This document shows, in pieces, positions 1 to 64,000 of a stretch of DNA of 64,000 nucleotides (the stretch's first letter is position 1; every line of letters begins with the position of its first letter). This DNA is from Cephalotus follicularis (taxonomy: Eukaryota; Streptophyta; Magnoliopsida; Oxalidales; Cephalotaceae). The notes beneath the pieces are model-generated. The model searched no databases, was not told the origin of the DNA, and saw only the letters and a program-made list of their open reading frames with translations. The position numbers and the translations under genes were made by a program. The DNA lies in assembly GCA_001972305.1 (NCBI GenBank), contig BDDD01000429.1:289314-353313 (forward strand), in the 5' to 3' direction.

Positions 1-500
1 CCGTGAAACTTCAATAGAACACTAAACAAAGGGATGACCTTGTTCCTCAAAACTATGATATGTCTGTCAACAATCTGTATAGGAGTCTCGGAAAAAAACA
101 AGTCAGGTTCCAGCTCAATCTGACCATACTCGATGATGTGTGAGAGATCTCGAACAAATCTCCTCAAATGTGAAACATGGAACACATCATGAACTCCCGA
201 CAATGTCGGAGGCAAGGCAAGTCTATAAGAAAGTCGGCCAATACGATCCAATATCTCGAACGGTCCGATAAAACGAGGAGAAAGCTTCACTTTCTTCCCG
301 AATCTCATAACTCCTTTAGTGGGTGACACTTTGAGGAAAACATGGTCACCAACACTAAACTCCAAGCTTCTGCAATGACTATACGCATAGCTTTTCTGTC
401 TACTCTGTGCCACTATCAGTCGGTCCTTAATCAATTTCACTTTTTCTGAGGTAAACTATACTATCTCTGGACCCAAAATGCTTCTTTCGCTGACCTGATC
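1..500 (-). pseudogene. Gypsy integrase C-terminus with GPY/F module and chromodomain-like tail
   Basis: The minus-strand translation near 200-360 gives SPRFIGPFEIL followed by a segment with GVHDVFHVSHL. This is the usual GPY/F module of plant gypsy integrases. Towards base 1 comes ETPIQIVD, the region where chromoviruses carry a chromodomain. The chromodomain is only partly inside the window, so the clade call rests mainly on RT and integrase phrases. Part of the broken element at 1-7163. Confidence 0.7.
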
Positions 501-595
501 CCAGCATACTGGTGATTGACACTTCCTTCTATAAAGGGCCTCGTAAGGAGCCATCTGTATGCTCTCGTGATAACTATTGTTATACGAGAACTCAA

Positions 596-2782
596 TCAAA
601 TACAAGTAGTCGTCCCAATTACCTCCAAAGTCGAGAACACATGCTCGAAGCATGTCTTCCAAAGTCTGAATGGTCCTTTCGGACAAACCATCTGACTGGG
701 GATAAAAGCGGTGCTGAAGCTCAGTTCTGTACCCATAGCTACCTGTAACTTCCTCCAAAACCTGGAAGTGAAGCGAGAGTCTCCATCCGAAACAATGCAA
801 ACAGGGGCTCCATGTGCTTTAACAATCTCTTTTATAAATAACTTGGATAACTTTTCCCTAGAATAAGTCATCTGTATCGGTAGGAAATGGGCCGACTTCG
901 TAAGTCGATCAACCACAACCCATATAGCATCATGTCTGTCGCGTGTCAGACGTAAACCGGACACGAAATACATGGTGATGTGCTCCCATTTCCACTCTGG
1001 AATAAGTAGAGGCTGAAGTAAGCCTGCCGGTCTCTGGTGCTCTGCCTTAACTTGCTGAAAAGTAAGGCATCTCGATACGAACTCTGCGATCTCCCTCTTC
1101 ATGCCAATCCACCAATAGTTAAGTTTCAGGTCATGATACATCTTCGTACTCCCTGAATGGATAGAGAGATGAGATTTATGAGCTTGAGAAATAAGCTCCT
1201 CCTTCAACTCGCTATTGGCTAGAATGCAAATCCTATTTCTGTACCTCAATAACCCATCTGTAGATAGAGAGAAATCAGGTTTCATCCCCTCATCAAAAGC
1301 AATAGCCACTTTCTGCAGTTTCATATCCACAATCTGAGCATCTCTGATATGGTCAAGCAACACCGGTTGCACTTGTATATGGGAAAGAGTCATACAAGAC
1401 AGCTTGCGACTCAAGGCATCCGCAACAACATTTGCCTTCCTGGGATGATATTCAATGTCATAATCATAGTCATTAAGAAGTTCAAACCACCTTCTATGTC
1501 TCATGTTCAATTCTTTCTGTGAAAAGAGGTATTTCAAACTCTTATGATATGTAAAAACTGTAAACTTGGTCCCATAAAGGTAGTGGCACCATTTTACAAG
1601 AGCAAAGACAATGGCTGACAACTCCAAGACGTGCACTGGGTAGTTTTCTTCATGTGGTTTGATCTTTCTCGATGCATATGCTATTACTTTGACATATTGC
1701 ATAAGGACGCAACCAAGACCTTTCTCGGAAGCATCGGTATACACAACAAAGTCTTCGTTCCCATCTGGCAAAGCTAGGACAGGAGTGGAAACCAATCTAT
1801 CTTTCAACTCTTGAAAACTTCTTTCACAGTCACTATCCCACACAAAAGCAGCATTCTTCTGTGTCAATCTTGTCAAAGGAGCAGCAATACAAGAGAATCC
1901 CTCAACAAACCAACGATAATACCCTGCTAAACCCAAGAAACTACGGACTTCAGAAGCATTCGTCGGTTGTTTCCAATCTTTCACGGCCTCAATCTTGGAC
2001 GGATCCACAGATAAACCATCAGTCGAAACAATATGCCCTAGAAAAGCAACCTCGGATAGCCAAAACTCACACTTATCGAATTTGGCGTACAATCGATGAT
2101 CTCTCAAAGTCGGCAATACAATGTAAAGGGTTCGGGCATGCTCCTCCTCGGTCCTGGAATAGACCAAGAGGTCATCGATAAAAACCACAACAAACTGATC
2201 CAAATACTGTCTGAACACTCGGTTCATGAGGTCCATGAAAGCTGCAAGAGCATTAGTTACACCATAAGGCATAACTAGAAACTCGTAATGGCCATATCGC
2301 AATCTGAAAGCAGTCTTCGGTATATCCTCCTGTCTGACTTTCAACTGATGATAGCCTGATCTCAAGTCGAGCTTAGAAAACACTGTCGCTCATCTAAGCT
2401 GGTCGAACAACTCGTCAATATGCGGTAGAGGGTATTTATTCTTCACTGTAACTTTATTGAGTTGTCGATAGTCAATACACATTCGGAGCGATCCATCTTT
2501 CTTCTTGACAAATAGAATAGGTACTCCCAATGGTGAAACACTAGGTCTTATAAAACTTTTGTCTAGAAGATCCTGTAACTGTATCTTCAACTCCTTCAAT
2601 TCTATTGGTGCCATTCGGTACGGTGCTCGAGAAATCGGTGCAGTACCTAGTATCAAATCAGTCACAAATTCTATCTCTTTATCCGGTGGTAGTGAAGTCA
2701 AGTCCCGAGGAAAAACATTTCCGAAATCACAAACCAAGGGTACATCTTTCAGTTTCGGGCGCCATCTATCTGTATCGAGCAC
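596..2782 (-). pseudogene. Gypsy pol block: reverse transcriptase, RNase H, integrase
   Basis: The reverse transcriptase is recognisable by [23 protein letters not shown] and the catalytic FIDDLLVYS (about 2156-2186). The RNase H follows with [15 protein letters not shown]. The integrase has an HHCC-like N-terminal region and the catalytic-core phrase [14 protein letters not shown]. The family's polyprotein would be cut by its own protease to give a cDNA-making and integrating complex. Breaks separate the domains, so this copy is not functional. Confidence 0.88.
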
Positions 2783-2890
2783 ATGTGCCAGAAACCCATG
2801 GCATCCCTATCGTAACAATTTGTCCGCATGCAAAGCTGAAATCATCAGAACAACCAATGGCTCTAAGGTACCATGGGATCGAAAAGGTAG

Positions 2891-3130
2891 TCATCCCGGA
2901 GGACTGAAAACTACAACTTTCCGATAACAATCCACCTGAGCGAAACTAGAAGACAACCAATCCATGCCAAGAATCATATCTAGGCAATCCATAGGAAGAA
3001 GAATAAGATCGGCTAACAAGCAATGATCATCAATCTCAATAACACAATCTCTACACACTCGATTGGTGGTCGCTAACTCACCGAGAGGTGTGGACACTTC
3101 CATTAAGAAAGGAAGGTACTCAGGTCTCAA
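2891..3130 (-). pseudogene. Gypsy aspartic protease remnant
   Basis: The remnant shows the phrase DMILGMDWLSS, which follows the active site in plant gypsy proteases, with LPMDCLD just before it. It lies between the gag zinc-knuckle region and the reverse transcriptase, as expected for the family. Fossil fragment of the element at 1-7163. Confidence 0.7.
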
Positions 3131-3325
3131 CCCAACATGGGAGACAAAATGTAATGTAATGTATGAGTGTGATCAACCCGGGTCAATAAGAACCCGTGCT
3201 AGGAGCTGAAAGAGTCAAATAGTACCTCCAATCACAATGTCGGACCCTGTTGCAGCACTCGGTTCCAAAGCAAACACTCTAGCCTGGACTGTCGGAGTAG
3301 AACCCATAGGTTGCTTCCCCCTGGA

Positions 3326-4530
3326 CTACGAAGTCCCTCGAGAGGTAGACGGTGTACTGGTGGTCAGTCCCTGTGGAGGCTGTGACCGCTGTGTCTGATC
3401 CACTCCTCTAGGACGAAAACTCTGAGAGCAATCTCTAGCAATATGGTCGGAACCACCACAAGCCAAGGAATGGCCCAAAAACCACCTATAATTCTCAGAA
3501 GTGTGGTTAGTCTTCTGACAATGCATGCAAGGAACTGGGGCACTCTGGTTACCAACATCTGCAAACCTGGAGGGTACACTCAGATTAGATCCTAAAGATC
3601 AGCCTCCACGGTCTACACTCCTAGACCTGCGTCTCCTCCGAGTAGAACGGGATTGACTCCCGCTGCCTTGACTTCTACCCTGAGAACCAGGAGAGGGGCT
3701 ACTATCAGTCTTCTGTGATTTAGCATTGCCACTGCCACTCTGCCAAGCAGAAGGAGTAGGTCGAGTTCGGGCTTTCTCTCTCATCTGTCTAGCCTCCACT
3801 GTAATATCCTCAAGCTGCATGGCTCGAGAAGAGATATCCGATATGGAGGTCAAACCCAAGGGAGTCAACTGTCTCCTCAAGTCCAATCTCATTCCTCTAA
3901 GGAACTTCTTCTCTCTACGCTCTTGACCTTTAGCTAAGTATGGGGCAATCGGGCTAACTCCAAGAATCTCGCCTCATACTCAGCAACCGTCATGCTTCCC
4001 TATACCAAGTTGGAAAATTAAACCTCTCTTCTGTCTATCTCTACCTGAGGGTAGTACCTTGCATTGAACTCTCTTTTAAAAGCATCCCAAGAGCAAATTG
4101 TACCATTCCTTGTCCAATCTATATTTACCATAGCCCACCAGTGTTCGGCTTCACCTTGGAGCATATATACTGCCAACACCAATTTTTGTTCATCCTCACA
4201 TCCCATTGCCTCAAAGATCTTTTCGAATTGAGCTAGCTAAGACTCAGCAAGGGTAGGATCAGGGAGTCCTACGAATGCTGGAGGCATATCTTCCCTCCTT
4301 GGCCTACGTTCCACTCGAGCCTGTTGGCGTCCCATCAGAGTATCCATCTGTGCCATAGTGGCACACATCTGCCTCCAAACCTCAGGGTCAGCCCCGACGG
4401 GAGGAGCATTAGGGTCATACTCTAGAAAGACGTTACCATGAGCCGATTCATCATCAACAGGAACAGGGGCATGAGCAAGGGCAGGGGCATTCCTTCCACC
4501 CCGTCGGCCACGCCTTCCTCTATTATCCAT
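3326..4530 (-). pseudogene. Gypsy gag remnant
   Basis: The N-terminus is basic (MDNRGRRGRRGGRNAP), then comes a region with WRQMCATMAQMD and the capsid-like phrase AVYMLQGEAEHWWAMV. A serine/arginine-rich stretch leads into cysteine/histidine-rich sequence near 3326-3530 in the place of the nucleocapsid zinc knuckle. Gag would form the virus-like particle. This copy has several breaks. Confidence 0.75.
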
Positions 4531-4700
4531 TGCTATAAGAAGACAACAATGGGATGATCAGATACAATCACTTTTAATTCCAATATCAATCTCTTTTCCA
4601 AATAAACAAAAGGTTGAATAGGCAAGAACATATATCATGCAATTCCATTCAGTCAATCTCAAACAACGCATTAATATACTTTACTAGCAGGCCGACCAAT

Positions 4701-4713
4701 GTCTCTGATACCA
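4701..4713 (-). other. Primer-binding site for initiator tRNA-Met
   Basis: On the minus strand TGGTATCAGAGAC lies 3 bp inside the 5' LTR boundary. It matches the complement of the 3' end of plant initiator tRNA-Met. It fixes the LTR boundary at 4717 and the orientation of the element. Confidence 0.85.
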
Positions 4714-4716
4714 TTC

Positions 4717-7163
4717 TGTAACACCCCACGCCCGTAGAACGGACACCTGGCATTACTCTCAATCCAAAATACAATACAGCGGTCGGGACTAACAATATAA
4801 AAATGCGAAAAACTTAAAACTTTTCAAAACATATCATATGCGGAAGATACAGTACAAATATTCATTCATGCGATACAATACGGTACAGTACCAGTCATTA
4901 AAATATAACACTTATTTAGTTACAATACTATGTCATTCATTTCATTTCGATACGTTTCCATACAACAGTAGTCTTTAGTCTCATCGGTACAATCTATAAG
5001 ACGGCTCTGTCACATCCCAATGATCATGCGGTCGCACCGAAACTTCTATCCTTCTGTCCGCTGTTACCTGCTGCCCTACCTATGCCGCATATAAAAGTAC
5101 AACACAGCGCCACCTCGAGGGATGGGTTTAGCCATAAGGCTAAGCAGAAACCCCATGCAGCATGTATGCATGTACAATGTGCAATATTGGTGACAGTTTA
5201 TGCAATATAAATGTGCAGTGTACAATATCAATGCATGATATGGCAAATGCATGAATACAATTGCTGATCTACTATCCATATGTCACTGGTCCATAACAGA
5301 GCATATGGATAGGATCTATAACAATCGATCAAGGGCAGACACTCAGTGGTGGTGCATCAAACACCCAATCAATCAATCATATTCTATAGAGCATGCGAAC
5401 TCGGTCAGTACAGTGTCAATCTCACGGAAGGTAGTCCTTAAAAAAGGGTGGGAGATCTACCCATTTGTCTCAAACTGATCAGGTTTGAAACTCGTAGGTC
5501 TTCCAGCCTGCGGCTGGGTCAATACAGTATCGATGAGATACAACCATGGGGGAGCTACTATACAGTTAGGGAACTACGACCCTTCGAGAGCATCAATCGT
5601 CAATCAGTAACGGTACTGCTCGTCATCAGATCAATACAATAAATGACGCGATCGACGAAATAGGTGGAAAAAGTCGACAACCTAACATGCCGATGCGGGT
5701 CATAAGGTCACTCTATAGGATCTATATAATACAATCAATCAATCTGTTTGTACAATACCAATAGGTGGTGATGTCAAATGGAGAAATGGGAATGAGCATC
5801 CAACGTTCTAAACTTAGACTCGCAACACTTATGGCTCAATCAATCAATCAGTAGTCAATAGATGGTGACAATCAAATCAACGAGATGGAAATGAATGTCT
5901 ATCCTGTTGATGAAAGTCACTGGATCGTCGCCTATGTCTCGCTCCGTCACTCTATCAATTTATCAATCCAATCTTTGAAAACCGTAGAAAACTGTGTTTC
6001 AAACGCTTGAATACCTCAAGTGAGGCTCCGGTCAAGTGGCAATGTGAAAGGGAATTGAAAACCAGCTTTAAAACAGTTAAAATTTTATTTTGCACTGTAG
6101 GCGTCGATGTCTTTGGCGAAAGGCATCGATGCATTTCAGGCAATTCTTTAAAATTATAGAAGGACATTGATGTCTTTCTCTATTTGAATAGAGATCTGGC
6201 TTAAAGACGTCGATATCTTTGGGAAAAGGTGTCGACGAGTTTTATTAAAAAGTAACCTGTAAATGCGCATCGATGTTCGGCATCGATGTCTTCATCAAAA
6301 AGGAGAAGTCCTAGGCAAAGACGTCGATATCTTTGAAAGACATCGATGTCTTTGCTGCAGAAAACAAGGATGCGGCATTTCAAGCAAAAGACATTGATGT
6401 TCATGGGCTAGGGATCGATGTCTTTGCTGGGCAGGGTCCATTTTATGCAGAAAAATAGCCAAATCTTAAGTCAAAAACCCATTAAAACCCATTCTTTGAA
6501 AACCAAGTGTTAAAAAAAATCATTCAAGGTTAGTAAAACAAGTTACAACCTTCAATTTACAATTTCTATCATTCTCTATATCAATTTGGTCAATGATTAA
6601 ATAAAAACCCGAAAACCTACAATTCACCCAACACATTCATTCAATCATAAATTTCAATAAATCAATCAATACAAATTATAGGTAATTCAAGTAAGAAGTC
6701 CTACCTATAACCGTAGCTTTAACAGTTGAGTAGCGATCGATCCAAGGCCAAAAATTCCCAAGAACTCACTCTTTTCTTGTTCAATTAGTATGCTTATCAC
6801 TTGCAAATGCTATCCTTGTTGATGGAGGAAGCCAAATCCGGAGCTGCTATGGAGATTACTCAGCTAGGGAGAGAGGAGAAGTGTAGAGAGAGAGGAAGAT
6901 GGAGTGAAATGAGAGAAAAAAGGTGAGGAATTGACTTATATAGTCAATTCACTATCTCTCCGATACTCAGTCCAAAAATCCCGACTATACATGCACACGT
7001 TCCATACCATAACCGATATGTACATATTTATTTCATGTCGGTACAATACAATACGGTCCAGTACAAGTCAATACAGTACAATTTAGTTCAATACAATTCA
7101 ATACGGTATGATACAGTACAAGGTATGCATGAACAGTACAAAAAGGGAATTCGGGTCGTCACA
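4717..7163 (-). repeat. 5' LTR of the Tekay-like element
   Basis: The 2,447-bp LTR has TGTAACACC at one edge and GTCGTCACA at the other (TG...CA). It carries two motif zones: GAGCTAC/AGTTAGGG repeats near 5400-5650, and GACGTCGATGTCTTT repeats at about 6095-6430. A second copy of the family stands alone at 10814-13261, about 90% identical by eye. A GA-rich tract near 6850-6910 is common to LTRs of this group. Confidence 0.88.
6095..6430. repeat. GTCGAT/GTCGAC motif cluster in a gypsy LTR
   Basis: About a dozen copies of degenerate GACGTCGATGTCTTTG with irregular 10-40 bp spacing. The homologous cluster in the solo LTR is at 12205-12560. Confidence 0.85.
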
Positions 7164-9283
7164 ACAATACATATATAGATATATATCTCTATGCCAATAG
7201 GTGCAACCATGCCAAGTGGATACAACCATCAATCCATCAATCATGTATCAAACGACCAATCAAGCCAATCAACTGTACGAAGAGCGCCGCCATCTCTTGG
7301 CCCCGACGTCGTACTCTTACTCCGGCCCCCGACTCCCAGGTCACGAAGCAAGGCAATCAATCAAAGGTTGTAAGCACTCTGTGTTCAGCAACCATGGTAA
7401 CCCGTGTTACGTGCACTCTGTGTTTAGTAAGATTGTATTTGGGCGTCCTTAGCCATCTTCTGGCACCTAGGAGAACATCCAGCCACCAGTCATCGGCGAT
7501 ACTTCGTCACCCCGGCTAGTACAGCATCAATCACAATCAATAAGTCAATCTCAAATCAATTCTTTTCCAAGTAATTTATAATTTATAAAATAGTTGAAAT
7601 AGTACATTTACTCAAAATGTAATCAGTCCTTGAAATCACATTTCAATCCTTCAAAAATATACATTTAACAAATATACATTTCCGTGTAAATTAATAATTA
7701 ATTTCAAAATCATGTATGCACTTCTAAAATGATAAAACACTTTAGAAAATCATTCACATTCAATTGACAATTCAATCCATATCAATTATGCAAGCAAACA
7801 TATGCTCAAATGCAAAACAGACCCTTTTGGCGTCAACGTGTTTAGTCTGGGTGTCAACGCGTATATCAGTCTTCTTAGGTGTCAACGTATAACTTATGCG
7901 TCAACGCGCATAGCAATCCTCCTGGGCGTCAACGGGTAACCTAGGCGTTAACGTGTATAATAAACCTCTAAGCATCAGTTCTTCAATCCTTTGCGTCGAC
8001 GCTCTAAGGTAGGAACCTTAGGCGTCAACGTCTACCTCCTTTTGGCGTTGACGCTATAAGGTAGCAACCTTAAGCACCAGTGCCTTATCTCTAGGCGTCA
8101 ACATCACCTCATGGCGTCGAAGCTTAAAACGTCTTCTTCCTTGCATCTCCAACCAAGGCGGCAACGTCTTTTCCTTTAGGTGTCGACGTCTATCAAACCA
8201 GAACAAAATCACAACGCACCAATGTATCAAACCAGTAGGAATCATGCATACAACACATGCAAATCAATCCATTTTCACTCCAAGTCATACCATGCATACA
8301 GGTTGTGGCAACCTCAACATGCACAGTCACAATCCAACATTCATGCATTTCACCAAATGGACATCCACTATTTTTGAACTCAAAATACAAGTATATATTT
8401 CCTACCTTGGATCTCAAGTTAGGAATCGAAGTCCACCTCTTTGAGTTCCACCGACCAGTAGCTTCGCGCTCCTTGGTCCGGTACAGCAGCTCCAAGTTTG
8501 AGCTCCCAACTCTCAAGCTTCCAAGCTCTTGCACCAGTTCAACAATGGAGGAAATGTCCCTCCCTTCCATGTTCCTCTCCTATTTTCTATTTGTCTTTCT
8601 CTCTATTTCTCTCTATCAGATGCTGGTCGAAGAAAGAGAAAAGAGAGTGTTTTATGGAGGAGTTTCTCTCTCTCCTCTCACCCGCTTTCATGGTGCCTAG
8701 CGCCTCTCTCCTTCTTTTTCTCTGCCATTGTAGGTATGCCATTATCCCTTCTTTCCTTTCTCTCTGCCATTTCAACGTATGGGAAAGAGATAAAGTGTCT
8801 TACACTTCTTTTTCACGTGCCTTATGCCAGCTTTTTGTCTTATTCTACCGACAGTTTTAGGCATTGACGTTCACGATGCGCGTCGACGCGTTGACTCTCT
8901 TCCTTGGGGCTAACAGGTTCCGTGAACCACGTTAATGCCGACTCCTTTAGTTGTCAGTCAGTAGGCATCGACGTCACCATTTGGCGTCGACGTCTCAAGG
9001 CAAGGAGCCTTAAGTGCCCCCTTTTTCCCTTGGAGTTGACTCTACTTCATGGCATCGACGCTTTAAAGCCTGAAGCCTTAAGCGTAGTGTTCATTCTTTG
9101 GCATTGACGCCATCTCTTGGCGTCGATGCTCATCGCCCTTCTTCTTGCATTTCCAATCCATGCAACATTCTCAACATTCTCAACTCAAAATCCAAAATTA
9201 TAGGTTGGAAAAATCCACCATTCTCATTAATTCATGACAATTTACATTGAGAATTACAACAGTACATTAACAGAATGTCCGAT
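7164..9283 (-). repeat. Older gypsy-type LTR fragment
   Basis: This stretch has no gene. It resembles, in the same orientation, the LTR at 33105-35562 (shared phrase CATGCCAAGTGG followed by ATACAACCATC-like repeats). It carries a dense motif cluster GGCGTCAACG at 7828-8190 and GGCGTCGACGTC at 8862-9130. A pyrimidine-rich stretch with GA-rich complement lies at 8580-8790. The Tekay element at 1-7163 cuts its left side. Short reading frames here are random. Confidence 0.6.
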
Positions 9284-10813
9284 CATCACAGAAAGTAAGT
9301 TCAGGGCGTAACTTGCACATTTTACCAAAGTTCATGATGCAAATTGCACCTTTTACCCAAAAGAAAAAAGCTAGGTCATTAGTATTTGTTTCAAAGGTTG
9401 TCCATTTGTGTTTCTCACGTCAGCGTACGTTTTGCACGTCAGCAACCATTAGTCATTTCGTTAGCGTAAGGTGTTAATGGCATGATTTTTAAGAGTTCGA
9501 TCCCTTTGTAGCACCGAAAGCAAGCTTAGGGTACTACTTACACATTTTACCAAAGTTCGGGGTGTACATTTTTTATTTTTTAGTTTATTTAATATTATTT
9601 ATATTGTATATTCTCTTTATGTAAGTTATACTCTACAAACTCTATAAATAAAGATGCTAAACAAAGTTCGGGCCGATCACACCTGCACTAGAAGTCACAT
9701 GGGGTCAACTCTAAAAGGTTCAAACAAACAAGCAAGAAAGACTACAAGCAAACTTATACCATACAACAATTACATATGCATAACTATCTATGAAGAAATC
9801 AAACTTTTATGGCGAGGATCGATCCATGATGGATTTGCATTAAATCCATGAAAAAATCGCATTTTGAAAGCCAAATTCAAGCTCAGAAGCATCCTTGAAG
9901 AAAACCATTTAGAGGAAAACCTTTAAACTTTTAAAAAGATCCATTTTGAAAATATAAAGGAAAGACATTGACACTTTCAGAGAAAACGTCGACCTCAAAT
10001 TGCCATGCTACAAGTCTGTGAGCTACAGATTTAAAGACATCAATGCATTTTTGAGAAAACTTTGACATTTTTTAGCACATAGCTCACAGTATTCATTTTA
10101 AGGTCAGCATTTTCTCTGAAAAGCGTCAATGTCTTTCCTCTATATTTTCAAAATGGATCGTTTTAAAAGTTTAAAGGTTTTCCTCTAAATGGTTTTCTTC
10201 CAGGATGCTTCGAAGCCTAAATATCGCTTTCAAAATGCGATTTTTACGTGGTTTTAATGCAAATACATCATGTATCGATCCTCGACATAAAAGTTTGATT
10301 TCTTCATAGATAGTTATGCATATGTAATTATTGTATGGTATAAGATTGCTTGTAGTCTTTCTTTCTTACTTGTTTGTTTGTTTGAATCTTTTAGAGTTAA
10401 CCTTCTAGTTCAGGTGTGGTCCGCCCGAACTTTGTTCAACATCTTTATTTATGGAGTTTGTAGAGTATAACATACATAAAGAGAATATACAATATAAATA
10501 GTACTAAATAAACATCAAAATAAAAAATTTACACCCCGAACTTTGGTGAAATGTGCAAGTTATATCCTAAGCTTGCTTTTGGTGCTATCAAGGGATCGAA
10601 CTCATAAAAATCATGCCATTAACACCTTACGCTAACGAAATGACTAATGGTTGCTGACGTGCCAAACGTATGCTAACGTGGAAAACACAAATGGACAACT
10701 TTTGAAACAAATACTAATGACCTGACTTTTTCTTTTGGGTAAAAGGTACAATTTGCATCCTGAACTTTGGTAAAATGTGCAAGTTGCGTCCTAAACGTAC
10801 TTTTGATGTAACC
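9284..10813. mobile_element. Long foldback (inverted-repeat) element, Mutator-like or MITE-like
   Basis: The left arm (about 9284-10030) is the reverse complement of the right arm (about 10075-10813), roughly 90% identical with small indels, around a short centre. Outer ends read AACTTGCACATTTTACCAAAG, a type of terminus common in plant non-autonomous Mutator-like elements. No transposase frame is visible. Each arm contains further terminal-like copies (CCAAAGTTCGGGGTG near 9552), so the structure looks nested. A transcript would form a hairpin with arms of about 700 bp. Confidence 0.75.
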
Positions 10814-13261
10814 TGTAAGACCCCGCGCCCGCAGAACAGACACGTGACATTACTCTCAATCCAAAATACAATACAGTGGTCGGGACTAGCAATATAAAAA
10901 TGCGAAAAAACTTAAAACTTTTCAAAACATGTCATATGCGGAAGATACAGTACAAATATTCATTCATGCGATACAAAACGGTACAGTACCAATCATTATA
11001 ATACAACACTTATTCAGTTACAATACTATGTCAGTCATTTCATTTCGATAGATTTCCATACAACACTAGTCTTCAGTCTCATTGGTACAATCTGTAAGAC
11101 GGCTCTGTCACATCCCAACGATCATGCGGTCGCACCAAAACTTCAATCCTTCTGTCCGTTGCTACCTGTTGCCCTACCTATGCCGCACATAAAAGTACAA
11201 CACAGCGCCACCCCGAGGGATAGGGTTAGCCACAAGGCTAAGCAGACATGCAGCATGTATGTATGTACAATGTGCAATATCGGTGACAGTTTATGCAATA
11301 TAAATGTGCAGTGTGCAATATCAATGCATGATATGGCAAATGCATGAATACAATTGGCGATCTACTATCCGTATGTCACTGGCCCATAACAGAGCATATG
11401 GATAGGATCTATAACAATCAATCAAGGGCAAACACTCAGTGGTGGTGTATCAAACACCCAATCAATCAATCATATCCTATAGAGCATGCGACCTCAGTCA
11501 GTACAGTGTCAATCAGTAGCAATGATCAATCCCACGGAAGGTAGTCCTTCAAAAAGGGTGGGAGATCTACCCATTTGTCTCAAACTGATCAGGTTTGGAA
11601 CTTATAGGTCTTCCAGCCTACGGTTGGGTCAATACAGTATTGATGAGCTACAACCATGGGGAGCTACTATACCGTTAGGGAGCTACGACCCTCCGGGAGC
11701 ATCAATCGTCAATCAGTAACAGTACTGCTCGTTAGCAGATCAATACAATAAATGACACAATCGACAAAATAGGTGGACAAAGTCGACAACCTAACATGCT
11801 GATGTGGGTAATAAGGTCAATCTATATGATCCGTACAATACAATCAATCAATCTGTCAGTACAATGCCGATAAGTGGTGATGTCTAATGGAGAAATGGGA
11901 ATGAGAGTCCAACGTTTCAAACTTAGACTCACAACACTTATGGCTTAATCAATCAATCAATCAATCAGTAGCCAATAGACGATGACAATCGAATCAACGA
12001 GATAGAAAGGAATGTCTATTCGGTTGATGAAAGTCACTAGATCGTCGCCTATGGCACATTTCGTTACTCTATCAATTTATCAATCCAATCTTTGAAAACT
12101 GTAGAAAACTGTGTTTCAAATGCTTGAATACCTTAAGTGAGGCTCCGGTCAAGCGGGAATGTGAAAAGGAGTTGAAAACTAGCTTTAAAACAGTTGAAAG
12201 TTTCATTCAGCCTGATAGGCGTCGATGTCCTTGGCCAAAGACATCGATGTGTATAAGGGTATTCCCTTAAAACGGTGGAAGGACATCAACGTCTTTGAAA
12301 TACATCGATATCTTTCTCTATTTGTATAGAGATCTGGTCGAAGGACATCGATGTCTTTGAACAAAGGCGTCGACGCGATTCAATAAAAGTAGCCTGGGAA
12401 TACGCATCAATGTTCTGCATCGATGTCTTTCCTGGGGAGAAGAGATCTCAAGGCAAAGACGTCGATGTCTTTGAAAGACATCGATGTCTTTGCTGCGGAA
12501 TCAAGGATACAGCATTCTAAAGCGAAAGACATCGACGTCCATGGGCTGGGGTCGATGTCTTTGCTGGCCATGGTCAATTTTTGTGCAGAAAAAGTGGCCA
12601 ATCTCAAGTCAAAATCCAATTTAAAGCCATTCTTTGAAAACTAAGGGTTAAAATCAATCATTTAAGGTTAGTAAAACTTGTTACAACCTTCTAATTTTAA
12701 TTTAATCCTTCTAGATCAGTTAGATCGAGGATATCAATAAAAACCCTAGTTTTTCAATTCTATACAATACCATCATTCAATCAATCATGCAATTAAGCAA
12801 TAGGCAATACAAGTAAAGAAGTCCTACCAATAACCAAAGCTTCAACAGTTGAGCTTCCAGTCAATTAATCGGCTGAAAACCCCCAAGAATCAGCTGCTAT
12901 GTTGTTCACTTCGCAAGAAAGAGGCTTGCAATCGTTATGTGCTGTTGGAGCAGCAAATCTGGAGCTGCAAGAGGGAGAGGGAGGTTGCCGGCTGGGAGAG
13001 TGAGAGGGAGAAGGATAGAGAGAGGGAGAAGAATGAGAATATGAGAGAATGAGAGTAAGAATTGACTTATATAGTCAATTCGGTCAATTCTCCGAAACTC
13101 AGCCCAAAATCCCGACTATAAATGCATACAATCAATACAATAACAATAGGTATAGGAATACCTCATATCAATACAGTGCAATACGGTTCAATACAATTTA
13201 GTACAGTACAATACGGTACAATATATGCATGAACAGTAAAAAGGGAATTCGGGTCGTTACA
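10814..13261 (-). repeat. Solo LTR, same family as 4717-7163
   Basis: The sequence runs from TGTAAGACCCCGCG to GGGTCGTTACA and follows 4717-7163 along its whole 2,448 bp, with scattered substitutions. No internal gypsy sequence adjoins either side. The flanks are TAACC and TAATC, a 5-bp target duplication with one change. Flanking foldback-related sequence reads continuously across the insertion. LTR-LTR recombination is the usual origin of such solos. Confidence 0.85.
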
Positions 13262-14090
13262 TAATCAAAGGAGCAAACTCATAAAATCGTGCAATTAACA
13301 CCTTACGCTAACAATTTTAATGACCTAGCACTATTGTGGCTCAAGATGCTATGTGACAAAACTCAACCCTAGGATTTATATCAACACACCAATAAACACA
13401 TGGATGGATGAGATAAAATCATAAAATATTTTCATAAAATCATTATAATTAACATAGTACAGCGAAGGAAGGAAAGCACCACCAACTTAATAGTTATGGG
13501 TGTGAGTTTGCATTCACTTCAACCAAGGTTCAAACTCCCTTTATTTCCACTCGAGAACTTAGTTTCCCTTTCCTGGTCCTTGGGTGGACTCCCTCCAAAA
13601 AAAATAAATTAAAAAAAAAACACTACGATCATGGAATAACTAACGATTGCTGACATGTCAAACGGTTGTTGACGTGACAAAGACAAACTAACAGGTGTTG
13701 AAATAAAATTTAATAACCTGCCATTTTTATGACCCATGGAGCTACGTGGAAAAATTAACCCTAGCTTTAGGATTGAAGACAAAGAGCGAATAAACACATT
13801 GATGTTTGAGATTAAATCACAGAGCATTTTGATTTTCACAATCGACCAAAATTTGGGGTGCAAATTGTATCGCTTACCCAAAAGAAAAATACAAATTCAT
13901 TAATATTTCATTCAAAGGTTATCGATTATGTTTGTCAAATTTGCAACCATTAGTTATTCCTTCAGCATAGGGTGTTAAATGCACGATTTTTATGAGTTCG
14001 ATTATTTGATTACATCGAAAATAAATTCATGGTACAATTTGCACATTTCGTTAAAGTTTGAGGTGAAAATTGTATATTTTGCCTAAATAA
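13262..14090. mobile_element. Second foldback/Mutator-like terminal-repeat copy
   Basis: The left part (TTAACACCTTACGCTAAC) and the right part (GCATAGGGTGTTAAATGCAC...GAGTTCGAT) are inverted relatives of the arms at 9284-10813. Phrases such as CCAAAATTTGGGGTGCAAATTG recur. It is older and more diverged than the first. A SINE-like repeat sits inside it. Confidence 0.55.
13468..13620 (+). mobile_element. tRNA-derived SINE-like repeat
   Basis: CTTAATAGTTATGGG resembles the A-box region of plant tRNA-derived SINEs. GGTTCAAACTC (13527-13537) fits a Pol III B box about 35 bp downstream. The element ends in an A-rich tail (13597-13620). I could not establish a clean target duplication. Confidence 0.5.
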
Positions 14091-14661
14091 AATCAATTAA
14101 TTAATAAGGAGTAATCACGTAGATTCACTTAATGATTGACTTAATAAATTCAATATACTAACACTTTAACTAATTACTTTTTAGTAACATGATGTGTCAA
14201 GGTAGTTAAAAAAAAAAACATGATGGGTCGAGTTATGATAAATAATATGTCGAAAGCAACATACATGCACAAATCTTACCTTGACATATGTCATTTATTG
14301 AATATAACCACGTGCATTAGGAAAACAAATTTCGTAAATGTACAAGTACACTTAGCATTATTGGATGATCAATACCAAAAAGATGATACCTTTATTTTGT
14401 GTAAATTGTATGTATCGCTTCGAGTCAAGGGATTGATACATTAAAAAAAGAATTGTGGCACAAAAATTGAGATTATATATATTGAGCATTATACATCTAG
14501 ATATGAAATAGTAACAAATTATTAGGTGAACACAAATTCTATCTGAGACACACTCTGTTACTCTTTAAAATATAATTTTTTTTAATTCTAAAGAGACATA
14601 AGATATATCCATAATAGACTGTGCTTATCTAAGAATTCCGTTCATGAAAACCTCTTTTTGA
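14091..14661. other. Intergenic AT-rich stretch downstream of the GT90 gene
   Basis: This stretch should contain the 3' UTR and polyadenylation region of the gene ending at 14662 on the minus strand. I see no clear AATAAA hexamer. A 74-codon frame at 14220-14444 has no recognisable features. Confidence 0.4.
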
Positions 14662-15018
14662 CTAAAGATTTTGACTATCCCAGTATTTCTTCTCCCATAA
14701 CTCCACTTCTTTTGTGGAATTTGCTTTTCTGCTGAGGATGTCATAAAGAGATGAAACAGCAAATGGAGGAGGGATCGTGCATGGGCCTGTGTCTGCAGGA
14801 CCTTTCACCATGGATTCCATCATAAATTTCTTCACTAGTCCGTCCGCTGGGCAACCCATTTTCTCGGAACACATGGCAGTAACATTTTCAGGTATGGTAG
14901 GCTTAAATGTCAAGAGCTTAGCATAATCAGTCAAGAGATGCAACATGTAGTCATACACATAATCCATTTTCAAATCCCTCAGAATGAATTCACTCCCTGC
15001 TTTTCCCATAGCCTGAGC
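14662..15018 (-). CDS. GT90 exon 6: C-terminal region and stop
   Basis: 118 codons and a stop. Starts AQAMGKAGSEFILRDLKMDYVYDYMLHLL, continues YAKLLTFKP and a cysteine-containing segment (MCSEKMGCP), and ends ELWEKKYWDSQNL. The acceptor is TTTACTAG|GCT, after a compact 155-bp intron 5. The cysteines fit a lumenal, disulfide-bonded domain. Confidence 0.87.
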   Translation of the reverse strand, partial: AQAMGKAGSEFILRDLKMDYVYDYMLHLLTDYAKLLTFKPTIPENVTAMCSEKMGCPADGLVKKFMMESMVKGPADTGPCTIPPPFAVSSLYDILSRKANSTKEVELWEKKYWDSQNL

Positions 15019-18000
15019 CTAGTAAAGGTATTGGGAACAACCAAATAAGATACTTTAAAATAAATTCAATCCAAAATTTACGTCACTTAATGTTAATGAC
15101 AAATTTTAATAGAAATTTTTTGGGTCATTATATCCTTATTATTAGCTTGACAAGCCTAAACTCATGATTCTACCTTTTGCTCATTGCGATTGCCCCAGTC
15201 AACTGCAAACTTTAAAGATTTGCACTTGTCATCTTGTTTAATGGGCCAATAGTGGTGCATTGGCACCAAACCTCTACTAAAAAAATCATAATAACGGGGT
15301 TTCACTAGTAAGGTAAGTGAATCACATGCAAGAATGTATTTTTCACTGACAGACCATCCAATCCCTTCGATGTATATCTTAAACCTGCATGAATTGGGCA
15401 TTTGGAAGCAACATAGATAAATTAATGACATGGATAATAGAACATGAAAGAGTAACGAGTAATAAAGAGAAGAGAACCCTACAACTTGTATCAGTAATTT
15501 TAATTTGTTGTTCCAAAATTTGAAAGTTTTTGCACTTTCAATTTCACGTCTCTTTCAACATTTTGTTAGGGTGCCATTGAAATAGGAGTCAAATCGACGT
15601 CATCTTAAAAATAGAGACGACAAATTAAATTTTTTTAATATCAGACAACAAATTGAGATCACTAATATAATTGATAGATGAAAATAAAATTTTCCTTCTG
15701 TTAATAACACCCAATCGACGTATTGGATATGATGTAGTTTCATTATATAATACTCACTAAGTAATAAGAAAATCAAACGCAAAAAAGCACATTAATTAAT
15801 CAGAATAAAAATTATAAATAATATATTTTCAATAAAATTACAAAATAAATTTTTATTTTGTAAAACATAAATAACACAAAATAAAAAATCACATTAAAGA
15901 AGATAGTGAACAGTGATGGATTGTTATATGTATAATTGATAGTAGAAGTTGCCACTTTTATATCTTAATTTTTTTGTTGTCACTAGTACAATGTATGTAA
16001 TATAGGATATTCATTGACTATCTCTCTCTTTTAAATGCATGCTAGAAATGTCTGTAAGGAAAGCGAAGGGTTGGCTTGACTCAATCGATGAGAGCTTCAA
16101 CCGAGAAAAATCTTGTTTCAGATAGCGGCTAACCTATCATTATCTAATCATTCAAGTCGATCAAGCCAGGTAGAATAAGTTGCTTAAATGAACTTCACTT
16201 GTGTTTATTTATATTTTTTATTACGTTCATTATTTATTTGTTTACACCAAGAAAGAATACAAAGCAATGGTGTCTATGATTATTTTAGTTTACTTAAAAG
16301 CTCTTTATAATCTATCCACGAATAAGATAAGATTAGAGGTGGATTGAGTGATTAAACAACACTCGGCTACAGGCCAGAAGGAACTGCCTTTAAATATTAA
16401 TCATCATTAACAATCTGAGAAGCTATTTTTATTATCACAGACCCTAAAATATCTGAAGATATTCTTATTTCCTTTATTTCTCTCCTTTCCCAACTCCTAG
16501 TGCTACAAATGTTCAACTCCATACTGACATTATTGGATATGAGTATTACAAAGTAGGTCTTTGATTGTTCGTTCCAAATTTCAATATGTTCGAGCAACAA
16601 AGTACCTCTAAAAAATTGTTTTCATATTCTTTTATTCAACTTTTGCACTTTCAAATAAATTGAGTAGTTTTTCTAATAAAATTATTTCTATTTATTAAAA
16701 AAACTCACATTGTCTATTATATAATTGAGGTATGTTGATTATAATTTGAAATTTTCATTTAGTTGTTATTTTTAAACTTCAATTTTACTAACCTTTTATA
16801 GATTTTACTATTAATTATTGAGTATAAAATTCGTATACAACAACATTTAATACTAGTAGTTCTACCTATGAAAATTTTCATTTTTGCCCTCCAATTTATT
16901 ATATGAATAAATTCATATTTAAAAAGTTTTAATTTGGCGTCTATAGTTTCAAATCGGTGTCATTTTAGCTTTTATTTTAACGACTCTCCTGATAGGATAC
17001 TGGAAAATACACAAAATTGAATCAAATCTAAACTATAATCGCTAAATTAAACCTTTTAAAATTAAAACGCCAAAGTAAACCTAAAAAAACTACGATAAGA
17101 AAAAAACAAAAAAAAAATATCAGAATTTAACCCATACGCGAGCAAGCAAAGAAAGCAAAGCTAAGAAGTATAATTTTAGAATTTTACGTACCTATGACTG
17201 CATTGGCTTGCCATGTCTGAATTCTTGTAGCCTTCGTGAGTTTCTTTGGGCCAGTCCTACAATTGATGTTCTAGGCATTATAACTATTGGGACATGTATG
17301 TCACACATGGTGTAACAAGGTGTTGTCATTTTCAAGGTTATGAGCTAGGGCAACTCAATCACTAGTAAGACTGTTATGATAAATTGACTCATCTAATAAT
17401 AATCAATGAAATAAGATATGTAAGCGGAATAAAAATAAATGGAACATAAGAATTTAACGTGGATAAGTTTCGATGTGAAACATACGTCCACGGACGAAGA
17501 AAGATCAAATTTTAATATCATAAATATTGGGATTACAAAGACGTGTGAATAATAAACAAATCAACAAATTCTCTAATACACCAAATATGTGATGAAAAAT
17601 ATAGCATTAACTATATACCCAAATCTTAGAGAAAATTGCAAGAAGTCAAACTGCTAAAAGAATCGCTAATGCCTTGCTCTTCCTTGTTTTTGCATATATG
17701 TCGCTTGATTTTAGAGACCAAACATATATATATATATGTTGGATTTCGATTTAGTTAATTATTGGGCTTTTGGCTTGGTAATTAGAAGTCAGCTCAACAA
17801 ATCTTCACATTGATTTGTAATTCCTCAAGAACAAATATAACAAAAATTTCTCCCTCTTTTTCACGATCCTCATACGGGTCAAACTCAAACACAAGAAATA
17901 CTAACCAAGTCTGAGCAATACTCAAACTTGGAAATAGTAAGAGGCTTTGTTAACAAATCAGCTGGATTATTTGCAGTACCAATTTTCTTAATAAGAATTT

Positions 18001-21000
18001 CACCATCGGCAAAAATATCTCGAATAAAATAATATTGTACATTAATATGTTTCGTCATCTCATAATACATCTGATCTTTCGTCAAGTGTATAGCATTCTG
18101 ACTATCTCAATGGACGATAGTCACTCCATGATCCACACCGAGCTCTCTAAATAAACCTCTAAGCCAAATAGCTTCCTTAACGGCCTCAGTTCTCGCCATA
18201 TACTTAGCCTCCGTCTTAGATAATGCAACCGTATTATGCAATGTAGCTTTCCAGCTAACTGCAGATCCACTAACAGTAAATATATATCCAGTCAAAGATT
18301 TCTTACAGTCAAGATCACCAGCGCACTCTGAATCAACATAACCGGTCAAACTGTCATCACGCTTACCAAATTCTAAATAAACACCAGAAGTACCATTCAA
18401 ATACCGTAGTATTCACTTAATTGTTTGTCAATGGACCTTACTAGGACATGATAAATATCTGCTGACAACACTGACTGCCTGTGTAATACCGGGACTAGTG
18501 CATACCATGGCATACATGATACTACCAATTAATAGCACTCGAATAAGGAACACGTGACATGTATGTTTCCTCATCAACTGTCTGTGGAGATAAAACAGCT
18601 AAAAGCTTAAAATGAGCTTCAAGAGGCGTACTCACTGACTTGACATCTATCATTCCAAAACGCCTAAGAACATTCTCTATATATTTCTTCTGAGATAAAT
18701 ATAACTTGCCTACACTGCGATCACGCCGAATTTCCATACAAAGAATCTTCTTCACCTCCAAATTTTTCATCTCAAACTCTGTGCTTAACTGTGCCTTTAG
18801 TTTTTCATATTAGATATATCTTTTACTGCAATCAACATATCATTAACATATAGTAACAAATAAATAAAAGAGCCACCTGATAACTTGCTGAAATAAACAC
18901 AACTGTCATACTGATTCTTGCAATATCCAAGGCTAACCATAAATGAATCAAATCTCTTATACCAATGTCTAGGAGATTGCTTCAAACCATATAAAGACCT
19001 CTTCAATAAGCATACATGGTCTTCTTTTTCTTATATTTGAAAACCCTCTGGTTGATGCATAAAAATTTTCCCTTCAAGTTCACTATGCAGAAAGTTGTTT
19101 TCACATCAAGCTGCTCTAACTCTAAATTATACATTGCAACTAAAGCACATAAGGCACGAATAGAGCTATGCTTAACAACTGGAGAGAAAACATCATGAAA
19201 ATCTACTCCCTGTATTTGACTATAGCCATTTGCAACTAACCGTGTCTTATACCTTGTATCATCCATACCCGGAGTGCATTCTTTTCTTTTAAAGACCCAT
19301 TTGCAGCTGACAATCTTCTTTCGTTTAGGCGACTTCACAAGATCCCAAGTCCGATTTTTATGAAGAGATTCTATTTCCTCATTCATTGCAACCAATCATT
19401 GAGGAGAATTTGATAAAGAAATAACTTTTGAGTATGTCGAAGGTTCAATGCACTCAACTGCTTCTGCAACTGACAAAGCATAAGCAACAAAATCTGCATA
19501 AGCATATTTTTGAGGTGGTTTTATAGCCCGCATATCTCTTGCAATGACATGATCTTCTTGAACAACGGGATCATTTGGGATAATAACCTCTTTAGTGACA
19601 TCGGGCAACTGAACTGAACTAGGTTTTATCTTCTGGGTATGAGTAACTTCAAACTCTGTCTGACTAGAATCTAGATTTTCATCACAAGGGACAAGAGACT
19701 TCTTGGGATGAAGTAAAGCAGATTCATCAAAAATAACATCTCTGCTAATAATAATTTTCTTCACATTACCATCAGAACATCACAACCTATAACCTTTGAC
19801 ACTATATGCATATCCGAGAAAAATACACTTCCTTGCTCTAGGTTCAAGTTTGCCCTCATTAATATGGGCATAAGCTGGACATCCAAAAATTCTCAAATCT
19901 GAATTATCTGCTGGATGCCCCGACCAAATATCCTCTAAAGTTTTACACTGAATTGGTGTGCAAGGAGAGCTATTCACCAATAAACATGATGTATTAATGG
20001 CTTCTGCCCAAAACTCCTTGCCTAAACCAGCGTTTAATAATGTGCACCTAGTCTTCTTTAATAAGGTTATGTTCATATGTTCTGCAACTCCATTCTGCTA
20101 TGGCATACTAACAACTGTGCGATGTCGTACAATACCATCATTCTTGCAGAATCCATTAAACTCACAACCACAAAATTCCAGGCCATTATCTGTTCTCAAC
20201 CTTTTTATCTGTTTGCTAGTCCGTTTCTCAATTAAAATTTTTCACTGCTTAAAAGTCACAAAAACATCATTCTTATGCTTCAATAAATAGACCCAAACTT
20301 TTCTGGAATAATCATCAATAAAGGTAAGCATATACCGAGCATCACCGCCTTTAGAGGGAACACTGGATGGACCCCAAAAATCAGAATGAATGTAATCAAG
20401 AGTACCCTTGGTTGTGTAAATAGTAATACTGAAACTTACTCTTTTCTTCTTCCCGTAAATGCAGTGTTCACAAAAATCCAAGTTTACTGTGACCTCCCAA
20501 GAGACCTATTTTACTCAAATTATTCATCCCCTTCTTACTCATGTGACCCAGTCGCATGTACCATAATTTAATATCGTCTGAATCTGAAATGGATGAAGAA
20601 ACTGTAACTGAGCCAATTACTGTAGAACCTTGTAGCTTGTATAAGCTGCCAGCTTTCAATCCTTTCATAAAGAGAATAGCACATATGCTGATTTTTAAAA
20701 CTCCGTCTCAACCGGAATACTTGTACCCTTTAGCATCAAGAGAACCCAAAAAGATGAGATTTTTCTTTAAATTTGGAACTTGTCTGACTTCTCACAAAGT
20801 TCTAACAATGCCATCATGCATCTTAATTTTAACTGTCCTATCCCAACAATTTTGCAAGAAGCATTATTGCCCATTAAAACTACTCCAAACTAGCTCATAT
20901 GTGGTGAACCAGTCCTTATGTGAACATATGTGATAGGAACATCCTGAGTCGAGAACCCACTCATCTGTATGGCTATTTTTGTCATCAACAGCTAGGAGCA

Positions 21001-24000
21001 AATTAGAATCACTCTCAACCTTTGCAATACTGGTTTCAGCGGATTTTTCTTTCCCCTTCTGGGACTTAGCATCATTTTCTGTTGTCTGCCTAATTTTCAA
21101 CTTGAAACAATCAACCCTTACATGCGCTTTCTTCTTGTAGTAACCGTGGCCTATTTTTATCATTCTTTGAGCCCCTATATGTAGGGCGTCCTTTAGCAAC
21201 CAAACTGACACCCTAATCATCATTCCCACTTGACGTCAACTCACAATCAATTTTAACTTTACTCTGCAGGTTAACTTTGACATCCTCAATGAAAATAGTT
21301 TTTCAACCATAAATTATAGTGTCCCTAAAGTGCTTAAAAGAGTGTGGCAAAGAATATAATAATATTGGGGTTGATCTTCATCCTCAAGTTTAAGATTAAT
21401 TCTACTTAAATAAGTCATAATAGAATTAAATTCAACAATATGAGATTTTACTGAAGTACTTTTAGACATGCGTAATGCATAAAGTTGCTGCTTCAACAAG
21501 AGCCTATTTGTGAGAGACTTTGTTTAATACAAATTTTCCAATTTCGACCACAAATCGGACGTTGTCTTGTTTTGCCAAAACCTCATGCAAAACCTCATTC
21601 AACAAACAAAGTTGGATAAACGAAAGAGTTTTATCATTCATCTATTCCCAATCCTCCTCGGACATAGTAACATGCTTATTTGATTTCTCAAACAAAACCT
21701 TCTTCAACCATTGTTGTGTCAGAACGGCAATCATATGAACTTGCCACAAACTAAAACTGTTGTTCTCATCAAATTTCATTGACGACGATGAAGACATGAA
21801 GTCACTAGCCAGCGAAACTCGCTTTGATAATAGTTTGTTATGACAAATTGTCTCCTATAATAATAATAATCAATGAAATAAGATATGTATGCGGAAAAAA
21901 AATAAATGGAACACAAGAATTTAAAGTGGTTCGGTTTCGATGTGAAACTTACGTCCACGGGCGAAGAGGGATCAACTTTTACTATCACCAATATTGGGAT
22001 TACAAAGATGTGAGAATAATAAACAAATCAACAAATTCTCTAATATACCAAATATGTGATGAAAAATATAGTCTTAACTACATACCCAAACCTTAGAGAA
22101 AATCGTAAAAAGTCAAGTTGCTGAAAGAATTGCGTCTGGCTTGCTCTTTCTTATTTTTGTATATATGTTGCTTGATTTCAGAGACCATATATATATGTAT
22201 GTGTGTGTGTGTGTGGTGTGTGTGTGTGTGTTGGTGTTTGGTTTAGTTAATTATTGGGTTTTGAGATTGGTAATTAGAAGTCAGCCCAACAAAAAGTCGT
22301 GAGAAGCTCCTACAAAATAGCACGAAACTATAACCACATACAATTTCTCTAAAATTAGAGAGGGACAATAATCCTATGCCTAAATGCCCGAGCTTGCATC
22401 ACGCTTCAATCCTCTTCATTAATTTATGTCGTTACATTTCTATCTATGAGAAGAATAGGCAAGAAGAAGACAATTTACCATGGCATATACACGAACATTC
22501 CAGTCCTGCTGTTCTGTGATATTACACTTCATGACGTCTTGCCTAGGTTTAGAGTTTGGATTGCCCTTCCAGTAAGCATGAGGCTCCCTATCCATCCATC
22601 TGGTCCTCTTGTTGCCTTCTTTCAAATCCTCCAATAATGTATGCCACGGCTTTATGTTGATCTCAGGCCTGCCAGTTTCTAAACAGGTCGTTTTCCATAG
22701 AATAGAAAATAATATGATAAATGAATCTCAACCATGGTTTCCATAGAAAATTCGTTACAATGGCTTTTATAAAACTGTGATGAATTTGTCATTTTCTATC
22801 TACTCTACCAAACACAATATAGAGAACATTATACTTGCTATATTTTTCCTTAAAACTCTTTTTTTGGTATGAAAGGTATAACTTTTGACAACTAAGCCCA
22901 AAGAAGAAAATTCAAAATTCGTACACTTAAATCAAACTGTTTTAGCTAAGTTTGGAATCAAGAACCAATTTTTCAAAGAGAGAAAAAAAAAACGAAAAAT
23001 AATAAATTCTTAAAAAGCCCTTAACGTTTATTTTATTTGACACTTACGTGTCTCTAGTTTATTCAAAAACTTTTAAGTTTTTAATTTATTAACAAATTTG
23101 AATTTTGAGTAAGGTAATCGTCACTATTGTCCTTAATAAAGTTCAAAAAAAATTTCAAAAAAAAAAAGTGATTTGAATGGCTTTATTAAATTTTGTTGAA
23201 CTTTACCCTAAGAAAAATAAATAGCAAATAAGAAGAAAATAGATGAACGAATCAATAGCAAAAATTACTAAAAGAGTATAGTACTAATTATCAATCTTGG
23301 GATATGTTAATACACATTAATATCTCTTCAAAAACTTTTTAGAGAATTATTAAATCATTAATTCCTTTATCAATTAAATAACGTGAAATAAAATTTATTA
23401 AAGTTATAATATAGAAAATGTAATATGGTGTTTACTAATTCCATTTTTTTGTGGTTCAGTGGTTGTTTTGGTTGTTTTTGGAGGTACTGGTTTGATGCTT
23501 GAATGGAGGTGTGTTTTTGTTTGGGGTGTTGCCGTTTTGGAGGTGGCAAATGAGGGCGGTGGAAGTATTGATGCTGGTTCTTTGATGGTTTTGGGTCGAC
23601 AATGGCAATGATGGTTGGAGGTGGTGGTGCTTTTGGTTCTTTAAATGGGAAATGAGTTTGGGTGGCTTGGTTGGTGGTTTATGCAGATGTGATTTTGGGG
23701 TGTTGCCTTGTTTTGGAGGTGGGGGTGGCAATGGAGGGTTGAGTGTTGATTCTGGTTCTTTGTTGGCTTTGGGTTAGATGGTGGGGGCTTGCCGTAGGTT
23801 ATGTGATGATAGGCAGTTTAGGTAACAAAATAAAAAATACACTTACAATTATTAACTGAATAACAACGGTAGGGTGGTTATGATCCAATTGAAAGTCAAG
23901 TGTTAAATACATGATTTTCAATCTATGTGTAAAAGTATCCTTCAAAATAATGAATCAGATGATTTTTTTTTTTTTTTAGTATTTTACCTCTAAATATTTT

Positions 24001-25512
24001 TAATTGAACAATTAAGCTCGAAAGATGGTCAAAGAGGAGTTTAGAAACGTGTTACTTACCATCCCCAGAAAGACCAATCAGGAAAAACAATATAAACTGA
24101 ATCATCATCGGAAGAATACCGAAATATCGGAAGTGGAGCCGGAGCATGAGGTCCATTATAGTAATTTGCTGCGATGTTAGGCCTGTCACCGCATTCAAAC
24201 ATCAGGTCCAAGTCTGGTACTTGTCCGGGGTACTTCCTTAACAATTGTAGGATCCCCCAGTGCGTAAAAACATCCCTAGTTTGAAACGCCTTCCTATATG
24301 TCTCAATGTAAGCCTTGCCATCAACTATCACCAGCCTAAAATCTGCTGTCGCTCTTCCACTATCTACCATTTCTCTGGTGATGCCTGTGTGGGCCCATGG
24401 CCTTAGGTCTTCGTGTATCCATCGAAAGTATTCCGGACACGCGGCTGGTGTTGGACGGGAAAGATCTTCTCTATTGGAATTTGGGTAGTTATTTGTGGGG
24501 CATGCTATCGTCGTGTTTAAGGTTGTGCAGTTTAGTCCGGTTATATGGTTAGTGTCTGTTATGGTTGTTGTGGTAGTTAAAATAATCTGCTACAAAATAG
24601 ATCGCCAAGTAATAATTAGAAGCCAACGGTACTGGGCAATACACAAAAAGTATTGTACATAAACAAATATAGTATACAAAGAAACGATTTTTGCCCAAAC
24701 AAGCTATTATAACATAATATAAATTTACGTAATAAATACATAAAATATAATGTATTATCGATTAATGAAATAAAGTAAAAAAAATATTAATGTAACTATT
24801 ATTCTTTCTCAATAATTAAACGATATTTCATATATTATACATATAAAAATATTTTCTATTTTCATCGTTTTTTATATTAAAAACAACTTTAATCGTTAAC
24901 TCTTTATTATTTGGTTGCACTAAAACACCCTTCTATTTTCCATTTTCCATTTTCCTTGTCTTTAGTTTACGTTAACCCTTTATATTGTAATGATGGGTCG
25001 CAGACGCACTTTAGTCGTATGCCATTGTTGAAGGGTTGAGCTATTGCACGTATTCAAGTAAGTTTTCATCGCTAATTACAAAAAATATAAAAATAGTTTT
25101 TTTTAATCATACTTTTATATTAAAATACATGTATCTCCTTCACTCAATGCAGTTTATTAACCAACAGTGGTAAGAAACATGAGATAGAAAAAAATCAAAG
25201 AAGAGGCAGTTAAGTAACAAATGAGTGACAAGATATTAAAAGGTAGAGTTGTCTTTTGATATTAAAACAATCCAAAAATCGTGGATAATATCATTTATTG
25301 GTAATATCATTTATTATCTTAGAAATAATGTAAAATGGAGGACTTACAGTGGAGTCAAGCAAGCGAGTGACGAGAAACAAGCCAACGAGGAGGGGGAAGA
25401 ATATGAAGAGGAGAGGAGTACTTGCTGGCCAAATCAGAAATGGCCTCCTTATGGTCTCTGTGAAATGTCCATAAAACCTTGATAACCACTGACTCATTCT
25501 ACTCTCGCTCAT
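14662..25512 (-). CDS. O-glucosyltransferase Rumi homologue (GT90 family, CAP10 domain), six exons
   Basis: By homology this is a type II membrane glycosyltransferase of the secretory pathway. Animal Rumi/POGLUT1 transfers glucose from UDP-glucose to serines of EGF repeats. The substrate of the plant proteins is not known to me. Coding segments on the minus strand are 25512-25348, 24586-24060, 22668-22479, 17256-17192, 15384-15174 and 15018-14662. They total 1,515 nt, that is 504 residues plus stop, a usual length for plant members. All five introns are GT-AG and phases match. Residues 1-30 are cytosolic, about 32-50 a membrane anchor. The CAP10 region has FPDWSFWGWPEIN, YWKGNP, QQDW, IYIEG..WSVSEKYILACDS and FAVDWGN. 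No KDEL-type ending is visible; it ends WDSQNL. Intron 3 is 5.2 kb, 4.9 kb of it a copia element. The gene looks intact. Confidence 0.9.
15174..15384 (-). CDS. GT90 exon 5: nucleotide-sugar binding region
   Basis: The exon completes the arginine codon, then 70 codons: FKIYIEGIGWSVSEKYILACDS, LTLLVKPRYYDFFSRGL, PMHHYWPI and KSLKFAVDWGNRNEQK. The E/GxxWSxSEKY...ACDS pattern is the most conserved part of the CAP10/GT90 domain and is held to contact the sugar nucleotide. Acceptor ATGCAG|G, donor AAG|GTAGAA. Confidence 0.88.
15385..17191 (-). other. GT90 intron 4
   Basis: 1,807 bp, AT-rich, with GTACGT donor and ATGCAG acceptor. I see no element termini. Short frames within it are chance. Confidence 0.8.
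17192..17256 (-). CDS. GT90 exon 4: short 65-nt exon
   Basis: The exon encodes DWPKETHEGYKNSDMASQCSH plus two bases of an arginine codon. It is too short to stand out as an open frame. It was found because the family needs a segment DW..E...GYK.SD.A.QC.HR between exons 3 and 5. Splice sites TTGTAG|GAC and CATAG|GTACGT fit in phase. The copia element in intron 3 ends 116 bp upstream of this exon, next to its acceptor region. Confidence 0.85.
17372..17799 (-). repeat. 3' LTR of the intronic copia element
   Basis: Aligns over its length with 21836-22291. Starts TGTTATGATAAATTG and ends AGCTCAACA. An (AT)-rich run near 17720-17745 corresponds to the (TG)n run in the other LTR. Confidence 0.87.
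21836..22291 (-). repeat. 5' LTR of the intronic copia element
   Basis: Starts TGTTATGACAAATTG and ends AGCCCAACA. Includes a (TG)n microsatellite at about 22197-22231, which accounts for most of the length difference from the 3' LTR. Confidence 0.87.
22479..22668 (-). CDS. GT90 exon 3: catalytic-domain core
   Basis: One base completes the split tryptophan codon, then 63 codons beginning PEINIKPWHTLLEDLKEG and including RTRWMDREPHAYWKGNP, RQDVMKCN and EQQDWNVRVYAM. The acceptor is GGCAG|G and the donor ATG|GTAAAT. The usual plant sequence has glutamine where the last methionine stands, just before DW. Confidence 0.87.
22669..24059 (-). other. GT90 intron 2
   Basis: 1,391 bp with GTAAGT donor and GGCAG acceptor. 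A strand-biased GT/GGT-rich stretch at 23450-23790 gives a proline-rich frame on the minus strand that is low complexity, not a gene. Confidence 0.8.
24060..24586 (-). CDS. GT90 exon 2: lumenal stem and start of catalytic domain
   Basis: Residues 56-230 plus two bases of codon 231. Contains a threonine-rich stem, then CPEYFRWIHEDLRPW, ITREMVDSGRATADFRLVI, YIETYRKAFQTRD, WGILQLLRKYPGQVPDLDLMF and VFPDWSFWGW, all strongly conserved in plant GT90 proteins. The acceptor is TTTTGTAGCAG; using the first AG would add one glutamine (start 24589). The donor is GATG|GTAAGT. Confidence 0.88.
24587..25347 (-). other. GT90 intron 1
   Basis: 761 bp with GTAAGT donor and GTAGCAG acceptor, AT-rich. Nothing else recognised. 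Confidence 0.8.
25348..25512 (-). CDS. GT90 exon 1: start, cytosolic tail, membrane anchor
   Basis: 55 codons. The frame begins MSESRMSQWLSRF and continues with ETIRRPF, a basic segment, then the hydrophobic stretch PLLFIFFPLLVGLFLV followed by TRLLDST. Plant Rumi homologues have this signal-anchor layout ending in a similar TR-LDST phrase. The donor is ACT|GTAAGT (phase 0). A second methionine at residue 6 is an alternative start. The first is preferred because its ATG and 44 nt are also conserved in the duplicated fragment at 31851-31894. Confidence 0.85.
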
Positions 25513-26640
25513 TTTCTCTTATGGGTTTTGCAAAGTCTATTATCTTCTGTCTGCAACTCTGGTGACTATAATCATGAGAGACACAAGAAATCGAACTATA
25601 AAGCAACATTGAAGATGTTGTACGCGTCTACAGTGCTCTACAGTCTACACCTTGTAGTGTTTTAGGCCTTCCTTACCCTGCACTGAAACTCAAAAGTCTA
25701 AAAGTACCACTCTGCACCTTGTAGTATTGTAGGCTTGCCTACCCCTAAACTTCAATCAAAAGTCAAACGCATTTATATCGAGGATACGAAATACTTTGTA
25801 CAAATAATCAATTTAAAAAACAAAAAACCAAATTTTAATAAAGGAACACAACACGTTATTTTCTTATCAAACTACAAATGGTTAAGATATGTGCGACTGA
25901 AAACTGCCATATTGTTTTCGTGAAAAAACGTATATTTTTTGGTATTTAGTGTGTAATATGTAAGATATTTTCTTCCATTTTAAACACACTCTATAACATA
26001 TTTTTATATACAAATGAAATATATATATTTTTAATTTTTATATTCTAACAACTTAAAAATACAAGTCTTATCAACGTACGATTACTTAATAAACATATAA
26101 ATATATTTTAAAAAATTAACAAAAAATATATCAGATACTATCGTAGCTAATAAAGTATTATAACAACACAAGAAACATAGTCCAAAATACTACTATCCAA
26201 GTAAAAAAAATCCCTAGTAAATTTCACACAAATAATAACATAGATGATCAAAAAATAGTACTCGAAATACTAAAGTATAATACCTTTAATAACTAAGCCA
26301 AATAAAAGCATTGAGAAAAGATATACATGGATATGAAACCATTGTTTTCGTAATTCAAAGTACATCCATTCAATTTTGATATTGCCTAGTTTTTTTGAAA
26401 ATAAATTCTATTTTCACTTTGATGCATCATATATTATTTGATGTAGAAAGAAAAATAACAATTACAAAAACTAATAAAGGTTTTTTTCTCTGTTGAAATA
26501 AGGGTCCAATTAGCTCGAATAACACTCGCAGCTAATATTAAGGCGATCAGGAAATTGGAGATATAAGCTCTCAAAAAGAAAGAGAGTGAAGATGCTGTAA
26601 GAACTGCAGAAGTTTACAAAAGGGAGTTATGAGAGCCTAT
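25513..26640 (-). promoter_or_regulatory. Upstream region and probable 5' UTR of the GT90 gene
   Basis: About 80 bp upstream of the ATG is CTTTATAGTTC, a weak TATA-like candidate. The best evidence of function is conservation: a diverged copy at 31895-32640 keeps CACCAG.GTTGCAGA and AGATAATAGACTTTGC just upstream of the ATG. Farther up the two copies stay alignable to about 26640, with a several-hundred-base length difference. The transcription start cannot be placed from sequence alone. Confidence 0.45.
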
Positions 26641-27224
26641 GTTAAGGTGGTTATTTCTAAAAATGAATTTTCGGTCGATAATGACACGACTGAAAAAATG
26701 ATAGTGATAGTGACATAACTGCAAATTTATATGCCGCAAATATTCGACTAAAAGAAATCTCGGTAACAAGTGATCAGACCGCAAATGTCTTGGTCGATGT
26801 GTGCCGAAAATCTATTTGCTATGAAATTGAAGTGAAGAAATCTCGGCCGATAAACAGTTAAAATGATAGCTCTGTGTTTTCTCAACATGATATGATCTCA
26901 GGGATTGAGAGAAAGATTCTAATGGCTAACTAGGAGATTTAATGGGCAAGATATGAAAAGTGGATGAGGTGGCACAAAATAATAAAGGAAAGCAATAAAC
27001 CACGATCCAATAAATGTTAAAGGTTTTTGCTATAAAAGGTGTCATGCACGATCCCCGGTTGTTCGAGATAGGGAACACGACATTTAGTTAATTTGATCAT
27101 TATTTCTCGATTAACAGAACCTATACACAACAATAATCTGTAAAGTAAGCTAATTTAATGTCCATATAAAAATTTGTGGAAGACAAAATCCATATAAAGC
27201 TAAATATACAGTCACTGATACATG
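26641..27224. other. Intergenic stretch, nothing recognised
   Basis: No gene or element termini seen. Contains several AAATCTCGG phrases, possibly remains of an old repeat. Confidence 0.4.
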
Positions 27225-27835
27225 TGACACCCCCAACCACGGCTGGGTATGTTAGAAACGATTTCCTCCATAATAACATTAGATGAGATCAAAACTAGAA
27301 AACATAAGAAAATTACATACATTAATCCAATACTAAAATTAACAAACTGCATGCTCTAAAAAATAGTTTCTTAACATGCAAAACATGAGCATACTAGACT
27401 GCATAACATATAAAGGAAGAAAAAAAAAAACGTAAAGCCTCTAACAAAAGCACCATCAGCTTCACGAAAAGAACAAGTCTATCGTACTGTAGAACCTGCA
27501 TTTTGAAAACTAACAAAGCACTTGAGCTCAAAGAGCCTGGTAAGTTTATCAAGTAATGCAAAAGAAATAATGATAGTTTAAAACTTGTCAAAATGAATCA
27601 AAGATATAACACATGGTAAAAAATAAGATAATTTCAATGAATAAGGGAAATATATAACCATAAACATTTGGAAACATAAATAACTGAGGGGTTGTCTCTA
27701 ACTCTATCTAAACCACTCTTCATCAGACCACTATCCTGACTACTATTATTACATCGCATGCATGCATGCGGGCTTGCTTATGCCTAAACATATAAACTTA
27801 AATAACACATGTTTGTTATAAGCCAATAGGGGGTG
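27225..27835 (+). repeat. Gypsy-type LTR fragment, 5' part
   Basis: The sequence TGTGACACCCCCAACCACGG opens this segment in the style of gypsy LTRs. It has no matching right end and is cut by the LTR starting at 27836. The frame at 27749-27970 spans the junction and is not a gene. Confidence 0.45.
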
Positions 27836-28205
27836 TGTAACGCCTGAAATTTCATAAATAATTATTATAATATCGGTACAGTGTATGGCCGTGATAAAGC
27901 CGATAGAGGTACGGAGTAATAAAAGGCATTGAGCATTAAAACCCACAATTATTAGTCCTAAAACGGTCAATAAAGCCCATTTTTAATGCGCGACAATACG
28001 TCCCTATGTTCGCATTATTATTGCGATTATTTTGGTTGCCGTTTGGATAATTTATATTACAATACGTGGAATAATAGGGACCCCAACCTTAATATTTTGA
28101 CAGTAAATACTAAGAGGAAGCTAAATGAAATAAAAATGGGGACAACACACGGACGCATAAGGCACCCGTGCGTTGGAAAGAAACAGACGCGTGAGAGAGA
28201 GAGAC
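27836..28205 (+). repeat. Truncated LTR start, relative of the LTR at 28206
   Basis: Starts TGTAACGCCTGAAATTTCAT and parallels 28206-28570 for about 370 bp before being interrupted by that LTR. It is an LTR-in-LTR nest of one family. Confidence 0.65.
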
Positions 28206-31200
28206 TGTAACGCCCCTAAATTTCATAAATAATTATTATGAAATTGGTGCGTGTACGATCATAAATAAAACGGATAGAGGCCAGGAGTAATAAAAAAGTA
28301 GTACACATTGAAGCTGTAATTATGTTGGCCAAAACGGCTAACAAAGCCTATTTTTTAATGTGCGACAAAAAAACCCAAATGTTCGCAATATTATTTCGAT
28401 TATTTTGGTGGCTGTTCGGATAATTTATATCGCGATTCGCAAAAAAATCGGGACTCAGACCTTAGTATTTTACCAGAAAATACTAAGGAGGAAGCAAATG
28501 TTATAAGGGAGGGGGAGAGAGACACGGGCGCATCACGCGCCCGTGCAAGAAAGAAGGCAGGGGGCTCTTTGTGCGCCCGCGCCAGAGAGAGAATGAGAGA
28601 GAGAGGGAGAGAACTCGGGAGAGAGAAGGAGAGAGGACGCCGGAGTAAGCTACCAGACCGGGAGAGCATGACGGTCAACCCAGGCACGCCAATGGACGGT
28701 AACTCCTCCTTCCCCTTCCCAATTTCCTTCATTTTCTTCTCCTCTGCCTTTACTGTGCGCACCATCTGCCAGCATTTTTCGAAGCCATTAGCGTGGCGGA
28801 TGGGATGGGTTTTGGTGTAGAGGGCTAGCTCTAGCCATTTTGACCACCGGTGTGGCGTATTTCGGCCAGAATCAGTTGATTGAGTCGACTCAGAGAGTTG
28901 ACTCACTGTCACCTGAGACCGCGAGTTTGGCGCCGAGTCTCGACGAGTCTTGTGAAGGGATGTGTATAACTAGACAATGTGTGGCATTTTTGGGTGGTGG
29001 CCGAAGTGGTGGAGGTCGGGCGAGTCGACTCAGTGAGTCGCAACTCGCTGCCGGCCATGACACGGTATTTGGAGCCGAGTCACAGAGAGTCTCGAGCGGT
29101 TCTTTGTAGACCGTTCAATGTGGAACCCGTTTATGGGTGTTTCACAAGCTTGGTGAGTTGGCCAGAATATGGCCGAAACTTCGGTGATGGCAATGTTTTG
29201 TGTGCGTTGATCGTAATGAAATGTGTTGTATGTGCAGTGTGTGAGTGGCAATTGGATTTGGCAGTAACCAATTGATCAATCGGCAAGAACCAGATTCGGT
29301 TCAACGGTGATTGGGAAAGGTTCGACAAGTGAACCTGCAACTCGACTGTGATGTTGCTGCTGAGATTCCTAACTCAGAATCAGAGGTAGGGGTAATAGTA
29401 GGGGATTTATACTTGAATATTTGAGTTCAAGAATGGTGTTTATCATTGATGAAATGCATGGACTTTGTGGATTGAATTGCATGCACGTTTTGGGATGATT
29501 TTCCCTTGGTGTGTGAATGGTGTGATTTACGTTAGGGTTGCTATGAGTAGCTAACCTGCCTTGCATATTGTGATTGAAAAGATTATGGATCAAATTACAT
29601 GTGTAATTATGCATGTTGATCTACTGGTATTGAACGTGTTGAAGAAGAAGATGTTTTTGATATTCTCTAACCGTCGATGCTTAAACGATAAGCGTCGACA
29701 CTATGGACTGTTACGTGTAGGAGTGTACACTGACTTTGCTATAAACGTCGACGCTTAAGGAAAGTGTTGAAGCCCTGGTTTGAATATGCGTAGTGATGGA
29801 CACGTGGATGTTGACGCTTGAGGTCCTACCTCAAAGCGTCAACGCCAAAGTAATGAGCGCCAACGCTCAAGGATCTTTACCTTGAAGTGTCGACGTCAAG
29901 GACAATTGTTGACACTTAGGTTACTGGTTAAAGTACTGACGATTAAAGGATATAAGCATCGACGCCTAAGGTTAAGCGGCGACGCTTAAGAGACTAATAT
30001 GAACGATTTGGAACCTAGAGGTTAGGTGTCGACGCCGAAAGGGTCGGGTTGCATTTTGAGCATATGTTTGTTTGCATACTGTGGATTAGTCGAGCTTTCC
30101 TCGCCTTGTGCCGGTTAGCGTCGATGTATGTATAAATTGAATTGTGAATTGAATTGTGAATTGAAATGTGATTGAATTCTAAAGTGTTTTATCATTTTAA
30201 AAGTGCATACATGATTTTATAACAAATCATTATTTTACACGAAAATGTATATTTGTTAAATGTATATTTTCGAAGGATGGAAACGTGATTTCAAAGACTG
30301 TTTACATTTTGAATAAATGTATTATTTCAAGTATTTTATAAATTATGAATTACTTGGAAATGATTGATTAAGCTTAAATAGCACCACGGGATGGTTAGCT
30401 GTGTGCTTTCCTAGCTCAGGGCCGGTTAGCATCAATGATTGAATTGTTTGATTGATTGTGATTGTTACGCTGTTAGTGCAGTGACGGAGGTTGTCACTTA
30501 CGCTAATGGCAGGCTGTGCCTTGGGGGCCAGGAGTTGGCAAGGCACCACACCGGATGGTCTTCCTCCGCTATGTGCCGGTTGACATCCAAACTATGAGCT
30601 ATCCTCCGCCTATGTGCCGATTAGACTAATTTGTTTGTTGAACTTTCCTCCGCTACGTGCCGGTTAGTGTCAATTATTGATCGAGCTTTCCTCCGCCTAT
30701 GGGACAGTTAGCGTCGACGTGAGATAATACTAACCTACGGGTGGTGGTTATCGAATTCGGATTGGATTGATTGGTCCTTAGTGACATGATTGATGGATTG
30801 TGTTGATGTAGCCACTTGGCATGGTTGCGTAACTATTGATCGAGATACATATACAAATACATATTGTATATATATTGTACTGCATCACTATGCATTCATT
30901 ACATGATTTACATTATTGTTGATCCCGAAAGGTATTTATACTTTCTCTACTTAGCCGAGTGAGGACAAAGGCTAACCCCCTACAATTTCAGATTGACAGG
31001 GGCAATAGGACAAGTGCTGCTGAAGCTATGTTGGAAGCTTCTTTCCTGAAGGTTGTTTTAAATGTATTGTATTGTAATAATCATACTCGTGTTTTAAGAG
31101 GATGATGAGACGTGCTTGTTAAGAATTATCAGTTAGATGATTGTATCAATTGGTTATTGAAATGGTGGAATCTTGTACTGGATTAATGTATAATGGTTTA

Positions 31201-31358
31201 TGACTTTACTAATTTGGGATAATGTATTTATTGTACTTGATGGATTTTCGCACTGAATGAAATATTGTATAGACATGTTTCAATCACGCTCCGTTTTGAG
31301 GACAATTAACAATGAAATGTCGTATTTTGGTAACACGTAGTATGAGATGCGTGTTACG
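28206..31358 (+). repeat. Gypsy-type LTR with three motif zones
   Basis: Starts TGTAACGCCCC and appears to end near GCGTGTTAC (about 31358), roughly 3.15 kb. In order it contains: a GA-rich leader (28505-28650) followed by a pyrimidine-rich tract; GAGTCGACTCAGTGAGT repeats (28881-29050); GCGTCGACGCTTAAG repeats (29660-30050); CCTCCGCTATGTGCCGGTTAG repeats (30095-30720); and an end segment with CTTAGCCGAGTGAGGAC (30940-31020). No internal coding region adjoins. The 170-codon frame on the minus strand at 28400-28912 comes from the GA-rich leader and is not a gene. Confidence 0.65.
29660..30050. repeat. GCGTCGACGCTTAAG motif cluster in a gypsy-type LTR
   Basis: About fourteen degenerate copies; variants include GCGTCAACGC, GTTGACGCT and GCGGCGACGCTTAAG. 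Confidence 0.85.
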
Positions 31359-31849
31359 TTGTTAATTCGGCTTATAATTGATGTCTTCAGTAAGTTATTA
31401 ATCATTTTGAAAGTTTTTATTTCGCCGTAAAAAATTGTATAAGCCGGATATTATGTTGATTGCCACCACTTTTATTATTGTTATGGAAACGGGGTGCGGC
31501 AGAGACAGCGGGAGAGAAAGGGAGAGAGGGCACCGGAGACGACGCCGGAGCTAGCCACCTGACCGAGAGAGCACGGCGGTCAGCCCAGGACCTCCACCAG
31601 ACGGTAACTCCTCCTTCCTCTTCCCCTTTTCCCTTCTTTTTCTCTTCTCTTTCCAGGACATTTTCGCCTCTACCGTGCGTTTCGCCGTCGGTTAGCATCG
31701 CGGATGGTGCCGGTCTTCATCTAGAAGGCTAGCTCTGCCCGTTTTGACCACGTTGAGGCACCATTCGGTCAGAATCGGCTGGATTCGAACTGTCGAGTTG
31801 ACTCAGTGAACCTAACTCGCTGCCACCTTTGACCGCGTATTTAGCACCG
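30417..31849 (+). repeat. 1,433-bp direct repeat, left copy
   Basis: Matches 35980-37412 base for base, apart from two substitutions seen by eye and no indel. It covers the last 0.94 kb of the LTR at 28206-31358 and the first 0.49 kb of the next LTR. It ends abruptly against the GT90 exon-1 fragment at 31851. Confidence 0.92.
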
Positions 31850-31850
31850 G

Positions 31851-31894
31851 CCATAAAACCTTGATAACCACTGGTTCATTCTACTCTCGCTCAT
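31851..31894 (-). pseudogene. Fragment of a second GT90 gene: first 44 nt of exon 1
   Basis: The minus strand reads ATG, then codons for MSESRMNQWLSRFY before breaking off against the repeat at 31849. It matches exon 1 of the intact gene (one residue changed, S7N) and continues upstream into the duplicated 5' region. Only the start survives; the rest of this copy is absent from the window. This was a tandem or segmental duplicate of the gene, later truncated. Confidence 0.8.
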
Positions 31895-32640
31895 TTTCTC
31901 TTAATGATTTTGCAAAGTCTATTATCTTCTCTCTGCAACCCTGGTGACTGAAATCATGAGTGATATATTGAGTAATCAGTATACTAACACCAATCTTAAT
32001 ATGGACCTGCTATAAAGCAACATTCTGTAGGCGTCTACAGTGCTCTACACTCTACACCAAGTAGTAATTTAGGCACTGAAACTCAAACTCAAAAGTCCAA
32101 AAGTACCACTCTGCACCTTGTAGTATTATAGGATTGCCTACCCCTAAACTTCAATCAAAAGTCAAACGCATTTATATCGAGGACACGAAAGCCTTTGTGC
32201 AAATAATCAATTAAAAAAAAAAAGCCAAATTTTAATAAAGGAACACAAGATGTTATTTTCTTATCAAAACATAGTACTCAGAATGCTAACAAAAATTATA
32301 TAATTATTTGATAAGCCAAATCAAAGCATTGAGAAAACATATACATGGATACGAAACCATTGTTTTCCTATTTCAAACTACGTCCATTCAATTTTGATTT
32401 TGCCTAGTTCTTTTTTTAACAAAAAGTATATTTTCACTCTGATGCATCATATAATTATTTGATGTAGAAAGAAAAATAAAAATTAGAAAAACTAATAAAT
32501 TTTATTCTCCCTGTTGAAATAAATGTCGAATTTGCTCGAAAAGCACTCCCAGCCAATATTGAAGGTGGACAGGGAATCATGAGAGCCTATGTTAAAGAGG
32601 TTCGTCCTAAAATCATTAAAGAATGAGACTTAATTCTTAA
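31895..32640 (-). repeat. Duplicated upstream region of the GT90 gene
   Basis: Aligns with 25513-26640, roughly 85-90% identical in the aligned blocks, and shorter than its counterpart. Shared phrases include TTATATCGAGGA.ACGAAA, TATACATGGATA.GAAACC and GAGAGCCTATGTTAA. It ends at the copia LTR that starts at 32641. Confidence 0.75.
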
Positions 32641-33085
32641 TGTTGGAAATATTTTTAAAATATTAGGCTTTCATTATTTTTTTTTGTTTTATAAATCTTG
32701 TAGGATGATGATCCGTAAGACGAGTTTATAGTCTAATAGCCCTTTAGTGATCTATTTTGTATGAGTTTGTGTACTTCAGGTTGTAAATGTGGGTTGTGGT
32801 TAATGTGAGTTTTAGTAATCTAATGGGTATGATGGAAATGCTCATTAGGGTTTACTATATATATATTGGGCTATGTCTCATCTCTTGTCACCATAAGTTA
32901 TTGTCGATTTTCATCTAAGAGCCACATTTTTTCTGGTGAAAATGAGGGGAAGACCTGTCTGTTTGATCTAGGATCGCACTGATTTAATATTCCGTTACAC
33001 AGTTGAACATGACTCAACCAGGTATGATCCTTACTCATTAATTCTTGTGTTCTAATATCGCATGTGATCATATTATTTTTCAACA
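32641..33085 (+). repeat. Copia-type LTR with adjoining primer site
   Basis: 445 bp, starting TGTTGGAAAT and ending TTTTTCAACA. Followed after 2 bp by a tRNA-Met primer site (33088-33100), so this is a 5' LTR. Its internal region is replaced by a gypsy-type LTR immediately after the primer site. Confidence 0.8.
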
Positions 33086-33087
33086 AT

Positions 33088-33100
33088 TGGTATCAGAGCG
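33088..33100 (+). other. Primer-binding site for initiator tRNA-Met
   Basis: TGGTATCAGAGCG just inside the copia LTR at 32641-33085 matches the complement of the tRNA-Met 3' end. Confidence 0.85.
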
Positions 33101-33104
33101 GTTA

Positions 33105-35562
33105 CGTCACACTCCGTTTTCAATATTAACGCATGGTTAAGCAATTAATCCAGTATTTACCAAATTAAATAATTTCTTAACATTCGCGGAAGCATTCACT
33201 ATACTGGATTATTTAAAAGTATTCACATGCAGCCCGTACTACATGCTTAACTAGTACAATACAAGTTATATATTATACATTGGAAATGTAAATATAACAT
33301 AATGGAGTATGAATTTATTACAATTTAACAACCTTATTAAAAAACCTTCAAGAAACAGCTTCAGCAGCACGTCTCCACTTTACTTCGTTAATATGAAATT
33401 GTAGGTATTAGCCTTTGTCCTCACTCGGCTAAGTAGGAAGTATGCATGCAAATGAATATATGAATGCAATCATGCATGACAGTTTATATTTTAAAAATAG
33501 TATATATATATATATATAAGCAATCATGCCAAGTGGCTACAATCAATCAGTTATCAAGCATACTGCAAAGGGTACAATCAATCAGTCCAGTGGGTGTCCG
33601 AAGACCAGTAGTGGATGTCACATGTCCCTATCTTCTAGCCCCAACGGTGCACCACCTAAATATCAACCATATCTCCATTATGATAGAAAAGGTAACAGTA
33701 TTGCCAGCATTTAGCGGGCACAGTCACGGTCTTTAATGCAGACCAGTATGGTGTATAAGCTCTAGCCAACTCATGGCACCTAGGCCCACCTCCGTAGTCA
33801 GTGATACACTCCGATTACTAGACTAACAGAAACTAGCAATCACAGTCAGTACAGTGTATTACATATATAATGTAATAAAACAGTGGTTCTCAATTTTAGA
33901 GAAAACAATAAAACAGTAGCAATTTCAGTAGGTTCTCATTGGAAAACAAAATAACAGTAACACTTTCAGTAAGTTCTCGTAGGGAACAAAATAATATTAA
34001 CAGTTCAGTAGGTTCTATTGGAGAACAAAATAACAATAGTTTAAAATATTCAGTTCTGCATATAGCACTCAGTCCTTAAATTTTTTGAAAAAGTAGTATT
34101 TCTAAAATACTTTCAATGATATGCAATGCATAACAACAATTCAGTCACTATCAGTTTCAAGAATCAAACAGTAGCAATAACAGTAGGAATTCAATGATTC
34201 AAACAGTACATTCAATTCCAATAAATGCGAATCAAACAGTGGCTGCATAAGTCGTTCGATGCCTATAATTTGACTACACACAGCAATGACTGATTATGGA
34301 AATCATTCAGTGTAAAAGCTAGTGTAATCAGGAGAATTAAACGCGAAACAGGTCCTTAAGCATCGACAGTTTCGACTAAAGCGTCGACAGTTATACCCCA
34401 AAGCGTCATCGGTTATCTTAAAGCGTCGACAGTATTCTTTACTTAAGCATCAATAATTTACACACAAAGCGTCGACATTTATGCCTTAAGCGTCGACATT
34501 TATGCCTTAAGCATCGACGGTTTATGGCATTCATGCAATTCCAAAAGAAAAGAACATGCATATTCATAGTCCAATCAAATCAAAACCAATTCAACATACA
34601 ATCATATAAAAATCATCACAACACGATATACAGGCTATATGTTCAACATGTCATAAATCCTACCTCAAATTGTTTTCCTAGAATCAATTGGATTGATTCC
34701 TCTCTTTAACTCCAATACTCCTTCAATTCCAATTCAACCACTTCAATTCCAGAATCAATCTACGTTTACATGTTAACAGTAGGTATTTACAGCAGGAATC
34801 AGTATATATATAAGTATATAACTACAAAACCAATAACGGATTCGAACTAGAAGCTTACCACTTCATTTGAGCTTCCAGTTTCAACTTTTGAACACCAATT
34901 CCAGCATGCAAACTCAATACAGTATAACATATGGATTCTCACTTCTAGATGATTTCCAATCTCTCAATTCCTCTCTCAACAGTCATGATATAAGGAATTA
35001 CCTCAGTGAACCGTTTAAACTGTTAACTCTAACCTTTAACTCTTTCTCCTCTCTCTCAAACCATTAACTCACTGATTTGTTCTTTTCTCTTCACTTTTCT
35101 TCTCCTTCTTTTTGTTTTGCAGGTGGCATGTGACTCATGCAATCTAATTTCCTTTCAGGCAGCAGCTGGCAATTGATTTCTTATGGCTTGACACGTTCCA
35201 TAACACCTGTCCATGTTAAAATGCCAGACATGCCACCACTATGCTCCTAATCGCCTGAAATAGACACTTGTCCTCGTGCAAAGTGTCGTCGGTTAAGCAC
35301 AAAGCGTCAATGCTTTGGTGTTGGGTGTCGACGGTTTACACTTGTTAAAGCGTCGACTCTTTTTCTTTAGCGTTGACGGTTTGGTGCCATAAATCGTTTC
35401 TTTAAACTTTCATACAATTATTTCCAATTCCCAATTCAGTTGAGCCCTCAATTAAATCCAATAACCACAATTCATAAAACAATAGACATTTAACTTCAAT
35501 CTAATGTATAATTTATTCATTAATTATATAATATACATTAATTGAAATTTACGGTTATTACA
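33105..35562 (-). repeat. Gypsy-type LTR (3' LTR of a truncated element)
   Basis: On the minus strand it starts TGTAATAACCGTAAATTTC and ends near GGAGTGTGACG. It shares its start with the LTR at 58731. It carries AAGCGTCGACAGTT repeats at 34358-34520 with period about 24 bp, and a second small cluster at 35280-35390. The upstream neighbour (35563-35979) is gypsy 3' internal sequence, so this is a 3' LTR. A (TA)n run lies at 33498-33518. Confidence 0.75.
34358..34520. repeat. AAGCGTCGACAGTT motif array
   Basis: Eight copies at near-regular spacing of about 20-25 bp. It is the most regular of the clusters. Confidence 0.88.
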
Positions 35563-35979
35563 TTCCCCCATCCTTATAAAAAATTCATCATCGAATTTAG
35601 TTCTTTACATACCAAACAAATGAGGGAATGTTTCCATCATTTCAGATTCATATTCCCATGTAGCTTCTTTAGCTCCGTGAAACTTCTGCAGTACCTTTAC
35701 CATAGGAATAGTCTTCGATCTCAAAACTTTCCTTCCAAATACTAACACATCCAACTATATTCATCTTCAATGTTACACGTACCAAAAGAGATTTTTAGCA
35801 AACTTCCCTGATAATACCGATTAACACATGAAAGATTCAACCTTTTCAATATACCATTTATAAACTTTCATCAAAGACAACCTCTAAACTCGTAAGGGAG
35901 ATAGTAATAACAACATCAAAATTTTGAAACTCTCAATAGATTAAACTCTACCTTCATAACCTTAAATCACCACAATGAA
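35563..35979 (-). pseudogene. Remnant of the 3' end of a gypsy element
   Basis: A purine-rich tract (GGATGGGGGA on the minus strand) adjoins the LTR edge as a polypurine tract should. Upstream of it the minus strand encodes EATWEYESEMM..FPHLFG, the usual end of a chromovirus integrase. The rest of the element is missing at 35980, where the 1,433-bp repeat begins. Confidence 0.7.
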
Positions 35980-37412
35980 CAGGGCCGGTTAGCATCAATG
36001 ATTGAATTGTTTGATTGATTGTGATTGTTACGCTGTTAGTGCAGTGACGGAGGTTGTCACTTACGCTAATGGCAGGCTGTGCCTTGGGGGCCAGGAGTTG
36101 GCAAGGCACCACACCGGATGGTCTTCCTCCGCTATGTGCCGGTTGACATCCAAACTATGAGCTATCCTCCGCCTATGTGCCGATTAGACTAATTTGTTTG
36201 TTGAACTTTCCTCCGCTACGTGCCGGTTAGTGTCAATTATTGATCGAGCTTTCCTCCGCCTATGGGTCAGTTAGCGTCGACGTGAGATAATACTAACCTA
36301 CGGGTGGTGGTTATCGAATTCGGATTGGATTGATTGGTCCTTAGTGACATGATTGATGGATTGTGTTGATGTAGCCACTTGGCATGGTTGCGTAACTATT
36401 GATCGAGATACATATACAAATACATATTGTATATATATTGTACTGCATCACTATGCATTCATTACATGATTTACATTATTGTTGATCCCGAAAGGTATTT
36501 ATACTTTCTCTACTTAGCCGAGTGAGGACAAAGGCTAACCCCCTACAATTTCAGATTGACAGGGGCAATAGGACAAGTGCTGCTGAAGCTATGTTGGAAG
36601 CTTCTTTCCTGAAGGTTGTTTTAAATGTATTGTATTGTAATAATCATACTCGTGTTTTAAGAGGATGATGAGACGTGCTTGTTAAGAATTATCAGTTAGA
36701 TGATTGTATCAATTGGTTATTGAAATGGTGGAATCTTGTACTGGATTAATGTATAATGGTTTATGACTTTACTAATTTGGGATAATGTATTTATTGTACT
36801 TGATGGATTTTCGCACTGAATGAAATATTGTATAGACATGTTTCAATCACGCTCCGTTTTGAGGACAATTAACAATGAAATGTCGTATTTTGGTAACACG
36901 TAGTATGAGATGCGTGTTACGTTGTTAATTCGGCTTATAATTGATGTCTTCAGTAAGTTATTAATCATTTTGAAAGTTTTTATTTCGCCGTAAAAAATTG
37001 TATAAGCCGGATATTATGTTGATTGCCACCACTTTTATTATTGTTATGGAAACGGGGTGCGGCAGAGACAGCGGGAGAGAAAGGGAGAGAGGGCACCGGA
37101 GACGACGCCGGAGCTAGCCACCTGACCGAGAGAGCACGGCGGTCAGCCCAGGACCTCCACCAGACGGTAACTCCTCCTTCCTCTTCCCCTTTTCCCTTCT
37201 TTTTCTCTTCTCTTTCCAGGACATTTTCGCCTCTACCGTGCGTTTCGCCGTCGGTTAGCATCGCGGATGGTGCCGGTCTTCATCTAGAAGGCTAGCTCTG
37301 CCCGTTTTGACCACGTTGAGGCACCATTCGGCCAGAATCGGCTGGATTCGAACTGTCGAGTTGACTCAGTGAACCTAACTCGCTGCCACCTTTGACCGCG
37401 TATTTAGCACCG
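35980..37412 (+). repeat. 1,433-bp direct repeat, right copy
   Basis: Near-identical to 30417-31849 (constant offset 5,563). The right side continues naturally into LTR sequence at 37413, whereas the left copy is cut there. The identical frames at 31417-31698 and 36980-37261 result from this duplication and are not genes. Confidence 0.92.
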
Positions 37413-38540
37413 AGTCTTGGCAGGTTTAAGGTAGTGGTATGTTGACCTGATGATTGTATGACGTTTTTGGGTGGTGACCGGAATTGTGGTTAACCATCGA
37501 GTCAACTCAGTGAGTTGAACTCACTGCCGACCGTGACAGGGCGTTTCGGCGTCGATTCACGGCGAGTCTTGAGAGGTTTTGTGTAGACCGTTCAATTTGG
37601 AATCTGTTTATGACGTGGCCGGAGCCCCGTTGGGTTGGCCGAAATTTTGCCGGAACTCCGGTGAAGACAATGTGTAATTGCTACCTTTGTGCAGGTTGCA
37701 ACGAATGTGTGATGGTTATTGTAGCGATGATAAAAGAGAAATAGAGCTCTGCTGACACAAGATGGAGTTGTGCTCGCAACGACGAGTGGAGCTTAGAGGA
37801 GGTAGCAGTTCGTCGATTCTACTGCAAGTCCTCCCGACTCGCAAGCTCAATCGTTAACAGGTAGGGTATACATTTGCTCCAAGGGTACGTGCTTAGATGG
37901 CTGTTGCCTTAATCCCATTCGTATACGCCGGTATGGGATGGTAGTATACGAATGGTAGATCACTAGAGTAGGTTATACTACCTGCATTGCATTCATGCAT
38001 TCTAAATGGTTATATGGATTGATATGTATACGAATTGTAATTGTATGAATGCATGATTGTATGTATGTATGTATGTATGTATGTATGTATGTATGTATGT
38101 ATATATATATATATACAAGTATACGGATGGATATGTATATTGCATATGGCATATGGTATAAGGGTTAGACATTGAATTGAGAGGAGATGAGTTCTTGCCT
38201 TCTCTCAATTCAAGGGCTATGGGATGAATCTTAAAAAGGGATTTGAACTGTTTTGGATATGGTTTTCACTGAATTGTGAACTGTTTTGCAAAAAGATATT
38301 TCTGCCAAAATCGTCGACGCTTTCTACTTAACTGTCAACGCTTTTATGTGTTAAACCAAACAATCGATGCTTTATGCTTTCAAACAAACCGTTGACGCTT
38401 TATACATGTGCTTTCTAAAACTGTTGACGCCCGGGGCTAAGCATTGATGCTTAGTACCCTATTCATCCCAAACACACTGTTTTACATGGTTTTCCATCCA
38501 AAATAGTTTTATCTTCAAATAGATTCTATAGAAAGTCTCC
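37413..38540 (+). repeat. Gypsy-type LTR, continuation
   Basis: Continues the LTR begun within the 1,433-bp repeat. It contains GAGTCAACTCAGTGAGTTG (37494-37525), a (GTAT)n microsatellite (38058-38102) running into (AT)n, and a motif cluster around GTCGACGC/GTTGACGC at 38310-38450. Interrupted to the right by the segment that ends in a CACTA-like terminus. Confidence 0.55.
38058..38115. repeat. (GTAT)n/(AT)n microsatellite
   Basis: About eleven GTAT units followed by an AT run, inside an LTR. Confidence 0.9.
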
Positions 38541-39139
38541 CTAAGGCTTTGTAACCTATGGAAATCCTTCTGTATCACATTTGATTTCTAAATCAATGTT
38601 CAAAGAAGTTTAAGAAAAGTTCCCAACAAAAGAGTTACACAAACGATTTACAAAATGGTTTTCCATGAATGGTTAGGATAGCTCCATCTGCGGGATATCG
38701 GGGCACGGATATCCCCCATTTGACTTCCTTTCCATTCACTATACCTTTGATAGGGACCAACCAAATGATATAAAAAAAATAATTGATTACAAAATGGATT
38801 ATGGAAACAAAATGACTTATGAGTACGGAAATGATATTACATGATTTGACGGATGTAGATGCTATGAGATCCTTTACGAAATGGTCCCTATCATTTAAAT
38901 GGATACATGATTTTGGGTCACAACTACGGGATGGATCATTGATTGTATTGTATGAGACTATAGAGATAACCCATTCCCGACTTTTATTTCCGTTGTGAAC
39001 ATCATGAATGTTAGACCACAATTTACACCACATCGTGATTGCGGACCATACAAAAGAGCTTACCTCACATTGTGGTTGACCATTGTGTACAGTGCTTACC
39101 TCACATTGTGATTGCGGACCATACAAAAGAGTTTACCTC
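38541..39139. other. Unassigned segment beside the CACTA-like terminus
   Basis: Probably belongs to the inserted DNA transposon, but I cannot find its left end. Contains two copies of a phrase with TGATTGCGGACCATACAAAA at 39033-39075 and 39108-39145. Confidence 0.35.
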
Positions 39140-39327
39140 ACAGTTTAACCGTTTCAAAAGGGTACCCTTTTAAAACGGTTTGTCCGTTTCAAAAGGCTAT
39201 TGATACGCCACTTTTTTGAAATTCCATTTTTCCGTTTCAAAACCGTTTCAATTGCCCTTTTGAAACGGAAAAATAGGCCTTTTGAAACGGATACCATCCG
39301 TTTCAAAAGGCCTGTTTTTTTGTAGTG
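39140..39327 (-). mobile_element. CACTA-like transposon terminus with palindromic subterminal array
   Basis: On the minus strand the end reads CACTACAAAAAAACAGGCC, the typical CACTA (En/Spm) terminus. Inside it, CCGTTTCAAAAGG recurs about eight times in both orientations, making near-perfect palindromes at 39147-39180 and about 39268-39312. Such subterminal arrays bind the element's transposase in the En/Spm family. Only one end is recognisable and no transposase frame is present. Confidence 0.6.
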
Positions 39328-40630
39328 GGTCTTTGATGTGACGTTAGGACTATCTGAGTATACCACTGCTTAGGGACAGTTGGTATACGGAAGCTGTCTG
39401 CACTTGACATTCATGCACATAGCATGCCATTTACACACATACTATGATACAGTTATATTACATGACATACTTTGATGCGGTTGCATTACATGGCATATTG
39501 ATACACATATATATATATTGTTCACCACATGGCTTATGAGTGTGTTGGTTATACGCATAGCACATTACCACCCTGTGGCATATTGTTATACTGTCGTATC
39601 GCATGGCATATAATACAACTTTCCGTCATGCGGGTTGTGCAGCTATGATTATGGTACGGTTATGGAGTGGTGATGGATCGGTCATGGAATGGCTATGGTT
39701 TGTATGACTGTGGATCATATGATTATGGAACGGATACTGAATGGTTATGGTACGTTATGGGACGGATACGATATGGTTACGCATCGTGTCGTTATGGATC
39801 ATAATGGTCCGGATTGTGATGGCATATGGACATGGATGGTGGCTATAGCTAGAGAGACCAGTGTTAGAGAATGTCCATCTTCTCTTCCCTATTCTACTTA
39901 CGGATGCTACTCTAATTCTGCCAGCGGAACGAGGACTTCTGCCTAGGACGCCAAGGGCTCCTAGTCTGTTACCTCGGCAAGGAAGGTCGAGAAAAGTTTA
40001 TATATGCTCTGAAAGGACTTTGGAATGATATGGACGCCAAATGATAGTGGAATTGTGTTGGAACCGTATGGATATAGTTATTGAATGGTGACTACCATGG
40101 AAAATGGCAAGTTTCTAAATGCTAGTTTTCATAGCACGGTTTTTATCGTCATGCATACATCTCTCATATTGTACATACATCTCATATGGCATACTTATCT
40201 GTTGCACTCCTATATGTACCTTGCATATGTGTATCATGCACAACCTTCGGGTTGCAGACCCATTGCATTGTATTGTACTGTAATGTAATGGGTCAGGTTC
40301 AGGTCCAGGTGACGCGCAACAATGACCAGCCAGGTTAAAATGCAGGGTAAGGATTTACATCTCCTCCGACCTACTTTGTATAAATGTGATATTGTAAAGG
40401 GACAAATATTGAATATGGATGTATTTATAGTTATTGTATAAGAGACAAATCTAGAGATGAAGTAGATGTTAGATATAGCGACCCGGCAAGCCATTAGATG
40501 GATTGTCACATTATATCTTGTATGAGACAATCTTTTTCCTTATATATATGATATGTGCAAAAGTTTGTTATGGCTATATCACTTGTATTTTATCTCATAA
40601 TTGAAGTAGTTTTCTATCTACTTATACTAG
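39328..40630 (+). repeat. Gypsy-type LTR, right part after the DNA-transposon insert
   Basis: Contains a low-complexity run of TATGG/ACGG-type repeats (39640-39840) in the place where related LTRs carry their second motif zone. Near 40240-40330 is the end segment with AACCTTCGGGTTGCAGACCC. No gene. Confidence 0.45.
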
Positions 40631-42471
40631 TGATGCCCCGACATAAGGTTGGATGCCTGGCATGGAGGCTGTGAGACTGGTTACCTTATTCCTTATGTCA
40701 GGAAATTAGATTTCCGGAAAGTTTACCAAAGGTCCTAGTAATGATCAGATATTTTAGCCATTGAGGTACTATCTAGGGTTGACACGTATCCTTACCCTAG
40801 ACCTCAATCGGGGCCAAGTATGACAAGGGATTATAGTGCACGCGAACCGACGACTTAGAAAGTCTGTGGTTATTGAGGTGTTGGAAAAATTAATTGGATT
40901 AATTTTTCCATCTGGATAATATTGGATATTATTCCAATAGCATTTAATTGGTCGAGGACCATTTAGAATGGCTAAACCGGACTCGTGGGGTATTTCAGTT
41001 AATTTTATGAACACCTCTCAGATAATCAAGATTTTAAAGGGTCCCTGCCTTATTATGACTGGGTCTTTAATATGTTGGATATATTAAGTCTTGGTGTCAA
41101 ATATCGGTTGTGTGGATCTTACATTTTGTGGAAACACTTATGTTTGATCTTACTTAATCAATATTTGAAGGGACATGAGAACACTAAAAGAGTTAGACGT
41201 TTTGTGCTTGACTGGCCAGAAGGCGTCGACGTCTTTTAGAAAGACGTCGATGCGTTTCTTTGATAAAGGCATCGTTGTCTTTTAGAAAGCATCGATGCGC
41301 TTTTGTGCCACGATCTAAAAGAGTCGACGTCTTTTGGAAGGAGTCGACGTCTTTGAGCAGAACGTGCAACCTGTGCACGAGCTCAAATCGTGGGCACGAT
41401 CTCTCCCTCGTTTCCAGCTTCCAGCTCCCGTTCTTACACGTTTTGGAAACGTGGGAATCATGGCTTCGGGCTCCCAGGGAGTGAAGGCCATGATTCTAAG
41501 TAAATGGGAGATTGGGAGAGAGAATCATGAGGCTGGTTATTAAGAGTATTTTTCTGGAAAAAGAATAAAAGAAAGAAAAATGTGCAAGTGTGGTAATTTT
41601 TGCTGGGCAAATTTGGCTACGAAATACTCTCTGCAAATGTGTGTTCTCTTGACTGATAAACACCAAGCAAGGCTTATCTAGGGTGGATTGATTACTGACT
41701 TCATTGGTCATAATCAATACTCCTTTTCTAAGCTAAGTGAGAGAGAGTGAGAGTTCTAAGCTCTTGGAGTTTGCTGGTTGGATTCTCTGTTGTACCTGAA
41801 GCTTGGAGAAGATCAAAGGGATTCTACTCAAGCTTGTAGCGGCAAAGAACGAAGGAGCCAACACCCACTGGTATAACCTTTGGCCCCTCTCTTCTTCTTG
41901 CCATGTATGGGTGCCATCATTGATTGCAATGGTGACACCTATTCAATTTTGTTGATGTTGTGGTGATCCATGGGATCTGTGGATATGCCTTTATGGACTT
42001 GTTTTGTTGTATAGGGTGTCCTTCCGCTGCATGTTTGATTGTTAAAATTTTTATTATACACTCTAACACCCTATGTCCATTTTGGCACCGGAGTCGGTAT
42101 ATCCGATTCCATCAGTAGAGATATGTTTTATTTCTGTATTTGACCTTCCGACTTGTGGTAGTACTTGATTTATATGTGTGTTGATGTAAAGGACATGGAA
42201 GGGTCCATACTTTGTGTTATGCTGCTGTTTCCTCCTTCGAGAGTGTGGTTATTGAGGGCTGAGCCCAATATATAAATTGAGTTTTTCTTTACAGGGGGTT
42301 TAGTCGGATAAACGAATACTTCATGCCGAAATTTCGGGAGATTTTAAGAGTTAGTTTTTATTTGGATTGATTAATTCCGCTGTTGTAATACGATTGTTTA
42401 AAGTTTTATATTTATAGCACTTTTGGAGTATGAATTATATGATTGAATGACGGAATGGAATGTATCTCACG
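40631..42471 (+). repeat. LTR fragment with inserted copia-type LTR
   Basis: TGATGCCCCGACATAAGG opens a further gypsy-type LTR at 40631. It is interrupted at about 40879 by TGTTGGAAAAATTAATTGG, a copia-type LTR start. That insert contains a motif cluster GGCGTCGACGTCTTTT (41221-41360) and an LTR-end-like CTTCCGCTGCA near 42020. The phrase TGTGGTTATTGAGG occurs on both sides (40865-40878 and 42246-42259). Exact ends of the insert are uncertain. Confidence 0.45.
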
Positions 42472-45322
42472 TGTCACGTCCCGAACCGTGGGATGGGCCC
42501 CACGACTCGATACGTGGTAATCCGTATAATCATCTTCATAATTAAGCATAAAATTTTAAAACTTAAAATAAATCATAATCAAAATCCTTTATTTAATGTG
42601 TGGATTACAGACCCAGTTCGAATCATATAAATTACACAGCTATAAACCAGAATAGAATAAATGCATAATTTATTTTCTGCAACTTTGTCTATGGAAGCGT
42701 ACTGTCGAGGAGGAGAAACTTATTGTACTCTTTATCCTTGCCGCTGCTGCGATGTGCCTCCACTACCTGTTCTTGTACCTGGCCCATTCAAAGGAATGGG
42801 TCAGCAACCCTGGAGTTGTGTAGGTTACCACATATATGGGCACATACCAGAGGAACAAACAATACAAGCAGAAGAGAGACAAATATAATAATAAACATGC
42901 ATGCCTACATGAATGCAGATCATAATCCATAGAATAATCATCATCATCCTTTGTTCTCGGACTACTCAACTCGAACCATACATAGTAATCACATCACAGA
43001 GGAGTCTAGTCTGGTCATCCTATGGTCTGGTCAGTATACATGGTTCACCTTTAGCTTCACCAGCCCACGGAATTCTCCTCCAGGTTCACCTGCTGAGCGA
43101 AATTTGCCCCTTAGCTCACCTGCTCTGCGGTTCACCCTTTGGATCACCAGCTTTGGTGGAATTCACCTTTAGGTTCACCATGGGCGGTTTGCCCGAGGAT
43201 CACCTGCCTCGCGGAATTCACCCCTTAGGTTCACCTGCTCGGCGGAATTCTCCCTAGTTGGGCTCACCTGCCTGGGGTCATTTAACTAAATCTTTTCCTT
43301 TTACATTTTATTTCCTAATTCTATTTCCTTACATGGCTTATTTCCCTTTTTATCCTTTAGCTTTCTTAAGTCATTACTTAAGCCAGACCAGGGCTCACCT
43401 TTGTGCATGGCACTTCCCATACACAAGGTTCACCTCTCAGTGCATGGCGCATGCAATCCATTATTTACTATATAAAGGCATGTCAGGGACACCTACATGC
43501 AAATCTTCTATTTATTTCCCTTGTGTGTGCATGCAGGGGTTATATTCTATTTCTTTAGTGCATGCCAGGGACGCATGCAACTGGCACACATCATGCATGC
43601 TCATGCCCAGGGGCGCATGCATGTACGTACACCATTTCCTTCTTCACAATTGCTAATAAGGAGTGCACATCAGGAGACCATGTGTGCCCGACTTGCAGAT
43701 CCGATGCAAGGCAGAGGACAGCGCCCACACTGGTGCGGGTTCAGCTCGCAACAAAAGAGGGCTCGATCGTCACCTGTCCGGGCATGCATAAGTGACATGG
43801 GCTCTTGGCGCAAGACTCGCCTGGCATTGGCATCCATATTCCCTCGCGCTCAACCCTGGCACTCGTCTCAGCAGTCCTGGCATCATAGGCGCATCGCCCC
43901 GGCAGCTCGCGCTCAGCCCCGACTGTCCATGGGCTCGGCCCGGCTGTCCACGTGCTCAGCCCAGCTGTCCATGCGCTCGGCCCGGGTGTCCATGCGGTCG
44001 GCCCGGGTGTCCATGCGCTCAGGCAATATCATCACCACGGCCACGTACCTTCCTTGGCTTCATCTCCACTGCTCAGTTCTTCCCTGGCATCATCACGTTG
44101 GTCACATCCCCCTCCCCTGGCACCATTTCCACGGCTGCATACCTTCCCTGGCATCACCTCCACGATACACCTGGCGACACCACCCTAGTACGTGACTCCC
44201 CAGGCATGGGCAAGGGATTTCAGGCATGGAGGGAGCTCGGGCTTTGAGCTCGGGCATGACCTGGCATGGAAGGGGAGCTCGGGCATGGGTGCCCGGGGTT
44301 GCGTTTCCTCCGCACGATGTCTTCCCGGGCGTCACGCCTCTGGTAGCACATCTCCTCTGTCCTTCCATCTCCTCGGCACATGGCTGGGAGAAGGTTGCCC
44401 TTGAACATGGCGTCTCTGTAAATGACATTAGTGTGGGAAGCAATGCCAAGGCAGGGACAAGGATGCCAGGTGTGTATGTCACTTCTCAAACGCATGCTGA
44501 CGTATGGCCAGGGGACAATTGCACATGCTCTACTCTTATATTCTATTATGTAGGCATATATATATATATATACAACAATAATAATAACACTCACAACAAG
44601 CACAATTTCACAGGCAGTGGGGAAACACACAGCAATCAAACATTAACGCATAGCAATACTCACATGAACATGCTGGTAGGCACTCGGACATGGAGCAACC
44701 TACCAAGAGAAAGGTTGAAAACGGAGATGCTTCCTCCTCTCCAAATTCAGGACTTCCTTCCTTGCACCATTCTTGCCCCCAAGGAATGGGTATTTATAGG
44801 GATGGAGTGCAGAAAACATGGGGCTTACTTGGACAACACCCATTTGTCTTATACCTATCACTCTCTCACTCTCCCGATGTCTCTGGAACCAGAATATGTG
44901 AGAAATGCCAAAAGCATCTCTCAAGATCACTTTCCATCACATATACCCACCAAAGAAGCCTCCAGAATTTTCAAGAGACATCAACGGATGCAGGCTATTT
45001 TTCTGGGCTTGGGTCAGCTTCCTCAAATGGGTCAAATTAAGCAATTGGGCCTCACTTATGTTTATCCCATTCTTTCACATAATAAATTGACCCAATGAGG
45101 AAAATAATTCCTTAAGTCCAATGTCTTAAATTAAATTTCATTAAGGCCCAAAATCATAATTTATTTTCCATTAAGACCAAATTAAATAATTCATAAATTT
45201 CGGGCCCAGCCCAAAAGTGGAAAAATAATTACAAAGCCAAATAATAATATTTTATAATATTTAAGGCTCTTACATCACGTGTCGGATCATGGGGGTTTAC
45301 CCTCGCGGTTCGGGACGTGACA
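42472..45322 (+). repeat. 2.85-kb LTR with 17-bp inverted ends, first copy
   Basis: Starts TGTCACGTCCCGAACCG and ends with its exact inverse, CGGTTCGGGACGTGACA. It includes a degenerate array built on CACCTGCTCGGCGGAATTC (43050-43280) and a 21-bp tandem array around GCTCGGCCCGGGTGTCCATGC (43915-44030). Long frames on both strands here (up to 290 codons) overlap each other and lack any family resemblance; they are GC-rich chance frames. No internal retroelement region adjoins, so it is a solo or composite LTR. Confidence 0.7.
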
Positions 45323-46172
45323 GGGTGAATAGATGTTTTTTAGTTTAACATACACAAGCCAATATTAATCAATACACAAACAAAATAAATGGGGAAATTA
45401 AAGAGAGAGTTGATCTAAAAATGTGTCCATAACGAGGTCAACCAAACATGGCCTAGTAGGAGAAGAACATGTGAAATAAAGTGCAATGCATCAATGGTAG
45501 ATATTTCCTTGAAGGCGTAGCCGCTTAGACCCTGTTTTACTACTTTTAAATTGTTTTCAATCCTTTTAAAAAATGACTGCTTGATCAGATCATCATTTGA
45601 GATCACTCAACCCTTTTTAAACTATTTTCTATCTGGTTAGGCAAGTCATGATTTTTTAGTAGGTCAATTGGTTATAATACACTATCAATTGACATGATTA
45701 ACCCACTAATTCATTGACTGATAGATTGCTTAACTAACCGGTTAGACTACGGTCTACCTGTCAACCGATCTGTCGTATTGAACAATTGTGTAGTTGTATC
45801 GATGATTGATTGATACCATAGTGTATTACAGTCAATTGAATATATATATATATATATTCATAGAACATGAAACCAATTAAACATATATTATCAATTAGTC
45901 AATAGGTATTAAAATCCATAATATAGGCATTGTCCAAATCAACAGGTCTCATCATACCAAACTACCAATCCATCAACACCCCTTCAATAATCACACAATC
46001 AACTCGTTGAATAAAACCTTAAATAATACTTTAATTAATACTCGCTAATAATGTTTCAATAATAGATTATGCACTCATACATATGATATCATCAACAATA
46101 CAATATTCAAGCAATAGGGAAAGTTAAAAAAATATAGTGAGGGTTATTCTTTGAACCATTGACATTATATTG
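45323..46172. other. Unassigned AT-rich segment (copy at 50333-51183)
   Basis: Begins GGGTGAATAGATG and includes a (TA)n run at 45841-45862. Probably non-coding copia-related sequence next to the RNase H fragment. No gene. Confidence 0.4.
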
Positions 46173-46644
46173 ATAAAATGTTAGATAAATTCAAACATCT
46201 TAGGTTTAAAGAAGCAAACACTCCATTTTATCCTAATATTAAATTAAAATACAATACTGGAAGAATAGTGGCACAACTTGAGTATGCTAGTGCTATAGGA
46301 TCTTTAATGTATGCAATGCATTGTACAAGACTCGATATATCTTAATCCATGTGTATGTTGAGTAGATACACTAGTAATCAAAGTATAGAACATTGGAATG
46401 CTATTACTATAATTTTTTGTTATATTAAGAAAACCAAGAATTTGGGATTGTTTTATTGTGAGCATCCAAGTGTATTAAAAGGTTACACCGATTCTAGTTG
46501 GAATACTAATGTGGAAGATAATCAATCTACCTCTGGTAGGGTGATTAGCTTAGTCGATGGAGCTGTTTCTTGGGTGAGAAAGAAACAAACATGTATAAAT
46601 CACTCAACTATAGAATATGAATTTATTGCCTTAGTGGCATGTAC
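46173..46644 (+). pseudogene. Copia RT end/RNase H fragment, first copy
   Basis: Plus-strand phrases include FKEANTPFYPNIKL, QLEYASAIGSLMYAMHCTRLD, YTSNQSIEHW, KKTKNLGLFY and SVLKGYTDSSW..NVEDNQSTSG, then GAVSW and KKQTCI. These are the C-terminal end of copia reverse transcriptase and the RNase H. It stops where another LTR (TGTCAGAACTTG) begins at 46645. Broken fossil. Confidence 0.85.
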
Positions 46645-47613
46645 TGTCAGAACTTGTATACGTAGGGGTACGAGACAATACTCAAATCCGTTCAATCACT
46701 TAGGTCGGGTATGAGTAAGCCTATCTTGTATAATGAAAATCCATACAAATTCAAAACTTTAATAATAATGTACGTAATCCATTAAAAAACATCTTAACAA
46801 GATGAGTGTGGATTTTAATCAGACAAACAAAGTGTGTGCGAAGGCAGAAATATTGAAGAACAAATCAAATATTCAAGGATTTTATTTGATGGAATTGAAA
46901 CAATAACAATCTAGGCTTTGTTCAAACCCAAAACCCTAAAAACTAGTTACAAAACATAATGAAAACTAAACTAAGGAGGAAGGTGGCTATGTCCACACAC
47001 TCTCTATATTCTACTTGGTCGAAATAACATTGTTTATATACTACATAATTGATCAAAAACGGAAATAAAGCAATCCTAGTTACAAAATATGGCAAAAATC
47101 TAATCTTTCTATTTCTGCAGCAGAGGAAGGCGTCGACTTCTTTTAAAAGGCATCGATGCTTTATTGTAAAAATCGAGACTTTGCTGAGATGCGAGTGAAA
47201 GACGTCGACTCCTAAGGTGAAAGACGTCGACTTCTTTTGCTCCAAAAGTTACAGGTCGAATTGGCACAAAGACGTCGATGCTTATGTTGAAAGACGTCGA
47301 TCCCTTGTTCATAGCTCTTTGAAGATTGTTGCATTTTTCAGAAAAGACGTCGACTTCTTTGTTGTAAACCCAGAAAAGACATCGATGTGAATGAAAGGCG
47401 TCGATGCTTTTTATCTGTTTTCTGCAGAATTTGGCAATTCTTCAATCTTTATTCGTTTAAGCTCCAATTTGCACACTTTTGGGTAGTATTATTGCACTTT
47501 GGTCATTTAGCACTTGTACCTGAAAATCAATATAACACAACCAAAGTAGTATATTCCAAACATAAAAATACCACAAATAAATCATTAAAAACAACACATT
47601 TTTATGCTAAACA
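46645..47613 (-). repeat. LTR start plus LTR-like segment between tandem units
   Basis: 46645-46797 is the first 150 bp of the LTR seen complete at 52044-53910. 46798-47613 is a different, probably copia-type LTR segment carrying GACGTCGACTTCTTT repeats at 47128-47410. No gene. Confidence 0.5.
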
Positions 47614-50600
47614 ATTACAGACCCAGTTCGAATCATATAAATTACACTGCTATAAACCAGAATAGAATAAATGCATAATTTATTTTCTGCAACTTTGTCC
47701 ATGGAAGCGTACTGTCGAGGAGGAGAAACTTACTGTACTCTTTATCCTTGCCGCTGCTGCGATGTGCCTCCACTACCTGTTCTTGTACCTGGCCCATTCA
47801 AAGGAATGGGTCAGCAACCCTGGGGGTTGTGTAGGTTACCACATATATGGGCACATACCAGAGGAACAAACAATACAAGCAGAAGAGAGACAAATATAAT
47901 AATAAATATGCATGCCTACATGAATGCAGATCATAATCCATAGCATAATCATCATTATCCTTTGTTCTCGGACTACTAAACTCAAACCATACTTAGTCAT
48001 CACATCACAGAGGAGTCTAGTCCGGTCATCCTATGGTCTGGTCAGTATACATGGTTCACCTTTAGGTTCACAAGCCCGCGGAATTCTCCTCCAGGTTCAC
48101 CTGCTGAGCGAAATTCGCCCCTTAGCTCACCTGCTCTGCGGTTCACCCTTTGGATCACCAGCTTTGGCGGAATTCACCTTTAGGTTCACCATTGGCGGTT
48201 CGCCCGAGGATCACCTGCCTCACAGAATTCACCCCTTAGGTTCACCTGCTCGGCGGAATTCTCCCCAGTTGGGCTCACCTACCTGAGGTCATTTAACTAA
48301 ATCTTTTCCTTTTACATTTTATTTCCTAATTCTATTTCCTTACATGGCTTATTTCCCTTTTTATCCTTTATCTTTCTTAAGTCATTACTTAAGCCAGACC
48401 AGGGCTCACCTTTGTGCATGGCACTTCCCATACACAAGGTTCACCTCTCAGTGCATGGCGCATGCAATCCATTATTTACTATATAAAGGCATGTCAGGGA
48501 CACCTACATGCAAATCTTCTATTTATTTCCCTTGTGTGTGCATGCAGGGGTTATATTCTATTTCTTTAGTGCATGTCAGGGACGCATGCAACTGGCACGC
48601 ATCATGCATGCTCATGCCCGGGGGCACATGCATGTACGTACACCATTTCCTTCTTCAAATTGCTAATAAGGAGTTCACATCAGGAGACCATGTGTGCCCG
48701 GCTTGCAGATCCGATGCAAGGCAGAGGACAGCGCCCACACTGGCGCGGGTTCAGCTCGCAACAAAAGAGGGCTCGATCGTCACCTGTCCGGGCATGCATA
48801 AGTGACATGGGCTCTTGGCGCAAGACTCGCCTGGCATTGGCATCCATATTCCCTCGCGCTCAACCCTGGCACTCGTCTCAGCAGTCCTGGCATCATAGGC
48901 GCATCGCCCCGGCAGCTCGCGCTCAGCCCCGACTGTCCATGGGCTCGGCCCGGCTGTCCACGTGCTCAGCCCAGCTGTCCATGCGCTCGGCCCGGGTGTC
49001 CATGCGGTCGGCCCGGGTGTCCATGCGCTCAGGCAATATCATCACCACGGCCACGTACCTTCCTTGGCTTCATCTCCACTGCTCAGTTCTTCCCTGGCAT
49101 CATCACGTTGGTCACATCCCCCTCCCCTGGCACCATTTCCACGGCTGCATACCTTCCCTGGCATCACCTCCACGATACACCTGGCGACACCACCCTAGTA
49201 CGTGACTCCCCAGGCATGGGCAAGGGATTTCAGGCATGGAGGGAGCTCGGGCTTTGAGCTCGGGCATGACCTGGCATGGAAGGGGAGCTCGGGCATGGGT
49301 GCCCGGGGTTGCGTTTCCTCCGCACGATGTCTTCCCGGGCGTCACGCCTCTGGTAGCACATCTCCTCTGTCCTTCCATCTCCTCGGCACATGGCTGGGAG
49401 AAGGTTGCCCTTGAACATGGCGTCTCTGTAAATGACATTAGTGTGGGAAGCAATGCCAAGGCAGGGACAAGGATGCCAGGTGTGTATGTCACTTCTCAAA
49501 CGCATGCTGACGTATGGCCAGGGGACAATTGCACATGCTCTACTCTTATATTCTATTATGTAGGCATATATATATATATATACAACAATAATAATAACAC
49601 TCACAACAAGCACAATTTCACAGGCAGTGGGGAAACACACAGCAATCAAACATTAACGCATAGCAATACTCACATGAACATGCTGGTAGGCACTCGGACA
49701 TGGAGCAACCTACCAAGAGAAAGGTTGAAAACGGAGATGCTTCCTCCTCTCCAAATTCAGGACTTCCTTCCTTGCACCATTCTTGCCCCCAAGGAATGGG
49801 TATTTATAGGGATGGAGTGCAGAAAACATGGGGCTTACTTGGACAACACCCATTTGTCTTATACCTATCACTCTCTCACTCTCCCGATGTCTCTGGAACC
49901 AGAATATGTGAGAAATGCCAAAAGCATCTCTCAAGATCACTTTCCATCACATATACCCACCAAAGAAGCCTCCAGAATTTTCAAGAGACATCAACGGATG
50001 CAGGCTATTTTTCTGGGCTTGGGTCAGCTTCCTCAAATGGGTCAAATTAAGCAATTGGGCCTCACTTATGTTTATCCCATTCTTTCACATAATAAATTGA
50101 CCCAATGAGGAAAATAATTCCTTAAGTCCAATGTCTTAAATTAAATTTCATTAAGGCCCAAAATCATAATTTATTTTCCATTAAGACCAAATTAAATAAT
50201 TCATAAATTTCGGGCCCAGCCCAAAAGTGGAAAAATAATTACAAAGCCAAATAATAATATTTTATAATATTTAAGGCTCTTACATCACGTGTCGGATCAT
50301 GGGGGTTTACCCTCGCGGTTCGGGACGTGACAGGGTGAATAGATGTTTTTTAGTTTAACATACACAAGCCAATATTAATCAATACACAAACAAAATAAAT
50401 GGGGAAATTAAAGAGAGAGTTGATCTAAAAATGTGTCCATAACGAGGTCAACCAAACATGGCCTAGTAGGAGAAGAACATGTGAAATAAAGTGCAATGCA
50501 TCAATGGTAGATATTTCCTTGAAGGCGTAGCCGCTTAGACCCTGTTTTACTACTTTTAAATTGTTTTCAATCCTTTTAAAAAATGACTGCTTGATCAGAT

Positions 50601-51808
50601 CATCATTTGAGATCACTCAACCCTTTTTAAACTATTTTCTATCTGGTTAGGCAAGTCATGATTTTTTTAGTAGGTCAATTGGTTATAATACACTATCAAT
50701 TGACATGATTAACCCACTAATTCATTGACTGATAGATTGCTTAACTAACCGGTTAGACTACGGTCTACCTGTCAACCGATCTGTCGTATTGAACAATTGT
50801 GTAGTTGTATCGATGATTGATTGATACCATAGTGTATTACAGTCAATTGAATATATATATATATATATTCATAGAACATGAAACCAATTAAACATATATT
50901 ATCAATTAGTCAATAGGTATTAAAATCCATAATATAGGCATTGTCCAAATCAACAGGTCTCATCATACCAAACTACCAATCCATCAACACCCCTTCAATA
51001 ATCACACAATCAACTCGTTGAATAAAACCTTAAATAATACTTTAATTAATACTCGCTAATAATGTTTCAATAATAGATTATGCACTCATACATATGATAT
51101 CATCAACAATACAATATTCAAGCAATAGGGAAAGTTAAAAAAATATAGTGAGGGTTATTCTTTGAACCATTGACATTATATTGATAAAATGTTAGATAAA
51201 TTCAAACATCTTAGGTTTAAAGAAGCAAACACTCCATTTTATCCTAATATTAAATTAAAATACAATACTGGAAGAATAGTGGCACAACTTGAGTATGCTA
51301 GTGCTATAGGATCTTTAATGTATGCAATGCATTGTACAAGACTCGATATATCTTAATCCATGTGTATGTTGAGTAGATACACTAGTAATCAAAGTATAGA
51401 ACATTGGAATGCTATTACTATAATTTTTTGTTATATTAAGAAAACCAAGAATTTGGGATTGTTTTATTGTGAGCATCCAAGTGTATTAAAAGGTTACACC
51501 GATTCTAGTTGGAATACTAATGTGGAAGATAATCAATCTACCTCTGGTAGGGTGATTAGCTTAGTCGATGGAGCTGTTTCTTGGGTGAGAAAGAAACAAA
51601 CATGTATAAATCACTCAACTATAGAATATGAATTTATTGCCTTAGTGGCATGTACTGTCAGAACTTGTATACGTAGGGGTACGAGACAATACTCAAATCC
51701 GTTCAATCACTTAGGTCGGGTATGAGTAAGCCTATCTTGTATAATGAAAATCCATACAAATTCAAAACTTTAATAATAATGTACGTAATCCATTAAAAAA
51801 CATCTTAA
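47614..51808 (+). repeat. 5.0-kb tandem duplication, unit 2
   Basis: Second copy of 42604-46797. The contained LTR lacks its first 130 bp and ends at 50332. Its copia fragment is at 51184-51655. It is followed directly by a third, short copy. Confidence 0.9.
51184..51655 (+). pseudogene. Copia RT end/RNase H fragment, second copy
   Basis: Same sequence as 46173-46644, with the same family phrases. Confidence 0.85.
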
Positions 51809-52196
51809 TAATTTTTTGTTATCTTAAGAAAACCAAGAATTTGGGATTGTTTTATTGTGAGCATCCAAGTGTATTAAAAGGTTACACCGATTCTAGTTGG
51901 ATTACTAATGTGGAAGATAATCAATCTACCTCTGGTAGGGTGTTTAGCTTAGTCGATGGAGCTGTTTCTTGGGTGAGTAAGAAACAAACATGTATAATTC
52001 ACTCAACTATAGAATATGAATTTATTGCCTTAGTGGCATGTACTGTCAGACCTTGTATCCGTAGGGGTACGAGACAGTACTCAAATCCGTTCAATCACTT
52101 AGGTCGGGTATGAGTAAGCCTATCTTGTATAATGAAAATCCATACAAATTCAAAACTTTAATAATAATGTACGTAATCCATTAAAAAACATCTTAA
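51809..52196 (+). repeat. Third, 388-bp partial copy with RNase H segment
   Basis: Repeats 51421-51808 with a few substitutions, in tandem with no gap. Contains NLGLFYCEHPSVLKGYTDSSW and KKQTCI..STIEYEF of copia RNase H. Its right side continues into the full LTR, so it marks the original position of the sequence. Confidence 0.85.
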
Positions 52197-53910
52197 ACAT
52201 TAAATCATGTAAGATCCTTACATATCATGTTCATACCATATCCTTACAATTCAATACAATCACAAATTATCTTATACCATCGTTCATTACAACATAAACA
52301 GTACATAAAACAATGAGGTGCTTAAGCCATCAGCATCCTTGCATGTATCAATCTGTGCCATCACTAGTCCTCATGTCTATGACCACTGCCACAAGGTCCG
52401 ACTTCATCTATCCCTAAACACGTATAGATGCCCCATCCCGAAGGATGGGTTGGCCTAAAGGCCTTGTAGAAACACAACCCCTATGCTGATTATATGAACA
52501 TGTATAGCATATATCAATGCATGACGTGGCATAATGTGTGAACAATTGTGGTTGACGAATCCATATATAAAACCATCTCATGCAGGCTTACATATAGACT
52601 GTTAACCTAAAAATACACTCCTATGCATCTGTCTATCAAACAATCCAAGAGTTAATTAAATCATATATACACTATCCCATATATATATATATATATATAT
52701 ATATAAGCGGTTAACTAAAAAATCCTTCATCTGTAAGTCCAACCTGGCAAAAGCTCGATGTTAAGAATATCTAGTTGCCAAACGGTAGTACCGTTAAGAG
52801 ATCAACTAGAACTAGTTGCCAATCAGTAGTACCGACAAGAGCTCAACTAGTTACATATCCATGCAATTCATACCATAGCATATCATGACATACCATCCTT
52901 TATTGTGAGTCTAGAACTACCACCCAAAAGTGGCACGTGCTCGAGTTTAGACATCTAGTGCCTACCAATAGTATCATTAGGAGCTCACCAGACCCAATTG
53001 CCTATTGGTAGTACCGCAAGGAGCTCAATCGGTCACCATGTCCATCTATTCGTACATGAGTATAACACTCCCGAAGGTAGTACATAGCACTAGGGTTATA
53101 CCTCGAGTTTCCTATAGGTAGTACCGATAGGAGCTCGACTAGAAATTGGTTGCGTATAGGTAGTACCGCTAGAAGCTCAACCAACCATGTTCTATGAAAA
53201 CTTTATAGACTTTACCTTACCCTTACCCTTGCCATAATCATCTTGAAAACCTGAGGAAGAAACCCAGTTTCACTGTATACGGGCCTAGAAAAGGTCCCGG
53301 TAGAAAAGCATTTAGAAAAAGTGCTTTAAAAACATTTGCAAAAAAACTGACAGACAAAGCGACAACGCCTTGGTCTTAAGCAGCGACGCTTAACGCCTAA
53401 GCGTCGTCAGTTAAGTCCTAAGCGTCTATGCTTTGACTAGGCGTTGGAAGAATGGAAAAGCTCCTTTGGTTTGGAATCAAATTCCTTTTGAATACCTGAT
53501 CTAAGTGGCGACGCTTAATCTCGCAGAACCTAAGGTTCTACTTACAAATCTTTGCAAATCCAATTATTTTCTTTAAACCACTTCAATCCCAGTTCAAAGC
53601 AAGTTCTACTAGTCAAATCTATGCTATTAAAATCATTTTCAATCCATCAAATCATTCCATTTCAATTCTTGGTTTAAAACCCCAAATATCACCTTTTAAC
53701 CGTAACATTCCATTCCATTCCATTTCAATTCAATTCATGCAATCAATTCATATATGTGTATACATGTGTAAACCATATCATATTTAGGTAGAGAAGGTTT
53801 CTACCTAAGATTGGAGCTTGTTCTTGGCCTCTAGGATCAGAGATCGGAGAAAGGGCTCCAGTTCTTGATTTATGGTGCTCCAATCTTGTCCCAATCAAGT
53901 CCTCAATCAA
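52044..53910 (-). repeat. Gypsy-type LTR inserted within copia RNase H
   Basis: Starts TGTCAGACCTTG at the plus-strand left edge; the right edge is near 53910 and is not exact. Contains GGTAGTACCG..AGGAGCTCAACT repeats at 52770-53190 and GCGACGCTTAA/GCGTCGTCAG repeats at 53355-53515. A (TA)n run is at 52681-52706. The copia RNase H resumes on its right, so it split that gene. Confidence 0.6.
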
Positions 53911-54234
53911 AGTACTACCCTTCCTCTACGATTCCCCGATGGACATCAAGTTGTGGCCTAGTCCTATACCTCCTATTTCTATCAATTGTGATAGTTAGGC
54001 TACTTTATCAAGGGCTTATAGTAGCACTTATAATGGCAATTCAAGACATATAAGTCTTAGACATGAATATGTGAGACAATTGATTCAAGATGGAAGTATA
54101 AAATTGTCTATGTAAACTCAAGCAAAAACTTGGCTGATCCCTTTACAAAACCCCTAGCCAGAGAAGTGGTTAGGATGACATCTATGGAAATGGGATTGGA
54201 ACCATTTACGTAAGTTCACCAGTAATGGAAACTA
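53911..54234 (+). pseudogene. Copia RNase H C-terminal fragment
   Basis: Phrases DIKLWPSPIPPISI, YNGNSRHISLRHEYVRQLIQDG and a tail corresponding to LADPFTKPLAREVV..TSMEMGLEPF are the standard end of copia RNase H. It is the continuation of the fragment to the left of 52044. Fossil with several breaks. Confidence 0.8.
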
Positions 54235-55544
54235 TGACACCCCGTGTCACATTTAGAAGGGTGGTTTTATAGGACTACATTCTATGAAATCATTTCAAAC
54301 GTACATGATATACATATGTTTTCACCCATATCATATCATTACTCTCTTTAATAGAAATTTTTGTGAAGTTGGTGTAATTATACTAATTAAAGTGATCATG
54401 GAGAACTTGGTCATAGAAACAGAGAAAGCATCGAAGATTTCGACAAAAGCGTCAGCGGTTCCTACTAATAAAAATCTGATATGTATTGCATTAATGCATA
54501 AGGCCCAATTAATTTTTTTAAAAATCCGGCCCAATCATTTTCTTTAACAAGATTCAAGCCGAACTCTTGAGAAATCTCCATCATTCTAGAATGTTCCACA
54601 CACTTGGAGAAAAACCAAGAAAAAAAATGCGACGGGCGCATATGAAAGAAATGAGTGAGAGAATTGGCGCCGGGTACCAAAAAGGAAAAAGGGAGCGAGA
54701 CGCCATGCTGGGCGTTCACCGAGAGAGAGAGAAGGCAAGCTGGTGCTAGCCTTTACCACAGTTCATGGACGAGTAACACTCCTTCTCTTCTTCACCATCT
54801 CCATCTTTCTCCATGAACGCCAAAACTTGGAGCTTCATTTTCGGTGACACCCTTCCACTGCCGTGATCGTCATAGGTGGCGCTAAGCTTCGCATTGAAGT
54901 TCAGCTTTACCTATGTCAATTTTTGTTTGATTTCATAGGCAAATTGATGGGTTTTTGTTGACTGAGTCAACTCAGCCGGTTAAGCTCGGCGAAGGCTGCG
55001 GGTTGATGTAGCGGGCCGAGTCACAGCGAGTCTCGACTACCAGTGAGAAGATCGAAGCTTTTGGTGTCTAGCGGTGGCATCACTGAGCCATGGTGATGTC
55101 ACCGGAGATCGCTGAGTCGATTCAGTGAGTCAGACAAGGCAGAAGCTGTGGCTACGCCTTCCTCAGCGAGTCATGGCAAGTCACGAGCACAGACGCGTAG
55201 ATCAGAGTCGTTGGTGGCCGGTGATGACTTGGTCGGAGCTTTGACGAGGTTGCCGGAACTTGGCCGGAGACCGACAGAACTCTGACGATGCGTAATTTCT
55301 GCTGGGCAGTTTGTCTACCTTGTTTGTAAGCTTCATTACTTCCTGGTTAATATAGTCGATATGTTTATGTTTCCATAGAGTATTTTCGGTTGCTGATTTT
55401 GATTATGAGACTAATGGTTTATCTTCATATTGTTGGTATTAGTTCATGAAATTTAGAGTATATTGCATTAGATTGCTCCATTTATCTTTAAGTTTTCGGT
55501 CTAATGAGAATTGATGATGGGTTAAGAAGTTCTAAGGTTTTAAG
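54235..55544 (+). repeat. Gypsy-type LTR, left part
   Basis: Starts TGACACCCCGTGTCAC. It has a GA-rich leader near 54640-54735, a pyrimidine-rich tract near 54780-54830, GTTGACTGAGTCAACTCAG (54957-54975) and CTGAGTCGATTCAGTGAGTCAG (55112-55132), and so resembles 28206-31358. It is interrupted at 55545 by a solo LTR and probably resumes at 58053. Confidence 0.55.
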
Positions 55545-58052
55545 TGTTGGGAACAAAGTCTCTAGGCACAACGGAAGAAATAATCAATTATGGGCATTAG
55601 GTGTATAGGGTGATCAATTTTAATTATCAATCAAATGATTGATCCATAAGCAATGGGATACCCTAACCAATGTCCACAATTATCCCAATTTTTGTTCAAG
55701 CAACCCTAATTGAGCATCTAACCAAACCAATTAATCCATCCAAGCATTGGGGAGAAACGGGTTTGGAGTAAGAGTTGCCAGTAACCCTTATTTTGATTGC
55801 AAGCAATTGCATTAGGGTAACACATACAAACCCTAGCAATTCGAACCCACAAACCCGAACCAAGGCAATCCCTAACCCTAAGGGTTTGCAAAGGTTAACT
55901 CCAAAAAAAGGGTTTGGCTAAGGTTGACAAACCCTAGCCACAACCTGAAATTACATGCTATATACCATAAAATGCAATTCAACACAAGACAAAGAAATAC
56001 ACATATTTATTCATCTTGGGCATAGCCCCAATCTGAATCCAGAAAGAAGAAAACAAGAAATTGATTTCCTAAAAGTGATGGCTCCTTCCTTCAAGAGCAC
56101 CCTCATCACTTTAATACCAAAACTCCAAGAATCTCCAAGCTCCTCCTTAAGCCACGGATAAGGAAGAAGATGATGGAGTACTAAAACTCTATAGATAAAG
56201 ATAAGATGCAAGGAACAAATTATCTCCACCTATAATGAACTTTGAGGGGTGAAAGGATGGTTGAAAATGGCTTATTCTTCATCCAGCAGTTATTGGCGTC
56301 AACGCCTAAAGAAGGATGAGACCAGAAGAAGAAAGAGAGAGCACGACCTTTTAGAGAGAGAAAGATGAAAAGTAAAAGTGTGTTTTTATGATGTAAGACC
56401 TCTTGTCTTTTAAACATCATGTATTATTTTTGTCCTCTCTCATTAAATGCTCAAAGTCAACTCTTTGGCTTGTTGAGCACACTTCCCATTTCTCACCAAC
56501 TTCCCATAAGCTGGCCATGTGCCGTGTATCAGCCCATCATGGCGTCAACGCCATTTTTCTCTTCCTATCATGGTGTCAAAGCCAAAGATATGATGAGACG
56601 AGCTTTGTCTCTTCCAATAATGGCGTCAACGTATGCTCTTCATGGCGTTGACGCCTACGATAAAGGATGAGATAATCTCTTCCTTTCATGGTGTTTACAC
56701 ATGCTCTTCATGGTGTCAACGCCTAAGATAAGATGAGACACTCTCTTTTAACATTTCAACCCTCTGCTTGGAGATTTCATCATGGCAATGCATGGACCTA
56801 TATCCAGCAAATGAAATAATCACTAGTAAAGTAACATCTCCTTGATGTTATCCTTTCACTAAATGACATGTGTCCCTCACATGTCAACCTGTTCAAAGTC
56901 AGACGGGACCCGGAAAGCCCGGTCATTATCCGGTATGCTGATAAATTTCTCAGAATATCCCTAGTTCTGGTACAACCATCCTAATAGTCCTATCAACTAT
57001 TCACAAGATGGCCCTAGTATGAGCTTTCATCACCCTCGGATTTGTGTATTACCATGTGTATCAGTCGTTATCCAGATAGCCAGTGCTTTAAGCCCTTCTT
57101 TGGCATATGTGTCATGTGTCCCTCATCACTATCGGCTCCGATGACTGACTAGGGTGTGGATTAAATGTCCACCCTAGAAATACCACGACCTTATAAATAT
57201 GTGAACACATTGTGACTTTGGCGGACCTCCTTGGAATCACCCGATATCCAGTCTGCCTAAGCCTAACCAGGTCTTTCAATCAAAAATTGTCAAGATCATA
57301 TAGAGCCATTCATCCATCATTACGGGTGTGACGATTCCATATTGTGCAGTCAACCCACATGACCCAAATACAACCATTTTGCCAGCACGTGGTTAGTGCT
57401 GGGGAAGGTGAAAATCAAAGTCATGCAGTCACTGCACAACGCATGCCAGCCACTCAGGTCTAAAGATACAATGTAAGAGAAGACCTACTAGTCACCATAG
57501 ACTATACACCACCAAAGACAATAGGGATCCTATTGATAAGGGTAATGTCCATCCAGATAGGTCACCTATGGTGGGTCGGTTTAGTATCATGCTCCTGCAT
57601 GTACCCTGCATCAGCTTTAGTGCCATCCAAACGGTATTGAGAGAAGCTATCTTCCATACGAGGGAGAAAGCATAATACGGCAAGTATTTGTTGTTCATCA
57701 ATTGGGCAGAAAGCAAACCTATGACTTGTAACTTCTGTTTGAAGTGACTAAGGATCTCATTCTTATTACCTCTCTAGGTATGAGATCCAACCTCTCGATG
57801 ACAGGGCGCTTGATGTGTACTCAGTTGACATTGTGATCAACTGATCCACTTTTGATGGTTTGGGATATTACATATAGCCAGTTTGCCATTGTGAATATAT
57901 ATGCACAATTGAACATAACTAGAACATAGAATGTAGGATAAGAGTGTAAAGTACATACATGCAGCCAACCATAGGCTTGCATGGATTATTTCAATCAAAT
58001 GTGTACACCCATTACGCCCCTTCTTGGCTTGTAAGGACACCTAACTCCAACA
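55545..58052. repeat. Solo LTR, 2,508 bp, with TTAAG target duplication
   Basis: Starts TGTTGGGAACAAAG and ends CTAACTCCAACA. Flanked exactly by TTAAG at 55540-55544 and 58053-58057. The ends are not repeated internally and no coding region is inside, so it is a solo LTR, probably copia-type. Carries ATGGCGTCAACGCC repeats (56287-56725). The two clean ends and perfect duplication suggest it is one of the younger insertions. Confidence 0.8.
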
Positions 58053-58157
58053 TTAAGGATTTTAGAGGATGTGTCAGTAAGTAGAGAACATGATTATGTT
58101 GCTGGATTTAAGAGTCTAATGTTATATGAATCTTCCTTTGTATAATAAGGTTTCGGT

Positions 58158-58192
<35 letters not shown>

Positions 58193-58730
58193 TCAAAGAG
58201 TAGTAATGTTGATTAATTTAAAAACTTGATGGTATAACGGTGTAATTGAGGGATAGTATATAAGGTTATTTTTCAAGAATCCTTTAAGAAATCTAGTTTA
58301 TAAGTGATTCTTATCCATTCTTCTAGTACATTAAGACTTGGATCTGGTAGCTGATCTGGATTATCGAGAGTCTAGTTCGTGGTAGTGGATTGCAGTAAAT
58401 CTTTGAGTGCGATATTCCCATTTTCTATTCCATTGTCTTAAGATTCTTGTTTGTTATGTGCCCTTTTGTGTTCATGTTACAAGATTATGGGGCAGGATTT
58501 GAATCTCGTATGTGACCAGGTTGATCATATTTTATGATTGTGATATGGTTTCCGAGCATATGAGTGCTTTGGTTCTGGGTCGCGATGTCACCTTCCCATG
58601 ATATGTATTATCGGGATTTGTACTGTGATGCTGGGTACCATGTGATTTGTGGCTTGTGATATCGGTCGATGGTAAGGTATACGTCTGATGCCCAACTCTC
58701 CTTAGAAGACCCATTGGTCTATGATGGGGT
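58053..58730 (+). repeat. LTR continuation with TG microsatellite
   Basis: Probably the remainder of the LTR begun at 54235. Contains (TG)n at 58160-58192. No gene. Confidence 0.4.
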
Positions 58731-60159
58731 TGTAATAACCGCAATTTTCAATTAATGTATATTACACATGATGAATAAAATATGCATTATATTGAGATTT
58801 AATGTCCAATTACTTTATAAATTGGGGTTATTGAATTGCTGGGTTTGATCTGAATTGCAAATGTGGTGAAATACACTTAACAAACCAAAATCAGCCTCAA
58901 ACAGCCGACTGTCACAAGGTGACAGTCGACTGTTTTGATTCAGGGAGTGACAGTCGACTGTCACAGGGCAACAGTCGACTGGTATGGCTCAGACAGGTGT
59001 CTGTGCATGGCGTGAAACAGGGCAGGGCAGATGGTGACAAGTGTTCTAAACGTGCCATGCAAGACTAATTCGTGTCACTAGCTACCTCAACATGCAAGGG
59101 TGGTGTCTTGCACGTGCTTTGCAGACCTGCAAACCTGCAAAGCAAAAATTGAAAAGAGTAAGAATAGGTGCATGTGAGAGAGAGAAGAGGAAAAGTTGAA
59201 AACAAGAGTTAATGACTGAAACGAGATTGGGAACACGATTTCCCATATAACAGAGGCTACATGAGTGATTCAGAGTTAGAGACAATGAGTAAGCGCGGGA
59301 TCTTGCTGGTGATTCTGGACCTTACTTGTTAGAGCTTGCATGTTGAAGTTGGGAGGTTCAAAGTGTCAAAGCTTGATTCTTCCTGGTAAGCTTCCCATTC
59401 TGGATTGGTGTTAACGTATAGTTAAACAGTAGTATATGGCCACTGTTTTCGTTCTATAAACCTACTGTTAACATGACTCCATAGAAAGGATTGTAAGGAA
59501 ATGGTTAAAAGTGGAAGTAGAAGCTTAGGAGATTATGATAAGCTACGGATTGATATACGGTTATTATCATTTTTAGATAACAAATACACTTACTGGGTTT
59601 GATGCATATTCCTACAAACATACAACCATATAGATTAACTGCTGAGATTGGAAGATTGTTGGAGTAAAAGAGCTTTGGACACTAAAGAGAGAAATCAACT
59701 CAATTTGATTTCGGGATAGCAATTCAGGTAGGGGTATTGACATGTTTTAGAAGATATGATATGTATAGCATGTCTGGATAATATCTCTATGATTGCGTGT
59801 TATTATTTTGGTTTGAATTGGAAGTTGAACATGCATACTCTGTTTTGGTTAAACTACTGCCTAACATTTCTGGACAAAAACAGCCGACTGTTTAACCTAA
59901 CAGTCTACTGCTCAATGTCAACAGCCGATTATTAAGGACAAACAGTCGACTGCTTAATGAAAACAGCCGGCTATTCTTTTGAACAGCCGACTGTTAAGTG
60001 ACCAATTATTGATATTAGTTGCTGCTTAGGCTTAAGTGATATGTAATTACCCTGGCCTCCACATAGGATGATTGTAACATTTAATCCTGGCCATAGGTAG
60101 TTATATTTCAAATATTGAACTACTTATGCATCCATTGTATTAATTGCGTAAGAACGACT
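58731..60159 (+). repeat. Gypsy-type LTR with CAGTCGACTG clusters
   Basis: Starts TGTAATAACCGCAATTTTC, the same family start as the minus-strand LTR at 33105-35562. CAGTCGACTG-type repeats lie at 58903-58985 and 59880-59998. It is cut at 60160 by the copia element and its end is outside the window. Confidence 0.6.
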
Positions 60160-60622
60160 GAAGGTAAAGTATGGCAACCTTTAACTAATAACTTTGTATG
60201 CGGAAAGTACAAATTAAGCAATGAACATAAACAAGCACACAAGACAAATAAATAAAGAGATAAGGGATAGAGAGTGCAAACGAATTTATAGTGGTTCGGA
60301 GGTTGAACTTAAAAGGCGTCGATGTCTTATGAAAGGGATCGACCTCTTTCGTACGGACGTCGACTTCTTTACATGTATGGATCGATGTCTTTTCAAGAAT
60401 TTGTCCTGTAACTTTGGGCATCAAAAGACGTCGACTTGTTTCCTATAGGGATCGACTTCTTTTGTACGGACGTCGACTTCTTCTCTGGAAGATCAATGTC
60501 TTTTGTCTTGCAGAAGATTTTTGCTTTGACAGCAAACTTTCTAATGTCTTGCACATTAAACAAACAAGTTAAATGCATTTTTGTAATCATTAAAACTCAG
60601 GATTGAGATTAAAATCCCAACA
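60160..60622 (-). repeat. 3' LTR of the gag-only copia element
   Basis: Starts TGAAGGTAAAGTATGGC, ends AAATCCCAACA. Shares its first 140 bp with 62852 onward and its last part with 63742 onward. Contains GACGTCGACTTCTTT-type repeats at 60315-60500. Confidence 0.8.
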
Positions 60623-61134
60623 ATCTCCCCCTATTTGATGATTACAAAAATTTGCTTCATTATGAAAAATATGTGACATTTCAAAGCAAAAAGATTTTCT
60701 TTTAGCATAAAAACTTTAAATATTCTCCCCCTAAATATGATATCTAACTCAAACTCAACAATCTCCCCTTCTTACCACATTTTCATCATTAATATCACAT
60801 TTCACATCTATCTCCCCTTTAATATCTATATCTCCCCCTTTAGCATAGGCTATCAATAAATTTTTCATGAACATAAGCATTCTCCCCCTTTTTGTTAGCA
60901 TCAAAAAGACTATATCAAAAGATACCAATTAACAAACAAATCTTAGAGGGATACCAATAGAATAAAGCAATATTAAAAATTTTGAGAGATACCAATTGTT
61001 GGATAACATGATATCAAAAAGAGTTTGGAAGAAGCATCAATAATATCAAAACCTCCCCCTCAATAAAAGCTTTCTCACCCATATTTATGTACTTTGAACA
61101 ATTTGAAACTCCAAGTACACCTACAAAACAAGAT

Positions 61135-62817
61135 TTAAGTTCTTGGTACCCATTTGAATTTGGGTCCTTGCAAGTTAGTCACAAACATTCCTTTCGGAAC
61201 CCAAACCTTTCTAGTCTTACCATAGCAAATATCATTTCTGACAATACAAGAGGTAGAAACATGTCCTAATCTACCACAATAATTGCAAACAATTTTGTGC
61301 TCATTTTTCTTGACAAAGAAATTTTTAAAATGCTTGGCATTTTTCAATTCTTCAAAGCCAAGACCGGCTTTGTCAAAAACACATCTTTGTAATCCTAGAA
61401 GATTATCCAATTTAGCACTACTATTTGAAAATGTAGAAAAGGATTTCTTTAAAGCATCAACTTCAATTTTCAATTTTTCATTTTCTTCCATAAAATCGTT
61501 TGACAATTTTGAAGAAATATTTAAAACGTCAATCTCATTCAAATAGAAGCTATTTTTATCCTTTAAAGATTCAATTTCATTTAAAAGCTTGCTATTCTCA
61601 TTTTTTAAATCATCAATTTCTTTGGACATAAAAGAAACATTTTTCTTTAAATTCTTATTTTTCAAACTAACATTCTCATATTCAATATATAATTTTTCAT
61701 ATGCATTTTGCAATTCATCAAATGAAAAATTTACCTCATTTTCTTCATCCTCAATTGCCATGTAGGCAATGTGTGCAACTTCTTCATCGCTTTCCTCTTC
61801 GGAGGTTGAGGGATCGCTATCCGATCATGTGGCTACCATTGCCTTCTTCTTCTTGAAGTATTCTTTCTTTTTCTTGAATGGTTCTTTCTTGTTGAGATTT
61901 GGACACTCGTTTTTGTAGTGGCTGGGCTTGTTGCATTCGTAGCATGTAGGTTCATCCCCTTTGCTTGTTTCTTCATCTTGAGGGAAATTCTTTTTCAACG
62001 TCTTTCTCCCTTTTTGGTTTTTGAGAAACCTTTTAAATTGGGAGGTGATGAGAGCAACGTCTCCATCTTCATCACTTTCGCTATCTTCTTTTGAAACTTT
62101 AAAAGCAATTGCCTTCTTCTTCTTGACATCCACATTCTCATGATTCTTCATTGTTGTCTCATGTGTCATCAAGGAACCTAGAATTTGTTCGAGTGGGAGA
62201 GTGGAAAGGTCCTTGGCCTCCTCGATTGTCGTCACCTTTGGAGTCCAACTCTTCGGCAAGCATCTCAAGATTTTTCTAACAAGTTCTTGGTTAGAATATG
62301 ATTTGCCAAGATTCTTAAGAGAGTTTATAATAGTAGTAAATCGAGAAAACATATCACTAATACATTCATTATCATGCATCACAAATAATTCATACTCATG
62401 TACTAGCATGCTAATTTTCGATTCCTTTACTTGATTAGTGCCTTCGTAAGTGACTTCTAACAAATCCCACATTTGTTTGGCCGAACCACAAGATGATATG
62501 CGATTAAATTCATTAGGGCCAACGGCTCAAAATAAAACATGTTTGGCATTAGAATTTAATTGGAGCATCCTAAAGTCATTGTCATTGTATTCATTCTCGG
62601 GTTTAGGAGAAACTACTCCATCTATAGTTCTAGTGGGCATCCTAGGACCATTTACAATTATATGCCACAATTCATAGTCAAGGGATTGTAAAAATATAGT
62701 CATCCTAGTCTTCCAAAAACTATAGTTGATTCCATCAAAAAATGGAGGTCTAGTAATGGAGGATCCTTCTAATCCTATGTTCATATGGTTTGCCATGGAT
62801 CTTTGTATCTCTAACAA
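61135..62817 (-). pseudogene. Copia gag remnant with two zinc knuckles and a coiled coil
   Basis: The N-terminal block has PPFFDGINYSFWKTRM and YELWHIIVNGP, typical of plant copia gag. The middle block has MWDLLEVTYEG, LVHEYELFVM, MFSRFTTIINSLKNLGK and CLPKSW, then a CCHC knuckle CYECNKPSHYKNECP and a lysine-rich tail. The last block is a long heptad-like coiled coil rich in K, E and N, followed by a second knuckle CNYCGRLGHVSTSC and KVWVPKG. This two-knuckle, coiled-coil layout is usual in SIRE/Maximus-type gag. The blocks are separated by breaks. Confidence 0.85.
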
Positions 62818-62835
62818 TTAAGAATAATGAGATAA

Positions 62836-62849
62836 CCGCTCTGATACCA
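62836..62849 (-). other. Primer-binding site for initiator tRNA-Met
   Basis: On the minus strand TGGTATCAGAGCGG lies 2 bp inside the 5' LTR edge, a near-perfect tRNA-Met match. Confidence 0.85.
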
Positions 62850-62851
62850 AC

Positions 62852-64000
62852 TGAAGGTAAAGTATGGCAACCTTTAACTAATAACTTTGTATGCGAAAAG
62901 TACAAATTAAGCAATGAACATAAACAAGCACACAAGACAAATAAATAAAGAGATAAGGGATAGAGAGTGCAAACGAATTTATAGTGGTTCGGCAAATCCG
63001 TGCCTACGTCCACTTTCTCAAGAACCCCTTGAGATTCCACTAGCTACCACTAGCAACCTTTGATTTTTGGCTTCCGGGTGCAAATCAAACAAACCACCTT
63101 ACAAATGATTTCAGCTTACGGGTGCAAATCAATCAAACCACCTTACACTTGATTTTGGGTTCCGGGTGCAAATCAACAAACACCTTACAAGGGTTCACTC
63201 CCCTCTTTTACAATGAATGAATTGTAAAGATAAAATGTGTTTACAAATAACCTCTCACAGGTTGGATATAAAAGTGTAAATAGTTTGCAAGCTTTGGGTA
63301 TGAAAGTGTTTAGCAAAAGCTTGATATTCTTCTCTTTGTAGATATGCAAGTTGAGCTTTTGTGATTGAATGTTCAAAATGTTGTTCCCTTAGTCACTGAG
63401 CTTTGTTTCTTGACCTCTATTTATAGCTTTCTTCAGTTTATAGCCGTTGTAGAAGTCTTGGGCATGTTGGATATAACATTTTGTTAATGCAGCTTTGTTT
63501 AAGTTTTTGCTGACAGAAAGACATCGATGTCTTTCAAAAAGGCGTCGATGTCTTTTGTGATTTTCCCGTTGAAAATGCAGCAACTAGTCGTTCCATGTTT
63601 CCCGGGTCTTGTCCATTTAAAAAGACGTCGATGTCTTTTTAAAGGCGTCGATGTCATTTCTGGGAAATCTCCAGGCATTTGAGTGTATGAAGATCACGTC
63701 GACTTCTTCTTTCTAGGTCGATGTCTTTTCTGGTTTTGGCAGGTTGAACTTAAAAGGCGTCGATGTCTTATGAAAGGGATCGACCTCTTTCGTACGGACG
63801 TCGACTTCTTTACATGTATGGATCGATGTCTTTTCCAGAATTTGTCCTGTAACTTTGGGCATCAAAAGACGTCGACTTCTTTCCTATAGGGATCGACTTC
63901 TTTTGTACGGACATCGACTTCTTCTCTGGAAGATCAATGTCTTTTGTCCTGCAGAAGATTTTTGCTTTGACAGCCAACTTTCTAATGTCTTGCACATTAA
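62852..64000 (-). repeat. 5' LTR of the gag-only copia element, incomplete
   Basis: Starts TGAAGGTAAAGTATGGC and continues past base 64000. Includes three copies of a segment with GGGTGCAAATCAA (63075-63180) and motif clusters at 63515-63660 and 63700-63930. Confidence 0.75.

Follow-up and report, generated by a model that had tools for sequence, protein, structure and literature searches.

Arrays of an extended TCGA palindrome in gypsy-type and Sirevirus-like copia LTRs of Cephalotus follicularis: probable binding sites of a dimeric protein

CpG-rich palindromic repeated motifs, present in multiple copies per LTR with diverged flanks and an element-specific sequence, were described in Sirevirus LTRs in 2010 as RM boxes (PMC2829016; here and below, statements on published systems follow parts of the papers cited). 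In maize, Sirevirus palindromes (CACCGGACNNNGTCCGGTG) form arrays in the LTR cis-region (PMC10760457, PMC5311732), and LTRs of Del (gypsy) carry plastic CpG islands, which are CpG-rich, length-variable and poorly conserved stretches (PMC4029996). The VANC21 and VANC6 targets in VANDAL elements are short non-coding motif arrays that change jointly between relatives (PMC5735166), and the CLSY3 and CLSY4/REM motifs are repeated motifs that recruit a chromatin pathway (PMC12270911). The arrays described here, in a single 64-kb stretch of Cephalotus follicularis DNA (the window) from which all our counts come, resemble these systems in the respects just named; a preliminary description of this DNA had missed the Sirevirus precedent. 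Something similar has been described in one plant retrotransposon group; here it occurs in two quite different ones.

The clustering of GTCGAC-like sequences that the preliminary description had noticed is real. None of the other 63 six-base palindromes is as over-represented in the window as GTCGAC, with 42 occurrences against 5.2±2.2 expected from 60 dinucleotide shuffles, all LTR copies being kept in; the same shuffles gave 5.0 for GACGTC (27 observed) and 7.7 for CGTCGA/TCGACG (71 observed). Among 15 control palindromes only GAGCTC, itself clustered too, exceeded twice its expectation (15 versus 7.0). Tiles of 400 bp held up to 10 five-core sites, compared with at most 5 in 60 shuffles. 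Counting six cores (GTCGAC, ATCGAC, GTCGAT, ATCGAT, GTCAAC and GTTGAC), we found 104 of 171 sites inside the 16 claimed clusters, which total 3957 bp; the remaining 60043 bp hold 67, or 1.12 per kb, near the 1.05 per kb of the shuffles. Taken one by one, 15 of these 16 clusters exceed chance (Poisson p<0.01), although the p-values are post hoc because dense places had been chosen beforehand. The weakest lie at 59880−59998 (2 sites, p 0.007) and at 35280−35390 and 58903−58985 (3 sites each, p 1e-4 to 2.4e-4), and the sixteenth, 53355−53515, contains none of the six cores but degenerate look-alikes only. The claim that only a trace exists outside LTRs broadly holds for classed sequence: six LTRs picked for bearing clusters, 9.1 kb together, contain CGTCGA 28 times, as against 3 occurrences in the other 32.5 kb that were classed, with about 21 kb of the window outside the classing. 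CGTCGA is absent from both LTRs of a copia element (17372−17801 and 21836−22293).

Of the different LTR lineages originally proposed as hosts, coding domains back two, Ty3/gypsy and Sirevirus-like copia. The first is represented by LTR1a (4717−7163, reverse strand; TGTGACGACCC...GGTGTTACA), the 5' LTR of a Ty3/gypsy element, as judged by its repeat, ends, primer-binding site and pol. It is an 82% repeat of 10813−13261, and gypsy pol lies downstream in the same direction (3−2806, reverse) in open pieces that match RT RNase H, RVT_1, integrase zinc-binding and Tf2-1-like SH3 domains; the search took each stop-free ORF by itself, and the match to RVT_1 (2393−2806) falls below the Pfam cut-off. 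The primer-binding site TGGTATCAGAGA (4702−4713, reverse), 3 bp from the LTR end, has one mismatch to what we take to be the consensus; since the window holds 6 such matches, not above the 4.1 expected by chance, it counts by its place. The LTR1a cluster (6095−6430, reverse) has 9 core sites of the AAAGACRTCGAYGTCTTT dialect, and a second family copy, LTR1b (10814−13261, reverse), has 10 at 12205−12560 (reverse). Between the two copies the motifs are 84.7% identical and the spacers 73%, a result equalled by 4 of 362 shifts, but the conservation of the motifs only equals that of the LTR around them (84.4%) and does not exceed it. Both share a TATA-like site (6942 and 13073) about 500 bp upstream of the cluster on the LTR strand, so that the array there may be transcribed; LTR1a alone has a further one about 370 bp downstream of its cluster.

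The Sirevirus-like copia element, E3, lies on the reverse strand. Several polypurine tracts and an AT/TG junction, which mark Sireviruses (PMC2829016), are present in it, while the LTR1 element has gypsy pol instead: tracts (AGGGGGAG) cluster at 60623−61060, the last one leading through AT into the LTR start TGTTGGG. The 3' LTR (60159−60622) lacks about 748 bp found in the 5' LTR (62850−64000, running off the window); their clusters contain 7 sites (60315−60500) and 13 sites (63515−63930), respectively, and a TATA-like CTATAAATAG stands at about 63425, 90 bp downstream of the latter. Between the LTRs we found a copia-type gag (Retrotran_gag_2, 61828−62526) and the primer-binding site TGGTATCAGAGC (62838−62849).

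F2A, F3A and F3B were assigned to a lineage from the sequence of the LTR start and G-tract or from homology. F2A (28206−30867, forward, far end provisional; start TGTAACGCCCC) appears to be a gypsy-type LTR from its sequence and its homology to the inverted 7164−8405, and carries 9 core sites of the AAGCGTCGACGCTTAAG dialect at 29660−30122 (forward). The F2B cluster (7828−8190, reverse; 10 sites, GGCGTCAACG / GCGTCGACGC dialect) has flanks homologous to F2A, and beside it, beyond the F2A-aligning part, lies a second cluster of 7 sites (8862−9130, reverse). In a further cluster of 5 sites, 38k (38310−38450, forward), the distance to an F2-like repeat (37064) is 1246 bp, similar to the 1064 bp between the F2A cluster and its own repeat (28596). 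F3A (34330−35562, reverse, low end approximate), likewise a presumable gypsy-type LTR (start TGTAATAACCG after GGGGGAATG), has 6 sites of the AAGCGTCGACAGTT dialect at 34358−34520 (F3A-2) and 3 sites at 35280−35390 (F3A-1), both reverse. Its diverged copy F3B (58731−60060, forward, far end approximate) has clusters at matching positions, both forward: F3B-1 (58903−58985; 3 sites, dialect ACAGTCGACTGT) matches F3A-1, and the weak F3B-2 (59880−59998; 2 core sites, other copies GCCGAC) matches F3A-2. One of the F3 clusters is close to the LTR's far end. Three clusters lie in sequences that are candidate LTRs at most: 41k (41221−41360, forward, 5 sites), 47k (47128−47410, reverse, 9 sites), inside an LTR-like segment (46801−47613), and 56k (56287−56725, no strand assigned, 6 sites mostly of GTCAAC form), which overall is not CpG-rich.

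The element that these clusters have in common is longer than GTCGAC. It is a palindrome with the half-site TCGA-YG[T/C][C/T]TTT and a consensus of about AAAGRCRTCGAYGYCTTT, whose flank dialects are lineage-specific. When each family was left out in turn, 55 of 80 held-out sites scored above 5 bits, as against 1 of 150 control TCGAs (AUC 0.86−1.00), the training set containing homologues of some held-out groups (F3A/F3B, F2/38k); in F3B none of 4 held-out sites exceeded 5 bits. The earlier C-box and W-box readings each fit only a part: GACGTC, which we take to be the bZIP C-box, is one flank dialect, and GTCAAC, containing GTCAA/TTGAC, presumably the W-box core, is one centre variant. Masking the motif 18-mers removed all 9 between-family BLAST pairs, including any match between the gypsy and the Sirevirus-like copia LTR, and left only the homologous pairs LTR1a/b, F2A/B and F3A/B. 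These are indeed unrelated LTRs with a common motif, and the view of the clusters as element-borne and not ordinary microsatellites is supported. The suggestion that one module spread physically between LTRs is not, because they share no DNA beyond the motif; repeated origin fits better, though a very short piece may have been transferred.

Motifs within arrays show a preferred spacing. Among neighbour gaps of up to 34 bp in ten de-duplicated groups, 31 of 45 measure 19−22 bp; in nine clusters there were 28 such gaps, compared with 12.3±2.7 and a maximum of 21 in 1000 runs that excluded an 18-bp footprint. One rival explanation is that units of about 20 bp expand neutrally by slippage in a hypervariable part of the LTR, the motif having no function. 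Some pairs are indeed TRF tandem repeats (e.g., 34467−34526 and 7853−7959), and the CpG islands of Del LTRs are 5' and length-variable (PMC4029996). However, one extended motif is carried by unrelated LTRs, spacers change while motifs are kept, adjacent units resemble each other no more closely (0.60, n=29) than do the remaining unit pairs within a cluster (0.58, n=269), and two distant clusters differ jointly in their flanks (F3A/F3B). We therefore consider neutral expansion quite unlikely.

The two halves of the palindrome vary independently: in 6 of 7 families the halves of a site match each other no better than halves exchanged at random among sites, 47k being the exception at 2 s.d. above them. 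This bears on a hairpin mechanism, as proposed for maize Sirevirus palindrome clusters, in which LTR transcripts would fold on the motifs into double-stranded RNA and feed siRNA silencing. In two clusters folding does far exceed dinucleotide shuffles (z −7.2 for LTR1a, −6.1 for F2A), F2A contains stem pairs, e.g., GTTGACGCTTGAGG/CCTCAAAGCGTCAAC, and maize small RNAs are in excess at palindrome-rich Sirevirus LTR regions (PMC10760457, PMC5311732). Yet halves that covary are lacking in those six families, and when intact units were put in permuted order, the real order folded better than all 60 permutations in just 2 of 12 clusters (LTR1a and F2A), with 47k beating all but 1 and F2B all but 4. 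Permuted orders folded as well or better in 58 of 60 cases for E3 and 59 of 60 for 38k, and folding is weak in some clusters (about −20 kcal/mol per 110 nt at 34358−34520 and 38k). Such an RNA role of the palindromes seems unlikely.

Base choice within the half-site is uneven. In LTR1, 41k, 47k and E3 together the centre reads CG 44 times, TG twice and CA twice, and the outer positions CG 28, TG 41 and CA 1 (TG 36 and CA 1 over 43 distinct 18-mers). The AAAGAC dialect retains the central CpG and turns outer CpGs into TG, hardly ever CA, a rule that is strong only there: outer changes in F2 are TG 5 and CA 4, in F3A the second outer base is A in 7 of 18 half-sites, and window-wide the centre reads CG 63, CA 13 and TG 9, such losses characterising F2B and 56k. 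The arrays might instead be passive remnants of CpG-rich sequence spared decay in an unmethylated region. Observed/expected CpG exceeds 1.1 in 13 of the 16 clusters, 53355 among them, compared with 0.70 for the window (0.68−0.93 in those at 56287, 58903 and 59880), and in 7 of 15 site-bearing clusters the spacers reach 0.74−0.98, somewhat above the window. But spacers across all 15 span 0−0.98, far below the whole-cluster values. As a caveat to the operator reading favoured below, high CpG within motifs is partly built in, as four of the six cores contain CG; G+C, considered with regard to the CpG-island criterion of Sirevirus RM boxes, is only 0.41−0.52 in the 16 clusters. Decay is also expected to be strand-symmetric, which the outer changes of the AAAGAC dialect are not; for F2 this argument does not apply. 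Passive survival is the least probable of the explanations considered.

In the F3 pair the two clusters, 760−900 bp apart, keep their positions while the flank has changed in both, a concerted dialect change observed in one pair with few sites. It recalls the C- and T-type motifs of VANDAL21 (PMC5735166) and would agree, as would non-coding arrays with lineage-specific dialects in general, with each lineage encoding a dialect-specific binding protein of its own that strips methylation. However, the 30 ORFs scanned, part of the total and from elements incomplete in the window, held no candidate protein, the reading frame beside gag (61138−61824) giving coiled-coil matches only, below the cut-off. 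That gypsy and copia elements have one motif in common points to a factor on the host side, and element-encoded binders seem to us highly unlikely.

Compared with hairpins, CpG decay and neutral minisatellites, operator arrays for a dimeric protein are the better fit. The extended common motif, its concentration in arrays, the spacing, the independent halves and the base choice of one dialect are observed; from them we infer protein binding, a dimeric state, host encoding and a benefit to the element. Our favoured reading, which we hold with slightly more confidence than doubt, is that the clusters serve as cis-regulatory arrays whose palindromic operator is the target of a putative host dimeric DNA-binding protein that favours the elements. 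A host protein, or a small family of relatives, would occupy the sites as homodimers, each half-site taking one subunit, with neighbouring dimers about two helical turns (19−22 bp) apart and so on the same side of the DNA, able to cooperate. Several unrelated gypsy and copia LTR lineages would have acquired arrays because, we propose, recruiting the protein helps transcription or escape from silencing. As dialects differ, for instance in F3B, the binding may involve more than a single protein. The motif matched no known factor, and the spacing of about 21 bp could also stem from old tandem duplication followed by divergence. Among the roles first suggested for the clusters, a binding platform appears the best supported, and nothing was seen in favour of a recombination platform. 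A bolder version, which we regard as tentative and rather doubtful, is that unrelated gypsy and copia elements independently built arrays for one host dimeric protein, with a preferred two-turn spacing and concerted switches of lineage-specific half-site dialects, as a genome-wide transcription or anti-silencing platform that perhaps makes no distinction between T and methyl-C in the outer position. If the pattern were genome-wide, a single host factor could activate or release many different retrotransposon families together, explaining co-ordinated bursts; the 18-bp motif would offer a handle on the binder of Sirevirus motifs, left open by PMC2829016; arrays would not be confined to Sireviruses; and LTR regulatory modules could come by convergence rather than descent.

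The known systems differ from these arrays in several ways. CLSY3/REM motifs are TTTTGCTTAT and AAGCGGAT repeats with a 1-nt spacer (PMC12270911), tandems that we did not see by eye in our clusters. VANC targets belong to DNA transposons and are same-orientation YAGTATTAY motifs with a known element-encoded binder (PMC5735166). The Del CpG islands are absent from the eudicot group of that study, whose text does not use the terms "tandem" or "repeat motif" (PMC4029996); here CpG lies within a defined palindrome. Maize Sirevirus palindromes have a different core (PMC10760457, PMC5311732), and in our clusters folding is mostly independent of unit order. Sirevirus RM boxes have a CGG-CCG core where ours is RTCGAY (PMC2829016), and the CGG-CCG signature is absent from our clusters, whose half-site spectrum is TCGA-YG[T/C][C/T]; the Tnd-1 RM lacks it as well, and two of the 13 listed RMs, Vitis CGGTCGACCG and Tnd-1 ACAATCGATTGT, have an RTCGAY centre (PMC2829016). 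At least 8 copies, the number that defines an RM, are present in E3 (13), LTR1b and F2B (10 each) and LTR1a, F2A and 47k (9 each), the others having fewer. We saw no spacing or half-site rule for RM boxes in the parts of PMC2829016 covered. With its Sirevirus marks and a TATA-like box some 90 bp downstream, E3 is like Sireviruses (PMC2829016): its array lies about 90 bp upstream of that box, whereas in LTR1 the shared TATA-like site is about 500 bp away on the other side. RM boxes were called Sirevirus-specific against a Ty1/copia comparison set (PMC2829016); the motif described here also occurs in a gypsy LTR and, unlike RM boxes, is common to families of one genome.

The window is plant-like in character and rich in retrotransposons. 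The palindrome GTCGAC occurs 42 times in it against 5.2 expected from shuffles, the highest ratio among the 64 palindromic six-mers, and CGTCGA/TCGACG (71 against 7.7) is the leading six-mer by z-score; both counts include LTR copies. The preliminary description had placed dense clusters of this motif family at 16 places. By the count of six cores including one-step variants (GTCGAC, ATCGAC, GTCGAT, ATCGAT, GTCAAC and GTTGAC), 15 of these were borne out at p<0.01, a post hoc value since the places had been chosen for density; the least significant of the 15 start at 59880, 35280 and 58903, and the remaining one, 53355-53515, holds no core site at all. Together the 16 places (3957 bp) contain 104 of the 171 core sites, the other 60043 bp having a density near the shuffle rate, and CpG o/e exceeds 1.1 in 13 of them. 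The window is also enriched in GCATGC (33 against 11.1) and CATGCA (101 against 43.7), which we take to be the RY/B3 element core.

Two of the elements bearing clusters have their lineage supported by protein domains. LTR1a (4717-7163, minus strand), one of two copies of a gypsy LTR family, has a primer-binding site 3 bp off its end, and downstream in the same direction lie gypsy pol pieces (RVT_1, RNase H, integrase zinc-binding and a Tf2-1-like SH3) that, judged by order and direction, would belong to the same element. E3 (60159-64000, minus strand) has a copia gag, an exact primer-binding site and a series of AGGGGGAG tracts, the last of which reads AGGGGGAG-AT-TGTTGGG. Multiple PPTs and an AT/TG junction are Sirevirus marks according to PMC2829016, and E3 is therefore Sirevirus-like. 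About 748 bp of its 5' LTR (62993-63740) are missing from its 3' LTR, at 60299/60300; the missing stretch contains a TATA-like box and some of the motif array, and the junction, judged by eye, falls outside any motif. Two further sets of cluster-bearing LTRs, F2A and the pair F3A/F3B, have gypsy-type starts (TGTAACGCC, TGTAATAACC) close to G-rich tracts and are presumably gypsy-type, going by known LTR forms. The cluster near 38 kb (38k) and an F2-like repeat are 1246 bp apart, and the F2A cluster is 1064 bp away from its own repeat; an LTR location is not proven for the clusters near 41, 47 and 56 kb (41k, 47k, 56k).

Several other structures were seen. Between pieces of a glycosyltransferase family 90 gene (14665-24589, minus strand; Pfam matches 14665-15018, 15165-15554 and 24059-24589) lies an old copia element (17372-22293), in an intron-like placement; its two LTRs are 82% identical, and neither has a site. 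A 1.5-kb foldback (9292-10803), whose arms are ~90-92% complementary in ungapped pieces, adjoins LTR1b. An automatic search for LTR boundaries (TG..CA plus target site) gave a single match with a 4-bp site, 30445-37334, which we set aside because the repeat begins within another LTR. Two other repeat pairs, 30417-31849/35980-37412 and 42604-46800/47614-51811, have no LTR ends and form X-Y-X' arrangements (30417-37412 and 42604-52199, arms 99.86% and 99.1% identical); they look like the product of recent local duplication, or of two haplotypes being joined in the assembly. In the latter arrangement the second X copy ends in a tandem duplication (51420-52196) of a 388-bp unit with 97.9% identity.

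Unrelated LTRs do carry a common motif, as had been proposed. Among 11 segments around clusters, BLAST found 12 matching pairs, including three known homologous pairs, and those three alone once the motif 18-mers were masked. The unmasked match between gypsy LTR1b and copia E3 (E 1.3e-8) disappeared with masking, and the motif is thus the only sharing between them that BLAST detects. The earlier idea that the module "arises or spreads repeatedly" therefore holds in part: repeated origin of arrays under a common pressure would fit these data, and it is possible that a very short module was transferred between LTRs, but no DNA beyond the motif is shared.

When sites are aligned on their central TCGA the flanks are symmetrical, giving a palindromic 18-mer unit. 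Over 170 half-sites the first outward position is C in 101, T in 64, A in 4 and G in 1, followed by mostly G, then T/C, then C/T, then a T-rich run. Families differ in their flanks: AAAGACRTCGAYGTCTTT is the dialect of LTR1, E3, 41k and 47k (the AAAGAC dialect), AAGCGTCGACGCTTAAG of F2A, AAGCGTCGACAGTT of F3A and ACAGTCGACTGT of F3B. Two more palindromes, GAGTCGACTC at 28884 and 29024, lie in the 5' portion of F2A, outside its main cluster, and have a different flank dialect. A half-site model trained with one family left out recognized that family with an AUC of 0.86-1.00, and a score above 5 bits was reached by 55 of 80 held-out sites, none of the four F3B sites among them, and by 1 of 150 other TCGAs; the F3A/F3B and F2/38k hold-outs are only partly independent because of homology, LTR1 against the copia-type clusters being the independent one. 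Outside plant DNA, a scan of IMG/VR with the 18-mer pattern found 7 contigs with a single palindromic match apiece and 2-5 core sites in their densest 400 bp, against up to ~10 in the window; by our own estimate these are taken as chance. Gypsy pol and copia gag queries of IMG/VR found no relative.

The sites also show a preferred spacing. Ten de-duplicated groups yield 45 neighbour gaps of at most 34 bp, of which 31 measure 19-22 bp and 8 measure 28-29 bp. Since an 18-bp site itself imposes a minimum gap, packing was simulated with 18-bp exclusion: nine clusters have 28 gaps of 19-22 bp (8 of them from E3; a 29th belongs to 35280-35390, outside the nine), and simulated packing gave 12.3±2.7, with a maximum of 21 in 1000. 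With LTR copies included, site jitter gave a mean of 7.1 and at most 18 such gaps against 41 observed. All-pair distances, LTR copies included, show a mixed periodicity (z 5.6 at 10, 3.7 at 10.5, -0.2 at 20, 2.1 at 21 and 5.3 at 22), so neighbour gaps were used as the evidence for spacing. Adjacent units are no more alike (0.60, n=29) than distant ones (0.58, n=269), so simple, recent tandem duplication does not account for the spacing; old duplication might. The spacing would most naturally be read as two helical turns.

It could be argued that each palindrome matters as a hairpin stem, in which case covariation is expected between the left and right half of a site. In 6 of 7 families the halves agree no more than they do after shuffling; in 47k the agreement is 2 s.d. 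higher. Folding surpasses that of dinucleotide shuffles in two clusters, but when unit order was permuted in 12 clusters most folded equally well in other orders. Against 60 permutations the real order beat all in 2 clusters, all but 1 in 47k and all but 4 in F2B (the relative of F2A), with E3 and 38k among the worst. Selection for hairpins is mostly not supported, although F2A, with matched stems, may be an exception.

Base choice differs between positions of the unit. At the centre of sites in LTR1, 41k, 47k and E3, the dinucleotide is CG in 44 cases, TG in 2 and CA in 2; the outer one is CG in 28, TG in 41 and CA in 1. Decay of methylated CpG is expected to yield TG and CA equally, and over 43 distinct 18-mers the outer counts are 36 TG to 1 CA (p 5.5e-10, optimistic because units within a family are related). 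CpG o/e is 1.65-2.67 within motifs in 12 clusters, partly by definition of the motif, and 0.90-1.29 in 56k and F3B; between motifs it is 0-0.98 in the 15 clusters with sites. Regional CpG decay was rejected on this excess of outer TG and the low spacer values. The TG-over-CA rule is limited to the AAAGAC dialect, and other dialects deviate: the pooled tally, excluding half-sites ending GT or TT, is TG 40 and CA 6, F2 alone has 5 and 4, and the second position of F3A is A in 7 of 18 half-sites. Centres of same-score sites across the window are CG in 63, CA in 13 and TG in 9, GTCAAC forms being frequent in F2B and 56k. For the AAAGAC dialect, this pattern points to a putative binding preference for an outer Y, with T equivalent to C (or methyl-C).

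Comparison of copies bears on how units change. LTR1a and LTR1b agree at 84.7% of motif columns (166/196), 73% of columns in cluster spacers (103/141) and 84.4% in the flanking LTR of the same stretch (260/308); with the strict core, within the cluster, the motif-spacer gap was equalled by 4 of 362 circular shifts. A looser core over the whole LTR1, too loose and swamped by ATTGATTG repeats, gave no difference (0.856 against 0.837; 416 of 1501 shifts as good). F3A and F3B each have two clusters at matching places, 760-900 bp apart. F3B has CTG in all 8 half-sites of its 4 TCGA-centred sites, just one of which lies in the second cluster, and F3A has mostly CGC, CGG, CAG or CAT at those positions; other second-cluster copies in F3B (GCCGAC forms) have ACAG/CTGT flanks too, by eye. 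Such concerted change resembles that of VANC-target arrays, whose units evolve together according to PMC5735166; here it is seen in the single pair F3A/F3B.

From the sequence of this one 64-kb window, we lean towards reading the arrays as operator sites of a DNA-binding protein that would act as a dimer, would most likely be encoded by the host and would serve several LTR lineages. Activation of transcription seems to us a likelier role than anti-silencing, and no result discriminates between the two. The CLSY3/REM motif was rejected as the identity of the arrays, being absent by eye from the cluster sequences. In an open-literature search, none of the matches listed had GTCGAC-type arrays in gypsy LTRs; the variable CpG islands of Del gypsy LTRs (PMC4029996) may be the same kind of structure seen at lower resolution. 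The kind of structure is already known from the RM boxes, palindromic repeated motifs of Sirevirus LTRs, and among those described in PMC2829016 the ones of Vitis (CGGTCGACCG) and Tnd-1 (ACAATCGATTGT) have a matching centre. The arrays here differ from that description in having no CGG-CCG core and, in part, a gypsy host outside the described range, and for these reasons we do not class them as RM boxes; by analogy, we propose that they work like them.
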